Of a stretch of DNA of 59,036 nt, positions 1 to 59,036 are shown in pieces. The first letter of the stretch is position 1. Each line of letters starts with the position of its first letter. The position numbers and the translations under genes are program-made. This DNA comes from Bacteroidaceae bacterium (lineage in GTDB: Bacteria; Bacteroidota; Bacteroidia; Bacteroidales; Bacteroidaceae): assembly GCA_017536695.1 (NCBI GenBank), contig JAFXGX010000028.1, positions 1-59,036 on the forward strand, written 5' to 3'. The notes below the pieces were generated by a model. That model did not search any database. It saw only the letters and a program-made list of their open reading frames with translations, and was not told the origin of the DNA.

Positions 1-268
1 ATCTCTTTGACTGAAGGGTATTGCTTCAGCAATTCCTGAACAAAAAAGAGATTGACTGGAATTTCCGTGTGCCGGGACCTTTTGCGTACTTTTCAGTCAT
101 GAAAAGTATGTGATAGAACGACAACAAGAAGAATAAACGACAACAGGTTAAGGGTAAAACAAACCAAGGAATAACAGTTTTATTTAGTTGAGTTATTTCG
201 TCCACACGAAATTTCTACTGAGCCCTATATTTGCTTTTCTGCATCATTATCCCTAAATTTGCCGCATC
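1..268. other. Intergenic region with nested inverted repeats
   Basis: No open frame of note. The first 60 bases contain nested inverted repeats: ATCTCTT at 1-7 pairs with AAGAGAT near 47-53, and inside it CTGAAG/CTTCAG and TTCAG/CTGAA arms. This could be the tail of a terminator or a dispersed repeat of an upstream gene outside the window. The right end holds the RNase Z promoter. Confidence 0.4.
226..261 (+). promoter_or_regulatory. Bacteroidetes-type promoter(s) of rnz
   Basis: TAAATTTG at 254-261 fits the -7 consensus TAnnTTTG, with TTTG at 230-233 exactly 20 bases upstream as the -33 element. TATATTTG at 226-233 overlaps that -33 element and is itself a -7 match. Using the downstream -7 box, transcription would begin only 0-3 bases before the ATG at 269. 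Confidence 0.6.
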
Positions 269-1183
269 ATGGAACCATTCGAAGTACACATACTCGGTTG
301 CGGCTCTGCACTGCCCACCACAAGACACAATGCCAGTTCACAAGTCATAAGGATTGGCAACAAGCTCTTCATGATAGACTGCGGCGAGGGCACACAGCTG
401 CAGCTACGCAAAGGGCACATACATTTCTCGTTCATAAACCACATCTTCATATCACACCTTCACGGTGACCACTGCTTCGGATTGATTGGCATGATATCCA
501 CATTCGCGCTTCTCGGCCGTACTGCACCTTTACACATATATGCCGACCCGAAACTCGAGGAGCTGCTGCAGCCACAGCTCGATTTCTTCTGCAAAGGAAT
601 GAACTACCCTATTTTCTTCCACCACATAGACGCCGGGAAGCACGAGACAATATTCGAGGACAACACGGTAACCGTTGAGACATTGCCACAGAGACACCGC
701 ATACCATGCTGCGGTTTCCTCTTCAAAGAGAAACCCAAGAAGAGGCATCTCATAGGCGACGCAATCAACTATTACAACATACCTACATATATGCGTCAGG
801 CGATAAAAGATGGTGCGGACTACACTACACCCGAAGGAGAGATTATCCCCAACAGCAGACTGACAAAGGACGCCGACCCCTCGCGCAGCTATGCCTACTG
901 CAGCGACACACTCCCCTGCCCCGAGAACTGCGACATAATAAAAGGCGTCGACCTTCTTTACCATGAAGCGACATTCGCCGAGAGCGAGAAGAGCCGTGCC
1001 GCGACAACACACCACAGCACGGCGAAAGAGGCCGCCGACATCGCCAAAAGAGCCGAGGCCAAGCGACTGCTCATCGGACACTACTCATCAAGATACGAAG
1101 ACAGCAGCAAGCTTCAGCTGGAGGCTTCAGAGATTTTCCCCGAGACCATGTGCGCCGAAGAGGGAGCCATATTCAACATTTGA
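269..1183 (+). CDS. rnz: Ribonuclease Z
   Basis: tRNA 3'-processing endonuclease of the metallo-beta-lactamase fold, cutting the 3' trailer of tRNA precursors in the cytoplasm. The 304-residue length is normal for the bacterial short form. The N-terminus has the family signature ILGCGSALPTTRH, and the zinc motif is seen as HLHGDH near residue 68. Further metal ligands are suggested by YHEATF near 231 and GHYSSRY near 271. The start at 269 puts the family's conserved N-terminus immediately after the Met. The promoter lies almost on the start codon, so the mRNA may be leaderless. It is a single gene, followed by an ECF sigma gene about 120 bases downstream. Confidence 0.95.
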   Translation: MEPFEVHILGCGSALPTTRHNASSQVIRIGNKLFMIDCGEGTQLQLRKGHIHFSFINHIFISHLHGDHCFGLIGMISTFALLGRTAPLHIYADPKLEELLQPQLDFFCKGMNYPIFFHHIDAGKHETIFEDNTVTVETLPQRHRIPCCGFLFKEKPKKRHLIGDAINYYNIPTYMRQAIKDGADYTTPEGEIIPNSRLTKDADPSRSYAYCSDTLPCPENCDIIKGVDLLYHEATFAESEKSRAATTHHSTAKEAADIAKRAEAKRLLIGHYSSRYEDSSKLQLEASEIFPETMCAEEGAIFNI

Positions 1184-1301
1184 TTCCCATAAAGGGCAAT
1201 TACTGTTTTTCAGGAGTTGTTTGAGATATTTTCATAATAAACTCAAGCAGTTCCTTAAACCATCAGCTGCAAAAAGCGTCTAATAGAGAAACGCGACAAT
1301 A

Positions 1302-1856
1302 ATGACCGGGAAAGGATTCAACGAGAAAGAGATAACGGAAAATCTCAGGGACGAGAGCCTGAGAGCCGCCGCATTCTCGGCTATTGTCAACAGATACAGT
1401 CAGCAGATTTACTGGCATATACGCAGAATGGTACTCTCTCACGATGACACTAATGACCTTGTACAGAACACCTTCATCAAGGCATGGACAAGCATCGACA
1501 ATTTCCGTGGCGACTCAAAGATATCGACATGGCTATACCGTATAGCTATAAACGAGACACTCAACTTCCTTGGCAAGAACAAAAACAATACAGTATCAAT
1601 AAACAGCCCCGAAGGCGCTATTGCCGAGCAGCTTGAGAGCGACATACACTTCAATGGAGAGAGAGCCGACGCACTGCTTCAGGAGGCAATACACCGTCTT
1701 CCCGAAAAGCAAAGGCTCGCCTTCAACATGAAATACTACGAGGAGATGAAATACGAGGAGATGTCCGAGATTCTGGGCACGAGCGTAGGAGCACTCAAGG
1801 CATCGTACCACATTGCAGTAAAGAAAATTGAGGATTATATCAACAGTCAGGATTAA
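1302..1856 (+). CDS. ECF-type RNA polymerase sigma factor
   Basis: A 184-residue sigma-70 family member with only regions 2 and 4. Region 2 spans about residues 25-95 and includes DDTNDLVQNTFIKAW and the FRGDSKISTWLYRIAINE segment. Region 4 is about 125-175, with LPEKQRLAFNMKYYEEM followed by a helix-turn-helix (YEEMSEILGTSVGALKAS). It directs RNA polymerase to a small regulon, possibly envelope stress. The next gene encodes a small one-TM protein of the anti-sigma type and the one after a Spy/CpxP-like protein, so the three genes look like one stress-response operon. Sequence alone does not tell its inducing signal. Confidence 0.93.
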   Translation: MTGKGFNEKEITENLRDESLRAAAFSAIVNRYSQQIYWHIRRMVLSHDDTNDLVQNTFIKAWTSIDNFRGDSKISTWLYRIAINETLNFLGKNKNNTVSINSPEGAIAEQLESDIHFNGERADALLQEAIHRLPEKQRLAFNMKYYEEMKYEEMSEILGTSVGALKASYHIAVKKIEDYINSQD

Positions 1857-1901
1857 ACCATTGACAAGGAATCGTATCAAATAGTTGTAAGCAACAGAAC
1901 C

Positions 1902-2240
1902 ATGAGAATTGAAGACCACAATAAGAATCCTTTCAGCACCCCGACCGGATATTTCGAGGAACTGAACACACGCATCATTGGAGCGACAAGCAATAGCAAG
2001 CCCATTGCCAAGAAGAACTTTGTCATAGGCAATTGGAGAAGAGTCCTCAGCTATGCTGCAATGTTGGCGATTGTCGCGCTCATCGCAGGCGAACTGTTGT
2101 CGGAAAGCGTAAGGAAGAACGGCAACATGGCGACCGTTCAGGAAGAGATGAGTGATGATAATGAGTTCTATGACACACTGCTTGAGAACTACACGATAGA
2201 TGACTACACATTCTATTGCTGTCTTACCGAATATGAATAA
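1902..2240 (+). CDS. Probable anti-sigma factor, single TM
   Basis: A 112-residue protein. The N-terminus reads NPFSTPTGYFEEL, a pattern common in short proteins encoded directly after ECF sigma genes in Bacteroidetes. One membrane helix lies at about residues 47-66 (VLSYAAMLAIVALIAGELL), followed by an acidic tail of about 45 residues. Residues 1-45 would face the cytoplasm and could hold the sigma factor encoded 45 bases upstream. No zinc-finger cysteines are seen. The anti-sigma role is inferred from context and topology, not from a recognised catalytic or binding motif. Confidence 0.6.
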   Translation: MRIEDHNKNPFSTPTGYFEELNTRIIGATSNSKPIAKKNFVIGNWRRVLSYAAMLAIVALIAGELLSESVRKNGNMATVQEEMSDDNEFYDTLLENYTIDDYTFYCCLTEYE

Positions 2241-2259
2241 CCAAAAAAATAAGAATACA

Positions 2260-2760
2260 ATGGAGAAGAGATTTTTCAGAAGATTCCTGCTTACGCTTGC
2301 ATTCGTTGCAACCGCATCACTATCAATTGCACAGGAGAACGCGACAAAGAGAAGACACTTCTCGCCCGAAGAGTTCCAGGCCAAACAGAGGGAATATATC
2401 ACGAACAAGGCCGAACTGACACCGGCCGAAGCCGATGCATTCTTTCCGCTCTTCTTTGAGCTACAGAACAAGAAGTTTGGGCTTGAGCGCAACACGCGCA
2501 AGGAAATCAGCGTAAGGAAGCATCAGGAGATGAACGAGGAGCAGTGCCGTACATTCGTGAACAAGATGGCCGAACTGAAGATTGAAATAGCAAAACTCGA
2601 GAAGGAGTATACCGAGAAATACCTGAACGTACTCCCGGCATGCAAGCTGATGCGTGTGCAGCATGCCGAGAACTCATTCCAGCGCGACCTTATGAAGAGG
2701 ATGATGCGCCGCCACGACAATGATGGCAAGAATGGAAACAGAAGAGAAACAAAGAGATAA
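2260..2760 (+). CDS. Spy/CpxP-like periplasmic helical protein
   Basis: 166 residues starting at the ATG at 2260; an in-frame upstream start would overlap the preceding gene by 40 bases and add residues before the signal peptide. A clear Sec signal peptide (RRFLLTLAFVATASLSIA, residues about 6-23) is followed by an almost all-helical, charged mature protein with FSPEEFQAKQREYI and LTPAEADAFFPLFFEL segments. The C-terminus is very basic (MKRMMRRHD to the end). This resembles Bacteroidetes periplasmic proteins of the Spy/CpxP type, thought to act as chaperones or stress sensors. It is co-directional with the sigma and anti-sigma genes, so it is a likely target of that sigma factor. Confidence 0.65.
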   Translation: MEKRFFRRFLLTLAFVATASLSIAQENATKRRHFSPEEFQAKQREYITNKAELTPAEADAFFPLFFELQNKKFGLERNTRKEISVRKHQEMNEEQCRTFVNKMAELKIEIAKLEKEYTEKYLNVLPACKLMRVQHAENSFQRDLMKRMMRRHDNDGKNGNRRETKR

Positions 2761-2770
2761 AGACCAATAC

Positions 2771-2806
2771 AAAAAAAATGATGAGCGAAAGCTCATCATT
2801 TTTTTT
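2771..2806. terminator. Bidirectional terminator
   Basis: Perfect hairpin: eight A, ATGATGAGC, GAAA loop, GCTCATCAT, eight T. It ends both the sigma operon (plus) and mazG (minus); the mazG stop codon at 2805-2807 lies on its edge. Confidence 0.9.
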
Positions 2807-3590
2807 AAAGCCCGTTTGATTTCGCCTCATTCCACAGAGCATCCATCTCGGCAAGTGTCATCTCATTGAGTCTTTTGCCCTGCCCTTTGGACATTTCCTC
2901 GACATAGTTGAAACGGCGGCGGAACTTTGCATTTGTCAGTTCAAGGGCATTGTCGGGGTTTATACCGTTCAGACGCGCCACATTCACCACGCTGAAGATG
3001 AGGTCACCGAGTTCTTTCTCGCAGTTCACCTTGTTACCCGCCTTCATCTCAGCCTCCACTTCGGCAATCTCTTCATGCAGTTTCTCCCAGGCACCATCCT
3101 TGTCATCCCAGTCAAAACCCACATTGGCAGCCTTCTCCTGCATGCGGAATGCCTTGATGAGTGAAGGCATAGAACTCGGGACACCGCTCAGGATGCTCTT
3201 GTTGCCATCCTTCTCACTCATTTTCAGCAGTTCCCAATTCTTGCACACCTCGCCGGCAGTCTCGGCAACAGTCTCGCCGAAGACATGCGGATGACGGTAT
3301 ATCAGTTTGTCGCACAAACGGTCACACACGTCCTTCATGTCGAACTGACCTTTCTCGCTCGCAATCTTCGCATAGAAAGCGACGTGCAGCAGCACATCAC
3401 CAAGCTCCTTGCATATATTCTGCGTATCATCGGCGACAATAGCGTCACACAGTTCAAAGCACTCTTCAATAGTATTCGGACGCAGACTTTGGTTAGTCTG
3501 TTTCCTGTCCCATGGACACTTCTCGCGGAGTTCATCAAGAACATCCAGAAAGCGGCCGAACGCCGCCATTATCTCTTCTCTGTCATGCAT
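2805..3590 (-). CDS. mazG: Nucleoside triphosphate pyrophosphohydrolase MazG
   Basis: Hydrolyses (d)NTPs to NMP and pyrophosphate; known as a house-cleaning enzyme that also lowers (p)ppGpp signalling. The 261-residue form starting at 3590 (MHDREEIMAAF) has the usual length. A longer frame runs upstream to 3716 but its extra 42 residues are low-complexity and lie over the promoter. Two MazG repeats are seen: the first with CPWDRKQT, EECFELCDAI and ELGDVLLH, the second with EEIAEVEAEM and KELGDLIFSVVNVAR, which carry the acidic metal-binding EExxE/ExxD residues. It is transcribed convergently to the sigma operon and divergently from valS. Confidence 0.95.
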   Translation of the reverse strand: MHDREEIMAAFGRFLDVLDELREKCPWDRKQTNQSLRPNTIEECFELCDAIVADDTQNICKELGDVLLHVAFYAKIASEKGQFDMKDVCDRLCDKLIYRHPHVFGETVAETAGEVCKNWELLKMSEKDGNKSILSGVPSSMPSLIKAFRMQEKAANVGFDWDDKDGAWEKLHEEIAEVEAEMKAGNKVNCEKELGDLIFSVVNVARLNGINPDNALELTNAKFRRRFNYVEEMSKGQGKRLNEMTLAEMDALWNEAKSNGL

Positions 3591-3611
3591 AGTTATCGGT
3601 TTTACGGAATG

Positions 3612-3641
3612 CAAAATTAGTCCAAATAAACAAAACACAAA
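3612..3641 (-). promoter_or_regulatory. Promoter of mazG
   Basis: On the minus strand TAATTTTG (plus 3612-3619) with TTTG (plus 3638-3641) 18 bases upstream. It lies inside the longer possible mazG frame and so supports the start at 3590. Confidence 0.6.
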
Positions 3642-3724
3642 ACGGAGCACAGATTTTTGCTGATTCAATGGGCTATTTTCGTATTTTTTTGCCCGCGGAA
3701 AATGATTATTTGACAAATAAGAGT

Positions 3725-3732
3725 TAACTTTG
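3725..3732 (+). promoter_or_regulatory. Possible -7 element of valS promoter
   Basis: TAACTTTG fits TAnnTTTG, about 55 bases before the valS start. No good -33 TTTG is found at the right spacing (the nearest, 3709-3712, is only 12 bases away). Confidence 0.4.
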
Positions 3733-3786
3733 CAAATAGCTTATATTAGAATAATTGTGTAAATAACAAAATAACTATATAACATT

Positions 3787-6537
3787 ATGAGTTTAGCTAC
3801 AACTTATATACCATCGGAAGTTGAAGAGAAATGGTATGAATACTGGATGAAAAACCGTCTGTTCCATTCAGAACCGGATGAGAGAGAGCCATACACCATT
3901 GTTATTCCTCCGCCAAACGTGACAGGTGTGTTGCACATGGGACACATGCTGAACAACACCATCCAGGATATACTGGTACGCCACGCACGCATGCAAGGCA
4001 AGAACGCATGCTGGGTGCCCGGTACCGACCACGCATCAATAGCCACAGAGGCCAAGGTTGTAAAGAAACTTGCCGAGCAGGGCATAAAGAAAAGTGACCT
4101 CACACGCGAGGAGTTCCTCAAGCATGCCTGGGAGTGGACAGATGAGCATGGCGGCATCATCCTCAAGCAGCTGCGCAAGCTCGGTGCATCATGCGACTGG
4201 GACCGCACTTCATTTACAATGGATGAGGTACGTAGCAAAAGCGTAATCAAGGTATTCTGCGATCTCTACAACAAAGGGCTCATTTACCGCGGACTCCGCA
4301 TGGTAAACTGGGACCCCAAAGCACAGACTGCCCTGAGTAACGAAGAGGTTATCTACAAGGAGGAGAAGAGCAAGCTCTACTACCTGAAATATTACGTTGA
4401 TGAAGCAGCCGGCAGCACTGACGGTGAAGAGGCCGGTGCAGTGACACTGGGTGCAAACGATGCGTTCGACCCGACAGTCAAGCACCAGATTCTGCACCGC
4501 GACGCAAACGGCCGCCGCTACGCAGTGGTTGCGACCACACGCCCCGAGACAATCATGGGCGACACAGCTATGTGCATCAACCCCAAGGACCCCAAGAACA
4601 GCTGGCTCAAGGGCAAGAGAGTCATCGTGCCTCTTGTAAACCGAAGCATCCCTGTAATCGAGGACCGTTACGTTGAGATTGAGTTCGGTACAGGCTGCCT
4701 CAAGGTAACTCCTGCACATGACACCAACGACTACATGCTCGGCAAGACACACAATCTCGAAACAATAGACATCTTCAATGCCGATGCTACTATCAGCGAG
4801 GCAGCAGGCATGTATGTGGGCATGGACCGCATGGATGTACGCGCACAGATTGTCAAGGACCTTGCGGCAGCAGAGCTCCTTGAGAAGGTCGAGGATTATG
4901 AGAACAAGGTCGGATACAGCGAGCGCAATGCCGACACAGCTGTCGAGCCACGCCTCTGCATGCAGTGGTTCCTGCGCATGAAGCACTTTGCAGACATTGC
5001 ATTGCCACCTGTAATGGAGGACAAGCTGAAGTTCTACCCTGCAAAATACAAGACTACATACAACAACTGGCTTGCCAATATCCAGGACTGGTGCATCAGC
5101 CGCCAGCTGTGGTGGGGACACCGCATCCCTGCATACTTCCTTCCTGTGGCTGAGGGCGCAGATGAGAAATATGTTGTTGCCGAGAGCCGCGAAGAGGCAC
5201 TTGCTCTTGCAAAGGCAATACCCGGCTACGAGAACATCACTGCCGAGGAGTTGCGTCACGATGAGGATGCGCTCGACACATGGTTCAGCTCATGGCTGTG
5301 GCCAATCTCCCTGTTCAACGGCATTCTTGACCCGGGCAACAAAGAGATAAGCTACTACTACCCCACCAATGACCTGGTTACCGGACCGGACATCATTTTC
5401 TTCTGGGTAGCCCGCATGATTATGGCAGGCTATGAGTATCAGGGCGAGATGCCTTTCAGAAACGTATATTTCACAGGTATCGTACGTGACAAGCTCGGCC
5501 GCAAGATGAGCAAGTCACTGGGCAACAGCCCCGACCCTCTTGACCTCATCGCACGCTACGGCGCCGACGGTGTACGCATGGGTATCATGCTCTCTGCTCC
5601 TGCCGGCAACGACATCCTCTTCGATGAGAGCCTGTGCGAACAAGGACGTAACTTCTGCAACAAGATTTGGAATGCCTTCCGTCTTGTGAACGGTTGGAAC
5701 GTGAGCAGCGAGATTGAGCAGCCCGAGAGTTCAAAGCTTGCAATCAAGTACTTTGCCGACACACTCGCAAAGGCAGCAGAGCTTCTTGAGGACCAGTTCG
5801 ACAAATACCGTCTGAACGAGGCTCTCATGAACGTATACTCACTCTTCTGGGATGAGTTCTCGGCATGGTACCTCGAGATGATAAAACCGGCATACGGTTC
5901 ACCTATCGATACCGCAACATATGAGGCAACACTCGGTTTCTTCGACAGCCTCATGCGTCTGCTGCATCCTTTCATGCCGTTCATCACCGAGGAGTTGTGG
6001 CAGAGCATAAAGGAGCGCAAAGATGGCGAGAGCATCATGGTACAGAGCGTGAAGGAGCTTGCCGCAGAGTATGACAATGCGTTCCTCGGCAAGATTGCAC
6101 TGCTCAAGGATGTCATCGGCAACGTACGCGCTATCCGTCAGCAGAAGAACCTCTCGCCACGCGAGCCGCTTGCACTTCAGATTGTCGGCGAGTCGCCCGT
6201 TGCAGGCCTCGAGAGCATTCTTACCAAGATGGGTAACCTCTCATCTATCGACAATGTGGCAACACCTGATGACACCGCAGTCTCTTTCCGTGTAGGCACA
6301 ACAGAGTTCGCCGTACCTATGGGCTCACTCATTGACAAGGATGCCGAGATTGCAAAGATGCAGGAAGAGCTGGCATACCATGAGAAATTCCTTAAGAGCG
6401 TTGAGGCGAAACTGAATAACCCCAACTTTGTGAGCAAGGCACCTGAGAAGATTATCGCCATCGAGCGCAAGAAGCAGGCCGATGCAACCGAGAAGATTGC
6501 AATGCTCAAGGAGAGTATACAGAAACTTTCAAAGTAA
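3787..6537 (+). CDS. valS: Valyl-tRNA synthetase
   Basis: Class I aminoacyl-tRNA synthetase charging tRNA-Val in the cytoplasm. 916 residues. The HIGH motif is present as [12 protein letters not shown] near residue 42-53. The editing (CP1) domain lies about 190-400 and shows [17 protein letters not shown] is near residue 573 in [14 protein letters not shown]. The anticodon-binding domain follows, and a C-terminal coiled-coil arm (about 845-916, [13 protein letters not shown] onward) is typical of ValS. It heads a co-directional run: the next gene starts 31 bases downstream. Confidence 0.97.
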
Positions 6538-6568
6538 CCTATAACCTCTAAAATAAAGCAGAGTTTCA

Positions 6569-7492
6569 ATGGACTTCAAGAAGATAAAGGAAATCAAGCT
6601 GAACACGACAACAATTCTTGCTGCAGTGTCAGCGTTGTTGCTTGTAGGCATAATCATTGTCTCTGTCTTCCTTTTCAACAGTGAGAAGGAGGCCGAGACA
6701 ATAATGCAGGAGAAACAGGAGATGGAGGAGCTTGTGGCTCTTGAGAAAGAGGAGATGATGAACGACCTTACCAAGGCGCAGACCGAGTATCAGGAGCTTA
6801 TAGTAAAGATAAACAATGACTCGCTGAAGTTCAAACTCGAACGTGAGCAGATGCGCACCCAGGCCCTCATCGAGGAACTTGAGCGCACTAAGGCGACAAG
6901 CTATGCCGAGATTGCCCGACTGAAGAAGGAACTGAAGACACTGCGCGAGGTTCTCAAGGACTACACCCGCCAGATTGCAGAACTCAGCAGCGAGAACGAG
7001 TCGCTCAAGCAGGAGAACAGCGCCGTAAAGGAGAAATACAAGAAAGCGACCAAAGAGATTGATGATCTTTCGACAGAAAGAGAGATACTTAGTGAAAAGG
7101 TTTCTCTTGCGTCACAGCTTGACGCCACGGACGTCAAGGTAAGCCTTTTGCGCAAGAACGGCCGGGAGACAGAAAGGATAAAGAAAGCCAAGCAGATAAA
7201 GGTAAGCTTTACCATAGCCAAGAACATTACCTCATCAACCGGCAGCAAGACTGTATACATAAGGTTGCTTCAACCCGACCTCGAGTCGTTGAAGAAGAGC
7301 GATTCCAACATGTTCACATATGAGAACCGCAACATCTCGTACTCTATGAAGAAGGAGTTCGAGTTCACCGGCGAGGAGACAAGTCTCGACCTCTACTGGA
7401 ACATAGAGGAGACGCTACAGGAAGGAGAATACCAGGCCTTCATTTTCGTTGACGGCAACATGATAGGCAAAGGCAGTGCAAAATTTGAATAA
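6569..7492 (+). CDS. Membrane-anchored coiled-coil protein of unknown function
   Basis: 307 residues. A short cytoplasmic N-terminus ([10 protein letters not shown]) is followed by one TM helix at about residues 13-33 ([21 protein letters not shown]), then a long charged coiled coil to about residue 190. The C-terminal 100 residues look beta-rich ([45 protein letters not shown]). This arrangement is found in Bacteroidetes proteins often called 'chromosome partitioning/SMC-like', but I see no ATPase motif. It lies between valS and a sugar-nucleotide enzyme with gaps of 31 and 11 bases, so it is probably co-transcribed. Envelope role is a guess. Confidence 0.7.
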
Positions 7493-7503
7493 GTGAACGG
7501 ATT

Positions 7504-8451
7504 ATGAAAAGAATACTTGTTACGGGAGGTGCCGGATTTATCGGTTCACATCTATGCGAGCGTCTGCTCAAGGACGGCAACGATGTCATCTGCCTCGACA
7601 ACTACTTCACAGGCAGCAAGGACAACATACGCCACCTTATAGGCAACGACCATTTCGAACTGGTGCGTCACGATGTGACACTGCCATATACAGCCGAGGT
7701 CGATGAGATATACAACCTTGCATGCCCCGCATCTCCTGTACACTATCAGCACGACCCTGTAAAGACTATACAGACATGCGTCATAGGCTCAATGAACATG
7801 CTTGGCCTTGCAAAGCGTACAGGTGCAAAGATACTCCAGGCATCTACCAGCGAGGTGTACGGTGACCCGAATATCCATCCGCAGGTCGAGAGCTATTGGG
7901 GCAACGTGAACCCAATAGGCATACGCTCCTGCTACGATGAAGGCAAACGTTGTGCCGAGACACTGTTCATGGACTACCACCGCCAGAATGCGACACGCAT
8001 AAAGATTATCCGCATATTCAACACCTATGGTCCGCGAATGAGTATGAATGACGGACGTGTTGTATCGAATTTCATTGTACAGGCGCTTCAGGGCAAGGAT
8101 ATCACAATATACGGCGACGGAAAGCAGACACGAAGTTTCCAGTATGTCGATGACCTTGTAGAAGGCATGGTAAGGACGATGGAGACTGATGATAGTTTCA
8201 CAGGCCCTGTAAACATAGGCAACCCGGGAGAGTTCACGATGCTGGAGCTGGCCGAGAAGGTCATTGAACTGACCGGCTCATGTTCAAGTATTGTTTTCGA
8301 GCCCCTGCCACAGGATGACCCCCGCCAGCGCAAGCCCGACATAACACTCGCACATGAGAAACTCGGCGGATGGCGACCGGAAATCAAGCTCAATGAAGGA
8401 TTGGGAAAGACAATCGAATATTTCAGGAGACTGATAGACAGAAACTACTGA
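7504..8451 (+). CDS. UDP-glucuronate decarboxylase (UDP-xylose synthase)
   Basis: Extended short-chain dehydrogenase/reductase, 315 residues. It shows the NAD-binding [10 protein letters not shown] at residues 8-17, STSEVYGDP near 120, the catalytic YxxxK as SCYDEGKRC near 146-150, and [10 protein letters not shown] near 180. The [10 protein letters not shown] segment and the overall pattern match UDP-glucuronate decarboxylases, which make UDP-xylose for surface polysaccharides. The alternative would be a dTDP-glucose 4,6-dehydratase-like enzyme, but the family-specific residues fit decarboxylase better. The gene begins 11 bases after the coiled-coil gene and is followed 30 bases later by lysS. 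Confidence 0.88.
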
Positions 8452-8481
8452 TTACAGAAATAATTTAAAACATAATAGAAG

Positions 8482-10209
8482 ATGAATATTTTAGAACTTA
8501 GCGAACAGGAAATTGTACGCCGTGAGGCGCTTGCAGAGCTGCGCAACATGGGCATTGAGCCATATCCAGCAGCAGAATACCCCACAAACGCATTCTCAAC
8601 AGATATCGTTGCTGAATTCAAGGATGAGGATGAACCACGCGAGGTATGTATTGCAGGCCGCATGATGAGCCGCCGCATAATGGGTAAGGCGTCATTCATT
8701 GAGCTTCAGGACTCAAAGGGACGTATACAGGTATACATTACACGTGATGACATCTGCCCGGGCGAGAACAAGGACGCATACAACACACTCTTCAAGCGTC
8801 TGCTCGACATCGGTGACTTCGTAGGTATCAAGGGTACAGTGTTCCGCACACAGACAGGTGAGATTACCGTCCATGCAAAGGAACTGACAATCCTTTCGAA
8901 GAGCATCCGTCCGCTTCCTATCGTGAAGTATAAGGACGGTGTCGCATATGACCGTTTCGAGGACCCCGAACTGCGCTACCGCCAGCGTTATGTCGACCTT
9001 GTAGTGAATGATGATGTGAAGGAAATCTTCATCAAGCGCAACAAGATTTACAGTTCAATGCGCGAGTTCTTCAACTCAAAGGGCTACATGGAGGTGGAGA
9101 CACCGGTGCTACAGTCAATCCCCGGTGGTGCCGCTGCGCGTCCGTTCATCACACACCATAACGCGCTTGACATACCTCTTTACCTGCGTATTGCAAACGA
9201 GCTCTATCTGAAGCGCCTCATCGTGGGCGGTTTCGAGGGTGTGTACGAGTTCTCGAAGAACTTCCGCAACGAGGGTATGGACCGCACACACAACCCAGAG
9301 TTCACTTGCATGGAGATTTATGTATCGTACAAGGACTACAACTGGATGATGTGCTTTACCGAGCAGATGCTCGAGAAGATTGCGCTTGATGTAAACGGCA
9401 CGACAGATGTCCAGGTGGGCGAGCACACAATCAGTTTCAAGGCACCTTTCCGCCGCGTCACCATGCTCGACTCAATCAAGGAGTTCACGGGCTATGACCT
9501 CAACGGCAAGAGCGAGGAGGAGATTTTCGCTATATGCAAGGAACTGAAGATGGAAGTTGATGAGACAATGGGCAAGGGCAAGCTCATCGATGAGATATTC
9601 GGTGAGTTCTGTGAGGGCAACTACATACAGCCTACATTCATCACAGACTACCCCATCGAGATGTCACCGCTCTGCAAACGTCACCGCAACAACCCCGACC
9701 TTACCGAGCGTTTCGAGCTTATGGTAAACGGCAAGGAGTTGTGTAACGCATACAGCGAGCTGAACGACCCTATTGACCAGGCAGAACGTTTCCAGGAGCA
9801 GTTGCGTCTGAGCGAGAAGGGAGATGATGAGGCAATGTTCATCGACAAGGACTTTGTACGTGCTCTCGAGTATGGCATGCCTCCTACATCGGGTATGGGC
9901 ATCGGTATGGACCGTCTTGCCATGCTCATGACAGGACAGACAACCATTCAGGAGGTACTGTTCTTCCCACAGATGCGTCCCGAGAAGAAGGTTCCAAAGG
10001 ACAATGCTGCTGCATTTGCTGTGATAGGCGTTCCCGAGGAGTGGGTACCTGTACTGCACAAGGCAGGATACAACCTTGTAAATGACCTCAAGGGCGGCAA
10101 CGCACAGAAGATTCAGATGGAAATAGGCGGCATCAACAAGAAGTTCAAGCTCGGCTATACCAACCCGTCTGTGAATGAAGTCGCAGCATGGATTGAGAAG
10201 CTCGGATAA
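8482..10209 (+). CDS. lysS: Lysyl-tRNA synthetase, class II
   Basis: 575 residues. The N-terminal OB-fold anticodon-binding domain spans about 55-170 ([21 protein letters not shown] is its first strand pair). Class II motif 1 is near 180-210 ([14 protein letters not shown]). Motif 2 is around [19 protein letters not shown] near 264-282. Motif 3 is [12 protein letters not shown] near 472-483. A C-terminal extension of about 75 residues beyond motif 3 (from [11 protein letters not shown] onward) is also seen in Bacteroides LysS. It charges tRNA-Lys. It lies in the valS-gpsA run. Confidence 0.97.
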
Positions 10210-10246
10210 GCCGACATAGACAGCCACATTTATAATAATGCCGCAA

Positions 10247-10275
10247 GGGAGCGGCCTTGCACAAGAGCCGCTCCC
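10247..10275. promoter_or_regulatory. Strong hairpin between lysS and gpsA
   Basis: GGGAGCGGC / GCCGCTCCC arms, extended inside by CTTG-CA-CAAG with one bulged A. No T-run follows, so it is not a classical intrinsic terminator. It ends 24 bases before the gpsA ATG and may stabilise or attenuate the message. Confidence 0.6.
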
Positions 10276-10299
10276 GCGCAGCATACAAAACACTATATT

Positions 10300-11298
10300 A
10301 TGGAACTATCGAACAAACAGGTTGCCATCATGGGTGGAGGCAGCTGGGCTACAGCTATTGCGAAGATAATCCTCAACAATGTAGAGACCATCAACTGGTA
10401 TATCAGACGTGATGACCGCATTGAGGATTTCAAGCGCCTGGGACATAACCCCGCGTACCTCTCGGCAGTGAAGTTCGACACAGACAGAATCAATTTCTCG
10501 TCGGACATCAACAAGATTGTAAAGGAGAGCGACATCCTGGTATTCGTTACCCCGTCGCCCTATCTCAAGAACCACCTCAAGAAACTGAAGGCCGACCTTG
10601 AAGACAAGTTCATCGTAAACGCTATCAAAGGTATCGTTCCTGAAGAGAACTTGATTATCTCGGAGTACTTCAACAAGGTATACAAGGTACCTTATGAGAA
10701 CATTGCAGCCATTGCCGGTCCTTGTCATGCCGAGGAGGTTGCCCTTGAGCGTCTCTCTTACCTTACCGTAGGCTGTTCAAGCATCGACCACGCGAAGCAA
10801 TTCGCCAAGAAGCTCGGCAGCAGCTACATAAAGACATCGGTAAGCGATGACGTCGTTGGTATCGAATACGGTTCAGTACTCAAGAACATCTATGCAATCG
10901 CAGCTGGTATATGCAGCGGTCTGAAGTACGGCGACAATTTCCAGGCTGTGCTCATGTCAAACGCAGCCATCGAGATGAACCGTTTCCTCAACGTTGTACA
11001 CCCCATCGAGCGCACCATCAACGACTCGGTATACATGGGCGACCTGCTTGTTACAGGCTACTCAAAGTTCAGCCGTAACCGCGTTTTCGGAAGCATGATA
11101 GGAAAGGGGTACTCAGTAAAGAATGCCCAGATAGAAATGGAGATGATTGCCGAGGGCTACTATGCCGCTAAGTGTATCAAGGAAATCAATGAGCACTACC
11201 GCATAAACACACCAATCATCGATGCAGTATACAACATTCTTTATGAGGGTATTTCACCGGTAATAGAAATCAAGTTGCTGACCGACTCGTTCAAGTAA
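10300..11298 (+). CDS. gpsA: Glycerol-3-phosphate dehydrogenase [NAD(P)+]
   Basis: Reduces dihydroxyacetone phosphate to sn-glycerol 3-phosphate, the backbone for phospholipids. 332 residues. The nucleotide-binding loop is IMGGGSWATAIA at residues 10-21. Further GpsA hallmarks are FVTPSPYLKNHL near 81, NAIKGI near 107, AGPCHAEEVALERLSY near 139-154, and the catalytic lysine region GSVLKNIYAIAAGICSGLKYGDN near 191-213. It follows lysS and precedes pgi, an order also known in Bacteroides genomes. Confidence 0.96.
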   Translation: MELSNKQVAIMGGGSWATAIAKIILNNVETINWYIRRDDRIEDFKRLGHNPAYLSAVKFDTDRINFSSDINKIVKESDILVFVTPSPYLKNHLKKLKADLEDKFIVNAIKGIVPEENLIISEYFNKVYKVPYENIAAIAGPCHAEEVALERLSYLTVGCSSIDHAKQFAKKLGSSYIKTSVSDDVVGIEYGSVLKNIYAIAAGICSGLKYGDNFQAVLMSNAAIEMNRFLNVVHPIERTINDSVYMGDLLVTGYSKFSRNRVFGSMIGKGYSVKNAQIEMEMIAEGYYAAKCIKEINEHYRINTPIIDAVYNILYEGISPVIEIKLLTDSFK

Positions 11299-11351
11299 GC
11301 AGCACCGCTGGGGCGAAAAGGCTAAAAAGGCCGAAAGGACCACGAAAACCT

Positions 11352-11400
11352 AATAACAAAACTATCGTTTTGTCATTTTGAGCGAAGCGAAAAATCTAAG
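11352..11400. repeat. Copy of dispersed 'TCATTnTGAGCGAAGCGAA' repeat
   Basis: TTTTGTCATTTTGAGCGAAG and following bases resemble the repeat family that fills the gap after pgi and recurs near 18.5 and 50.8 kb. It lies between gpsA and pgi, 31 bases before the pgi start. Confidence 0.7.
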
Positions 11401-11430
11401 AAGAAGAATTTATCAAAACTATAACAGACA

Positions 11431-12774
11431 ATGAAGAACATTTCATTAAACATCGACAAGGTAACAGGCTTTGTTACCCGCGAACAGATTTTGGCACTTG
11501 AGCCACAGGTTAAAAGAGCACAGCAGGCTCTTGAAGAGGGTACACTCCCAGGCAACGATTTTCTTGGCTGGCTGCATCTCCCTTCATCAATAACACAGGA
11601 GCACCTTGATGACCTCAAGGCTACAGCACAGACACTGCGCGAGAACTGCGAGGTAGTGGTTGTTGCAGGTATCGGCGGCAGCTACCTTGGCGCACGTGCG
11701 GTCATCGAGGCTCTCAGCAACAACTTCGCTGCACTCCTCGGCGACAACACTAACCCACGTGTCATCTTCGCAGGACACAATATCAGCGAGGATTATCTGT
11801 TCGAGCTTACCGAGTATCTCAAGGGCAAGAAGTTCGGTGTTATCAACATCTCAAAATCGGGTACAACAACCGAGACTGCGCTTGCATTCCGTCTGCTCAA
11901 GAAACAGTGCGAGGAGCAGCGTGGCAAGGAGACAGCAAGCAAGGTCATCGTTGCAATCACTGACGCAGTCAAGGGTGCTGCGCGCATCACCGCAGACAAG
12001 GAAGGTTACAAGAGCTTCATTATCCCCGACAATGTAGGCGGACGTTTCTCTGTACTCACTCCTGTAGGCTTGCTGCCTATCGCAGTTGCAGGCTTTGATA
12101 TCGAAGCACTTGTAAACGGTGCACGTGACATGGAGAAGGGATGCGCTCCAGAGGTACCGTTCGAGGAGAACATTGCCGCAATGTACGCTGCTACACGTAA
12201 CGCACTTTATGCAGACGGCAAGAAGATTGAGATTCTCGTGAACTACCAGCCAAAGCTTCACTTCACATCCGAGTGGTGGAAGCAGCTCTACGGCGAGAGC
12301 GAGGGTAAGGAGAACAAGGGCATATTCCCGGCATCAGTAGACTTCACTACCGACCTTCACTCAATGGGTCAGTGGATTCAGGAGGGCGAGCGTACTATCT
12401 TCGAGACAGTATTGTCTATCGAGAAGCCCAACAGCTCGCTTACCGTTCCAAGCGATGAGGAGAACCTTGACGGTCTTAACTTCCTCGCAGGCAAGCATGT
12501 AGATGAGGTCAACAAGATGGCCGAGTTGGGTACACAGCTTGCACATGTTGACGGCGGCGTTCCCAACCTCCGCATCACAATTCCTGAGCTCAACGCATAC
12601 TATGTAGGCCAGTTGCTCTACTTCTTTGAGATTGCATGCGGAATCAGCGGTTACATCCTTGGCGTTAACCCATTCAACCAGCCTGGTGTAGAGGCATACA
12701 AGAAGAACATGTTCGCACTCCTTGACAAACCTGGTTACGAGGAGGAGAGCAAGGCAATCCGCGCAAGACTGTAA
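11431..12774 (+). CDS. pgi: Glucose-6-phosphate isomerase
   Basis: Interconverts glucose 6-phosphate and fructose 6-phosphate (glycolysis/gluconeogenesis). 447 residues, the usual length of the short bacterial form. Diagnostic segments are [11 protein letters not shown] near 83-93, [12 protein letters not shown] near 140-151 (phosphate-binding serine/threonines), [14 protein letters not shown] near 201-214, the [12 protein letters not shown] loop near 290, and the C-terminal [16 protein letters not shown] with the catalytic lysine. Clear host gene. Confidence 0.97.
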
Positions 12775-13492
12775 GAAGTTGTCCCGAACGCGAAGCGGAG
12801 GAATCTCAAAACAAGCACGCAAAACTCTCCCTCTGTATATAGAGGGAGTACCCGAAGGGGGAGGGAGTTTTGTCTGCGAAGAGTCTCAAAAAGCGGAAGA
12901 AGAGATATCTCACGTTCGTTCGATATGACACAGTCCGCGAACCTGTCATTCTGAGCGAAGCGAAGAATCTCAATGCAAACCATTGGAAAGAGATGTTTCG
13001 CTACGCTCAACATGACAGCAATGTCATCCAGAGCACAACACGCGTACCTGTCATCCTGAGCACAGCTAAGGATCTCAAAACAAGCACGCAAAACTCTCCC
13101 TCTGTTTATAGAGGGAGTACCCGAAAGGGGAGGGAGTTTTGTCTGCGGAAAACCTGTCATTCTGAGCAAAGCGAAGAATCTCAAAAAGCGGAAGAAGAGA
13201 TATCTCACGTTCGTTCGATATGACACATTCCGCGAACCTGTCATCCTGAGCAAAGCGAAGAATCTCAATGCAAACCATTGGAAAGAGATGTTTCGCATGC
13301 TCAACATGACAGCAATGTCATCCAGAGCACAACACGCGTACCTGTCATCCTGAGCACAGCGAAGGATCTCAAAAAAAACACTATTGGAAAGAGATGTTTC
13401 ACTACGCTCAACATGACAGACTACATTGTAATCCCAAGCACAAAGCGAAGGGAACTTTTGCAAGCAAACAAAACAAATTCAGACAGTCTTTA
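12775..13492. repeat. 718-base non-coding repeat block with a tandem duplication
   Basis: No credible gene. It contains at least six copies, in both orientations, of a unit like GTCATTCTGAGCGAAGCGAA-GAATCTC, and two copies of a CTCCCTCT-(T)ATA-AGAGGGAG hairpin flanked by AAAACTC/GAGGGAGTTTT. Bases about 12803-13072 are repeated, with small changes and a short insertion, at about 13073-13370: the same order of hairpin, GCGGAAGAAGAGATATCTCA, repeat pair and ACACGCGTACCTGTC. Opposed copies (for example 12950-12978 and 12988-13018) can pair into long imperfect hairpins. The first hairpin (12827-12848) may terminate pgi transcription. Confidence 0.85.
12821..12878 (+). terminator. Hairpin after pgi
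   Basis: Inner stem CTCCCTCT-GTATAT-AGAGGGAG (12827-12848), outer arms AAAACTC.../...GGGAGTTTTG ending in a T-run near 12868-12871. A second copy sits at about 13089-13142. Confidence 0.55.
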
Positions 13493-14224
13493 ATGGATTA
13501 CATAAAAGCAATAAATGACTATAAGCAACTGCAGGGCCACAGCGCCTTGCAGTTGCGTGCTGTATTGTTCGACATGGACGGCGTGCTGTTCGACTCAATG
13601 CCTTTCCACGCCGATGCATGGTCAAAGGTAATGACCGATGCCGGGTTCAATTTCACACGTGAGGATGTCTACATGAACGAGGGCCGCACCGGTGCCGACA
13701 CTATCAACACCGCAAGCCTGGCCCAGTTCGGCAAACCCGCCACACAGGAACTAATTGAGCACCTATGCAAGGAGAAGTGTAAAATTTTTGACACCTACCC
13801 TCCTACCCCACGTATGCAGGGAGCAATAGAACTGGTGCAGAAGGTAAAGGCATGCGGACTGACTCCAATGATTGTGACAGGTAGCGGTACCCCCACACTG
13901 CTCGACCGTATACAGAGCAACTTCCCCGGCCTGTTTGCCGAAGAGCACATCATAAGCAGTTTTCATGTAAAACGAGGCAAACCATACCCCGACCCATACC
14001 TGCTGGCCTTAGAACGCGGAGGACTGAATCCTAATGAGGCCATAGTGGTAGAGAATGCACCGCTTGGCGTAACAGCAGGCGTTGCTGCAGGTCTTTTTAC
14101 CGTTGCAGCCAACACAGGCCCATTGAAGGATGAAGTTTTGAGCCAAGCCGGTGCAAACCTTGTATTCCCATCGATCGAGGCACTATGTAACGAGTGGGAG
14201 AAACTGTTTGAAATTTTAAAGTAA
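13493..14224 (+). CDS. HAD-family phosphatase / beta-phosphoglucomutase-like hydrolase
   Basis: 243 residues from the ATG at 13493; a longer frame from 13394 would read through repeat DNA and is rejected. HAD motif I is LFDMDGVLFDSM (Asp nucleophile and the second Asp two residues later), motif II VTGSGTPTLLDR, motif III lysine in KRGKPYPDPYLLAL, and motif IV in VVENAPLGVTAG (the acidic residue is Glu where many members have Glu-Asp/Asp). The small helical cap follows motif I, as in beta-phosphoglucomutase and sugar-phosphate phosphatases. Substrate cannot be told; location downstream of pgi hints at sugar phosphates. Confidence 0.88.
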   Translation: MDYIKAINDYKQLQGHSALQLRAVLFDMDGVLFDSMPFHADAWSKVMTDAGFNFTREDVYMNEGRTGADTINTASLAQFGKPATQELIEHLCKEKCKIFDTYPPTPRMQGAIELVQKVKACGLTPMIVTGSGTPTLLDRIQSNFPGLFAEEHIISSFHVKRGKPYPDPYLLALERGGLNPNEAIVVENAPLGVTAGVAAGLFTVAANTGPLKDEVLSQAGANLVFPSIEALCNEWEKLFEILK

Positions 14225-14250
14225 ACGGACAATTATACTGCATCACAAGT

Positions 14251-14285
14251 AAAAAGGTTTGGGTCACTCGACCCAAACCTTTTTA
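14251..14285. terminator. Bidirectional terminator
   Basis: AAAAAGGTTTGGGTC-ACTC-GACCCAAACCTTTTT, a perfect 15-bp stem between the convergent HAD gene and the InlB-repeat gene. The stop codon of the minus-strand gene (14264-14266) is inside the hairpin. Confidence 0.92.
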
Positions 14286-17200
14286 CCATTTATAATATAG
14301 ATTCCTCTTTCAAGTTCATCTACATCAATTATCCGCTCACCACGAAGATTATATATCAACAAATCCTCTGCATCATACACAACTCCATTAATTGTGGTAA
14401 TTGGAGAGAAACTTCCTTCAATTACAATATCCTCGGCAGGCATTGTTTCGGGTGCTTCGCTCCAACCACTAAAGGTATAACCCTCTTTGGTAGGTTCTTC
14501 AAGCAAAGTTATTGCAGAGCCGTACGCAACAGTTTCTGTTGCATAAACTTCGCCATCGACAAGATATGTTACAGTGTAATTGTTTACAGTAAATGTACCC
14601 TCGATCACAACATCCTCTGCCGGCATTGTTGTTGGCGCTTCGCTCCAACCGCTGAAGGTATAACCTTCCTTGGCTGGTGCATCAATCAATACAATTTCGC
14701 TGCCGTAAGTTACAGGAACAACCTTGTACTCTTCGCCGTCAACCTTGTAAATTACATTGTAAGTATTGACTGTAAACGAGCCTTGAATTACAACATCCTC
14801 GGCAGGCATTGTTGTTGGCGCTTCGCTCCAACCGCTAAAGGTGTGGCCTTCCTTTGTGGGTGCTTCAATCAATACAATTTCGCCGCCGTATGCTGCAGGA
14901 ACAACCTTGTACTCTTCGCCGTCAACCTTGTAAATTAAATTGTAAGTATTGACTGTAAACGAACCTTCAATTACAACATCCTCTGCCGGCATTGTTGTTG
15001 GCGCCTCGCTCCAACCGCTGAAGGTGTGACCTTCTTTGGTAGGTTCTTCACGCAAGGTAATTTCACTGCCAAAAGCAATGCTGTCAGTTGCGAATTCTTC
15101 GCCATCAACAAGATATGTTACAGTGTAATTGTTTACAGTAAATGTACCCTCGATCACAACATCCTCTGCCGGCATTGTAGCGGGAGCATCGCTCCAACCA
15201 CTGAAGGTATAACCTTCATTGGCTGGTGCATCAATCAATACAATTTCGCTACCGTATGCTGCAGGAACAACCTTGTACTCTTCGCCGTCAACCTTATAAA
15301 TTACATTGTAAGTATTGACAGTAAACGAACCTTCAATTACAACATCCTCTGCCGGCATTGTCGCGGGAGCATCGCTCCAACCACTAAAGGTGTGGCCTTC
15401 CTTGGCTGGTGCATCAATCAATACAATTTCGCTGCCGTATGCTGCAGGAACAACCTTGTACTCTTCACCGTCAACCTTGTAAATTACATTGTAACTGTTT
15501 ACGGTAAATGTACCTTCTATAGTGATATCCTCGGCAGGCATTGTCGCGGGTGCTTCGCTCCAACCACTGAAGGTGTGACCTTCCTTTGTGGGTGCTTCTA
15601 TCAATGTAATTTCACTGCCGTAAGTTACAGGAACAACCTTGTACTCTTCGCCGTCAACCTTGTAAATTACATTGTAAGTATTGACAGTAAACGAACCTTC
15701 AATTACAACATCCTCTGCCGGCATTGTCGCGGGAGCATCGCTCCAACCGCTGAATGTGTGTCCCTCTTTGGTAGGTTGCTCGCGAAGGACGATTTCATTG
15801 CCATAAACCACACTATCCGTCGCAACAATTTCACCATCGACCTTATATGTCACCCTGTAGTTGTTTGGAGTATACAATCCATTAAGTACGACGTCATTTG
15901 ACGGCACGGTTTCCAATAGTGTCGGTACTTTCACATACTTTGTCATTCCGAATTCCGAAATATAGAAGAACGGATGCCCACTTGGCGACTGATTTGAAGA
16001 AGTATTGATTACACGGAAACGTATATACCTATACTTATTTCCATTACCCAATGTATCGGAACTATATGTAGAATTATAAGTAGGCATACCCGTGAGTACA
16101 GCAATCTCTGAATATGGTCCATCGGCAGAGTTAGCACCTTCTACAACCATCCTTGTTGGCGAACCACTTGATGAGCCACGTCGTGTAGCATAAGTGAACG
16201 AGAACTTCTCCATTTCATTACCGGCTCCCAAATCAACGCGCAGATAGTGGTGAAGACCATCTGTGCTTGTCTTGTTAGATGCATATTCAGAATGGAAGAA
16301 TGTTCCTGTATTATCATCGAACAACACATGCCAACCTTGGAAGTTATCACCTCCTATTGTGCAATAAGCATTTGAATAGAGCTTTTCATTGGCATTGCTT
16401 GCCAAGTCTATCGGATAAGCAAGTGTTTTGTTGCCACCCTCAAGTTCCCAATGGAAAGAGTGTCCTTCACGGTCGGGCATCTGCGGATACACCACCGTGC
16501 TCCCCACCTTTTGGAATGCTTCACTAACAACTTTACCCTCACACATAAAACGCACATAGTAGTGGCTGTATGAGGCAGGAACATTCAATGCCAACTGCGA
16601 TGTATAATTATTTGCCCCACTGCTGCTAAGCACCACATTGTCAATCAGGATAGGTGTATCCTTGTACTCCACACCATTATCGGGAACAAACGTCAAATCA
16701 AACAGTTTACCCTCATTGCCTGCAATATTGTTGTTGCCAAAAGAAAAGGCTATGAACCTGTATGTATCCTCGTCCATCTTTGTTATTGAACATGAATGTC
16801 TAGCCAAGCGTTCCGACACTTTAAGCCTGTCACTCGATGTTGTCATTCCCGGCATCCAATGTATGTCCATCTGCATGGCAACAATACCTGTGTAGTTGTC
16901 AAGTCCGATGCTCACCACATAATCACCGTTCTGCAGGTTCTCACCCTCGAATGTAAGATTATTAGGTTCATATATTGTGCCCGACAGTTTAACCGGTTTC
17001 ATATTCTCATCAGGGTCGTTGCTGTATATATTCATAGTAGTGGAATGCTCCCCCTCCTTTGTCGGGAGATACTCCACATTCAGCATCGATGTCGCCCCCG
17101 GCTCGATGGAAAGAGGCAGTTCATTTGCAACCCTGTATCCCTCGGCAAGAAACGCCACACTGCTTATCACAAGCGTAGCTCTTCCGTTGTTTCTGACACT

Positions 17201-18427
17201 GTAATTCGCTTTGGCAACCTCAGTAACAGGAGTCTTGCCAAAATCAAGAGCATTTTCACCTCTCAGGTCAGGGCTTTTAACCACTATATAATCACCACTC
17301 ACAGCCGACATCATATTCTCCACCGCCGCATTGCTAAGCACTGTGTTCTGTGGTTCAAAGCGATAGTTACCACTGTTGCAGTCAAGTTTAAGGCGGAACG
17401 TAGCCACCACTCCATCGTTACCGCTCACCGGAGTATTATTTAACGAATAGAGGATAAGAGTCAGTTTGTTGTCTCTTACGCTTGCCATTGCCGTATGCGA
17501 CGAAGCACGCTCAGCCGATGCGAAACTGCCATCGACATACTCAATGCCGGCAGGAAGAGTGAAAGTTGTCTGCACTCCCACAATAGGTTCCATGTTGTTC
17601 ATGCGCAGCTCAACGGTTACCTCCTCACCCAAAGAACCCTCTACACGGTTACTGTGTAACTCATTGACCGAGTAAGGGTCGGCAAGCAACTTAACGGAAG
17701 CATTGCCGTTAGTTGCATTCGATAAGATAGTTACAGCACTCTCTACTGCACCGCGTTTTTTAGGTGAATACTCCACAGCAACACTCTTTGTTGCACCGGT
17801 AGGGATGGTGAACGCTGTTTCTGCAACAGAGAAATCCGAATCATCACTCTCGATACCCGTTACCGTCAAAGGCAAAGTTCCGCTGTTGCGCAGAGTAAAG
17901 TTTTTGGTATATTGCGACATTATAGGCACATGACCAAAATCGACCGACTGTGTTACAACCTCAATCTGCGGAGCAAGAACAGTTACAACACCATTATCTA
18001 CAGACACCGGCAGAGCCTTGCCTGCAGCATCACTCAACAACACCTGAGGCTGCAAATGATATTCAGCAGGAACGTTGCCAAGTTTAAGAGCGAACGAAGC
18101 TACCTTTCCATCATTGCCTTTCAACGGAGCAAGTGAAATACTATATATATAGATCTTTAATGCGCCATCCACCACGGCAGCATTAAGGCTATGTCCGTTA
18201 GCACGCTCGCTGTTTATCACGCACGAGCCATCGACATAGGTGAGTTGTTTTTCTACAAGCGGAATAACCACCTCGGCAGCTGTAACATCATCGCTGTTCT
18301 GCAAAGCAACATCAACGGTCACAACATCCCCGGGGACGCCGTCGGTTGTTGACAATAGCACTTTATTCTGCGCCGTTGTAACAGCACAGAATAAAGTAGC
18401 GATTATTGCAATAAGCAATTTTTTCAT
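14264..18427 (-). CDS. Secreted cohesin-like / InlB-repeat protein
   Basis: 1387 residues. A Sec signal peptide (LLIAIIATLFCAVTTAQ, 4-20) is followed by a cohesin-like beta-sandwich (about 21-130, GVPGDVVTVDVALQNSDDV), an immunoglobulin-like ASPM/DUF1573-type domain (about 135-230), a second cohesin-like domain (about 235-365), a second Ig-like domain (about 370-470), a third cohesin-like domain (about 475-600), and a discoidin-like domain (about 645-790; WHVLFDDNTGTFFHSEYAS). Eight InlB-type repeats of 61 residues follow (about 855-1342, each with GYTFSGWSxAPxTMPAEDV), then a short tail ending YIINGKKVWVE. The tail resembles that of the neighbouring protease and is probably a sorting or anchoring signal. 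It is likely a surface adhesin or scaffold. It lies 144 bases downstream of the dockerin-bearing protease on the same strand. Confidence 0.85.
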   Translation of the reverse strand: MKKLLIAIIATLFCAVTTAQNKVLLSTTDGVPGDVVTVDVALQNSDDVTAAEVVIPLVEKQLTYVDGSCVINSERANGHSLNAAVVDGALKIYIYSISLAPLKGNDGKVASFALKLGNVPAEYHLQPQVLLSDAAGKALPVSVDNGVVTVLAPQIEVVTQSVDFGHVPIMSQYTKNFTLRNSGTLPLTVTGIESDDSDFSVAETAFTIPTGATKSVAVEYSPKKRGAVESAVTILSNATNGNASVKLLADPYSVNELHSNRVEGSLGEEVTVELRMNNMEPIVGVQTTFTLPAGIEYVDGSFASAERASSHTAMASVRDNKLTLILYSLNNTPVSGNDGVVATFRLKLDCNSGNYRFEPQNTVLSNAAVENMMSAVSGDYIVVKSPDLRGENALDFGKTPVTEVAKANYSVRNNGRATLVISSVAFLAEGYRVANELPLSIEPGATSMLNVEYLPTKEGEHSTTMNIYSNDPDENMKPVKLSGTIYEPNNLTFEGENLQNGDYVVSIGLDNYTGIVAMQMDIHWMPGMTTSSDRLKVSERLARHSCSITKMDEDTYRFIAFSFGNNNIAGNEGKLFDLTFVPDNGVEYKDTPILIDNVVLSSSGANNYTSQLALNVPASYSHYYVRFMCEGKVVSEAFQKVGSTVVYPQMPDREGHSFHWELEGGNKTLAYPIDLASNANEKLYSNAYCTIGGDNFQGWHVLFDDNTGTFFHSEYASNKTSTDGLHHYLRVDLGAGNEMEKFSFTYATRRGSSSGSPTRMVVEGANSADGPYSEIAVLTGMPTYNSTYSSDTLGNGNKYRYIRFRVINTSSNQSPSGHPFFYISEFGMTKYVKVPTLLETVPSNDVVLNGLYTPNNYRVTYKVDGEIVATDSVVYGNEIVLREQPTKEGHTFSGWSDAPATMPAEDVVIEGSFTVNTYNVIYKVDGEEYKVVPVTYGSEITLIEAPTKEGHTFSGWSEAPATMPAEDITIEGTFTVNSYNVIYKVDGEEYKVVPAAYGSEIVLIDAPAKEGHTFSGWSDAPATMPAEDVVIEGSFTVNTYNVIYKVDGEEYKVVPAAYGSEIVLIDAPANEGYTFSGWSDAPATMPAEDVVIEGTFTVNNYTVTYLVDGEEFATDSIAFGSEITLREEPTKEGHTFSGWSEAPTTMPAEDVVIEGSFTVNTYNLIYKVDGEEYKVVPAAYGGEIVLIEAPTKEGHTFSGWSEAPTTMPAEDVVIQGSFTVNTYNVIYKVDGEEYKVVPVTYGSEIVLIDAPAKEGYTFSGWSEAPTTMPAEDVVIEGTFTVNNYTVTYLVDGEVYATETVAYGSAITLLEEPTKEGYTFSGWSEAPETMPAEDIVIEGSFSPITTINGVVYDAEDLLIYNLRGERIIDVDELERGIYIINGKKVWVE
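14402..15865 (-). repeat. Eight InlB-type 183-base coding repeats
   Basis: Eight in-frame 61-codon repeats. Types alternate: units of the NTYNVIYKVDGEEYKVVP kind and units of the NNYTVTYLVDGE kind. Several neighbouring units are nearly identical at the DNA level over more than 100 bases, suggesting recent duplication or gene conversion and potential for length variation. Confidence 0.92.
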
Positions 18428-18469
18428 GTTTATTTTGCTTAATTTATTACTTGAGTATTTATTGTCATG

Positions 18470-18525
18470 TTAAACGTATGCGAGACATCTAAAAGAGACT
18501 TAAGCTCCGCTCAGCATGACAACCT
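18470..18525. repeat. Dispersed repeat copy, inverted orientation
   Basis: CGCTCAGCATGACAAC and flanking bases are the complement-type half of the repeat family seen at 12.8-13.4 kb. It lies between the two large minus-strand genes. Confidence 0.55.
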
Positions 18526-18571
18526 TATGATTGTTACCTTTATCAATTATCTGCTACCTCATAGCAATAAA

Positions 18572-21500
18572 TCACTTTACAAATGTTTTTTTGCCATTTA
18601 CAATGTAAACTCCGGGAGAAGAAATCTGCTTGAGCTTGCGACCTACAAGGTCATAGATACCTTCCACCTCTACATCTTCACCAGCCACCTCACTAACGCT
18701 TGTTGCATTTCCGTTCACGGCAAGAACATTGCCACCGCGTGAGTTACTCAATATAACCTCGTTCAATGCAGCATCGCCGATGCGCAGAACAGCATGTTTG
18801 CCGGGAGCAAGTGACTTGCCGCTCATTGAGAATACAAGGAACTGATATTCATTATCGCTCAACCATGTAGCCATTTGCTCAAAGCCATTCTCCTTGATAA
18901 GCGAAGCAAATTCAGTACCCTTGGCAGCCTCAATGCTCAACTGTATACCGCCAATGGCAACATCGCTGTCAATGTAAAGGACACCATCCTCAATGGTATA
19001 TGTAGCTGTACTGTTTACCGATGCCGTTGCTGCACCCTGTGGGTTGGTGATTATTGTTACAGTACCCACCACGTCAAGGATGTTCACATCGCTGTCGCTG
19101 TTCACGTCGGCAGCCTCAAAGATAAACGGCTGAGGGTTCTGGTTGGTGAGCCAAGCCACTTCGGTTACCACGTCGGCAATATCCACGTTCATTGAACCGT
19201 TGGCATCACCCTTCTCTGCAGTGAGCGGTGTAACCGCAACAGGGTTGCTCAGGGCGTGGCTGTTGAGCGATGTTGTTATCTGCTTGATTACATAGTAGTA
19301 TGTAGTGCCGGGAACAACATCAAAGTCGGTAAACTCAACAACATCGCTCTCAAGAACTCTCTCGTTTATAATTGTAGTATCACCTTTCACCTCCCAGTGA
19401 CCACCTACCCAATTTCCATTCTTGTCGTAATTGGTATAAGTAGAATCCAATTTCTCGGTATAACGGTAGATATTGTAGCCAAGCAAATCCTCAAAGTCCT
19501 CTTCATCGGTTTCCCAGGTGAGAGTCACCTTGCCAAGGCCGGCCTCGGCCATCAAGCCTGTAGCCATAGAACCTGCTGCTGCAACCTCTACATTGAAACG
19601 GCGTTTCTCAATTGGAATTTCAAAGTGGTCGGTATCCTTTGCGCCATCAACATATATGCGGTTGAGGCCATCACTGCTTGTCTTGCCGTCTATTGTGAGG
19701 TAAGCAGTATAAACAAGACTGTCGGCACTCCACTCACCCTCTTCGCCTATGACAACCTGAGTATATGGTGGGCGCACACCCATTGCAATGTTGGGCGCAA
19801 CGCTCACATCCATTGGGCGGTTGAAATATACCTCGAACTTATGCTTGCCCACACCAAGCGGTGGCAACATATCAAATTCATCCTGCGCATCACAGCCGTT
19901 TACAACCACCTTCCACACAATGCCGTGAGCCTCGGCATTTGGGCGAGTGAGCATATTTGAGAGATTCACGACACCGCTGCCCACCGGTTTGGTTTTGTGA
20001 TACATATCATATACTCCAAGGCGCACAGTCTCTTCGTTGGCACTTCCCCAATAGCTGGGCTTGTCAAAATTCAAGACAGATACAGAACTTGATTCGTATT
20101 CTAAATTTCGAGGAGTTGCGTTGTCAAAATTGTAATTTGAGAAAACATTTGAACTTATAACATTATTCCAAACAAAAGGTGGGTCGTACCTATTTAGATT
20201 CTCTACCACATTTGTATTAAAAACATTACAATTAGAATAATGTATTATTGCATAAGAAATAAAATTATATACAATATTAGAATTATATATATTGCATTCA
20301 TCAACAATATACTGAATAGGATACAGACTAGAACCATTATATTCCATTATAGAATTTGATATATTTGCACAAACTGCACAACTTCCCCTAAAACCTGTTA
20401 TCCTGACATATTCCAAATCGGCATATTTACCGGATTTTCCAAAGCGCAAAGATCCACCGTCACGTTCCGCCTGGAATACAATAAGGCTGTCAGGAGTTCC
20501 CTTGCACACCAAGTCGCCATCATTGGTAATGCCAATACCGGGGCGGAACTTAAGCACTGTACCCGGCTTTATTGTAAGCGTCACCCCCTCGGGAATTGCC
20601 AAGTTCTTTGTTACAATATAATGCTTGTTGGGATATAGTGTCAAGTCGCGCATAATAACACCGCCTATCTCCACGCCATTCTCGGCTGTGATAACAAACT
20701 CCTGCACAAGTTCCTCGGCAATATTGTCGCATGTAGCACGCAGCACAAGGCGTATATGACGACCATCCACACAATTCTCGTTAATTTTGAAACGGATTGG
20801 TTTTTCACTCTTTGCCTTGGCATAGCTGCTGAGTGGCTTGCCGAACGATACATTATTGTCAAGAATTTCAACAATCTCCGGGTCTTCTGCCTCGCCCACC
20901 TCAAGCGAGAAGGTTATATTTTCGGCATTGCCCCACTCATTGCGCAGTGTAGGCCATAGTTCCACAACCTCACCGGAATCGGGAATACCATCACCGTCAC
21001 CTGTTACAACATCGGTAGATGTACCGGGTTGCTCAGCGGAACCGCTTTCCTCTTCGTCAAACAAAGGGGTGAGTCTGATATAAGGGGAATTGTAAGAAGA
21101 TCCATAGAAAGAAATAATCTTATTACCTCTTGAGGCGGAAGCACACAAACATTCACGAGCTCCATTAACGTATTTATTGAGACTAAAAGACCTTGTATAT
21201 CCATCTTGTGATAATACAAAATTTGTATCTTCTTCCGGTTCTTTTGAAACAAAAAAGTCGCCACTACCAGTCTCTTTAAAGTAAATGGTATATCCAAGTT
21301 TATTTGTTATTGTATAACCGTCAGATTCGTTACCAATGAATTTCCATTGCTGTACTTCGCCAAGTGTATCAGTGTCAGCTGTTAAATCTCCTTCCTCTTC
21401 AGCAAGAAGTTTATAGTAACGATTATTATATTCATATATTATATTGTACCAATACTCTACACTGTCATTACTTACCTTTGGCAGATAATTAGGAATATCG

Positions 21501-23056
21501 GGGATATCAAGCCCGCCACCTTCGCCGGCATCTACGCTATCGCCGTCAAATATGTCGTATGTAACAAACTGCAGTGTAGGCTTGCGGTCAGCATCGGTGA
21601 TTTCGTATGCAGCCTGAAAATCAACCATCTGGTTACTGCTCTTTTTGCGTGCGTGGATGAGGTCACCAAAGAGCAACTCCTTGCTCTCATAATCCTTGCA
21701 CTGCAACAGGCGTGAGATTGCACCGGCAACCAAAGGGCTTGCCATTGATGTACCGTTGAGTGGTTTGTATTTGCCACCGGGGAAGGTACTTGTCATTGCT
21801 ACACCGGGAGCGCGGAGTTCATAGTTATACAACTGCTCTTCGCTGAACTTTGAGAATGTTGGACCATCATCATCCCAGTTACTGAAGCTTGCGCGGCTGC
21901 CGTCGCGGTTACCGGCTTCAACACCAAGCACAAAGGTAAATGCAGCCGGGAACATTGGAGCACCCCGCTCCTTACAAACCGGGCATTTTGCGTGGTTGAT
22001 AACCATACAGTCGTTACCCGCAGCGGCAACAAGAACAGCCTTGCTGTAGGCACGGGCAAGTGCCTGTTCCTCGGCTATTGAATAGGCATAGCCACCGAAA
22101 GACATATTGATGACATCAGCTCCATTGGCAGCGGCGTAGTCGATACCCTTAATAATTGTTGCAACGTCACCCACACCGTCGCTCTGCATAACGGTAACAG
22201 GCATGATAAGCGCATCGGGGTTGGCACCGGTGATTCCCTGACCGTTCTTGCCCTCGGCTGCGGCAATACCGGCAACGTGTGTACCGTGACCGTTCCAGTC
22301 ACCAATGCGGGCAGTCTGGTTAACAAAGTCCCAGCCGTGGAGGTCGTCCTTATAGCCGTTTGCATCGTCGTCGGAATCCTCTGCTCCGTCAGCCTCGCGC
22401 TCGTTGGTCCAGATGTTGTCGTCAAGGTCGGGGTGAGTTATATCCACACCGGTATCAAGGATTGCTATGACAGGGCGTTTGTCGGTGATTATTTCCTTTG
22501 TCCATACATTCTTGAGGTTTATGGCATTGAATGCCCACTGCTCCTTGAAGAGTGGTTCATCCTCGTATTCGCTCTTGTCATTGTCGGGGAGCACTGTTGA
22601 ATATACCAGGTAGTTAGGCTCGGCATACTCCACGTCGGCAAGCTCCTTCAATGCCTCGACAGCCTCGTGCACTGCAACACCGTTCTCGGCATTCAACTGC
22701 AGGCGATAGAGCTTTGACATATCTGTGCGCTCTATGTAACTGCCGCTGTGTGACTTTACACGTGCAGGGCCACCAGTGCCCGACAGAGGCATAAGTTGCT
22801 CGGCACCGGTAACACCAATCTTCGCAAACACGGCATCCACGCTGCCGACACTGCTGCGCACAGCACCTGTGCGCGCCGCCGATACATTTACACGGCTACT
22901 AGGTTTGAACTTGACGATGACCTCGCCCTCGCGATAAGCACGAGCGGCATGACGGTCAATTGTTGTTACATCGTGAACATGGTTCACATTCTGTGCCACT
23001 AAAGGCACGCTTACTGCCAAACAAAGAGCAGAAAGTAACATTCTGAATGTTTTCAT
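18572..23056 (-). CDS. Secreted subtilisin-family protease with beta-helix, FnIII and dockerin modules
   Basis: 1494 residues. A signal peptide (LLSALCLAVSVPLVAQ, 7-22) and a propeptide (about 40-170) precede the S8 catalytic domain with its triad: Asp in IAILDTGVDITHPD (near 200), His in GHGTHVAGIAAA (near 257), Ser in NGTSMASPLVAG (near 435). After it come an inserted lectin-like domain (about 515-660), a beta-helix-like stretch (about 790-980), an FnIII-like domain (about 1180-1275) and a type I dockerin (about 1282-1335). The dockerin's two calcium loops begin DANGSMNVDIAD and DVNSDSDVNILD. A further cohesin-like fold (about 1340-1440) and a tail ending GVYIVNGKKTFVK close the protein. 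The dockerin could bind the cohesin-like domains of the gene just downstream. Confidence 0.9.
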   Translation of the reverse strand: MKTFRMLLSALCLAVSVPLVAQNVNHVHDVTTIDRHAARAYREGEVIVKFKPSSRVNVSAARTGAVRSSVGSVDAVFAKIGVTGAEQLMPLSGTGGPARVKSHSGSYIERTDMSKLYRLQLNAENGVAVHEAVEALKELADVEYAEPNYLVYSTVLPDNDKSEYEDEPLFKEQWAFNAINLKNVWTKEIITDKRPVIAILDTGVDITHPDLDDNIWTNEREADGAEDSDDDANGYKDDLHGWDFVNQTARIGDWNGHGTHVAGIAAAEGKNGQGITGANPDALIMPVTVMQSDGVGDVATIIKGIDYAAANGADVINMSFGGYAYSIAEEQALARAYSKAVLVAAAGNDCMVINHAKCPVCKERGAPMFPAAFTFVLGVEAGNRDGSRASFSNWDDDGPTFSKFSEEQLYNYELRAPGVAMTSTFPGGKYKPLNGTSMASPLVAGAISRLLQCKDYESKELLFGDLIHARKKSSNQMVDFQAAYEITDADRKPTLQFVTYDIFDGDSVDAGEGGGLDIPDIPNYLPKVSNDSVEYWYNIIYEYNNRYYKLLAEEEGDLTADTDTLGEVQQWKFIGNESDGYTITNKLGYTIYFKETGSGDFFVSKEPEEDTNFVLSQDGYTRSFSLNKYVNGARECLCASASRGNKIISFYGSSYNSPYIRLTPLFDEEESGSAEQPGTSTDVVTGDGDGIPDSGEVVELWPTLRNEWGNAENITFSLEVGEAEDPEIVEILDNNVSFGKPLSSYAKAKSEKPIRFKINENCVDGRHIRLVLRATCDNIAEELVQEFVITAENGVEIGGVIMRDLTLYPNKHYIVTKNLAIPEGVTLTIKPGTVLKFRPGIGITNDGDLVCKGTPDSLIVFQAERDGGSLRFGKSGKYADLEYVRITGFRGSCAVCANISNSIMEYNGSSLYPIQYIVDECNIYNSNIVYNFISYAIIHYSNCNVFNTNVVENLNRYDPPFVWNNVISSNVFSNYNFDNATPRNLEYESSSVSVLNFDKPSYWGSANEETVRLGVYDMYHKTKPVGSGVVNLSNMLTRPNAEAHGIVWKVVVNGCDAQDEFDMLPPLGVGKHKFEVYFNRPMDVSVAPNIAMGVRPPYTQVVIGEEGEWSADSLVYTAYLTIDGKTSSDGLNRIYVDGAKDTDHFEIPIEKRRFNVEVAAAGSMATGLMAEAGLGKVTLTWETDEEDFEDLLGYNIYRYTEKLDSTYTNYDKNGNWVGGHWEVKGDTTIINERVLESDVVEFTDFDVVPGTTYYYVIKQITTSLNSHALSNPVAVTPLTAEKGDANGSMNVDIADVVTEVAWLTNQNPQPFIFEAADVNSDSDVNILDVVGTVTIITNPQGAATASVNSTATYTIEDGVLYIDSDVAIGGIQLSIEAAKGTEFASLIKENGFEQMATWLSDNEYQFLVFSMSGKSLAPGKHAVLRIGDAALNEVILSNSRGGNVLAVNGNATSVSEVAGEDVEVEGIYDLVGRKLKQISSPGVYIVNGKKTFVK

Positions 23057-23371
23057 AATTACAGAATTTTATATTTAGTTTTCTTTTAATCGGATGGTGG
23101 TCAAAGGAGATGAGCACAGAAACATCGCACACCTCGCACTTTACAGCAAAAGTACCTCTTTATATTATTTTAACCTAATTATAAACAAAAAATGTTTTAA
23201 AATCTCAAAAAAAATAAATTCAGAACAGCATGCCGTTACAAAAACACCAAAATATGTAAATAGAGGAATGCAAAGAGCAAGGAAAAAGCGGCACTCGCGG
23301 TGAAATATTCAAGCAAGCTTGCTTTGTCCTTCTCTCACCTTTCGCTATCTTTGCATATTGTAAAACTTAAT
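23057..23371. other. Divergent intergenic region
   Basis: AT-rich leader between the minus-strand protease and prmC. A possible minus-strand -7 box (TACTTTTG, plus 23147-23154) has no good -33 element. The prmC promoter lies at its right end. Confidence 0.5.
23323..23353 (+). promoter_or_regulatory. Promoter of prmC-recX-comF
   Basis: TTTG at 23323-23326, 19-base spacer, TATCTTTG at 23346-23353: a full match to the Bacteroidetes consensus. It lies inside the longest open frame of prmC, so translation must begin downstream at 23372. Confidence 0.8.
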
Positions 23372-24211
23372 ATGAAACGCATAACAACAAGAATAAACGA
23401 AGGACTCTCCGGCAGTTACTCAACCGGAGAAATTACAGCCCTCACGCGCATCATTGCCACCGAGTTACTTGGTGTGTCACAAATGGCGTTCTATCTAAAG
23501 GATAACATTACCCTCACTGCCGAACAAAAAACACTGCTTTTCAACACCGTTGAACGCCTGAAAAAGCATGAGCCCATCCAATATATCCAAGGTTACAGCG
23601 ACTTTTGCGGACTCAGGTTCAAGGTAACACCGGCAACCCTTATCCCGCGCCCCGAGACAAGCGAACTCGTTGAGTGGATAGCAGCAGACCACAGCGGCAA
23701 AGCTGCAAGCATTCTTGACATAGGCACCGGCAGTGGCTGCATTGCTGTGAGCCTTGCAAACAGGCTGCCACAGAGCAAAGTAACAGCTTGGGATATTTCA
23801 CCCGAAGCACTCGCCGTTGCCACAGAAAATAGCAAAGCAAATGGTTGCGCCGTTGCATTTGAAGAGGTTGATATTCTGGCATACCGGCCCACCGGCAAGC
23901 AATTCGATATCATAGTGAGCAACCCACCTTATATAAAGGAGAACGAAAAGGCAGCAATGCACAGCAACGTGCTCGATTGGGAACCACACACCGCCCTATT
24001 CGTGCCCGACAGCGACCCGTTGCTGTTCTACCGCACAATAGCCAAAAAAGGATTACAAATGCTCGCTCCCAGCGGAACGCTCTATTTTGAAATCAACCGT
24101 GCCCATGGTGCTGAGACAATGAAGATGCTTGCCGATTTTGGCTACACAGATATTGAGCTTCGTAAGGATTTCGCCGACAACGACAGAATGATTAAAGCCA
24201 AAAGAGCATGA
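23372..24211 (+). CDS. prmC: Peptide chain release factor N5-glutamine methyltransferase
   Basis: Methylates the glutamine of the GGQ motif in release factors RF1/RF2. 279 residues from the ATG at 23372; an open frame continues upstream to 23300 but a consensus promoter occupies that stretch. The SAM-binding motif is ILDIGTGSGCIAVSLA, and the catalytic NPPY motif is IVSNPPYIKE. The N-terminal helical release-factor-binding domain is present (about 1-85). The last four bases overlap recX (ATGA), indicating translational coupling. Confidence 0.95.
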   Translation: MKRITTRINEGLSGSYSTGEITALTRIIATELLGVSQMAFYLKDNITLTAEQKTLLFNTVERLKKHEPIQYIQGYSDFCGLRFKVTPATLIPRPETSELVEWIAADHSGKAASILDIGTGSGCIAVSLANRLPQSKVTAWDISPEALAVATENSKANGCAVAFEEVDILAYRPTGKQFDIIVSNPPYIKENEKAAMHSNVLDWEPHTALFVPDSDPLLFYRTIAKKGLQMLAPSGTLYFEINRAHGAETMKMLADFGYTDIELRKDFADNDRMIKAKRA

Positions 24212-24684
24212 AACAAATAACCCCTGGAGAAGCACTGAACAAGGCGGCTGCGTACTGCACGCTGTGCGAAAGATGCATCAGTGAAGTGAGCACAAAGCTT
24301 GCTGCATGGGGTGTGCCGCATGGTGAGCAGCATGAGATTATTGAGCGCCTTCAACAGGAGGGATTCATTGACGAGGCACGCTACTGCCGCGCTTTTGTCA
24401 ATGACAAGGTGCGTTTCAACCGTTGGGGACGCATAAAGATACGTGCGGCATTGAGCGAAAAGAGATTGCCTCGCGAACTGGTCAACGAGGCTATTGACAA
24501 CATCAATGAGGAGGAGTACATGAGTGCTCTTGCCGAGGTCATTGCAGCCAAACGCAGGGAACTGAAAGGACAAGATGACTATGTGGCGCAGCAGAAAATA
24601 ATGCGCTATGCGGCCGGTCGCGGTTATGAGCCGTCATTGATTATGAAAGCGATAAACTACTGTGGCGATGAAATGGATTTCTGA
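24208..24684 (+). CDS. recX: Regulatory protein RecX
   Basis: 158 residues. RecX binds RecA filaments and limits recombination. The family pattern of three-helix repeats is visible: LCERCISEVSTKLAAWGV, EIIERLQQEGFIDEARYCRAFVNDKVRFNRWGRIKIRAALSE (RWGxxKIxxxLxxK is the strongest signature), and the C-terminal repeat QQKIMRYAAGRGYEPSLIMKAI. It overlaps prmC by four bases and comF by 17 bases. Confidence 0.92.
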   Translation: MKQITPGEALNKAAAYCTLCERCISEVSTKLAAWGVPHGEQHEIIERLQQEGFIDEARYCRAFVNDKVRFNRWGRIKIRAALSEKRLPRELVNEAIDNINEEEYMSALAEVIAAKRRELKGQDDYVAQQKIMRYAAGRGYEPSLIMKAINYCGDEMDF

Positions 24685-25357
24685 CCTTATAGACCTGATA
24701 TTCCCGCGCACATGCCTTGTGTGCGGTGAGCTGCTGTCGCCACAGGAGAAGGATATCTGTCTCGACTGCCTGAGCAAACTGCCCAGAATTGAGAAGATAC
24801 ATCTTGAAGAGATTGAGAAGAGTTTCTGGGGAAAGATTTCAATAGAACGCGCTACATCTTTCATATACTACCATAAAAGTTCGCCCTACAACAACATCAT
24901 CCATAACCTTAAGTACAAGAACCGCCCCGAAGCCGGAGAACGCCTTGCATTCCTTGCAGCTACCGAGATTGCCGAGAGCGGTTTCTTTGACGGGATTGAT
25001 GCCATTGTCCCCTTGCCGCTCTCAAAGAAGAAAGAGAGGAAACGCGGCTACAACCAGTGCGACCACATTGCGGAGGGGCTCTCGCGCGCCACTGGTATTC
25101 CTGTAATCAAAGGAGCCGTTGCCCGCACTACTGCCAACGAGACACAGACACACAAGAACCGCGACGAGCGTTGGAAGAACGTAGAAGGGATTTTCGCGCT
25201 TACCGACGCCCAAAAGCTCGAGGGCAAGCATATACTGCTGATAGATGACATCCTGACTACCGGAGCTACCCTCGCGAGCTGCGCCAAGACAATACAGGAT
25301 GGATGCAAGTGCAGTATAAGTATTTTTACCCTGGCATATACATACAACGGTATATAA
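24668..25357 (+). CDS. comF: ComF-family phosphoribosyltransferase-like protein
   Basis: 229 residues from the ATG at 24668 (a GTG six bases upstream is also open). The N-terminal double zinc-knuckle reads CLVCGELL...DICLDC. The C-terminal PRTase-like domain has VPLPLSKKKERKRGYNQ and the PRPP-binding loop ILLIDDILTTGATLASC. ComF is linked with DNA uptake in naturally competent bacteria; in Bacteroidetes its role is less clear. It is the last gene of the prmC-recX-comF operon. Confidence 0.92.
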   Translation: MKWISDLIDLIFPRTCLVCGELLSPQEKDICLDCLSKLPRIEKIHLEEIEKSFWGKISIERATSFIYYHKSSPYNNIIHNLKYKNRPEAGERLAFLAATEIAESGFFDGIDAIVPLPLSKKKERKRGYNQCDHIAEGLSRATGIPVIKGAVARTTANETQTHKNRDERWKNVEGIFALTDAQKLEGKHILLIDDILTTGATLASCAKTIQDGCKCSISIFTLAYTYNGI

Positions 25358-25392
25358 GAAGCCCATTTGAATTCAAGAAGCGATTTTGCTGT

Positions 25393-25440
25393 ATAATAAA
25401 AGGAACCGCCGAACTTTATTCGGCAGTTCCTTTTATTATA
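25393..25440. terminator. Bidirectional terminator
   Basis: ATAATAAAAGGAAC...GCCGAA-CTTTA-TTCGGC...GTTCCTTTTATTAT, a long stem with A/T tails on both sides, between convergent comF and the P-type ATPase. Confidence 0.9.
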
Positions 25441-25470
25441 TCTGCCATAGGCAGACAACTCCTTGTCATA

Positions 25471-28233
25471 TTATCTATCTTTTACCTTGTTCCTTATGAA
25501 CCTTGCCACATCGGCAACGATGAGCACAGGCGATGTAATGAGCATTATCAGCCCCCAATCGGCAGGCGAAAGACGCGAAACGCTGAACAGCTGACCCGCG
25601 AATGTTACAATAAGCACCTGACCCAGCACAATCACAGCTGCTATAAGCAGGAAACCTCCGCTGAATGATTCCTTTACCTTTTGGGGATTACGGAACAGGT
25701 CGATGATATCCTGAATGAGGCTACGGTCGGTATTGAAGTATTTTGCATTGAACAGATTCCAGAACTGCAGCATGACGAATGTAGAGAAGAATACAGCGAG
25801 TTCGTAGCTTCCCAGATGCTCCTTTATCTTCGACATATTGAAGAAACCTGTCACAAAGAGTTTCAACGAATCAAGGTTCATCAACTGGGATACCTGTGTA
25901 ATATCCTTGTGCCACAACAGTTGCCAGAATCCCATAAGCAATACAAAGAAGAGCATTCCCACACCTACAATCCTCATCAGCATTGGTTTGTTGAGAATGT
26001 GGCTGTTAGGGTCGCGTGGTCTCTGGTAAAGCACCGACTTGTCGGCCGGCAATGATGAGAGAGCCATGGCTGCAAAAGTGTCCATAATAAGGTTTACCCA
26101 TAACATTTGCGTAACCGTAAGCGGAGAATCCGTTCCCATAAAAGCGCCGAAGAGCACTATGAGACACGCGCAGACGTTAATTGTCATCTGGAATATGATG
26201 AACCTGCGTATGTTCTGATAGAGTGAGCGCCCCCACATGATAGCCTTGTTTATGCTCGCGAACGAGTTGTCAATTATGGTAATGTCGCTAGCCTCCTTTG
26301 CACGCGACGTACCGTCTCCCATGGAGAGGCCCACCTGGGCTTTGCTGAGTGCCGGAGCGTCATTCGTTCCGTCGCCTGTCACGGCCACGACCTCATTGCA
26401 CTGCTGCAGAAGGGTTACAAGCCTTGCCTTGTCATTGGGACGCGCACGGGAGAGAATCTTGAAACTGTCGCTGCCGACAAGCGCAAGAGCCTCTTCATCA
26501 CTCATCGCCTCGAATTCGGGGCCGGTAATCCGCTGCGGCTCCTCATTCTCGCCGACAAGACCTATCTGACGGCCTATCTCGTTGGCTGTACCCGGGTTGT
26601 CGCCTGTCACTATTATTACCCTTACATGGGCATTCTCCGTGCACATCCTTATGGCTTCGGGAACATCTTCCCTGACAGGGTCGGCAATACCCACTACACC
26701 AAGGAAAATGGTATCATTATGCGCCTCAACAGCATTGCCTTCAGCAGGAATAGGCTGATAGGCAAAGGCAAGGGTACGCATTGCGCGTTTCTGATACCCG
26801 GCTAAAGCGTTCTGGACCTCCTCTGCCGTTCCATCACCGGCTATGCCGTCACACATTCCAAGGACGACCTCGGGTGCTCCCTTTATAAAGCGTATGGGCT
26901 GCTCATCATTATTCAAAATAACGGTCGATATCATCCTTTTTGTCTCGGTGGAGAATGGCTCCTGATGCAGATATACTGCATTGTCACGATAGACATCATA
27001 GTCGGGGCCGTTCTTGTGCATCCACTTTAACAGAGCTACCTCTGTGGGGTTACCGATTGTGACAATCTCATTGTTCTCGTCCTTTGAGACCTCGGCTGTA
27101 GAGTTGACGGCCATGTTTGCCCTTACAAGTTCAAGTTCCTTTTCGCCACCAAAGAAACAGGTCTCCATTACAGTCATCTTGTTCTTTGTAAGAGTTCCTG
27201 TCTTGTCGGTACAGATTACGGTCGCCGCACCCATTGTCTCACAGGCATGCAACTTGCGCACCAGATTCTTCTCTCGCAGCATGCGACGCATGCTCAGTGC
27301 AAGACTCACTGTCACGCTCATTGGAAGGCCTTCGGGCACAGCAACGACAATCAGCGTCACGGCAATCATGATTGATGCCAGGATGAACTCTATGAGATGA
27401 ATGAACCCGTCATCGGCACTGCCCGAAAGCAGATAATACATCAGACGGCCAATCACAATGAGCACTGCAAATACGAAGCTTACAATTGATATGAACTTGC
27501 TCAACTGGGCAAGCTGCTTGTTGAGAGGTGTCTCGACGTCGCTGCCCTCATTGACCTTGGCAACGCCCTTGCCCTCCTCGGTATCCATACCTACAGCTTT
27601 AACGCGATATACGGCCGTACCCTCAATCACGGTGGAACCGCGCAGAAGGAAATTGGAAGCATATGTGGCATCAGGGTCAAAGTTCTCCTCGACGGTTGTC
27701 TTTGTGGCGTATGGTTCCCCCGTGAAATTGGACTCATCAACGCGCAGGGTGTTCGACTCTATGAGTTCTCCGTCAGCGGGTATCTCATCGCCGCTCTCGA
27801 GTTTCACCACATCGCCGACCACCACATCATGTTTTTTAATAAGCAACATCTGTGAATGACGCCTGCCCTTTACCATGCGGAACACCTTTACAGGACGGGA
27901 ATCCTTGACCTTGTTCAGAATCTCGAACTCTTTGTTCGCCTTCACTTCGAAAATGAAGGCAACACCAGTAGCCAATAATAGAGCCGAGAGCACTCCTAAA
28001 GGTTCAAGGAATATTGACAAATCCTTTCCCATGCATGAGTATTCGTAGACTGCCACTATCAGCGAAAAAGAGAACACTACAAGAAGTACGATTATTATCG
28101 GGTCCTTGAATTTCTGAAGATATTGTTTCCACAACGGTTCTTTCTCGGGAGGCGGGATTCTGTTAAGGCCTACTCCCTTTCTTACAGTATCCGATTCGTT
28201 GGAAAGACATTTGAAGTCGTTTTTTCTTTTCAT
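25471..28233 (-). CDS. Calcium-type P-type (PII) cation-transporting ATPase
   Basis: 920 residues. The phosphorylation motif is ICTDKTGTLTKN near residue 340, with TGE in NFTGEPYAT near 170. The TM4 ion-binding segment is VAVPEGLPMSV near 300. The nucleotide-binding FIKGAPEVVL and the hinge VAVTGDGTNDAPALSKAQVG are both present. Ten TM helices are expected. The PEGLP motif, and TM6 with NLIMDTFAAMALS, fit plasma-membrane/SERCA Ca2+ pumps, though Na+ or Mn2+ cannot be excluded. It would export Ca2+ from the cytoplasm. It stands two genes from the RyR/channel cluster, which makes a shared calcium theme tempting but unproven. Confidence 0.92.
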   Translation of the reverse strand: MKRKNDFKCLSNESDTVRKGVGLNRIPPPEKEPLWKQYLQKFKDPIIIVLLVVFSFSLIVAVYEYSCMGKDLSIFLEPLGVLSALLLATGVAFIFEVKANKEFEILNKVKDSRPVKVFRMVKGRRHSQMLLIKKHDVVVGDVVKLESGDEIPADGELIESNTLRVDESNFTGEPYATKTTVEENFDPDATYASNFLLRGSTVIEGTAVYRVKAVGMDTEEGKGVAKVNEGSDVETPLNKQLAQLSKFISIVSFVFAVLIVIGRLMYYLLSGSADDGFIHLIEFILASIMIAVTLIVVAVPEGLPMSVTVSLALSMRRMLREKNLVRKLHACETMGAATVICTDKTGTLTKNKMTVMETCFFGGEKELELVRANMAVNSTAEVSKDENNEIVTIGNPTEVALLKWMHKNGPDYDVYRDNAVYLHQEPFSTETKRMISTVILNNDEQPIRFIKGAPEVVLGMCDGIAGDGTAEEVQNALAGYQKRAMRTLAFAYQPIPAEGNAVEAHNDTIFLGVVGIADPVREDVPEAIRMCTENAHVRVIIVTGDNPGTANEIGRQIGLVGENEEPQRITGPEFEAMSDEEALALVGSDSFKILSRARPNDKARLVTLLQQCNEVVAVTGDGTNDAPALSKAQVGLSMGDGTSRAKEASDITIIDNSFASINKAIMWGRSLYQNIRRFIIFQMTINVCACLIVLFGAFMGTDSPLTVTQMLWVNLIMDTFAAMALSSLPADKSVLYQRPRDPNSHILNKPMLMRIVGVGMLFFVLLMGFWQLLWHKDITQVSQLMNLDSLKLFVTGFFNMSKIKEHLGSYELAVFFSTFVMLQFWNLFNAKYFNTDRSLIQDIIDLFRNPQKVKESFSGGFLLIAAVIVLGQVLIVTFAGQLFSVSRLSPADWGLIMLITSPVLIVADVARFIRNKVKDR

Positions 28234-28260
28234 TTGCTCCTGAAACTTATTATTATGCTA

Positions 28261-28290
28261 CAAAAATATAGACATAAGAATAACTTCAAG
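28261..28290 (-). promoter_or_regulatory. Probable promoter of the P-type ATPase
   Basis: Minus-strand TATTTTTG (plus 28261-28268) with CTTG (plus 28287-28290) 18 bases upstream. Confidence 0.45.
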
Positions 28291-28378
28291 GTAAAAATCC
28301 AACCGTTTGGATTTTGGTTGCGATACGGTTACACAATGTGCAAATAATTAATAAACATGGCTTTAAAACGAAAAGATA

Positions 28379-29905
28379 TCAATCAACACTGAGCCTGCGC
28401 CATAATTCTGTTTCCGAAATTGCGACAGGAGCATCCATCGATGAACGCTGCAGGTAGAAGCAGGCACTGTCAAGCGGCAGAAAATAGCTTTTGGAAACCG
28501 AATCGAACTTCACACAATAGTTCTCCTTGCCGGCGAGCCCATGAACGCCCATGAACGCCTTGTTGATATAACTCTTCAGGCTGCTGCGATGACGGATAAT
28601 ATTGGCGATATACCCCAGGAAACTGGAGTTGGAAGAGTCTTTGGTTGAAATGAATTCATATATTGCCATGAGATTGCATATCACTTGTGCCCATTCTTCT
28701 CCTTTTGCAACGAGCAGACGAGATGAACTCAATATATCGAAATTCCCGTCAGGCATCAGTTCATCGGCAGCATCATTCTCAAGATAGGCAAGCGCCTGCT
28801 CAAAGCACTCTTGAGAGACACCTCGCCTACCATACCTGAGCAACAGCAGATAGAAGGTCTTGGCCTGCGGTGCCGACTCGAACTTCAGTTTCTCATATCC
28901 GAGTTGCTTGAGACAGAAGTCATATCTCCAGTTCATTACCACATCGCTCATGATTGCCGACTCGGAACTGAGATAATCGTACAATATACGGTAATACCCC
29001 TCATACGAGAGCAGACACACCGGAGTATCGAGCAGTTCAACAAAATGGAGTATACGGCGCTTGAGTTCTGTAGATATGTCAATACAGAGGAAGTCGTTTC
29101 CACGCGTCATCCTGCCATCATCATCAAGCATGTAGCTGTCCTGAATCTTTATCATCAGAAAAGCATTGTACGGGAGTGATGAGACATCAATGTTACATCG
29201 CGAGCATACTACCCTGTAGAATGTTTCAGTATCTAATCCTTTCAATATATTGCTCAGGTCATCGAGTTTGGCCCTGTCGCCGGCAGGAACTATGAACTCC
29301 ATGGAACGCCTGAGCAACCGGAACTTGCTGTCGGCAGTTCCTACGGCATCCCATTGGCGTCCCAACTCCTCTACCACGGAGGGCAGATAGAAAAGTTGCA
29401 AGCCTACATCGTTCAGAGCCTTGGTCAACAAGAGATTGTCATAACGGTCGTTGAAGACCTTGTGTGCCTCATCGCAATGTTTCTTTTCAAGATAAACGAC
29501 CTGCCGCGACGTACATTCGGCCTGGCCATCCGTTGCGGAGATGACAGTACTCCAAGATAAAGAATCATCTCCAAGCGAGAGTTTGACGGCAGACAGCAAT
29601 ATTTTCTCACGCTCATCAACATCATTGTCAGCACCGACTATCGACTCAAGCACATCAAGAATCGCGCCCCTACATTCGCTGCTGACATTACGGAGCGAAG
29701 CTATCGCCTGCTGCAATGACAGATAATGTATGAATTCCAGTTCTTCGGCAGCAATGCCACATGACTGCTGCATAGCATCAAGCATAGAGACCTCGTTGCC
29801 ATGTATATACTTATCGGCCTTGACCATATCGACAGCAAGTTTGAACAAAGCCCTTTTCTGGGCATTATTCAGTTCAGGCACGATGTTGTCAAGTCTCTTT
29901 TTCAT
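28379..29905 (-). CDS. TerB-domain protein of unknown function
   Basis: 508 residues, no signal peptide or TM helix. The N-terminal about 115 residues look like a TerB/DjlA-type helical domain, with two halves each carrying an acidic loop (VKADKYIHGNEVSMLDAM and VGADNDVDEREKILLSAV). The remaining about 390 residues match nothing I recognise; they contain a CNIDV pair and several Leu/Tyr-rich helices. TerB domains occur in tellurite-resistance and phage-defence type loci and are thought to bind metal ions near the membrane. It has its own strong promoter and lies between a Ca2+ pump and an aquaporin, all on the minus strand. Confidence 0.65.
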   Translation of the reverse strand: MKKRLDNIVPELNNAQKRALFKLAVDMVKADKYIHGNEVSMLDAMQQSCGIAAEELEFIHYLSLQQAIASLRNVSSECRGAILDVLESIVGADNDVDEREKILLSAVKLSLGDDSLSWSTVISATDGQAECTSRQVVYLEKKHCDEAHKVFNDRYDNLLLTKALNDVGLQLFYLPSVVEELGRQWDAVGTADSKFRLLRRSMEFIVPAGDRAKLDDLSNILKGLDTETFYRVVCSRCNIDVSSLPYNAFLMIKIQDSYMLDDDGRMTRGNDFLCIDISTELKRRILHFVELLDTPVCLLSYEGYYRILYDYLSSESAIMSDVVMNWRYDFCLKQLGYEKLKFESAPQAKTFYLLLLRYGRRGVSQECFEQALAYLENDAADELMPDGNFDILSSSRLLVAKGEEWAQVICNLMAIYEFISTKDSSNSSFLGYIANIIRHRSSLKSYINKAFMGVHGLAGKENYCVKFDSVSKSYFLPLDSACFYLQRSSMDAPVAISETELWRRLSVD

Positions 29906-29931
29906 AATAGCGGCATTGTAGTAACCTGTTG

Positions 29932-29963
29932 CAAATATAACCTAACAGAATCAAGTGCCCAAA
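29932..29963 (-). promoter_or_regulatory. Promoter of the TerB gene
   Basis: Minus-strand TATATTTG (plus 29932-29939) and TTTG (plus 29960-29963) with a 20-base spacer: full consensus, 27 bases from the start codon. Confidence 0.78.
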
Positions 29964-30014
29964 AATAGAGAGAATTTTTTCAAGCATACAGGCAAATGAG
30001 AGATAAGAGGCAAA

Positions 30015-30046
30015 AAAAGAGCCGTGCTTTAAAGCACAGCTCTTCA
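30015..30046 (-). terminator. Terminator of the aquaporin gene
   Basis: AAGAGC-GTGCTTTAAAGCAC-GCTCTT hairpin (one mismatch pair) followed on the minus strand by seven T. Confidence 0.85.
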
Positions 30047-30061
30047 AATACCGGAGGGAAC

Positions 30062-30742
30062 TTATTTGCCACTGCCGATAACCTTCCAGATTCCGGCAGC
30101 AAGAAGAGCGCCGGCAAAAGGTCCCACGATGAATATCCACAACTGCTCAAGCGCAGCACCACCCTCGAACAGAGCAGGACCGATAGAGCGTGCAGGGTTA
30201 ACCGAAGTACCTGTGTAACGGATACAAACAAGGTGAACAAGCACCAGTGAGAGACCGATTGCAAGACCGGCAAAGTTACCTGCACCCTTCTTGCTGTCAG
30301 TGGTACCCAAAACAACAAGAACAAAAATCATAGTAAACACAATCTCGGCAACGAGACCACCTGTAAGGCTGACACCGGGCTGGCATGCATTAGCACCTGT
30401 TCCGACTACAGCCTCGCCGCTTGTAGAGGTACACAGATAAAGGATTGCCGCACCTGCAATTGCACCGATAACCTGGAACAGCATGTAGAGAACAGCATCC
30501 TTTGTGTTCATGCGACCGCTGACCCATACACCGAGAGTGATGGCAGGATTGATGTGGCAACCACTGATGCCACCGATGGCATATGCCATAGCAACTACAG
30601 CAAGACCAAACGCCAATGAAGTGCCTACAACCGTAGAGGCAAAGGCCGGATCGGCAGAATTACAACCAAGGCTTACGGCAGCACCGCAACCCATGAGCAC
30701 CAGCACCATTGTGCCGACTGCTTCAGCAAGATACTTTTTCAT
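30062..30742 (-). CDS. Aquaporin (MIP family), AqpZ-like
   Basis: 226 residues, six TM helices. Both NPA motifs are intact: GCHINPAITLGVW near 62-74 and TGTSVNPARSIGPALF near 177-192. The arginine after the second NPA that forms the selectivity filter is present, and His-rich GGISGCHINPA fits water-selective AqpZ rather than glycerol channels (a glycerol facilitator would show NPARD). The N-terminus is typical (KKYLAEAVGTMVLVLMGCGAAV). Water flux across the inner membrane, probably under osmotic change. Single gene with its own terminator. Confidence 0.95.
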   Translation of the reverse strand: MKKYLAEAVGTMVLVLMGCGAAVSLGCNSADPAFASTVVGTSLAFGLAVVAMAYAIGGISGCHINPAITLGVWVSGRMNTKDAVLYMLFQVIGAIAGAAILYLCTSTSGEAVVGTGANACQPGVSLTGGLVAEIVFTMIFVLVVLGTTDSKKGAGNFAGLAIGLSLVLVHLVCIRYTGTSVNPARSIGPALFEGGAALEQLWIFIVGPFAGALLAAGIWKVIGSGK

Positions 30743-31159
30743 AGCTTGATAATTTAGACTTAGAAATTATACTTTTACTAAACAGGCATCAACGGATACC
30801 ATACTGCGCAAACGTACAAAAAAAGTGAAAACAAATAAAAAAATCATACAAAAAATCAATACAGAGGAGCAATTTGTGCTAATGATAGTCCAAGCGACAA
30901 GAATTTTCATCAGTCCTAACGGAGATATACCCGACAAATATTCTTAAATATCAAGTATTCATGTTGCAGAAGAATTTATTCCCCGACAACCGCTATTACA
31001 ACACTATTTTTTCTGTCACATCATTGTCTGAACAGAATAATAATCATATATTTGCGATATGAACTCAGGGGGGGACGGAACAGCGTTCATCGAATAAGAA
31101 AATGTTTTCAGTAATTTTACAGTTTCCGACTCCCGAACGGTATTACCAAGAAAAACACA
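30743..31159. other. Divergent intergenic region between aquaporin and accessory locus
   Basis: 417 bases, AT-rich. A minus-strand -7-like box TACGTTTG (plus 30809-30816) may serve the aquaporin gene. The plus-strand promoter of the sigma gene is at 31023-31054, leaving a leader of about 100 bases that contains a run of eight G (31068-31075). No small gene recognised. Confidence 0.5.
31023..31054 (+). promoter_or_regulatory. Promoter at the head of the RyR locus
   Basis: TATATTTG at 31047-31054 with ATTG at 31023-31026, 20-base spacer. It is the only good promoter before the sigma gene, and none is visible before the next ten genes. Confidence 0.6.
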
Positions 31160-31732
31160 ATGACCGACAAACAGATAATTGAAGCGCTTATAGAACGTGA
31201 CACGCACGTGACCGAGCAGTTCTTTTTCAGGGACTGCCGGCCGCTCTTCACAAGTGTCATACGTCAGATTTTCCCGTACTTTGTCGACTATGATGAGTTC
31301 GTGAACGAATTCTACATATACCTCATGGAGAACGACGCCTACAGGCTCAGACAGTTCCAAGGGCGCAGTACCATATACCAATGGCTGAAGGTTGTTGCCA
31401 TACGCTACTTCTTGGCCAAACGCGACAGCATGATAGAAATATGCCCCAAAGCACCTCTTTCCGATAGTAGCGGGGAAGATGCCGGCGCTGATGAAGAGCC
31501 AGGCATGACTGCCCGTATGGACATTGAGCGTCTGTTGGCTCTAATGAGCAACAAGAGGTACGAATATGTAATTAGAAGAGTTGTCCTGCAGGAAGCCGAG
31601 CCGAAAGATGTGGCAAAGGAGCTGGGGACAAACGTAGCTAACCTGTATAATATTAAGAAACGTGCTCTCGAGGCTCTGACCGAGATAGCGCTAAAGGAGA
31701 TTGGGAAATATGAAAAGAAAATCAGTAAATAA
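31160..31732 (+). CDS. ECF-like sigma factor heading the RyR locus
   Basis: 190 residues. Region 2 is about 20-95 (FFRDCRPLFTSVIRQIF, YDEFVNEFYIYLMEND, FQGRSTIYQWLKVVAIRYFL). A variable acidic linker follows (SSGEDAGADEEPG). Region 4 is about 125-180, with AEPKDVAKELGTNVANLYNIKKRALEAL as the helix-turn-helix. The DIER motif and 'YVIRRVVLQE' depart from typical ECF region 4, so this is a divergent member. Its 3' end overlaps the next gene by 23 bases, the usual arrangement for a sigma factor and its anti-sigma regulator. It probably controls part or all of this locus. Confidence 0.85.
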   Translation: MTDKQIIEALIERDTHVTEQFFFRDCRPLFTSVIRQIFPYFVDYDEFVNEFYIYLMENDAYRLRQFQGRSTIYQWLKVVAIRYFLAKRDSMIEICPKAPLSDSSGEDAGADEEPGMTARMDIERLLALMSNKRYEYVIRRVVLQEAEPKDVAKELGTNVANLYNIKKRALEALTEIALKEIGKYEKKISK

Positions 31733-32828
31733 CATCTCGGATGAAGTACTGGCGGCATTCCTTGACGGCAATGCGACAGCACAGGAGAGTCAGGCCATTC
31801 TGGACATGATGTCCGAAGATGAAGGATTGAGGGAATTGTTGCATATTTCTCAGTCGGTGGATGCAGAACTTGCCGCGTTACCACTGGACGCAGCATCTAT
31901 TCCCATGACAGCCATAGCAGCGTCATGCCCCGAAGAGAACATCTGCAGCCTTGAATGCGAGAAATATATCCTCAACTACTTCAAGATTGAATTCGATGAG
32001 CCATCCCTGCTAAATGAGTCCATAGGACATGGTTGGCTGAACAATGATGGTACGGCCCTGCACAACATCGGACGTCTGCTTGAAAATCATGGTTTGCATG
32101 TGACACGCCGTTACAACAGCAACATCGAGACCATGGCAAAGGTAATGGCTGACGGCGAATGTGTAATTGCAGTCGTAGACGGAGGCGAACTGCTCGGGAA
32201 CAGAGAGGAAGAGTTGTACGAAGATATATACATGGGAGAGATTCCCGACCACACTGTCATTGTGACTTCATGCGACCTTGAGAGCGGAACGGTAACGGTG
32301 TCCGACCCCAACTCGCCCAACTGCGAGGATAAATACCCCATTGAGCAGTTCATCGACGCATGGAACGATTCAAAGAACTTCATGCTGTCCGCAGCCCCTT
32401 ACGGATGCAAGGAATATACCCCTACCCCCATAGACATTTCCGACATTGAGCTTGATGAAGAGCTTGAGCGGCTTACAGAGACCATTGCCGAGAATGCACA
32501 TGAGATATGGGCCCTGAACCGCAAAGCAGACGGATGGACCTACGGTCCGAAGCGCGATGACACGCTCAAGCAGACCCCCGACATGGTACCGTACGCTAAG
32601 CTCCCCGAAAGCGAGAAGAGATATGACCGCGAAATGGCCGTCAGAACAATAAAACTGCTGAAGAAACTCGGATACGACATTGTCAAGCACAAAGAGTCCG
32701 ATAATTCCAGAAGCATTGGAAGACGCATAAATCCGATATTCGGTTATGACAAGGAGATACGCGCATGCTGCTCCGCCCCGGATAATGAGATAGAACTCCC
32801 TGATGCGTGTGATGAATCAGAATTTTAA
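31710..32828 (+). CDS. Anti-sigma-like + C39-type cysteine peptidase + RyR domain protein
   Basis: 372 residues from the ATG at 31710, which has AAAGGAGA nine bases upstream (a TTG at 31701 is also in frame). Residues about 8-55 (ISDEVLAAFLDGNATAQESQ) look like the cytoplasmic N-terminus of anti-sigma proteins. Residues about 72-230 fit a C39-like papain fold. Its apparent triad is Cys79 (ENICSLECEKYIL), His181 (IPDHTVIVTS) and Asp199 (TVSDPNSPN), with a fold-typical hydrophobic core between. Residues about 248-327 are a RyR domain (ENAHEIWALNRKADGWTYGP, MVPYAKLPESEKRYDREMA, IKLLKKLGYDI). No signal peptide or TM. Its gene overlaps the sigma gene, so I infer a sigma regulator gated by the RyR ligand, perhaps by self-cleavage. 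Confidence 0.75.
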   Translation: MKRKSVNNISDEVLAAFLDGNATAQESQAILDMMSEDEGLRELLHISQSVDAELAALPLDAASIPMTAIAASCPEENICSLECEKYILNYFKIEFDEPSLLNESIGHGWLNNDGTALHNIGRLLENHGLHVTRRYNSNIETMAKVMADGECVIAVVDGGELLGNREEELYEDIYMGEIPDHTVIVTSCDLESGTVTVSDPNSPNCEDKYPIEQFIDAWNDSKNFMLSAAPYGCKEYTPTPIDISDIELDEELERLTETIAENAHEIWALNRKADGWTYGPKRDDTLKQTPDMVPYAKLPESEKRYDREMAVRTIKLLKKLGYDIVKHKESDNSRSIGRRINPIFGYDKEIRACCSAPDNEIELPDACDESEF

Positions 32829-32898
32829 CCGGTAACAGTCCGGATGCGAAAGCCATAAACGACACCATAATACGTAACACTTGATTTAGAAGCTATAT

Positions 32899-35100
32899 AT
32901 GTTTCCACCAATATCAGGCATCCTATGTAACGCCAACCCTGTCAGCAACATCTTCGCCACATGGCAGGAAGTCACGAATATCGATTTTTATGTCATATAC
33001 CACTGGCTTGCGATATTCGCATTGCTGCTGGCAGCAACCCTCTGGATTCTTTACAGACAGAAATCCACAAGCCTGCTCGGGAGCATATCGAACAACCTCC
33101 TTATAGTATCCTCGGGTATATGGCTGTTGGGATTCCTGATATACATGATAGGATTCTACAGACCGGGACTGAATTTCCTTTCAGTGATACCGCGGGCTAT
33201 AATTTCATCGTTCAAGATGTTTGTAGTCTCGAATGACCTTGCACGAGTTCCGTCAGAGTTACAGAAGGATGACCTCTTCCTGACAATCTTCTCGCTGGTG
33301 CATTTTTCCGCGGCCTTCATTACGTTCCTGTTCATTTTCAAGATGATAGGTTACAAGATAAAATCATCGCTGAGCATAATAACCCATAAATATTTCAAGG
33401 CGAAAGGTAAAGCCGTACACCTTTTCTGGGGTGTAAACGAAGCCTCGTTCCTGCTGGCAGAGGACATTGTAAGATGCCACCCCAATGAGACTATCATCTT
33501 CATCGATATTGATGAGGAGAGCGACTCTTCATCACAGAAGAAAGCCACGCTGAGCCACATTACTAATACTATCACGATAAAGGACAGCGAGATTGAACGT
33601 CTGAACTCGATAGGGGCACTTGTCGACAACTGTTATAACGGCCCAGCCGGGGTAAGCAGTTCGCAAGGCAATGACATATTCGGAGTCCTGCACCTGAAGA
33701 ATATCGGTACCATTATAGAGAAGAGCTGCCGCACCTCATTCTATTTCCTTTCGAAGAACGAGGCGCAGAATATTGTCGGAGCACTGAAGCTACAACAGGA
33801 CAAGAGGTTGCGCAGAAGCACGGAGAAAGAGAATATAATCTATGTACATGCACGCAGGGAGGCCAACAACGAGGTGCTTGACCACTATTCACAGTATGAC
33901 AGCAAGAAGAAGCTTACCAGAATCAAGATTGTGGATTCTGCATACATGTCAATAACAAGCCTCAAGCAGGATATCGGTGCACTGCCCGTAAATTGCGTAG
34001 AGATTGACAGCCGCACAGGAACCGTCACATCGCCCTTTACCGCAATGATTATCGGGTTCGGCAGCACAGGACAGGAGGCATTCAAGTTCCTCTACGAGTT
34101 CGCTGCATTTATCGGCCCCGACAAGAAGAAAAGCCCGTTCAAATGCTATGCCATCGATGAGAAGATAAACAACATAGCAGGACTCATCAAGGAGAAGATG
34201 CCGGCTATCGGCAAGGATGAACTGGAGCTTATCCAAGCACCGATGGACTCCGAACCGTTCTGGGACAAAGTACGGGAGATTGCATGTGACCTCAATTATG
34301 TTGTCATTGCACTGAGGAACGACTCTGCCGGCCTATCGATGGCAGTAAACATTTTCAAGCATCTGCTGAAGGTACGCAGCAACAGCGGCAGCAAACTCAT
34401 GATTATGGTAAGATGCTATGACAACAGCAATGTCAAGCGCATGAAAGAGGTCATAAAGAACCTGAACAAAGCTGTCGAAGGATATAACGTGGAAATCAGG
34501 CTATTCGGCGAAGAGAAGAGGCTCTATTGCTGCAACACCATACTCTCGGACAAGACACTGACCGAGGCCAAGGAGTTCAACAAGGTCTACGAGAACTCCA
34601 CGATTAATGCCGAGGAACTATGGCAGAAGAGTTTCGGTGAGGACGAGAGCGAGAGACTGCAGACCCGGAAGAAGATGTCACGCTACCACGCCATATACGA
34701 TATAAACCGCCGCATTGCACAGAAAATCTCCAACACCCTGCACCGACGTACGAAAATGATGCTCATGGGACTGGATGAGGAGGCTCCAGAATTTGCCGAA
34801 AGGTTAAGCGCGCTCCACAATTGTGTCAACTCACGCAAAGAGGAGACTACAACATACAGATGCAGTGGCGAGGATGCCACACTGCTGATGAACATCGCCA
34901 TGACAGAGCATGAGCGCTGGATAGCATCGCAGAAGCTCATGGGATATACATATGCCAAGGAGAGTGACTTCGTAAAGAAGATGCATAAGTGCATATGCCC
35001 GTGGGATGAGCTCGATGAACAGACACAGTCATATGACTGCAACGTGGTAGACACCACAATTAGGATGGAGTACAACGGGAGCTTGAGAAACCGGCAATAG
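32899..35100 (+). CDS. Three-TM, RCK-like, RyR-domain protein (putative ligand-gated channel)
   Basis: 733 residues. TM helices lie at about 33-52, 66-87 and 126-151; the segment 95-122 between TM2 and TM3 could form a re-entrant pore loop. Two Rossmann-like regulator domains follow, the first from about 171 (AVHLFWGVNEASFLLAEDI, FIDIDEE) and the second from about 377 (AMIIGFGSTGQEAFKFLYE). The latter keeps the GxGxxG nucleotide-binding loop. The C-terminus (about 662-725) is a RyR domain (TEHERWIASQKLMGYTY, CPWDELDEQTQSYDCNVVD). The same plan recurs in the gene at 48467, where the filter is clearer. It probably conducts ions in response to a ligand sensed by RCK or RyR modules. Confidence 0.72.
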   Translation: MFPPISGILCNANPVSNIFATWQEVTNIDFYVIYHWLAIFALLLAATLWILYRQKSTSLLGSISNNLLIVSSGIWLLGFLIYMIGFYRPGLNFLSVIPRAIISSFKMFVVSNDLARVPSELQKDDLFLTIFSLVHFSAAFITFLFIFKMIGYKIKSSLSIITHKYFKAKGKAVHLFWGVNEASFLLAEDIVRCHPNETIIFIDIDEESDSSSQKKATLSHITNTITIKDSEIERLNSIGALVDNCYNGPAGVSSSQGNDIFGVLHLKNIGTIIEKSCRTSFYFLSKNEAQNIVGALKLQQDKRLRRSTEKENIIYVHARREANNEVLDHYSQYDSKKKLTRIKIVDSAYMSITSLKQDIGALPVNCVEIDSRTGTVTSPFTAMIIGFGSTGQEAFKFLYEFAAFIGPDKKKSPFKCYAIDEKINNIAGLIKEKMPAIGKDELELIQAPMDSEPFWDKVREIACDLNYVVIALRNDSAGLSMAVNIFKHLLKVRSNSGSKLMIMVRCYDNSNVKRMKEVIKNLNKAVEGYNVEIRLFGEEKRLYCCNTILSDKTLTEAKEFNKVYENSTINAEELWQKSFGEDESERLQTRKKMSRYHAIYDINRRIAQKISNTLHRRTKMMLMGLDEEAPEFAERLSALHNCVNSRKEETTTYRCSGEDATLLMNIAMTEHERWIASQKLMGYTYAKESDFVKKMHKCICPWDELDEQTQSYDCNVVDTTIRMEYNGSLRNRQ

Positions 35101-35155
35101 AGACATTCTCTAAAGAAACACTACAGCAAAGATAACTTAAACTAACATAAACACT

Positions 35156-36520
35156 ATGAATGACAATGACATCATCATCAAAGATCCTGATATTGTAATC
35201 ATGGATGGCTTCGACTCTGATGAAGAGACTATGTGGGAACTACTTGTGGATAAAATAATGAAAGGCGAGGTCATTCCCGTTATAGGAGAAAACATAGTTC
35301 TTGAGGGCAAGACAAGTGTAAAGAAGCTCCTGATAAGCCATTTGTCAAAGACCATGGGTGTAGAGAGCAAGCCTAAAAGTTATTCACAGTTATTGTTTGA
35401 CAGCAACAACAAAAAAGGCAAGGAACTGATATACGGAAAACTGAGCCAATTGATCAATATTAATCAAGATAAATTTACACCTTCTAAACTGCTGAAGAGA
35501 ATCCTATCTATCCAGCAGTTCCCATTCGTTATAACAACGACTATCGATTACACAGTAGAGAATACCATGCGAGATATCTGGAACAAGCGTGAAAGAGACT
35601 TGAAAGTGTTGGTATTCAATAATGACCCGAAGGATATTCCGGCCAGCGGAGATATTTCCAAGGATTCAGATGTAGAAATACCAACAATCTATTATATGTT
35701 CGGCAAGGCCAATACTCCACGCTTGAACAGTTTCGTTGTGACAGATGAAGACATGCTCTCATTCTGCCAGTCATGGTTGACCGAGGACAAGCATCCACAA
35801 AAACTATCGCGTGTATTAGGCGACAAGTTCCTGTTGTTTCTGGGATGTAATTATCCAGATTGGCTGATACGCTTCATATGGTATTCTATGCGCCAGAAGC
35901 TTGACAAGTCGGGCATGCTTGTCGATGAAGAGGTTGAGGATTCATTGATTGATTTTTTGAACAGGATAAATGTAAATACTGATAAAAATCCCGAGTCAGT
36001 CATTTCGGAAATAGAGAAACGTGTTGCGAAGAGAATGATCGAGAATAACAAATACCTTTTTGAGGCCCCCAAGGAGAGGACAGATGTATTCATCTCATAT
36101 TCCAGAATGGATGAGACTATGACTGAGAATTTGTACAACGCATTGACAAAGAGAGGGCTCAACGTATGGTACGACCGCAAAAACCTTGCGGCTGGAGACA
36201 AATGGCTGGAGAAAATCAACACAGCAATCAAGACAACAAAATTCTGTGTTGTCATTATATCAAAGTCAATGTTATCACAGGTAAACGAGAGTCACGTCTA
36301 CCGCAAAGAGTGGAACATGGCTATTGAGCATTCACGCGGAATGGGCAGCAAGCGCGGATTCATAATACCAGTATTGCTCGATGACGTGGACTTGTATGAT
36401 GAAAGCCTGGATTTACCGAACGAGCTCAAGACGCACAATGCCTTATCGTTATCTGAGAGTTGCACTATGGCAGATATTGCCCAATGTGTACTGGACCGCG
36501 TCAACGGACTGGCAAAATAA
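35156..36520 (+). CDS. SIR2-like + TIR domain protein
   Basis: 454 residues, soluble. Residues about 30-270 follow the SIR2-like order: GEVIPVIGENI (first loop), FVITTTIDYTVENTM (position of the TTNYD motif), TIYYMFGKANTP (position of the LHG motif), FLLFLGCNYPDWLIRFIWYSM (the conserved 'GxSxxDxxL' region). The catalytic Asn and His expected in NAD-hydrolysing SIR2 proteins appear to be replaced (Ile/Asp and Phe). Residues about 307-450 are a TIR domain (TDVFISYSRMDETMTENLY, LNVWYDRKNLAAGDKWLEKI, FCVVIISKSML, YRKEWNMAIEH). Such proteins act in prokaryotic conflict systems; here SIR2 may sense and TIR may act, but this is inferred. Confidence 0.8.
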   Translation: MNDNDIIIKDPDIVIMDGFDSDEETMWELLVDKIMKGEVIPVIGENIVLEGKTSVKKLLISHLSKTMGVESKPKSYSQLLFDSNNKKGKELIYGKLSQLININQDKFTPSKLLKRILSIQQFPFVITTTIDYTVENTMRDIWNKRERDLKVLVFNNDPKDIPASGDISKDSDVEIPTIYYMFGKANTPRLNSFVVTDEDMLSFCQSWLTEDKHPQKLSRVLGDKFLLFLGCNYPDWLIRFIWYSMRQKLDKSGMLVDEEVEDSLIDFLNRINVNTDKNPESVISEIEKRVAKRMIENNKYLFEAPKERTDVFISYSRMDETMTENLYNALTKRGLNVWYDRKNLAAGDKWLEKINTAIKTTKFCVVIISKSMLSQVNESHVYRKEWNMAIEHSRGMGSKRGFIIPVLLDDVDLYDESLDLPNELKTHNALSLSESCTMADIAQCVLDRVNGLAK

Positions 36521-36562
36521 CAATCCATTCAGATAGTCAAACTGATTCTTAGATACGTAACT

Positions 36563-39500
36563 ATGAACAACATAAAGAACAACAATCCTTGGTTAGGATT
36601 GAAGACATACGAAGAGGGACAGATATTATACGGCAGAACGGATGAAATAAATACTTTGTCCCAGAATATCCTGTTCAACATACAGACCATCATATACGGA
36701 AAATCAGGAATAGGAAAATCCTCTATACTGAATGCAGGAGTCTACCCCATCCTGCGACGTTCAAACTTTTTCCCTGTAAATATCCGTCTGGTACACAACC
36801 AGCCGGAAAAAAGTTACAACACACAGATATGGGACTGCGTCATTGACAGCCTCTACCATCTGCGTAGGGAAATTCTGACTTCAGATGGAACTATCGAGAC
36901 TATAAAGGATTTAAAAGGGCGATATGAAGAACTGGCTCCCAAGAAAGAGAATGAGAGCCTGTGGGAGATGTTCCATCGCAACGTATTCTATGATGAAAAG
37001 GATGAGCGAATACAGCCCGTTCTGGTCTTTGACCAGTTCGAAGAGATTTTCACGAGGGAAAAAGATTTGAAAAAGGTTGCCGCATTATTCAACGAACTGG
37101 CCGACCTCATCAACAATGTTGTACCGGCACATCTGTGTACAAGCAAAAAAGAAGAGGATGATAATAAAGGCAATGAACCGGCTGAGAATGATGACATATT
37201 ACTGGATGATGAGTTCAATGCAGAGTTTACCAGTTATATGACAGAATCCAACTTTCACGTTGTACTGTCGTTGCGCGAAGATTTCCTCTCACATCTTGAA
37301 CGGAATATTTCAAATATTCCATCCCTGAAACATAATCGTTATTGCTTGAAGCCCTTAAGCGAGGAGCAGGCTGCATCAATCATAATGGATCCGGCTCCAG
37401 GGCTCGTTTCAATAGATGTTGCCAAGGAGATTATCAGCAAGGCTACAGGAGTCCCGACCTCAGAATTCAACTTAGGGGATGAACCGGAATTGGAGGTAGA
37501 ATCCGCTATATTGTCATTGTTTATGAGCGAACTGTATGACAGGATTCCGTCAGGTAGCAGAACTATTGAGAAATCCATGGTTATAGAGTTGGGCGACAAC
37601 ATCATACAGGAATTCTACGAGAGGACTATATCCAATATAGCAGAAGATTGTGCTGAATATCTGGAACACAAGCTCATAACAGAAGACGGGCGCAGAGACA
37701 GCGTCTATGAATCACATATAATCAAACGCAAGAAATTCAAGGCAAGCGACCTGGAATTTCTGAAGAAACAACGTCTGATCCGAGAGTTTCCTTGGAACAA
37801 CGGCATACGTATCGAGTTCATCCATGACGTCCTCTGCCCCATCATCATACAGCGTAAAGAACAGCGTAAGCTTGCGAAGATAAGAGAGGAAGAGGAGCGC
37901 AAGAAAGAAATCGAGAGAGAGAGGATAATGCAGGAGACGAAAAGGAAAGAAGAGAGACTCAGAAGGAAGAACCGCAACATTCTAATCTCCTCTATCAGTA
38001 TATTCGTTGCTGCGGCAGCCGCTCTTTTTGGTTATTTATACAGCTTTGAATGGGAATACAAGGAATACTATGAGTCGTTTGTCTGGAGATACGAAATGCC
38101 ATTCGGCATCAACAGATTATCCGAAAACGAACTTAAGGAGAGAGCATCGTTCTTCGAACTTTCGAAGGATGGCCGTTTAGGAAGCCATTGGAAAAGAGTA
38201 CGTGTACTGAACAGTTCCATGAACCTGATAACGGGTAAAAGTCCCGGCACCTTATTGGTTCCCACATACAACGAGCAGGATGATGAAGCTAACATTGTAC
38301 TGAAGATGCGATTGAAGGAGCATTGTATCTGGGAACTTGTGACAGACAGAAGCGGTAAGATGCCTTTGCAGGTAAAATTCTATGACCGCAGGCACGAACT
38401 AATCTGCTGTTTCTCGATGGTATGTCACTACGAGAATGACACCTTGAGATATGCTTTCGGATGGTATACCGATGAATATGGACAACCCATCCTATCAACA
38501 AGAAAGAATGGAGGAAGTATTGTAAAAATCACATTCGATGACTACGGCTTCAGGAGCTTTATTGAATATTTTGATGCATGGAAGAACAGAGCCAGAAACG
38601 ATGACAATGCATTTGCGCAGCGATATGAATATAGCAACCACCCTGACAGTCTGGGGTTGTTGTTACGATACGGCTCGGCAAATGCTTCGGGTGAGTATGT
38701 ATATAACAAGATAGGAAATTCCGGCAGCAAGGCAAATTATGAAATGCGTAATGGGAAATGGTTGCTTACGCGGAACATTTCTCTTGACCCGGAAGGGAAC
38801 ATTTGCCCCATGGAACAAGGATATTCAATTACCGAGTATGAATATGATGAAAAAGGCAGAGAAACAAGAATGAGCTACTATGACGCAGAGCACAACCCTG
38901 CCGTTGACTTACAGGACAACAACACACACAGCTACGAATACCATTACGACAGATATGGCAACATTACCGATATATATTACTATGACATAAATGGAGAACT
39001 TCAGAGCGAAGGACTTGCCCATCTGAAAGTAAAGATAGACAGTATAAACGGCAACAGATTGGAACTTGCACGCTATGACTGCAATGGCAATCTGTATGAC
39101 AACACCAATATTCGCGAGAAGTATGAGGATGAAAGACACCCCGATAAAGTCACAGAAATCCGCAATCTTGATATCGATGGCAACATAGTCAGGGATAGAG
39201 ATGGGGTTTACATAACAAAATATGAATACAATGCTGACGGTAACCTGACAGGAACATACTTCTACGAAGAGGACGGAATTACTCCGATGCTGGGCAACAA
39301 GGGATACTGGGGCAACGTGTCTGTATTTGAGAATGGCAAGCTCATCGAGGATTATTATATCGGTACAGACGGGGAGCTTACAGCAACGACTGAAGGGTAT
39401 GCAAAAACGTTATATGCATACGACGATAAGGGAAACCGTATCGAGGAGACATATTATGACAGCAACAACCGGAAATATTCACTTGATGACTATTACACCA

Positions 39501-41155
39501 TCACATACAAATACGATGCATTCAATAATCAGATACAGAAAAACTTCAAGGACATTTTCGGTAATAATGCACCGAAAAAAGTTGTTGTAAAATCAAAATA
39601 TGATGCGTGGGGAAATGAAATTGAAATGGCCTACTTTGACAGTGATGAAGAAAAGAGGGTCGAAAACATGCAGAATATCCACCGTACATGTTACGGATAT
39701 GATTTATTATTCTATCTTAACGAGGTAAGATATTACGATAAGAATAACGAACTGACCGGATGTCCGGAAGACACGACATATGCCATTGTGCGTTATGTAA
39801 ACGATGAATTCGGAAATAGAACCTCAACAGAGTACTTCGACAAAAATGAAGAGGCTTGTGATTGTGCAGATGGATATCACAGGATGTCGAGAACATTCAA
39901 TGCCTATGGAATGGTCATTTCTGAAAAATACTACGGCGCCAATGGAAATCGCAGAAGACACACAAATGGTAGTTGGGAAGGCCGTTGTACATATGACAGG
40001 TCATTTATTTATAAATTTGCGACAGTTTCAGGGCACGACATGCAAGGCAATCTTATGAACACTAATGAAGGATGGGCATATAAGACATTTAAATATGACA
40101 AGCTGGGCAATAATACCGAAATAGCATACTTCGACAAAGACAGTATCCCTTTCATGCACCCCGATGGACACCATAAAGTAATAAGCACATACGAAGGGTA
40201 CAATGAAACGAGAATAGAATATTATGACAAGGAGAATAAACTGTTATCCCAAAATGCAATTATTGTCAATGAGTATGACAGCTACAACAACCTGTTGTCA
40301 ATTGCGTTTTATAACGGTGACGGCAGCAATGGAGAGAGCGAGAGCGGATGGCACAGGGCAAACAAAAAATACGATGAGATGAACAGGTGTGTGGAACTCA
40401 TTTTTGTGGATAAGCACGGTATGCCTGTAGATGTCGAAGAAGAGGGGCGCTCCAGATATAAAGTCAAATACACATATGATGAGAACGGAGGAAGCTCAAA
40501 GTGGCATTATAAGGCCAATGGCGATAGTGTATGCATTGACGGTCGTGTTTTGGACATGGCCATTTTCGGAGGTCATTACAGCGGTCAGGTGAAAGAGGGT
40601 CTCCCTCATGGGAAAGGCTTCTACATGAATACTTCCGGCACCTCGTATGAAGGAGAGTGGAAATATGGAAGACTATCAGGTAGAGGCAAATATAGATTTG
40701 ATAATGGAGACTATTATGTAGGTGATTTTGAGGATAATAAATTCAATGGTTATGGAACAACCTACACCGGGCAGGATTCAATATTTAGGTCGGGATATTT
40801 CATTGAAGATCAATTCTTCTGTAACATAATGACATGCGTTGATAAAATTTCACCTAATTCATTGGCGGAATCAGAAGGAATTCTCTCTGGCGATATATTT
40901 ATAGAGTATAATGAGTTCAATTATTTCAAGAACGGGAATAAGACAAATGACATCTGCAAGTTAAATGATGATTTTGAGAAGGTACTTGAAAATTCACGAG
41001 ATAGAGAGAAGCATATCAAGATTGCACGAAAGGAGAATGATGTGTACGTTTTGAAAGAGTTCCATTTCCCGCCAGGAATGGCTGGTATTACCATAAAAAT
41101 GTTACCAGTATATCAGGAAACTGTTGATATGGTTTATGATACATACATGAAATAA
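36563..41155 (+). CDS. STAND ATPase + TM + YD-like repeats + MORN + PDZ-like protein
   Basis: 1530 residues. It begins NNPWLGLKTYEEGQ, the hallmark start of nSTAND1-type ATPases. Walker A is IYGKSGIGKSSILNAGV (near 52-68), Walker B VLVFDQFEEIF (near 152-162), and the sensor region VVLSLREDFLSHL is near 233. A charged coiled coil (about 430-470) leads to one TM helix (about 472-495). From about 750 to 1330 there are some 15 tyrosine-rich YD-like repeats (pattern YxYDxxGNxxExxYYDxxG). MORN repeats follow (about 1337-1412: GLPHGKGFYM, YEGEWKYGRLSGRGKYRF, GDYYVGDFEDNKFNGYG), then a PDZ-like domain (about 1420-1520: DKISPNSLAESEGILSGDIFIEYNE). The repeats lie beyond the membrane from the ATPase and could sense an envelope or invader ligand. 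Confidence 0.82.
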   Translation: MNNIKNNNPWLGLKTYEEGQILYGRTDEINTLSQNILFNIQTIIYGKSGIGKSSILNAGVYPILRRSNFFPVNIRLVHNQPEKSYNTQIWDCVIDSLYHLRREILTSDGTIETIKDLKGRYEELAPKKENESLWEMFHRNVFYDEKDERIQPVLVFDQFEEIFTREKDLKKVAALFNELADLINNVVPAHLCTSKKEEDDNKGNEPAENDDILLDDEFNAEFTSYMTESNFHVVLSLREDFLSHLERNISNIPSLKHNRYCLKPLSEEQAASIIMDPAPGLVSIDVAKEIISKATGVPTSEFNLGDEPELEVESAILSLFMSELYDRIPSGSRTIEKSMVIELGDNIIQEFYERTISNIAEDCAEYLEHKLITEDGRRDSVYESHIIKRKKFKASDLEFLKKQRLIREFPWNNGIRIEFIHDVLCPIIIQRKEQRKLAKIREEEERKKEIERERIMQETKRKEERLRRKNRNILISSISIFVAAAAALFGYLYSFEWEYKEYYESFVWRYEMPFGINRLSENELKERASFFELSKDGRLGSHWKRVRVLNSSMNLITGKSPGTLLVPTYNEQDDEANIVLKMRLKEHCIWELVTDRSGKMPLQVKFYDRRHELICCFSMVCHYENDTLRYAFGWYTDEYGQPILSTRKNGGSIVKITFDDYGFRSFIEYFDAWKNRARNDDNAFAQRYEYSNHPDSLGLLLRYGSANASGEYVYNKIGNSGSKANYEMRNGKWLLTRNISLDPEGNICPMEQGYSITEYEYDEKGRETRMSYYDAEHNPAVDLQDNNTHSYEYHYDRYGNITDIYYYDINGELQSEGLAHLKVKIDSINGNRLELARYDCNGNLYDNTNIREKYEDERHPDKVTEIRNLDIDGNIVRDRDGVYITKYEYNADGNLTGTYFYEEDGITPMLGNKGYWGNVSVFENGKLIEDYYIGTDGELTATTEGYAKTLYAYDDKGNRIEETYYDSNNRKYSLDDYYTITYKYDAFNNQIQKNFKDIFGNNAPKKVVVKSKYDAWGNEIEMAYFDSDEEKRVENMQNIHRTCYGYDLLFYLNEVRYYDKNNELTGCPEDTTYAIVRYVNDEFGNRTSTEYFDKNEEACDCADGYHRMSRTFNAYGMVISEKYYGANGNRRRHTNGSWEGRCTYDRSFIYKFATVSGHDMQGNLMNTNEGWAYKTFKYDKLGNNTEIAYFDKDSIPFMHPDGHHKVISTYEGYNETRIEYYDKENKLLSQNAIIVNEYDSYNNLLSIAFYNGDGSNGESESGWHRANKKYDEMNRCVELIFVDKHGMPVDVEEEGRSRYKVKYTYDENGGSSKWHYKANGDSVCIDGRVLDMAIFGGHYSGQVKEGLPHGKGFYMNTSGTSYEGEWKYGRLSGRGKYRFDNGDYYVGDFEDNKFNGYGTTYTGQDSIFRSGYFIEDQFFCNIMTCVDKISPNSLAESEGILSGDIFIEYNEFNYFKNGNKTNDICKLNDDFEKVLENSRDREKHIKIARKENDVYVLKEFHFPPGMAGITIKMLPVYQETVDMVYDTYMK

Positions 41156-41203
41156 TCCGTCTGTGGGAAAGAGTAGTTAAGCACATATTATACAATACAT
41201 TAT

Positions 41204-41665
41204 ATGAATATTGAAGAGATAAAGCATCTATGCATAAATAAAGAGCATGAACTGCTGGAAAAGCATTTCGGTAATCTTGTGGCGGAAGCTGCACATGAGC
41301 GGCCCGAAAGCATTGGAGGGTATGACATGGAACTGCCACGGAGGATTGAGAATGAATACAAAGAGTTCCTGAGAGAATTATGGAGCGGAATTTCCACCGG
41401 AGACGCACGCTCGCTGGATGAAATACTTGAAGAGGTCAGACTGCGTTCGCTCATGGCTGAAAGCAGCAGAGAGGCCCTGGAACAGGCTCACAAGGATGCG
41501 ACAGAGCAGACGCTATGGGAGAGGATTACCCACAGCAACCATAAGGATGTTACGTTCTACAAGGGGCTATTGGAGGAATATACCGGAGAGCTGCTCTACG
41601 GCATAAGACGCGATTTCCTTGAAGAGGCTGCCGGAGAATATATTAAAGGCCAAGTCCGTGAATAG
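41204..41665 (+). CDS. Small helical protein of unknown function
   Basis: 153 residues, acidic and almost all helical, no TM helix or signal peptide, no recognised motif. It has ELLEKHFGNLVAEAAHERPE near the start and EEYTGELLYGIRRDFLEEAAGEYI near the end. It is tightly placed between the STAND gene (49 bases) and the small RyR gene (58 bases), all co-directional, so it probably belongs to the same transcription unit. An adaptor role would fit its size, but nothing in the sequence shows it. Confidence 0.6.
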   Translation: MNIEEIKHLCINKEHELLEKHFGNLVAEAAHERPESIGGYDMELPRRIENEYKEFLRELWSGISTGDARSLDEILEEVRLRSLMAESSREALEQAHKDATEQTLWERITHSNHKDVTFYKGLLEEYTGELLYGIRRDFLEEAAGEYIKGQVRE

Positions 41666-41723
41666 ATGATAGATTCAACCGCTGGATTTGTTCTCTATAG
41701 ATAAAACATCAAAACAAAGAACA

Positions 41724-42014
41724 ATGAAAAACAGTTATGTACCGCAACCGGTGGATACAAGTGATATCCAGTTGCCAGAGGAGTTGAATGCATTAGTAGA
41801 ACAGATGGCCAAGAATGTCCACGAAGTGTGGGCTCAAAGCCGTATTGAGCAAGGATGGATTTATGGAGAAGAACGTAGTGACGTCCTGAAACAGCACCCT
41901 TGTCTGGTTCCTTATGATGAGCTTCCCGAAGTAGAAAAGGCCTACGACCGCGATACGGCTCTCGGCACCTTGAAGCTCATCCGCAAGTTAGGCTTCAAGA
42001 TAGAAAAAGAGTAA
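41724..42014 (+). CDS. Stand-alone RyR domain protein
   Basis: 96 residues from the ATG at 41724 (an upstream in-frame start at 41688 lacks any support). Residues about 16-94 form a complete RyR domain: LPEELNALVEQMAKNVHEVW, RIEQGWIYGEERSDVLKQHP, LVPYDELPEVEKAYDRDTAL, TLKLIRKLGFKI. It aligns nearly residue for residue with the RyR domain of the C39 protein at 31710, with the same W-x-Y-G and VPY-x-x-LPExEKxYDR motifs. Eukaryotic RyR repeats are part of calcium-release channels; in bacteria they are proposed ligand sensors. The next gene, a membrane protein, begins 7 bases downstream and is a likely partner. Confidence 0.85.
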   Translation: MKNSYVPQPVDTSDIQLPEELNALVEQMAKNVHEVWAQSRIEQGWIYGEERSDVLKQHPCLVPYDELPEVEKAYDRDTALGTLKLIRKLGFKIEKE

Positions 42015-42021
42015 AGAACGG

Positions 42022-43053
42022 ATGAAACGGAATTTAATCACATTCTCGGTTGCTGTCATATTTTTGTTTCTTATCTTCCTGACTGGCAACATCATTACTA
42101 TAGGAGACAAATTGGGCGAGGCATCCCCACTGCTCGAATGGGCATTTTATGCTTTCATTTCAGGAATGGTGGTGTATTACCTGTTGTGGCCTGTCATTAA
42201 GTTATGGAAAGCACCTGCATTTCCCGCACTTAATGTTGATGGTGCATGCAGTCCCACACAGCTAAAGGATTTTGCCGGAAGGTTGATAAACAATTGCGGT
42301 TATATCACAGATGATCTCTTACGTACCAGACACCAGGCTACTCAAAGAGCTGTTCTAAAGGAAATCGGGACCGAAACCGACAGACTGAAGGAATTTATTT
42401 CGGAGGAGATAAATCTGCGCATTGAGGGAAGCAAGGAGCTTAATGTCTCAGGAATAAACTCCAGAATCAAGGAGTGGGCAAAGACCGTGTTTGTCGTTAC
42501 AGCCGTTTCCCAGAACGGCAAGATGGACTCCTTGGCTGTAATAGGCATCAATCTCCGCCTTATATCTGACATCGTAAAGGCCTCAGGATTCCGCCCTACA
42601 AAACCACAGATGATTAAATTATACATCAAGGTCTTGACGACATCCTTGATTACATATATCACATCCAGTGTATTGACAGATGCCATGGACTTTGACCCAA
42701 CCGATGTAGTCGATGATGTCTCCGATGCTGCATCCGACAGCGTCGATGTTGACGGATTGGACATAGGCAGCTCTTTGGTGGCGAAGCTCAGGAAACTGCC
42801 ATTGGCCGGCGTCTTGTTGGAATCGGCCATTGAGGGTACTATAAATGCATTGATGACCCTGCGTATCGGTTATGTTACCAAGGCCTATCTGATGCAAGGT
42901 CCTGATGCTTTATCAGGCATTAAGGCGAAACGCAAAGTCAAGCGTCAGGCTATCAAAGAGTCATTCAAGGCATTCCCGTCTGTCATAGCAGACACTGGAG
43001 CAATGGTCGGTAACAGTGTAGTAAAAGTACTCACGTTTTTCTTCAGAAAATGA
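42022..43053 (+). CDS. DUF697-like membrane protein
   Basis: 343 residues. TM helices lie at about residues 7-26 (SVAVIFLFLIFLTGNIITIG) and 39-60 (WAFYAFISGMVVYYLLWPVI). A helical cytoplasmic stretch (about 75-250) follows, then a hydrophobic segment with KLPLAGVLLESAIEGTINALMTLRIGYVTKAYL near 255-290, the pattern of the DUF697/YcjF domain often attached to GTPases. No GTPase domain is present here. It starts 7 bases after the small RyR gene and ends before a terminator-like hairpin. Possibly a pore or scaffold of the locus. Confidence 0.68.
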   Translation: MKRNLITFSVAVIFLFLIFLTGNIITIGDKLGEASPLLEWAFYAFISGMVVYYLLWPVIKLWKAPAFPALNVDGACSPTQLKDFAGRLINNCGYITDDLLRTRHQATQRAVLKEIGTETDRLKEFISEEINLRIEGSKELNVSGINSRIKEWAKTVFVVTAVSQNGKMDSLAVIGINLRLISDIVKASGFRPTKPQMIKLYIKVLTTSLITYITSSVLTDAMDFDPTDVVDDVSDAASDSVDVDGLDIGSSLVAKLRKLPLAGVLLESAIEGTINALMTLRIGYVTKAYLMQGPDALSGIKAKRKVKRQAIKESFKAFPSVIADTGAMVGNSVVKVLTFFFRK

Positions 43054-43123
43054 CTCCCATATGAATAACGGACTCAAACCTGAATGACAAATTACCGGTC
43101 AGCGGTCAACTTCCTAAAGGCCG

Positions 43124-43155
43124 AAGAGATAGAGCGAATGCTTTATCTCTTTTTT
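43124..43155 (+). terminator. Terminator-like hairpin inside the locus
   Basis: AGAGATA-GAGC-GAAT-GCTT-TATCTCT (one G-T pair) followed by a run of T. It probably ends or reduces transcription after the DUF697 gene. Downstream genes may then have a separate, unrecognised promoter. Confidence 0.7.
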
Positions 43156-43222
43156 TATACCCTGATGATAGATTCCGGTACAACCTCCTCTCATTATTAC
43201 AAAAACGATAAATCAAGGAAAC

Positions 43223-44398
43223 ATGAATGCAGAACCTATTAGATTCGAAATCAGGGACAGCGAAGTCAGGATATATGGTTATTCCCAATTAGAAGGTCGT
43301 AAAGGTATTATTGTGGGTGATGGTATGGCTTTTTTCTTTGGTAAAGGTTGTCGAAACCAGGAATTGTACATAGCCAATACATCGACTGGCAAAATCCGCA
43401 AACTTGCAACAACAGATGGAAGGTTGTTGGTGGATGATGAAGATATTGACTATGCAGCGATAGCCAATACTTGCGGGAACGGCATCGGGAATGCTCGAGC
43501 AAAATCGATACGCTATGCAGGTATCAACAGGTGGGATGGATTCAAGGATGGGATTTGCGCCATTTCCTGGATGCTGTATCCTGACGGGGAATATTTCGCC
43601 GACAGCGATGGTTTCGGAATGAAGGAGAATGATGAGGAGGAGGTGTATGCCATCATAGACACCGACCTCGACATAGTGGAGCCATTCCGACCGATAAAAG
43701 ACATCGCCAAACATCTGAGAGAGTTAAGAACCAAAAATTGTAAAACAGTAAATAACAAAGGAACTATGAAGACAAGAATTTTCAACCTCATCATCATAGA
43801 TGAGAGCGGCTCAATGTGGAGCATCAAGGATGAAGCAATCAACAGCGTCAACGAAACCATCCAGACAATACGCGCAGCACAGGAGAAGCACGAGGAGCAG
43901 GAGCATTACGCTACATTGGTAACCTTCAACAATGACGTCAAGAGCATATATGAATGCGTGCCTGTCGGCGAAGTCAAAGAGTTGAATGATGAAAACTACC
44001 ACCCCAACTGCAGCACAGCGCTGTACGATGCGATGGGAATGTCACTAAACGCTCTGCGCCCCAAGGTTGCCGAAGATGACAAGGTGGTTGTGACCGTTGT
44101 AACGGACGGCTATGAGAATGCGTCGAAGGAGTACACCGGCAAGGCAGTGAAGGCACTCATCGATGAGCTGAAAGCGAAAGGCTGGGTGTTCGCATACATA
44201 GGAGCAAACCAGGATGTCGAGGCTGTAGCCGCCACTATTTCAATTACCAATGTGATGATGTTCGAGGCGACAAGCTCGGGCACAGCCGAGATGAGCAAGA
44301 AACTGGGTAACGCAAGAAGCCGTCTCTTCGACCGCATGTCATGCAGCAGCTACTGCGCCGAGGAGGCAAACAACGATTTCTTCGATGAGGAAAAATAG
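43223..44398 (+). CDS. Von Willebrand A (vWA) protein with unknown N-terminal domain
   Basis: 391 residues. The C-terminal about 205 residues are a vWA domain with an intact metal-ion-dependent adhesion site: DESGSM (near 193), threonine in CSTALYDAMG, aspartate in VVTDGYEN. The N-terminal about 180 residues match nothing I know (GIIVGDGMAFFFGKG, RWDGFKDGICAISWMLYPDG). An internal ATG at 43766 (residue 182) directly before the vWA has AACAAAGGAACT upstream and is followed by a natural protein start (MKTRIFNLIIIDESGSMW), so a separate 210-residue vWA product is possible. vWA proteins often work with AAA or TerB-type proteins in stress loci. Confidence 0.82.
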   Translation: MNAEPIRFEIRDSEVRIYGYSQLEGRKGIIVGDGMAFFFGKGCRNQELYIANTSTGKIRKLATTDGRLLVDDEDIDYAAIANTCGNGIGNARAKSIRYAGINRWDGFKDGICAISWMLYPDGEYFADSDGFGMKENDEEEVYAIIDTDLDIVEPFRPIKDIAKHLRELRTKNCKTVNNKGTMKTRIFNLIIIDESGSMWSIKDEAINSVNETIQTIRAAQEKHEEQEHYATLVTFNNDVKSIYECVPVGEVKELNDENYHPNCSTALYDAMGMSLNALRPKVAEDDKVVVTVVTDGYENASKEYTGKAVKALIDELKAKGWVFAYIGANQDVEAVAATISITNVMMFEATSSGTAEMSKKLGNARSRLFDRMSCSSYCAEEANNDFFDEEK

Positions 44399-44421
44399 TT
44401 AAACAACAGAAAAGAACCGAT

Positions 44422-45672
44422 ATGGAAACAAAAGTAAACTCAAACGCAAAACGCACAGCGATAAAAGTCAGCCTTGTTGCAGTTATTTCACTTCTATTGC
44501 TTATCCCTTTGGCGATGATTAAGGGGGTGATTGAAGATCGTGAACAGACGAAAGATTCTGTTACAATGGAGGTGGCAAACTCTTATGCCAAGCCTCAAAC
44601 CGTTTCTGCTCCTTATTTGGAGTCGTATATAGTCGAGACAAGAACGGTAGACATGAATATTGAGCCAAGCGGCAAACAGACCTATGTTGAGGATTATGAT
44701 TCATATTGCTCACAGGTGGATTATACCGCAGATGTCGAAACCGATATATTACATCGCTCGATTTATGATGTGATTGTCTACAACTCCAAGGTTCAGATCT
44801 CCGGCAAGCTACCAATCACTGAGAAATCAGTTGTTGCAAGGGATAATGAGTTCCGCTTTAAGGTGACTGACATTAAGGGTTTCAGTAATCCGTCACAGCT
44901 GACATTCGGCGGTCAATCCTTTGAGCTTCGGCGTCAGTCGGAAGAGTTTGTTGCCAATGTTGTATTTCCAAAGGGAACGAAGGCAGGTGATATCATTGAT
45001 TTTGCATTTACCTTTGATTTGAAAGGTACGGAGTCACTCTTCTTCAACCCTTCAAAAGACGGAAATACCACGGTAGCTATAAGCTCATCTTATCCGCACC
45101 CAAGTTTTCAGGGAGCGATGCTGCCTAATACCAGAGAGGTTAAGGACGATGGATTCAATGCCACTTGGAGCGTGTCAAGTTTCAATAGTTCGAGCTACGA
45201 TGATATGGGTGTCAAGTTCGTGGATCCTGCTAACCCTTATCAGCAGTCTATGCGTTCGGCAAAGTATGGAATGCTCATCATCATTCTTGTCTTCGTAGCA
45301 GGCTTGTTCGTGGAGTTCCTGACTCGCAAGGAGATTAACCCCATTCAATACGCTGTAATAGGTCTGTCACTCGTGCTGTTCTACTCATTGTTAGTTGCCT
45401 TCTCTGAGTTTATGACCTTTGGCGCGGCGTACATTGTTGCCGCTTTGATGACAACAGGCGCACTGATGTTCTACTTCAGAGCCATATTGAGGAGCCGTAG
45501 TGCTTATATCCTTGGAGGATTTGTAGCTGTAGTCTATGCTTTGAACTATATGTTACTTCAAATGGAGACTTACGCATTGCTCGCCGGCTCGGTAGTACTC
45601 TTCCTGCTCCTCTGCGTTGTAATGCACCTTACAGCAGATATAAACAATAAACAAACAGATAAAACTGAATGA
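44422..45672 (+). CDS. CreD-family inner membrane protein
   Basis: 416 residues. An N-terminal TM (about 12-32: IKVSLVAVISLLLLIPLAMI) is followed by a periplasmic beta-rich domain (about 45-275; GKLPITEKS, SLFFNPSKDGNTTVAISSSY-type segment, SYPHPSFQGAMLP), then four to five TM helices to the C-terminus (YGMLIIILVFVAGLFVEFL onward). The 'YPHPSFQGAMLP' segment and the terminal helix bundle match CreD, an envelope-integrity protein of the CreBC regulon in enterobacteria. It is unusual next to vWA/RyR genes and shorter in its periplasmic part than I would expect for CreD. It overlaps the next gene by four bases. Confidence 0.82.
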   Translation: METKVNSNAKRTAIKVSLVAVISLLLLIPLAMIKGVIEDREQTKDSVTMEVANSYAKPQTVSAPYLESYIVETRTVDMNIEPSGKQTYVEDYDSYCSQVDYTADVETDILHRSIYDVIVYNSKVQISGKLPITEKSVVARDNEFRFKVTDIKGFSNPSQLTFGGQSFELRRQSEEFVANVVFPKGTKAGDIIDFAFTFDLKGTESLFFNPSKDGNTTVAISSSYPHPSFQGAMLPNTREVKDDGFNATWSVSSFNSSSYDDMGVKFVDPANPYQQSMRSAKYGMLIIILVFVAGLFVEFLTRKEINPIQYAVIGLSLVLFYSLLVAFSEFMTFGAAYIVAALMTTGALMFYFRAILRSRSAYILGGFVAVVYALNYMLLQMETYALLAGSVVLFLLLCVVMHLTADINNKQTDKTE

Positions 45673-46817
45673 CTATGAAACTACTGACTAAAATTCTTCA
45701 GGCCTTGCTCGGTGTAGCAGCATTGATACTCACTGCTCTGGTGGCTACAGGCCGCCTTACGTTGAAAGGAATACGCAATTGGTGGAGAAAGCGCTCCAAA
45801 TGGTTGCGCAGAAGCATCAAGGTAATAGCATCGCTTATTTTGCTTGTATGCCTGGTAGAGTACGGGTATGACATCTACAAGGAAAACTACGGCCGAAGTT
45901 ATTGGGATGACAGCACTTTGTCGGAGAACATAATGATCCATTCCTTCAATGATGAAACCTACCGACTGTATGACTGCGAGAATGATAAATATCTGACACC
46001 AAAGATTGACTGGGTCAGATACGGTTCAGACTCAATTGCCGTATACGCATTGAACGGGAAGCGCGGATTCCTAAACCGCTACACTGGAGAGATTATAATC
46101 GATGCCGAGAAGAACAGATACAGCAAAGCATGGGTATTCTCGGAAGGTGCCGCTGCAGTAATGAAGGATGAGATGATCGGATTCATTGACCCGGACAACC
46201 GTATTGTAATACCGTTCCAATACCCGAAATGTGATGAGGAGTGTTTCGAGACAGATTATCTGTTCAACAACGGATACTGCTGCATGACAAACAGGGATGG
46301 CAGACAGGGAGTCATAGACAAGAAAGGCAACTGGGTTGTGGCACCGGAATACGGCATGGTTTATGAACCTGCGGGCAACGGCATGCGCATTGTTATCAAG
46401 AACGGCAAGTATGGCGTGCTGGATGCCGATATGAGATTGCTCTACCCTACCGAGTATGATGATATAAGCATTATAGGGGACGGCAACGGCATTGTACTTG
46501 CCAAGGAGGGACGCATGTGGCAAGTGGATGATGAGGGTAATGTTACAAAACCGTTCCTTTTTGACTGCAGCTATTGGCTGGACTGCCCCGAAGGGTACAA
46601 CGAAGACGGCTGTATCTCGAACGGCCTCTCGCGCTATGCAAAATATGAAGTCAAAGGTTGCTATGGTATTCTTGACCGTTTTACGGGCAAGGCATTGACC
46701 TTGGCTATCTACAGCGAGATAAACATGCTCTCGCCCGAAACATTCGAGGTACAGGACCCACACACATATGACTGGCACGTGATCGACAGCAATGGCAACA
46801 GAACAAGCCAGCAATGA
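45669..46817 (+). CDS. WG-repeat membrane protein
   Basis: 382 residues. An N-terminal hydrophobic helix (about 9-29) and a second (about 49-68: KVIASLILLVCLVEYGYDIY) anchor it. The rest is made of WG-type repeats: GKRGFLNRYTGEIIID, EMIGFIDPDNRIVIPFQYP, GRQGVIDKKGNWVVAPEYG, GKYGVLDADMRLLYPTEYD. Such repeats form beta-propeller-like extracytoplasmic binding domains. Start at 45669 gives an ATGA overlap with the CreD gene; an ATG six bases on is also possible. It is the last plus-strand gene before a terminator shared with a convergent gene. Confidence 0.8.
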   Translation: MTMKLLTKILQALLGVAALILTALVATGRLTLKGIRNWWRKRSKWLRRSIKVIASLILLVCLVEYGYDIYKENYGRSYWDDSTLSENIMIHSFNDETYRLYDCENDKYLTPKIDWVRYGSDSIAVYALNGKRGFLNRYTGEIIIDAEKNRYSKAWVFSEGAAAVMKDEMIGFIDPDNRIVIPFQYPKCDEECFETDYLFNNGYCCMTNRDGRQGVIDKKGNWVVAPEYGMVYEPAGNGMRIVIKNGKYGVLDADMRLLYPTEYDDISIIGDGNGIVLAKEGRMWQVDDEGNVTKPFLFDCSYWLDCPEGYNEDGCISNGLSRYAKYEVKGCYGILDRFTGKALTLAIYSEINMLSPETFEVQDPHTYDWHVIDSNGNRTSQQ

Positions 46818-46834
46818 TTGAAATATAAAATTTC

Positions 46835-46873
46835 AAAGTAGGATGCCGCATAAGAGAATCGGCATCCTACTTT
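46835..46873. terminator. Bidirectional terminator
   Basis: AAAGTAGGATGCCG-N11-CGGCATCCTACTTT, a perfect 14-bp stem between the WG-repeat gene and the convergent unknown gene. Confidence 0.9.
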
Positions 46874-46882
46874 ATTGTTTCA

Positions 46883-48217
46883 TCAATATGCATCGAGCAG
46901 ATCAATCATCTGCGACCAGTCATCCGTACTGCAAAGCTCATTGTAAGGAACAGTGAGTTCGGTATCTCCCCTGTCAATCAGCAGTTTAAGAAGAGACTTG
47001 GCTATCAGGGCTTCCTCTCTGAGTTCATCGGCTGATGATGATGAGAAAGAAAATCTATGCTCGAAACATACCGACTTTACCATTGAGGCTGCCTGACTCC
47101 AGAGATTCACTCTCTTGAGTTCACAACATAGGTATCTCTTGGCTTTATACCCCGATGCATAGTCGAACGAAGTGACTTCCTCGGGATTCGAGTCCAAATA
47201 ATATCTACGATAGTCATTATTGACTTTAACCGCGCCGTCCTCCCAAGCCAGCTCGACATATTCATCCCCGACCTCAGTTATCTCGACCACTCCTGAACTG
47301 CCCATGTCGAACTTTGCCCCTACGCGGATATCCTCCTCGGTAACATATCGGCTGAATAGCCTTTTGTTCTCCTTGTCATTCTCATCGACTACGCACATCA
47401 GCAGTAGAAGTTCCTGGGAATCGGGATTCTCACGCTCGAGAAGCCTCTTATACTCTATTCCACCGTCAAGTATCTCAAGAGCCTTTCCACAGCCGCTCGC
47501 AGCCGCCTGTTCAAGAAACTCCTTCAGGCCAGGAACGGCATTCATGAGGTCATCCAATCTGTTTCTTACGAGTATCTGGGCAAAGTTATCCAACCATACA
47601 TCGGCATCGGGCAGGTCGGCCGGGGGCAGTGCGCCAAGCAGTTCGACGAAACAGGAATAATCACTTATTATCAACGTGTTCCAATTTTTTGAGGCAGATA
47701 ACCACGCATAGAGAGGGCGTAGAGCCTCGCAGCCATCCAGTATAACCTCATACAGCAGTTTCAGGCACTTCTGCTTCATCTCCTGGCTGTTCCCGGCACA
47801 TTGTGGTCTTTCGCTGTGTAGCTGCATCACAGAATCCAGCTCAGAGATGATAGTATCCCACACATTCAGGCTCTCATATTTGAATACCATGGAGATTCCC
47901 TCCCAACTCAAACATGGATTGTCTATAGCATACTCAGGCGTTTCGACAGTCTCGCCGACAGGTACCGTATACACTTTCTCCAACCAATTGATGACAGCCT
48001 CATCCCTGGAGACAGCACTTATGGAGCAGGGAGGAAAATCACCAACAAGAGAAAACTCCTTGCCTACCATCCCGTGAATCTCCCTGTAAGGATAGAACCC
48101 CGTAACTCTCGTAGAGTTACCTACCGACATATCCCTTGTACTGTGAACGGAAGTAAGCTCAAGACAGCTCATCACAAAATCAGGCGAGTGCTCTACTACA
48201 TTAAAAATGATACCCAT
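46883..48217 (-). CDS. Unknown soluble protein
   Basis: 444 residues, acidic, no signal peptide or TM. I do not recognise a family. The N-terminal half (about 1-130) looks alpha/beta (GIIFNVVEHSPDF, YREIHGMVGKEFSLV), the centre (about 130-260) helical, with a possible repeat-type stretch (FLEQAAASGCGKALEILDGGIEYKRLLEREN near 235-265 resembles ankyrin/TPR geometry). A short beta-barrel-like part follows (about 293-325: VGAKFDMGSSGVVEITEVGDEYVELAWEDGAVKV), then a helical C-terminus. It is the only minus-strand gene within the locus, placed convergent to the WG gene and divergent from the RyR channel. Confidence 0.6.
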   Translation of the reverse strand: MGIIFNVVEHSPDFVMSCLELTSVHSTRDMSVGNSTRVTGFYPYREIHGMVGKEFSLVGDFPPCSISAVSRDEAVINWLEKVYTVPVGETVETPEYAIDNPCLSWEGISMVFKYESLNVWDTIISELDSVMQLHSERPQCAGNSQEMKQKCLKLLYEVILDGCEALRPLYAWLSASKNWNTLIISDYSCFVELLGALPPADLPDADVWLDNFAQILVRNRLDDLMNAVPGLKEFLEQAAASGCGKALEILDGGIEYKRLLERENPDSQELLLLMCVVDENDKENKRLFSRYVTEEDIRVGAKFDMGSSGVVEITEVGDEYVELAWEDGAVKVNNDYRRYYLDSNPEEVTSFDYASGYKAKRYLCCELKRVNLWSQAASMVKSVCFEHRFSFSSSSADELREEALIAKSLLKLLIDRGDTELTVPYNELCSTDDWSQMIDLLDAY

Positions 48218-48396
48218 AATTCTCCTTTACAATTATTCAACAATAAATATTGACCTACATAAGACCCGTCGGCAAACCGTATGGTGCCCTAATTGAAAGA
48301 TGCTCCCCGCCATATCATCCCGGCTATCTCATAGTTTTGCAGCCATAATCGACAAACTGCAAAATCAACACATTATCCACTGCTATAAGTGTTTAT

Positions 48397-48429
48397 TTTG
48401 CGAATATAGGAAAAAAGTTCATATCTTTG
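48397..48429 (+). promoter_or_regulatory. Promoter of the RyR channel gene
   Basis: TTTG at 48397-48400, 21-base spacer, TATCTTTG at 48422-48429. The gene starts at 48467. Confidence 0.72.
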
Positions 48430-48443
48430 CGCTAACGCGCAAA
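48426..48443. promoter_or_regulatory. Perfect palindrome over the transcription start: possible operator
   Basis: TTTGCGC-TAAC-GCGCAAA: two perfect 7-base arms with a 4-base centre, overlapping the -7 box of the promoter. This is where a repressor would block transcription; a stem in the first bases of the mRNA is the alternative. Confidence 0.5.
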
Positions 48444-48466
48444 AATAGAATTCAAATACTACAACA

Positions 48467-50608
48467 ATGTCTGACTTAATATTGAAATCAATTGCAGCTA
48501 TATTTACCATTGCGGGAATTGTAATGATATGTGGATTCATCTATTGCCTGAAAAACCGTAGCCCAAGACTCGACAGGATGATGGCTCAAGGAGAATACAA
48601 GACAATCCTGCTGGTTCTGCTACTGGTTCTCACATTCCCGTTGACTTTGTCGGGAATACTTTTCATTTCTGGCCATGGAGCGGACATTTTCATGAGTGAG
48701 GATGCCGTTCAAGACCCGAGTCTCATATGGACAATGCTGTTCCACAGCATGGACCCAGGCAATCAGAACATGGCTATTGAAGGATGGCCACGCATGCTGG
48801 TGTTTGTGGTTGCCACATTTGGCATCATATTCTTTAACGGGTTGCTTATTTCCTCGATTGTCAGTATGTTCGAAAGACAAATCAACATATGGGAAAAAGG
48901 GTTGGCAAGATACCCCAAATTGTTGAAGAAGAGCAATTTCATAACAATCATAGGCAGCAACGAGATGGTCCCGAGCCTTCTGGCGCAGATATTCAGGCGT
49001 GATGAGCAGGTCGACTATATCCTTATTCAGACTAGCAACGACATTGACGCTTTCCGCAAACATCTGGCATCGTTCCTGTCTACCGAAGACGAGAGACGTG
49101 TCATTCTATACTCGGGAGTACAGACTTCGGCCGAAGACATCTCGTGCCTCTGCCTTGAGTACACAAAAGAGGTGTTCATTTTGGGAGACAGCATCGATGA
49201 AGATTCACAATGCGCAAACCATGATGCGATAAACATGAAATCCCTACAGATAATATCGGAACAGCTTCGTGCATCGGGATTAAGTAACAGGAAACTCGTC
49301 TGCAGGGTTATGTTCGAGTACCAGACATCATTCTCGATATTCCAGTTCGCCGACATAAGCGACCGGATAAGTTCAATCATTGATTTCAGGCCTTTCAACT
49401 ACTATGAACTATGGTCACAGCGTATCTTTGTAAACCACAACCTCTCCTTTAATAAAGATGAGCTGGACAATTATCTGCCGTTGGAAGGTATGTGCCCTAT
49501 CACTGCGGAATCGGATAACTTTGTACACCTTGTAATTGTCGGGATGTCAAAGATGGGAGTATCAATGGCCATTGAGGCCGCACATCTGGCACATTATCCC
49601 AACTTCAATATCGACCCGAACCTGAAGACACGCATCACATTCATCGACACAGAATGCGACAAGGAGATGGGATTCTTCAAAGGACGCTTCAAGGAACTGT
49701 TCGCATTGTCAAGATATTGCTACAAGAACTCTGCTATAGATAATGACCTCTACGACTCATCGGTGTGGAAGAACAGTAACTTCTTCGAGCAGCACACGCA
49801 CTTGGGAAAAGATTTCATCGATGTGGAATGGGAGTTCATAAAAGGCGGAATTGAGACAGCGAATATCCATACTTACCTGAAAGATGCCACGAACAACAGC
49901 AAGGCCAGGCTGACACTTGCCCTATGCCTGCCACAGGACAACCAGAATGTTGCAGCAGCGCTATATCTGCCCGATGAGGTCTATGAGAAGGCCATCCAGA
50001 TACTGGTATATCAGCGCCACAACGATTCCATCATCAACAGCATTTCGCAGAAAAACAAGATTAACCTGTACTACAAGCAACTGAAGGCTTTCGGCATGCA
50101 CTCTGACTCCTACGACGACCATATGATTGAAACAACCAGACATATCGCCGATATCCTTGGGGACAAATATTATGAGATGTACCAGAAAGTTAATTCAGAC
50201 AACGATGTCAAGAGCACAAGCAGGAAGAATACACGTGGCAAGTCAAAGGCAGCCAAACAGTGGAGCAACATCTACAATGCCAATAGCATCTGGAGCAAGC
50301 TAAGGAGTGCCCTCTACGCTACAACCGGTACCATTGAAGAGAAAGATATCCATCTTTTGGCACTGACAGAGCACAACAGATGGGTTATGGAGCAGCTGCT
50401 CATGCGTTTCAGGGCATTGACCGAGGAAGAGCAGAAGAAGGTCCTTGAAGGAGAGTACGACAAAGAGGAACTCAAAGGCGACAAGATGGCTCATCTGGAC
50501 ATCTGCTCATTTGACAGGCTTACCGAGGTAGACCCGGTAACATGTAAATACGACATCGGATTCATACAGATTATACCGTCGATTCTTGAGGCTTTCAAGA
50601 ACAAGTAA
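48467..50608 (+). CDS. CASTOR/POLLUX-like ion channel with C-terminal RyR domain
   Basis: 713 residues. TM helices lie at about 5-27, 46-68 and 109-133. Between the last two is a pore segment, LIWTMLFHSMDPGNQ (about 86-100), close to the W-x-x-x-x-H-x-x-DPGN filter pattern of the CASTOR/POLLUX (SYM8) cation channels and their bacterial relatives. Two RCK-like Rossmann domains follow: about 157-300 (FITIIGSNEMVPSLLAQI) and about 350-500 (LVIVGMSKMGVSMAIEAA). A basic linker (about 580-610) leads to a RyR domain at about 627-710 (LTEHNRWVMEQLLMRFRAL, AHLDICSFDRLTEVDP). It has the same plan as the protein encoded at 32899. Likely a ligand-gated cation (K+ or Ca2+) channel of the inner membrane. 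Confidence 0.82.
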   Translation: MSDLILKSIAAIFTIAGIVMICGFIYCLKNRSPRLDRMMAQGEYKTILLVLLLVLTFPLTLSGILFISGHGADIFMSEDAVQDPSLIWTMLFHSMDPGNQNMAIEGWPRMLVFVVATFGIIFFNGLLISSIVSMFERQINIWEKGLARYPKLLKKSNFITIIGSNEMVPSLLAQIFRRDEQVDYILIQTSNDIDAFRKHLASFLSTEDERRVILYSGVQTSAEDISCLCLEYTKEVFILGDSIDEDSQCANHDAINMKSLQIISEQLRASGLSNRKLVCRVMFEYQTSFSIFQFADISDRISSIIDFRPFNYYELWSQRIFVNHNLSFNKDELDNYLPLEGMCPITAESDNFVHLVIVGMSKMGVSMAIEAAHLAHYPNFNIDPNLKTRITFIDTECDKEMGFFKGRFKELFALSRYCYKNSAIDNDLYDSSVWKNSNFFEQHTHLGKDFIDVEWEFIKGGIETANIHTYLKDATNNSKARLTLALCLPQDNQNVAAALYLPDEVYEKAIQILVYQRHNDSIINSISQKNKINLYYKQLKAFGMHSDSYDDHMIETTRHIADILGDKYYEMYQKVNSDNDVKSTSRKNTRGKSKAAKQWSNIYNANSIWSKLRSALYATTGTIEEKDIHLLALTEHNRWVMEQLLMRFRALTEEEQKKVLEGEYDKEELKGDKMAHLDICSFDRLTEVDPVTCKYDIGFIQIIPSILEAFKNK

Positions 50609-50723
50609 GATGACATTACCAATACAACAGCCATATGGGAAATTCCATAAATCAGTATGCAATTGGCGAGATTCTTGACGTCCCATCATGAATGTCATTC
50701 TATATTTGCAAGGTCATTGGCTC

Positions 50724-50791
50724 GTTCATCCTTTAGCGGCCCGCACGGCATGAGTTTAACCCATGCTGCATGCGACCAACCGCTAATGAAC
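50724..50791 (+). ncRNA. Possible structured leader or small RNA
   Basis: Nested pairing: GTTCA (50724-50728) + TTAGCGG (50733-50739) pair with CCGCTAA (50780-50786) + TGAAC (50787-50791), leaving a 4-base bulge. GCATG (50748-50752) pairs with CATGC (50762-50766) inside. It lies just after a -7 box and would sit in the mnmE leader. No known riboswitch recognised. Confidence 0.35.
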
Positions 50792-50808
50792 TCGCCGATA
50801 ACAAAACT

Positions 50809-50846
50809 AAAGTTTTGTCATTCTGAGCGTAGCGAAGAATCTCAAA
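50809..50846. repeat. Dispersed repeat copy
   Basis: AGTTTTGTCATTCTGAGCGT and the following AGCGAAGAATCTC match the unit found in the gap after pgi. Confidence 0.75.
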
Positions 50847-50910
50847 CACCCACGCAGCAGAGAACAGATAAACGATTATACAGGACTAACAATAAACCGG
50901 ACAGATAAAT

Positions 50911-52329
50911 ATGAGCGACACTATTTGCGCTTTGGCGACGTCGCAGGGCGGCGCGCTGAATGTGATAAGAGTATCAGGTGAAAAAGCATTCGATATAGTT
51001 TCAAGGATATTCGTTCCAAGGAGAGGACCGGGACTGACCGAACGCCGGAGCCACAGCGCCGTCTTCGGTGACATATGCACCAGCGGAACCGAGGTGCTCG
51101 ATGAGGCCCTGCTCACCGTCATGCGCGCCCCGAACAGCTACACCGGTGAAGACACCATAGAGATAAGCTGTCACGCCTCGCCCTACATCACGCAGCAGAT
51201 AATGATAAGCCTGCTTGACCTCGGTGCACGTCAGGCTGCACCTGGCGAGTTTACCATGCGCGCCTTCCTCAACGGCAAGATGGACCTGAGCCGTGCCGAA
51301 GCTGTTGCCGACCTCATAGCATCCACATCCAAAGCGTCGCACAGACTCGCCATAAACCAATTGAAGGGCGGCTTCAGCAACGAGCTGGGCACGCTACGCG
51401 ACAAGCTGCTCAGGCTGACATCACTCATTGAGCTAGAGCTTGACTTCAGCGAGGAAGATGTCGAGTTCGCCGACCGCGGCGAGCTCATGCAACTGTGCAA
51501 CGAGGTGGAAGGCGTCATATCAAGACTTGCCGACTCGTTCAGCGTAGGCAATGCCGTCAAGAACGGCGTTCCAGTTGCCATTGTGGGCGAGACAAATACC
51601 GGCAAGAGCACCCTGCTCAATGCACTGCTGCACGAAGAGAGAGCCATCGTGAGCGACATCTGCGGAACGACACGCGACACAGTCGAAGGCATGATGACAC
51701 TGAGCGGCGTGACATTCCGCTTTGTCGACACAGCAGGAGTGCGCGACACAGATGATGTGATAGAACGCATAGGCATAGAGCGCACCCTCGAGCAACTGAG
51801 GAAATCATCAATAGCCCTGTGGCTCATAGACTCCACAGCCGGATACGGACAGATAGAAGAGACAGCAAGCAGACTGCTACCAGTCTGCACAGGGAAGAAA
51901 CTCGCAGTCCTTGTCAACAAATGCGATATCATAGACCCTTTGTCACTATCAAGAGTCATGGAATATGGCAAAGCCATGGTAGAGAAATATGGCAAGGAAA
52001 CAGAGTGGGACAGCCGTGACCTGTGGGCCATATCGGCACGCCAAGGAACAAACATGGATAGACTGGAAGAATTCCTTGTGCGCAGCGCCGCCCTACCCTC
52101 CATCTCCACTGGCGACGTGGTTGTGACCAACGTAAGACACTACGAAGCCCTGGTTCGCGCCCTTGAGAACATCAAGGAAGTGAAACAGAGCCTTGCCAAT
52201 GGCATCAGCGGCGACCTCGTTAGCGAGCCCCTCCGCGCAGCCATCCGCAACCTTTCCGAAATAGTCGGCGAAGTGACCAGCGATGAAGTCCTCGGGAATA
52301 TATTCGCCAATTTTTGCATCGGGAAATAG
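50911..52329 (+). CDS. mnmE: tRNA modification GTPase MnmE
   Basis: With MnmG, modifies U34 of certain tRNAs (5-carboxymethylaminomethyl group). 472 residues. The N-terminal tetrahydrofolate-binding domain is about 1-120 (ICALATSQGGALNVIRVSG, APNSYTGEDTIEISCH, GEFTMRAFLNGKMDLSRAEAVADLI). The inserted G domain is at about 225-385, with the P-loop GETNTGKSTLLNAL, G2/G3 GTTRDTVEG and DTAGVRDTDD, and G4 NKCD. The C-terminus ends in the catalytic CIGK motif. Normal length; a host gene at the left border of the AT-rich defence stretch. Confidence 0.97.
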   Translation: MSDTICALATSQGGALNVIRVSGEKAFDIVSRIFVPRRGPGLTERRSHSAVFGDICTSGTEVLDEALLTVMRAPNSYTGEDTIEISCHASPYITQQIMISLLDLGARQAAPGEFTMRAFLNGKMDLSRAEAVADLIASTSKASHRLAINQLKGGFSNELGTLRDKLLRLTSLIELELDFSEEDVEFADRGELMQLCNEVEGVISRLADSFSVGNAVKNGVPVAIVGETNTGKSTLLNALLHEERAIVSDICGTTRDTVEGMMTLSGVTFRFVDTAGVRDTDDVIERIGIERTLEQLRKSSIALWLIDSTAGYGQIEETASRLLPVCTGKKLAVLVNKCDIIDPLSLSRVMEYGKAMVEKYGKETEWDSRDLWAISARQGTNMDRLEEFLVRSAALPSISTGDVVVTNVRHYEALVRALENIKEVKQSLANGISGDLVSEPLRAAIRNLSEIVGEVTSDEVLGNIFANFCIGK

Positions 52330-52379
52330 CATCGTCATGCCAGTACCACACGTCATCCCTGGCTTGACCGGGGGGGCTC

Positions 52380-52579
52380 ATCCATCCCTGGCCTAACGAA
52401 ATCACCTCTGAGCAGGCAATGCTTGCGGCTTATGATGTCCTCAGTAGAATCTTTGGTCAGAGGGCAGTTGTGAATGCTTACTATCGTACTGACCCGATAC
52501 AATGGCTGTCAGAGATGATGATGACGAGTTCTTTAAGCACGTAAAATTCTTCGGCTACGATGACCCGAAAGAGGATTGA
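52380..52579 (+). pseudogene. Short gene remnant with a frame change
   Basis: A frame following a TGA reads HPWPNEITSEQAMLAAYDVL and continues through RIFGQRAVVNAYYRTDPIQ. The coding sense then appears to shift frame into MAVRDDDDEFFKHVKFFGYD and end in DPKED and a stop at 52577-52579. The two parts overlap near 52502. It looks like a decayed small protein (or its 3' end) left by rearrangement next to mnmE; I do not recognise the family. Confidence 0.35.
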
Positions 52580-52633
52580 AAAATCCGAGAACGATCCGCG
52601 GATTCTGCACCCATGTTCTGAGTGAAAGGAAAG

Positions 52634-52672
52634 AAGAAAGCCTCCGGCTATAATCAGCTGTAGGCTTTCTTT
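52634..52672. terminator. Terminator-like hairpin
   Basis: AAGAAAGCCT ... AGGCTTTCTT arms around 18 bases. A near copy of its left arm and loop start (AGAAAGCCTCCAGCT) recurs at 54677-54691 after the next gene. Confidence 0.7.
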
Positions 52673-52715
52673 GGTAATTTCGCCAATTAATGTACTCGAG
52701 TTGTGATTAAATTCT

Positions 52716-52723
52716 TATATTTG
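52716..52723 (+). promoter_or_regulatory. Possible -7 element for the 615-residue gene
   Basis: TATATTTG, 65 bases before the start codon; no convincing -33 element at the right distance. Confidence 0.4.
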
Positions 52724-52788
52724 CTATTCTTGAAAATGTGCTATTATAGTTTTAGGCTATTAACCAACAATATTTAGGAGTTTTTTAT

Positions 52789-54636
52789 ATGGCAGGAGTA
52801 GGTATTTCGTTAAACATTAAGGGACTAGAAATAGATTTAGATGCCTTGGAAAAGTATCATCAAACAAAAATTGAGACTCAAGATGAGTTTTGTGATGAAC
52901 TTCAGTCTGTACTGGATCGCCATATTGCGAGTTTGGTGTGGGATGAAGAATATAGCGGTGATAATATGGTTTTGGGTATCAACAAAAAGACTCATAGGCC
53001 ATATATTGAATCTGAGGACAACTTAGAAGGGTGTGATATTTACAATATTGCAGACTATTTACCTGCTTTTTCGATTGATTACGAAGATCACTATTGGGAG
53101 TTTGTTGATGTAGCACCTTTGAAAGCGTTAGCTGAAAAGTATATTAAAGTAGAAAAGTTTAACGATACAAGGCATGAACAAATTAGCGCTTTGCAGAAAA
53201 TTACGTCCTATGAATTTAGGCGTTTCTTTCATGAAGTGTTTAATGAATATTTGGAAGATGTAAACAATAGTGCTAGAGCAATAACTAAGCCTGTTCCAGT
53301 ATTCCAAATTGCCCAAAAGAAAGGTAAACGATTCTTCGGCGTCGATTCGTATACATTGAAACCGGTTATCGGTATATTGGAGTCTATGGATTCATGCGAT
53401 GTGTACGATATTGATGAAATATGTAAATGTTTCGAAAAAGATGATAGGGGCTATTATGTCACAACGGGCACCTATAACGATAAATTTGTTTTGAAAGACA
53501 AATCTGTTCTAAATGCTTTGGTATCGCGATATTTTTCAAATAAAGAAAGTGAGAATCCTTATTTAGTGCTTAAGCAGACAACTCTGGATTATGTGCTCGA
53601 TTCTGATGAAGAATTTGTTAGGGTATATGTTCCGAAATATGATCTCTGGTCTTATCGTACTTTAGTCGGTAAATATTATGATTATGTACGCTATCCCAAT
53701 ACTTTTGGGTTTATTCCAAAGGCCCTATACGATTATATTGAGGAGTTTAAGCAGCTTGATAAAGATATTCGCAAGAAAATGGACTCTGCCGATCGGTCAC
53801 TTGAAACAGCAAGAAAAAGGAAAGCAGAAAAGAAATTTGAACAAGCAATTAACATTTATCTAAGAGTATTAGAGCTAGACCTAGGGTATGACGTATATCA
53901 TGATTTGATGGTGTGTTACAAAAGACTCAAAGATGAGGATAATTGGGCAGGTATCGTAAGAGAAGCTTATGCAAAGTATCCCGACAACATAGAATATCAA
54001 AAAGCATATTTAGGATTGACAGGCCAAAAAGAAACTCCAGTATTAAAGGAGTCCTCATATGAACAAGTCGCATCAAGAATATATGGTGACGAATATCAGA
54101 AAGAGATTCGTAAGCTACGAGAGTATACATTTTCAATCGACGATCATCCATTTTATGATTTGTTTTTTACAGAGCTGAGCGAGAGGAAGCGTCGAGCTGA
54201 AGATAAAAAATATCAAGCATATCTGGCGGGTATTAGAGAGATTCAAGGATATTTTTCTAATGAAATACGAGAAGGAAGTAGGCTTGAAGGATTAGGTGAA
54301 TTGGAGTCGGCAATTGAATTGTATGAACGTTTAGTTGCTGAAAAGTGTTATAGGACAACTCCCTATGAGCGCCTAGCGATAATTTATACTAAGATCAAGC
54401 GTGAAGACGATTTGAGGCGAATTCTTAATTCTGGTATTAGTTTTTTTGAAACTTTAGAAAAGCAGCAATATGAATATGTGACAAGCTTAGCTGAGAAGTA
54501 TAATGCTCAGCAAGCGATGAAAGAGATTTTGAAGGACAAAGGTGTTATTAAGTATTGGTTTGGAGATATTGTTTTGTATCAGCAGTATCCAATTGTTGAC
54601 AAACTAAAAAAACGATTAGAGAAACTTAATAAATAA
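52789..54636 (+). CDS. Large unknown protein with TPR-like C-terminal half
   Basis: 615 residues, no TM helix or signal peptide. The first about 330 residues seem to hold two related units: both contain a segment of the type 'YxxxDxxxLxPVI/HRPYIES' followed by 'CDIYNIADYLPAF' or 'CDVYDIDEICKCF' and a 'PLKAL/SVLNALVSRYFS' helix. From about residue 335 the protein is helical with TPR-like pairs (AEKKFEQAINIYLRVLELDL, NWAGIVREAYAKYPDNIEYQ, LESAIELYERLVAEKCYRTT). Codon use is much AT-richer than in mnmE. It lies next to a Septu-like pair, so a defence function is possible but not shown. Confidence 0.6.
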   Translation: MAGVGISLNIKGLEIDLDALEKYHQTKIETQDEFCDELQSVLDRHIASLVWDEEYSGDNMVLGINKKTHRPYIESEDNLEGCDIYNIADYLPAFSIDYEDHYWEFVDVAPLKALAEKYIKVEKFNDTRHEQISALQKITSYEFRRFFHEVFNEYLEDVNNSARAITKPVPVFQIAQKKGKRFFGVDSYTLKPVIGILESMDSCDVYDIDEICKCFEKDDRGYYVTTGTYNDKFVLKDKSVLNALVSRYFSNKESENPYLVLKQTTLDYVLDSDEEFVRVYVPKYDLWSYRTLVGKYYDYVRYPNTFGFIPKALYDYIEEFKQLDKDIRKKMDSADRSLETARKRKAEKKFEQAINIYLRVLELDLGYDVYHDLMVCYKRLKDEDNWAGIVREAYAKYPDNIEYQKAYLGLTGQKETPVLKESSYEQVASRIYGDEYQKEIRKLREYTFSIDDHPFYDLFFTELSERKRRAEDKKYQAYLAGIREIQGYFSNEIREGSRLEGLGELESAIELYERLVAEKCYRTTPYERLAIIYTKIKREDDLRRILNSGISFFETLEKQQYEYVTSLAEKYNAQQAMKEILKDKGVIKYWFGDIVLYQQYPIVDKLKKRLEKLNK

Positions 54637-54705
54637 TCATGACATTTGTCGATGTGATGTCGGGTATAATAAATACAGAAAGCCTCCAGCTTTGAGTCTG
54701 AGTTT

Positions 54706-54870
54706 ATGAGAAGAAACAGAATCTATTATGAAGCGATAATTGGTATTGCAGTTCCTAATTTAGATGAGGCAAAATCCTCATATGGCGGCTTTATATCTGT
54801 ACCGCGAACATATCCGCAAGAACCTGACAGTATTAAAAATATCATTCGGAATGTGCGATTAAATAAATAA
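54706..54870 (+). CDS. Small ORF, doubtful
   Basis: 54 codons from an ATG at 54706 to TAA at 54868-54870 (starts MRRNRIYYEAIIGIAVPNL, ends IIRNVRLNK). No recognised motif; no good ribosome site. It may be a fragment left by insertion or deletion, as the flanking bases repeat part of the terminator at 52634. Confidence 0.25.
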   Translation: MRRNRIYYEAIIGIAVPNLDEAKSSYGGFISVPRTYPQEPDSIKNIIRNVRLNK

Positions 54871-54921
54871 CTCATCTTCAAATTTCAAGTAATTATCAGT
54901 ATCGGCCGAATTAACTGATTT

Positions 54922-54966
54922 AAATGTAGAATACGAGACTCATTCCGAATCTCGTATTCTACATTT
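54922..54966. terminator. Strong bidirectional terminator-like hairpin
   Basis: A perfect 17-bp stem: AAATGTAGAATACGAGA (54922-54938), 11-base loop, TCTCGTATTCTACATTT (54950-54966). Confidence 0.8.
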
Positions 54967-54999
54967 CACAAGTTTATGTATAGTGTCTATAACAACAAA

Positions 55000-55028
55000 G
55001 GCGACCATTTCACAGCTGAATGGTTGCC
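55000..55028 (-). terminator. Terminator of the ATPase-HNH operon
   Basis: GGCGACCATT / AATGGTTGCC arms (one G-T pair). On the minus strand it follows the HNH stop by about 45 bases and is followed by TTTGTTGTT. Confidence 0.65.
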
Positions 55029-55072
55029 ATTACCATATATTAAAAAGCTCTTTTACTGCGACCTATGGCCAA

Positions 55073-56017
55073 TTAGTCCATTAGCATCACATCCCTTCTG
55101 GCCTTTTCCATTGGATAATGCTCTCTTCTCCTAAAGTTCAATTCAAACAACTTTTCAAACATCTCATCAAACGAAATCATAGAGAGCTCCGCTAACTGCT
55201 GAACCCTATTGTTGGGATTATTCCTGCGCGTATCTCGCCACTTTAATAGTTCCAATTTTGCTATATGATGATTATAGCGTGGCTTCAACTCAAACAAATC
55301 AATAGATTTCTGATACAACGCTTCACTAACATTAAAGGTAATCTCATAATCATCTGCATGGCTTGTTGGGTTTAGGTCATCTATTCCAGGTGTTAGTATT
55401 TTCACTTCAAACTTCACCTTGTTTTCAAAGTCATATCCTTCTGCACTCGGACTTAATTTGGCTATTTCAGCTTCTGTATCACCAATTGTTTTCGTCCCTT
55501 TAATAGCTGTTCCGTTGCATATTTTACATGATGGAACAAAATTATAGAGCGACATTCCCACTAATGGACATTTACCCTTGTCTAGCACATGTTCAGTCTC
55601 AAATTTCCTAACCTTGGTTCCATCCGCTTTTGTAAAACACCTTACATCTTCTATATCACAATATACACAATTATATATTTCAAATCCGTTTGCGGCATCC
55701 ACCAAAAAATCTGCAATCTTTTTCTTGTGAGAATCGTACTTAAATCCTCCATTTATAAAAGCTGCTTTTATTGAATTCTGCTCATCTGTTGTCTTCCCAT
55801 TCAAATAACCGGTAAAGGCACAATACACCCTGGTTAGATATTTGAAATTGCCCACAAGTAATTTCTTGACTGATATATCATTTGGTAAAACAGCTTTAAT
55901 TTCAGGATATGCTACCAAAAGTCTATCCAATTTCTTCTGCAACTGCCCTATGTTGTATTTTCCCAAATACGCTTTTTTCAAATCTACTGATTTTCGTGAC
56001 GATACAAACCTATACAT
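55073..56017 (-). CDS. HNH endonuclease, PtuB-like
   Basis: 314 residues. A central HNH/zinc module is visible: CVYCDIEDV (first CxxC, near 118), ETEHVLDKGKCPLVG (near 140, the His/Asp of the active site), SLYNFVPSCKICNGTAIKGTK (near 158-178, second CxxC, the Asn and Lys). The N-terminal 110 residues are helical, the C-terminal about 120 include RYNHHIAKLELLKWRDTRR. PtuB of Septu systems has this HNH type; this copy is longer than the usual 200-250 residues. It follows the ATPase gene with a 2-base gap, so the two proteins surely act together, as a nuclease and its nucleotide-controlled partner in phage defence. Confidence 0.82.
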   Translation of the reverse strand: MYRFVSSRKSVDLKKAYLGKYNIGQLQKKLDRLLVAYPEIKAVLPNDISVKKLLVGNFKYLTRVYCAFTGYLNGKTTDEQNSIKAAFINGGFKYDSHKKKIADFLVDAANGFEIYNCVYCDIEDVRCFTKADGTKVRKFETEHVLDKGKCPLVGMSLYNFVPSCKICNGTAIKGTKTIGDTEAEIAKLSPSAEGYDFENKVKFEVKILTPGIDDLNPTSHADDYEITFNVSEALYQKSIDLFELKPRYNHHIAKLELLKWRDTRRNNPNNRVQQLAELSMISFDEMFEKLFELNFRRREHYPMEKARRDVMLMD

Positions 56018-56019
56018 AC

Positions 56020-58131
56020 TTAATTTTTCTTAATCTTATTAGCAATTTCATCTGCCATTCTTATAATCATCCTTTTCAAGAACTCATCGCCCAAATTATC
56101 GCAAATATATCGCATCCTTCTCTTCTTACCTTCATATTCAGCTTTAACATCTTGATTCTCGCGTACGGCTTTATTATAGAGTGTCACAATTCCTGATATT
56201 TCTTCCTTGATGGCATCGCCTATTGAGTTGTTCATAAAGAATGAATTGCTTAACATCTCCATGATATTACCACCAAGTGTCTTCGTTACCACTTTATCCT
56301 CCTCTCCTAAACATAGTACATTACTCTCAGGAATATCAGACAAAACAAATGGAGAATGTGTTACCATTATAATATTGATCCCTCGCATATTGGTAAATCT
56401 AACACTCTTCAATGTTTTCATCATTATATTGGTAAATTGTCTTTGCATTTCTGGATGGAAGTACAATTCCACTTCATCAAAAATTATATTCATATAGCGA
56501 TATTTGATTACCTCTAAATGGTCTTTGTCTTTTCGGTAGTTATCATTCCATTCCGAATCAACATTCACTAGATGGTACATCAAATTACTGATAGTATAGG
56601 CTATCTGTCTTTCACCTGAACTTATGCTATTAAATGGTATAATTCCATTCCCAGCTAGATTATTTGACAATATTAAATCTACATCAAATATTGGAGGAGG
56701 AAGTAAGTTTTGCATAATCCATGTTTTTTGGCCATTAAAACTTACACTCATACCATTTGATCTCATAGCATTTTCTAGAATGTTCAGATTATAGAAACCA
56801 TTAGCATCCTCATACAAACTGGTTGTCAGATAATTTATGGTCTGAAATAGTTTCTTTGTTATATGGCTATAATCTTGAGCTAATGGTTCTAATTTCACCT
56901 TCAATTCTTCATAAAAGAAGTTTTCTTTACTTAGGTAGTTAAAAATAGGTTTATATTTCTTGTAGTTCTTAATTATCTTCAGTGTCTTATAAACAATATA
57001 GTCCAATGCATCATCTTTATGAGATTTTCGAACACCATTTTTTATAATACCATATTTCTCATCCCAATACGACAAAATACAATCCCTAACATGATCATAT
57101 TTTTTGCTTACATTCTGTCTAGTACTAATGTCAAGCACCTCTAACATATTCTCTCCCGAAAATTTTCTATTTTGAGTCGGCCTTATATGTAGCGCAACTA
57201 CATGTAGATTTCCGTTTATTGTTCTTAACGGATAGTTTCCAGCACTATCTTTATAAAATAAAAGTGCAGACAGTCTTTCTTTTGCTAAAGCATTCTCCTT
57301 CACCACATTCAATCTACCATCTTCGCGCATTGGATGCAAAACAACCGGTGTTTGATATCCGTCATTTTTATGAAATATACCTTTCAGCCATACAGAATCT
57401 TCTGTAGGTTGTCCATCGTTTGCTTTAATATGCAATGCTTGAAGTCGTGTAGCAGGTGTCGATTCTAAAAGAAAGTCTCTGTAGTTGAAACCATACAAAG
57501 AGTAGTTACATACCATTGTATAGAACAATGATTTCAATAATCTTCTACCCTCTCGATGTTTCTTTAGTGGTACATACGACTTATCAATACCATTTTGGTC
57601 AAGTATGAAATAAATCTGAGATGCTTCATAAATATAATAATGCTTAACTGAAGCTCTATAGAGTTTTAGTCTTATGTGTCGTCCATGAGCTTCCAAAATA
57701 TATACGACATTCCCGATTTGAAAACACAAGTCGGCGAACACATAATCTATGAAATGTAGATGCTCTGCTGCAGAAAAGTTGTATCCTTCACCAAGTAATG
57801 CTGCTGCTAGATTATTAATTGTACGCACAAGCAATTCTACAATACTACTTTTCCCAGCACCATTTCTTCCGACGACTGCACTAAGACTTATCTTTAATCC
57901 TTGAGCATCATATAAAGAAAAATCTTTCTTAGCCTCACTCGTCATTTCCACTTGAGAGTTGTTCTCAGAAATAGAAATGCCTTTGTAGAAATAATACCAT
58001 TTGTCCTTGTTATACAAAACTTTCTGAATCGCTTCAACCTTTTCATAATGCCGCGGTGAGTTATCAGGAAGTTCATCTATACTAGGATATACAGCCTTGA
58101 TACCAATTATTCTAAAACTATTATTTGCCAT
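56020..58131 (-). CDS. SMC/RecF-type ATPase, PtuA-like
   Basis: 703 residues. Walker A is AVVGRNGAGKSSIVELL (near 82-98). The ABC signature is SISSGERQIAYTISNLMY (near 495). Walker B is YMNIIFDEVELYFHPEMQRQF (near 540), with the catalytic Glu after Asp, and the H-loop is INIIMVTHSPFVLSDI (near 580). The two ATPase lobes are split by about 390 residues of helical insert, as in OLD/RecF/PtuA-type ATPases without a long coiled coil. C-terminal Toprim is not seen, so it is not an OLD nuclease. Together with the downstream HNH gene this is a Septu-like pair; it is bigger than typical PtuA, so a related, uncharacterised two-gene system is possible. Confidence 0.82.
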   Translation of the reverse strand: MANNSFRIIGIKAVYPSIDELPDNSPRHYEKVEAIQKVLYNKDKWYYFYKGISISENNSQVEMTSEAKKDFSLYDAQGLKISLSAVVGRNGAGKSSIVELLVRTINNLAAALLGEGYNFSAAEHLHFIDYVFADLCFQIGNVVYILEAHGRHIRLKLYRASVKHYYIYEASQIYFILDQNGIDKSYVPLKKHREGRRLLKSLFYTMVCNYSLYGFNYRDFLLESTPATRLQALHIKANDGQPTEDSVWLKGIFHKNDGYQTPVVLHPMREDGRLNVVKENALAKERLSALLFYKDSAGNYPLRTINGNLHVVALHIRPTQNRKFSGENMLEVLDISTRQNVSKKYDHVRDCILSYWDEKYGIIKNGVRKSHKDDALDYIVYKTLKIIKNYKKYKPIFNYLSKENFFYEELKVKLEPLAQDYSHITKKLFQTINYLTTSLYEDANGFYNLNILENAMRSNGMSVSFNGQKTWIMQNLLPPPIFDVDLILSNNLAGNGIIPFNSISSGERQIAYTISNLMYHLVNVDSEWNDNYRKDKDHLEVIKYRYMNIIFDEVELYFHPEMQRQFTNIMMKTLKSVRFTNMRGINIIMVTHSPFVLSDIPESNVLCLGEEDKVVTKTLGGNIMEMLSNSFFMNNSIGDAIKEEISGIVTLYNKAVRENQDVKAEYEGKKRRMRYICDNLGDEFLKRMIIRMADEIANKIKKN

Positions 58132-58232
58132 TTTAAAAATTATTATTTATGAAGTACAAAAACTCTCTATCTACCGTCTTTCTCTCCTCGTTCTATATAC
58201 TTCTTCTAAATTAATAGATATAACTATTATTG

Positions 58233-59036
58233 TTACTCAATCCTCACCATCTCCGCCAACTGAACAAAATAATCATTAGACCAGATATCAAGTTCCTTCG
58301 GATTGCGAACAAAAGGCAACACATCCTCTTTTACTTGCTTTATATCAGCTGTAGAAAGGCGTTCCTTGAGTTTCTCCTTGAATAGTTCTGGTGTAGTATC
58401 TTCATTATTGAACTGCTTACATCTTTCAGCCAAATGAGCAAAATCAAGCGGTACATTATGGCGTACATACCACTCAAAGTCGTACCAGTCGCGTCCCTTG
58501 ACTCTGTTCTTCCAAGCACGATATACTAGGGCGTGCATCTTGCCGGCAAATAAGTCGGGTAAAGTGAAACAACGAGTCATGAATGAATGTGGCTGCAACA
58601 ACAGTTTTTGCTCAGTCTGAAAATTAAGTGGAGGACAAGTATCAACCTCTATCTTGATTTTAATAGACTTCTCTGTTTGAAACATTACATCATACACATC
58701 GGTATTGTCCTTTAGAAAGGCAGATTCAACCTTGCCGAAGTTCTTCTTGTCCTTCTTCTTGATTTCTACCTCACGTCCTACCAAAGCAAATGCATCAACA
58801 ATAGGTTGGAAATATTTGCTGAAGTCAAATGCATCATCCTGTGCTAGCAGAGAAAAGTCCATATCTTCACTAAAGCGTTGCAACCCATGAAAGATTCTTA
58901 GACATGTACCGCCATAGAATGCTGCAGATTCAAAGAATCCACCACTATACAAACCTGCAAGAATCACCTGTTGGTTTACTTCAAAAATAGCGTTTCGCTT
59001 ATTCTGCTCTGTCGTCAGATCATATCGTGACAACAT
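58233..59036 (-). CDS. AbiEii-type nucleotidyltransferase toxin
   Basis: 267 residues; the ATG is the last three bases of the window (minus strand), so a longer N-terminus cannot be excluded. The nucleotidyltransferase signature is YGGTCLRIFHGLQRFSEDMDFSL (near 41-63; GGT and SxDxDF), then a conserved lysine region (FAGKMHALVYRAWKNRVKGRDWYD near 165-188). This fits the AbiEii/AbiGii family, toxin of type IV toxin-antitoxin or abortive-infection systems. The antitoxin gene (AbiEi) usually precedes it and would lie beyond the window edge. It is separated from the Septu-like pair by 101 bases. Confidence 0.88.
   Translation of the reverse strand: MLSRYDLTTEQNKRNAIFEVNQQVILAGLYSGGFFESAAFYGGTCLRIFHGLQRFSEDMDFSLLAQDDAFDFSKYFQPIVDAFALVGREVEIKKKDKKNFGKVESAFLKDNTDVYDVMFQTEKSIKIKIEVDTCPPLNFQTEQKLLLQPHSFMTRCFTLPDLFAGKMHALVYRAWKNRVKGRDWYDFEWYVRHNVPLDFAHLAERCKQFNNEDTTPELFKEKLKERLSTADIKQVKEDVLPFVRNPKELDIWSNDYFVQLAEMVRIE

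Follow-up and report, generated by a model that had tools for sequence, protein, structure and literature searches.

The logic of CBASS and CARF-SAVED systems is that a receiver domain, placed on many effectors, reads a second messenger. Thoeris systems combine a TIR enzyme carrying a catalytic Glu with candidate receiver-effectors (SIR2-SLOG, macro or caspase-like); the TIR products are nucleotide signals, and the receiver is a SLOG or macro domain. The RyR domain (PF02026) has been connected to such signals in phages: as reported in a preprint of May 2026 (PMC13232231), the TIR immune signals 2'/3'cADPR are ligands or substrates of phage PF02026 domains, and the phage protein RyDEP hydrolyses 2'/3'cADPR through an H75/D117 dyad. 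Six of the eight RyDEP homologs tested bind, and hydrolysis was absent from the homologs tested (PMC13232231). Because other adenine ligands too can occupy PF02026 domains, as in a human RyR3 structure cited in that preprint, the ligand of a RyR domain need not be cADPR. In the literature searched, whose coverage left out most subscription papers and preprints, no cellular system joining RyR channels and TIR was found; RyR is absent from the text of PMC7159879, and four passages of PMC7016017 hold nothing on bacterial RyR.

The locus described here, with all its features on the + strand, occupies positions 31160–50608 of a 59,036-nucleotide stretch of Bacteroidaceae DNA, the whole of which is termed the window. 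Similar to Thoeris, it places a TIR domain with a catalytic Glu beside candidate receiver-effectors, and its TIR products are proposed to be nucleotide signals. Unlike in Thoeris, its receiver is RyR, its effectors are RCK ion channels, and it brings together several receivers and a sigma/anti-sigma arm; Thoeris-type phage protection may extend to it. Because the receiver differs, the locus was not filed as Thoeris, and SLOG, macro and caspase-type domains had no Pfam match among the window genes searched. It shares with CBASS and CARF-SAVED the use of one receiver domain on many second-messenger-reading effectors but differs in using a TIR-type enzyme and a RyR receiver; CD-NTase likewise had no Pfam match among the window genes searched. 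The reading that we favor, with a probability of about 0.55, is a modular Thoeris-like island in which a TIR-made cADPR-type signal is read by RyR-tagged channels, a sigma regulator and a protease.

RyR domains and their ligand residues

All of the genes named in the first-pass annotation (sigma factor, SIR2-TIR, STAND, DUF697, vWA, CreD and WG) are present by profile, and its four RyR proteins in one run are borne out. Three of the four exceed the curated PF02026 cut-off of 27.4 bits, so that a failure of the profile on three or more, which that annotation had set as grounds for rejection, did not occur. The matches are to the 31710 protein (RyR at 32415–32684, E 1e-31, 109.5 bits), the 32899 protein (34873–35067, E 1e-6, 29.3 bits) and the 96-residue standalone protein at 41724–42014 (E 3e-37, 127 bits, with the ORF read from 41688), and a PF02026 scan of the genome agrees with these per-protein calls. 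The standalone protein is very near the putative ryanodine receptor of known structure in PDB entries 3nrt, 4n05 and 6uag (3nrt, E 5e-40), for which no functional study was found in the literature searched. We take 3nrt to be from B. thetaiotaomicron, the organism also given in PMC13232231.

The 48467 protein had no PF02026 match in the Pfam search. Its family aligns with the 32899 family across RCK2 and RyR (hhalign probability 98, E 2.3e-13), and its tail keeps the pattern E-H-x-R-W...H...D. Against the standalone RyR profile, the whole family gives a weak alignment of the same residues (E 0.046, probability 1.2) and the tail alone a weak alignment of other residues (E 0.22). By family homology, the fourth domain is assigned as RyR. 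The domain is uncommon, being found in 27 of 395 genomes of the phylum and 37 of 393 of the order (both sets including the window's own), so four within 19 kb are not a chance gathering. Unrelated chance matches are ruled out by the genome scan, the Pfam scores and the homology between the two channel families.

Across 139 different short RyR ORFs, some of them viral, the ligand positions equivalent to RyDEP H75/W78, H100 and D117 (per PMC13232231) are highly conserved: H..W in 138, H at +25 in 119 and D at +42 in 137. All four residues are present at standard spacing in 41724 (H33, W36, H58 and D75) and 32899, and 48467 keeps them with a longer insert. In 31710, T replaces RyDEP H100; the phosphate position is T instead of H in 12 of 24 C39-RyR proteins. 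The phage RyDEP and sponge proteins thus share a domain family and ligand-contacting residues with the locus (PMC13232231), but they are anti-defence proteins, whereas the RyR domains here belong to cells and are joined to outputs in the neighbourhood of TIR genes. At other loci, RyR is also fused to a PrsW protease and to AAA. A RyR tree had too few columns to settle origins.

Channel-like and sigma-linked RyR proteins

The 32899 and 48467 proteins both adopt RCK-channel folds that end in RyR. The class A protein (48467–50608; RyR at about 50246–50602) is CASTOR/POLLUX/DMI1-like: it has the pore motif DPGN, its family aligns with the TM-pore-RCK1 region of these channels (hhalign probability 98.7, E 2.7e-16), and their tandem RCK gating ring is present as a fold. 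It therefore resembles the plant channels and bacterial Castor_Poll proteins in the DPG pore region, in RCK1 by profile and in the gating ring by fold, but those channels lack its extra C-terminal RyR, and Castor_Poll_mid (PF06241) has 0 matches in the window's genome. A PDB hmmsearch with the 48467 family profile returned no matches. The class B protein (32899–35100) has no match to the CASTOR profile (E 0.19), and a clear pore signature was not found in class B channel-like proteins. Animal ryanodine receptors (R12 repeat) likewise carry RyR on a cation-channel scaffold and have adenine-pocket residues in common (PMC13232231); they differ in overall architecture, the bacterial protein combining a tandem RCK gating ring with a single C-terminal RyR.

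At the head of the run, a sigma-70/ECF-type sigma factor (31160–31732; TIGR02937, E 4e-9, 36.3 bits, below the cut-off of 42.9) is followed by a protein (31710–32828) composed of an anti-sigma-like N terminus, a C39-peptidase-like domain and RyR. The Pfam C39 scores are below cut-off (Peptidase_C39_2, E 6e-4), and the C39 Cys-His dyad (C83 and H181) is in place; C79, C83 and H181 are invariant in 15 of 15 aligned sequences. In loci L035–L194, 23 C39 proteins reach 250 residues or more, and 22 of them have a sigma gene of the same family immediately upstream. Gene position and the N-terminal motif suggest an anti-sigma role for 31710.

The TIR gene and its linkage to RyR

The SIR2-TIR protein (35156–36520; SIR2_2, E 1e-9) contains its TIR domain at 36086–36457 (TIR_2, E 7e-23). 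The catalytic Glu is kept in this domain and in 98% of the ungapped rows among 140 TIR domains (8% are gapped there), and a Glu-Trp motif is present in 9 of 10 aligned SIR2-TIR rows, the window's included. SIR2 NADases use a catalytic Asn/His, with an HG motif. This motif is absent from the SIR2 part in all 10 aligned rows, one of which (L085) is perhaps not SIR2, and the SIR2 half seems degenerate. SIR2 was judged unlikely to be the main NADase on this absence and on the lack of a SIR2 match in the TIR-FGE and TIR-repeat proteins scanned.

The gene that follows (36563–41155) encodes an nSTAND1 NTPase (PF20703, E 1e-22) with MORN (E 2e-9) and RHS-like repeats, the latter a weak match, and is a candidate sensor. 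The surface location first ascribed to its repeats was not established, the protein having a single strongly hydrophobic segment. A STAND of the same family follows SIR2-TIR at eight other loci (L041, L056, L061, L071, L172, L173, L175 and L191), and TIR partners across loci include WD40, WG, hexapeptide or FGE modules. PADLOC gave generic TIR matches for 35156, one weak match for the STAND and no match for the three RyR proteins scanned (32899, 41724 and 48467).

TIR_2 lies within 10 kb of at least 26 of 77 RyR loci in 64 genomes, with 1.66 expected by even placement, and of at least 2 of 22 loci in 20 further RyR-positive genomes (0.61 expected). The first count took in 6 of the 26 RyR-positive genomes new in one set; the other 20, of which 18 belong to genus g145, were added afterwards and lower the share, among the TIR matches listed, from 26/77 to 28/99. 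The combined figure is at least 28 of 99 loci, with 2.3 expected and one weak RyR row (G399:C27) left out. As a control, HsdR has TIR nearby in 2 of 50 strong rows (those to about 4e-11) and 2 of the 88 rows listed, and random regions gave 0 of 40. Of 30 families, 20 are represented among the first 25 positive genomes. TIR_2 occurs in at least 31 of 37 RyR-positive and at least 111 of 356 RyR-negative genomes (p ~5e-10, ignoring kinship). Among the TIR matches listed, 6 of the 37 RyR-positive genomes of the order have no TIR_2, and TIR_2 is near RyR in only 5 of 23 RyR-positive genomes of the window's family; in genus g145, RyR is on a different, STAND/AAA-like protein, with TIR_2 near 0 of 22 loci counted.

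It is possible, though unlikely, that the locus is instead an envelope- or energy-stress regulon, in which RyR would respond to an adenine nucleotide of housekeeping metabolism (ATP, ADP, ADPR or NAD+) and tune the channels, CreD/WG and sigma factor, with TIR genes as frequent guests. The sigma/anti-sigma pair, PrsW-RyR, CreD and WG fit envelope-stress circuits as generally known, the GsuK and TrkA gating rings have, by their entry titles, been solved with ADP, NAD or ATP, and in 71 of the 99 loci none of the TIR_2 matches listed comes within 10 kb of RyR. However, TIR linkage far exceeds even placement and the HsdR control, the TIR domains retain their catalytic Glu, and the rapid swapping of cassettes (below) is unlike a housekeeping regulon.

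The first-pass annotation had staked its proposal on co-occurrence in other genomes, and RyR, channel and TIR genes do recur together. An independent scan used HMMs trained on loci L035–L114 and the window and applied to L115–L210 and controls. Among the best 80 of 394 loci, which were selected on RyR, 57 have a channel, 47 a TIR and 33 both; some repeat contigs of the genome set (L138 is that of L035, and L126 that of L059), and some come as two contigs from one genome. In 35 of these 80, a channel gene is at most 1 kb from RyR and on the same strand, and in 24 a TIR gene is no more than 1 kb from RyR. Flanks of 5 kb or more on each side are available for 50 of the loci, of which 4 have neither channel nor TIR within 5 kb. 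Among 16 viral RyR loci, taken with 5 kb flanks, 15 lack both channel and TIR. The recurrent unit is RyR, RyR-channel and TIR, with or without sigma/C39-RyR, and not the whole gene set.

Accessory genes, alternatives and proposed signaling

The remaining genes recur unevenly. A 153-residue protein with no assigned function (41204–41665; 10 sources, counting the window and one doubled contig), a VWA-domain protein (43223–44398; PF00092, E 2.5e-6; 14 sources), an optional CreD inner-membrane protein (44422–45672; PF06123, E 6e-99; 8 sources) and a WG-repeat membrane protein (45669–46817; PF14903, E 1e-14; 31 sources) are each found in 0 of 40 control regions; the last three counts include the window and doubled contigs (some, for VWA). 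Thus, CreD, VWA and WG hold up as accessories from the gene set first proposed, but the DUF697 membrane protein (42022–43053; PF05128, E 9e-12), of doubtful membership, has no relative in other RyR loci, and 46883 occurs in only one relative. DUF697, 46883, TerB, aquaporin and TPR52789 were rejected as core, as their occurrence is confined to the window or to G019, a near-identical relative. A defence-like AAA gene at 56020 is separate from the locus.

In G019, whole cassettes are swapped around a backbone 93–99% identical to that of the window; CreD is missing as a clean cassette, and CHAT is present. That modules are individually present or absent between the two, together with the separate AAA gene, would suit a defence island of variable content, lying between aquaporin and mnmE, that collects unrelated modules and in which RyR, TIR and STAND travel without a shared signal. 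This is improbable given the low HsdR-TIR linkage, the tight spacing of RyR with channel and TIR genes, the fusion of a single domain to several outputs within one locus, and a pattern found across many families. Least probable is that the RyR domains degrade the signal or act as scaffolds rather than receive it, with channels gated by RCK (Ca2+, nucleotides) alone: both residues of the RyDEP dyad are retained here, but most of the RyDEP homologs tested bind and hydrolysis was absent (PMC13232231), and the placing of RyR at the C terminus of a channel, a protease and an anti-sigma protein points to regulation.

Returning to the Thoeris-like island, the anatomy of the proteins gives good support to the proposal of a single small molecule that RyR reads in two arms, one for transcription and one for ion flux; the TIR, initially cast as an NAD-directed arm, is more likely the signal producer, and TIR-made cADPR isomers are the candidate ligand. 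Upon infection or similar stress, a sensor-linked TIR, here SIR2-TIR with its nSTAND1/repeat partner, would convert NAD+ to a cADPR-type signal, for which the RyR domains, as a C-terminal tag on several outputs, would be the receivers. Bound beside the gating rings of 32899 and 48467, the signal would open the pore, and the disturbed membrane potential or ion balance would lead to growth arrest or an abortive response. The same signal, bound to the anti-sigma-like C39-RyR protein, would alter control of the sigma factor and thereby expression, and the standalone 41724 protein may buffer or hydrolyse it, setting a threshold or switching the response off.

A wider claim, to which we give somewhat less than even odds, is that fused RyR domains let TIR-made cADPR isomers gate CASTOR/DMI1-like channels in a prokaryotic circuit with parallel sigma and protease receivers, that RyR is a general receiver of TIR signals in Bacteroidota, in the way that CARF and SAVED receive cyclic oligonucleotides, that animal cADPR-RyR signaling has a bacterial immune counterpart, and that free phage RyR proteins are counter-defence. 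If true, TIR-made signals would have a cellular receiver and ion-channel effector class, TIR-signal immunity would gain a transcriptional arm, and phage RyR sponges and hydrolases would have a bacterial rationale. The long-debated question of RyR as a cADPR receptor would then be directly testable on small bacterial proteins. Gut bacteria have gene clusters in which RyR is placed on channels, proteases and regulators beside TIR, and cyclic-ADP-ribose-gated channels may exist in bacteria too.

Gene content and exchange of modules

The RyR/TIR island lies in a host genome of 2.63 Mb, is bounded by an aquaporin gene and mnmE, and has all of its genes on the same strand except the gene at 46883. 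It comprises a sigma factor (31160), an anti-sigma-like/C39/RyR protein (31710), a membrane RCK-RyR protein (32899), SIR2-TIR (35156), nSTAND1 with repeats (36563), an uncharacterised 153-residue protein (41204), a standalone RyR (41724), DUF697, VWA, CreD and WG proteins (between 41724 and 48467), and a second membrane RCK-RyR protein (48467). The C-terminal repeat region of the STAND protein (window 36563–41155) matches TIR proteins of four sampled loci (L177, L146, L133 and L060), and similar repeats are thus borne by STAND and TIR proteins. Elsewhere in the window, 14264–23056 holds two very long genes that by eye resemble a subtilisin-type protease and a repeat-rich surface protein. The low-GC end, 55073–59036 (GC 0.33–0.37 from 53000 onward), is a separate defence-like island that contains an AAA gene similar to PtuA/PDC-M62 models, a neighbour (55073) lacking a Pfam match, and an AbiEii-like nucleotidyltransferase, judged by eye.

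The aligned backbone is 93–99% identical to that of G019, a relative of the same genus. In G019, TIR-FGE and TPR-CHAT genes stand in place of SIR2-TIR and STAND (window 35073–41184). This relative also lacks DUF697, CreD and, cleanly, the 48467 channel. Downstream of WG, where the window has 52 bp, G019 carries an extra 7-kb cassette of JAB-like (weak), ThiF/E1 and AAA genes (L035 15115–19901 and L036 1–1830), forming a ubiquitin-like conjugation set that adjoins the TIR-RyR island. Independent swapping of modules within a single site is typical of defence islands, and it implies that the full set of parts need not be present for function.

Linkage of RyR to TIR and channel genes

Of the 393 genomes scanned for the order, 37 carry RyR; among the TIR matches listed, TIR_2 is found in 31 of these 37 versus 111 of the 356 RyR-negative genomes. 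A first set of 64 RyR-positive genomes holds 77 RyR loci, and 26 of these have a TIR_2 no more than 10 kb away (again among the matches listed); even placement predicts 1.66 and 200,000 simulations gave at most 10. A further 20 RyR-positive genomes contributed 22 loci, two of them near TIR (0.61 expected), bringing the full set to 28 of 99 versus approximately 2.3 expected. TIR was near 2 of 50 strong rows of the HsdR control (2 of 88 rows overall) and 0 of 40 random 20-kb regions. The first 25 TIR-positive genomes are spread over 20 of 30 families; 5 of 23 RyR-positive genomes are positive in the window's own family and 20 of 41 in the rest of the first set. None of the loci counted in g145, a distant genus with another RyR architecture, has TIR_2 nearby. 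The catalytic Glu is kept in 98% of ungapped rows in an alignment of 140 TIR domains.

An independent scan of GTDB contigs yielded 394 RyR relatives. Among the best 80 of these loci, 57 have a channel, 47 a TIR and 33 both, and seven lack all three of channel, TIR and sigma-with-C39. In the 50 of these 80 with at least 5 kb on either side, a channel is found within 5 kb in 32, a TIR in 31, both in 17 and neither in four. Channel and TIR are missing from 15 of 16 viral RyR contigs (5-kb flanks), as expected of phage sponges or hydrolases. L209, the only viral contig to combine all three genes (RyR, TIR and channel), has a short RyR lacking the usual H..W motif and may be a mobile element or mis-sorted host DNA.

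Ten RyR-adjacent TIR proteins were scanned: four bear WD40-type repeats, two hexapeptide repeats and one WG, and three have no further match. FGE partners of TIR occur in two loci (L035 and L049), and nSTAND1 follows SIR2-TIR in eight further loci.

RyR domains and their fusions

Three of the four window RyR proteins exceed the Pfam RyR cut-off; for 48467, the assignment rests on family homology. The 48467 and 32899 channel families align by hhalign (Prob 98, E 2.3e-13) across RCK2 and RyR, and an alignment of 32 channels from the two classes shows conservation of at least 90% at the E-H-x-R-W, H and D positions. Direct comparison of the 48467-family RyR with the standalone RyR gives a weak match. 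The RyR ligand residues (H75, W78, H100 and D117, numbered as in phage RyDEP) come from a preprint dated 29 May 2026 (PMC13232231), which reports that phage-encoded PF02026 proteins bind 2'/3'cADPR or cleave it; its consulted passages give no account of cellular RyR effectors. All four residues are retained by 41724 and 32899, and by 48467 but with an insert; in 31710, T replaces H100. Among 139 distinct short RyR ORFs, viral ORFs included, H..W is found at matching spacing in 138 and D in 137, and the H100 position is H in 119, T in 12 and N in five.

All 23 C39 proteins of at least 250 residues in L035–L194 carry RyR, a share affected by selection since these loci were picked by RyR presence. 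A sigma gene is directly upstream of 22, and a channel lies within 3 kb of 16. RyR was undetected on C39-like proteins of two control regions (L240 8235–9267 and L228 8441–9547), one a sigma and C39-like pair and the other a C39-like protein; this kind of regulator may also occur with a different receiver.

On contig C51 of the window's own genome (L045, 9663–13962), RyR with a weak zinc-ribbon match, PrsW-RyR and a Clp-type AAA+ gene are consecutive, the PrsW being an intramembrane protease fused to RyR. PrsW is linked to anti-sigma proteolysis. Similar genes occur in G019 (L044) and in another genome, G032 (L054), the latter with an adjoining channel. An AAA module precedes RyR in L086, and RyR stands behind a weakly matched STAND/AAA module in L111. 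Proteins of ~880–935 residues with two RyR matches after a weakly matched AAA/STAND-like module (L111, L113, L092 and g145) are present in many RyR-positive members of a single distant genus, in no case close to TIR_2.

Proposed signalling mechanism

The working logic proposed for the island resembles that of Thoeris, but the known receiver domains of Thoeris are missing; because of this absence, classification as Thoeris was ruled out. The domains, folds, residues and linkage are established; we infer the ligand identity, the gating, the direction of sigma control and a phage trigger. Most likely, a cADPR-type signal made by TIR enzymes is read by RyR domains. RyR channels would then convert the signal into ion flux, C39-RyR would exert sigma control, and the standalone RyR may serve as a buffer or off-switch.
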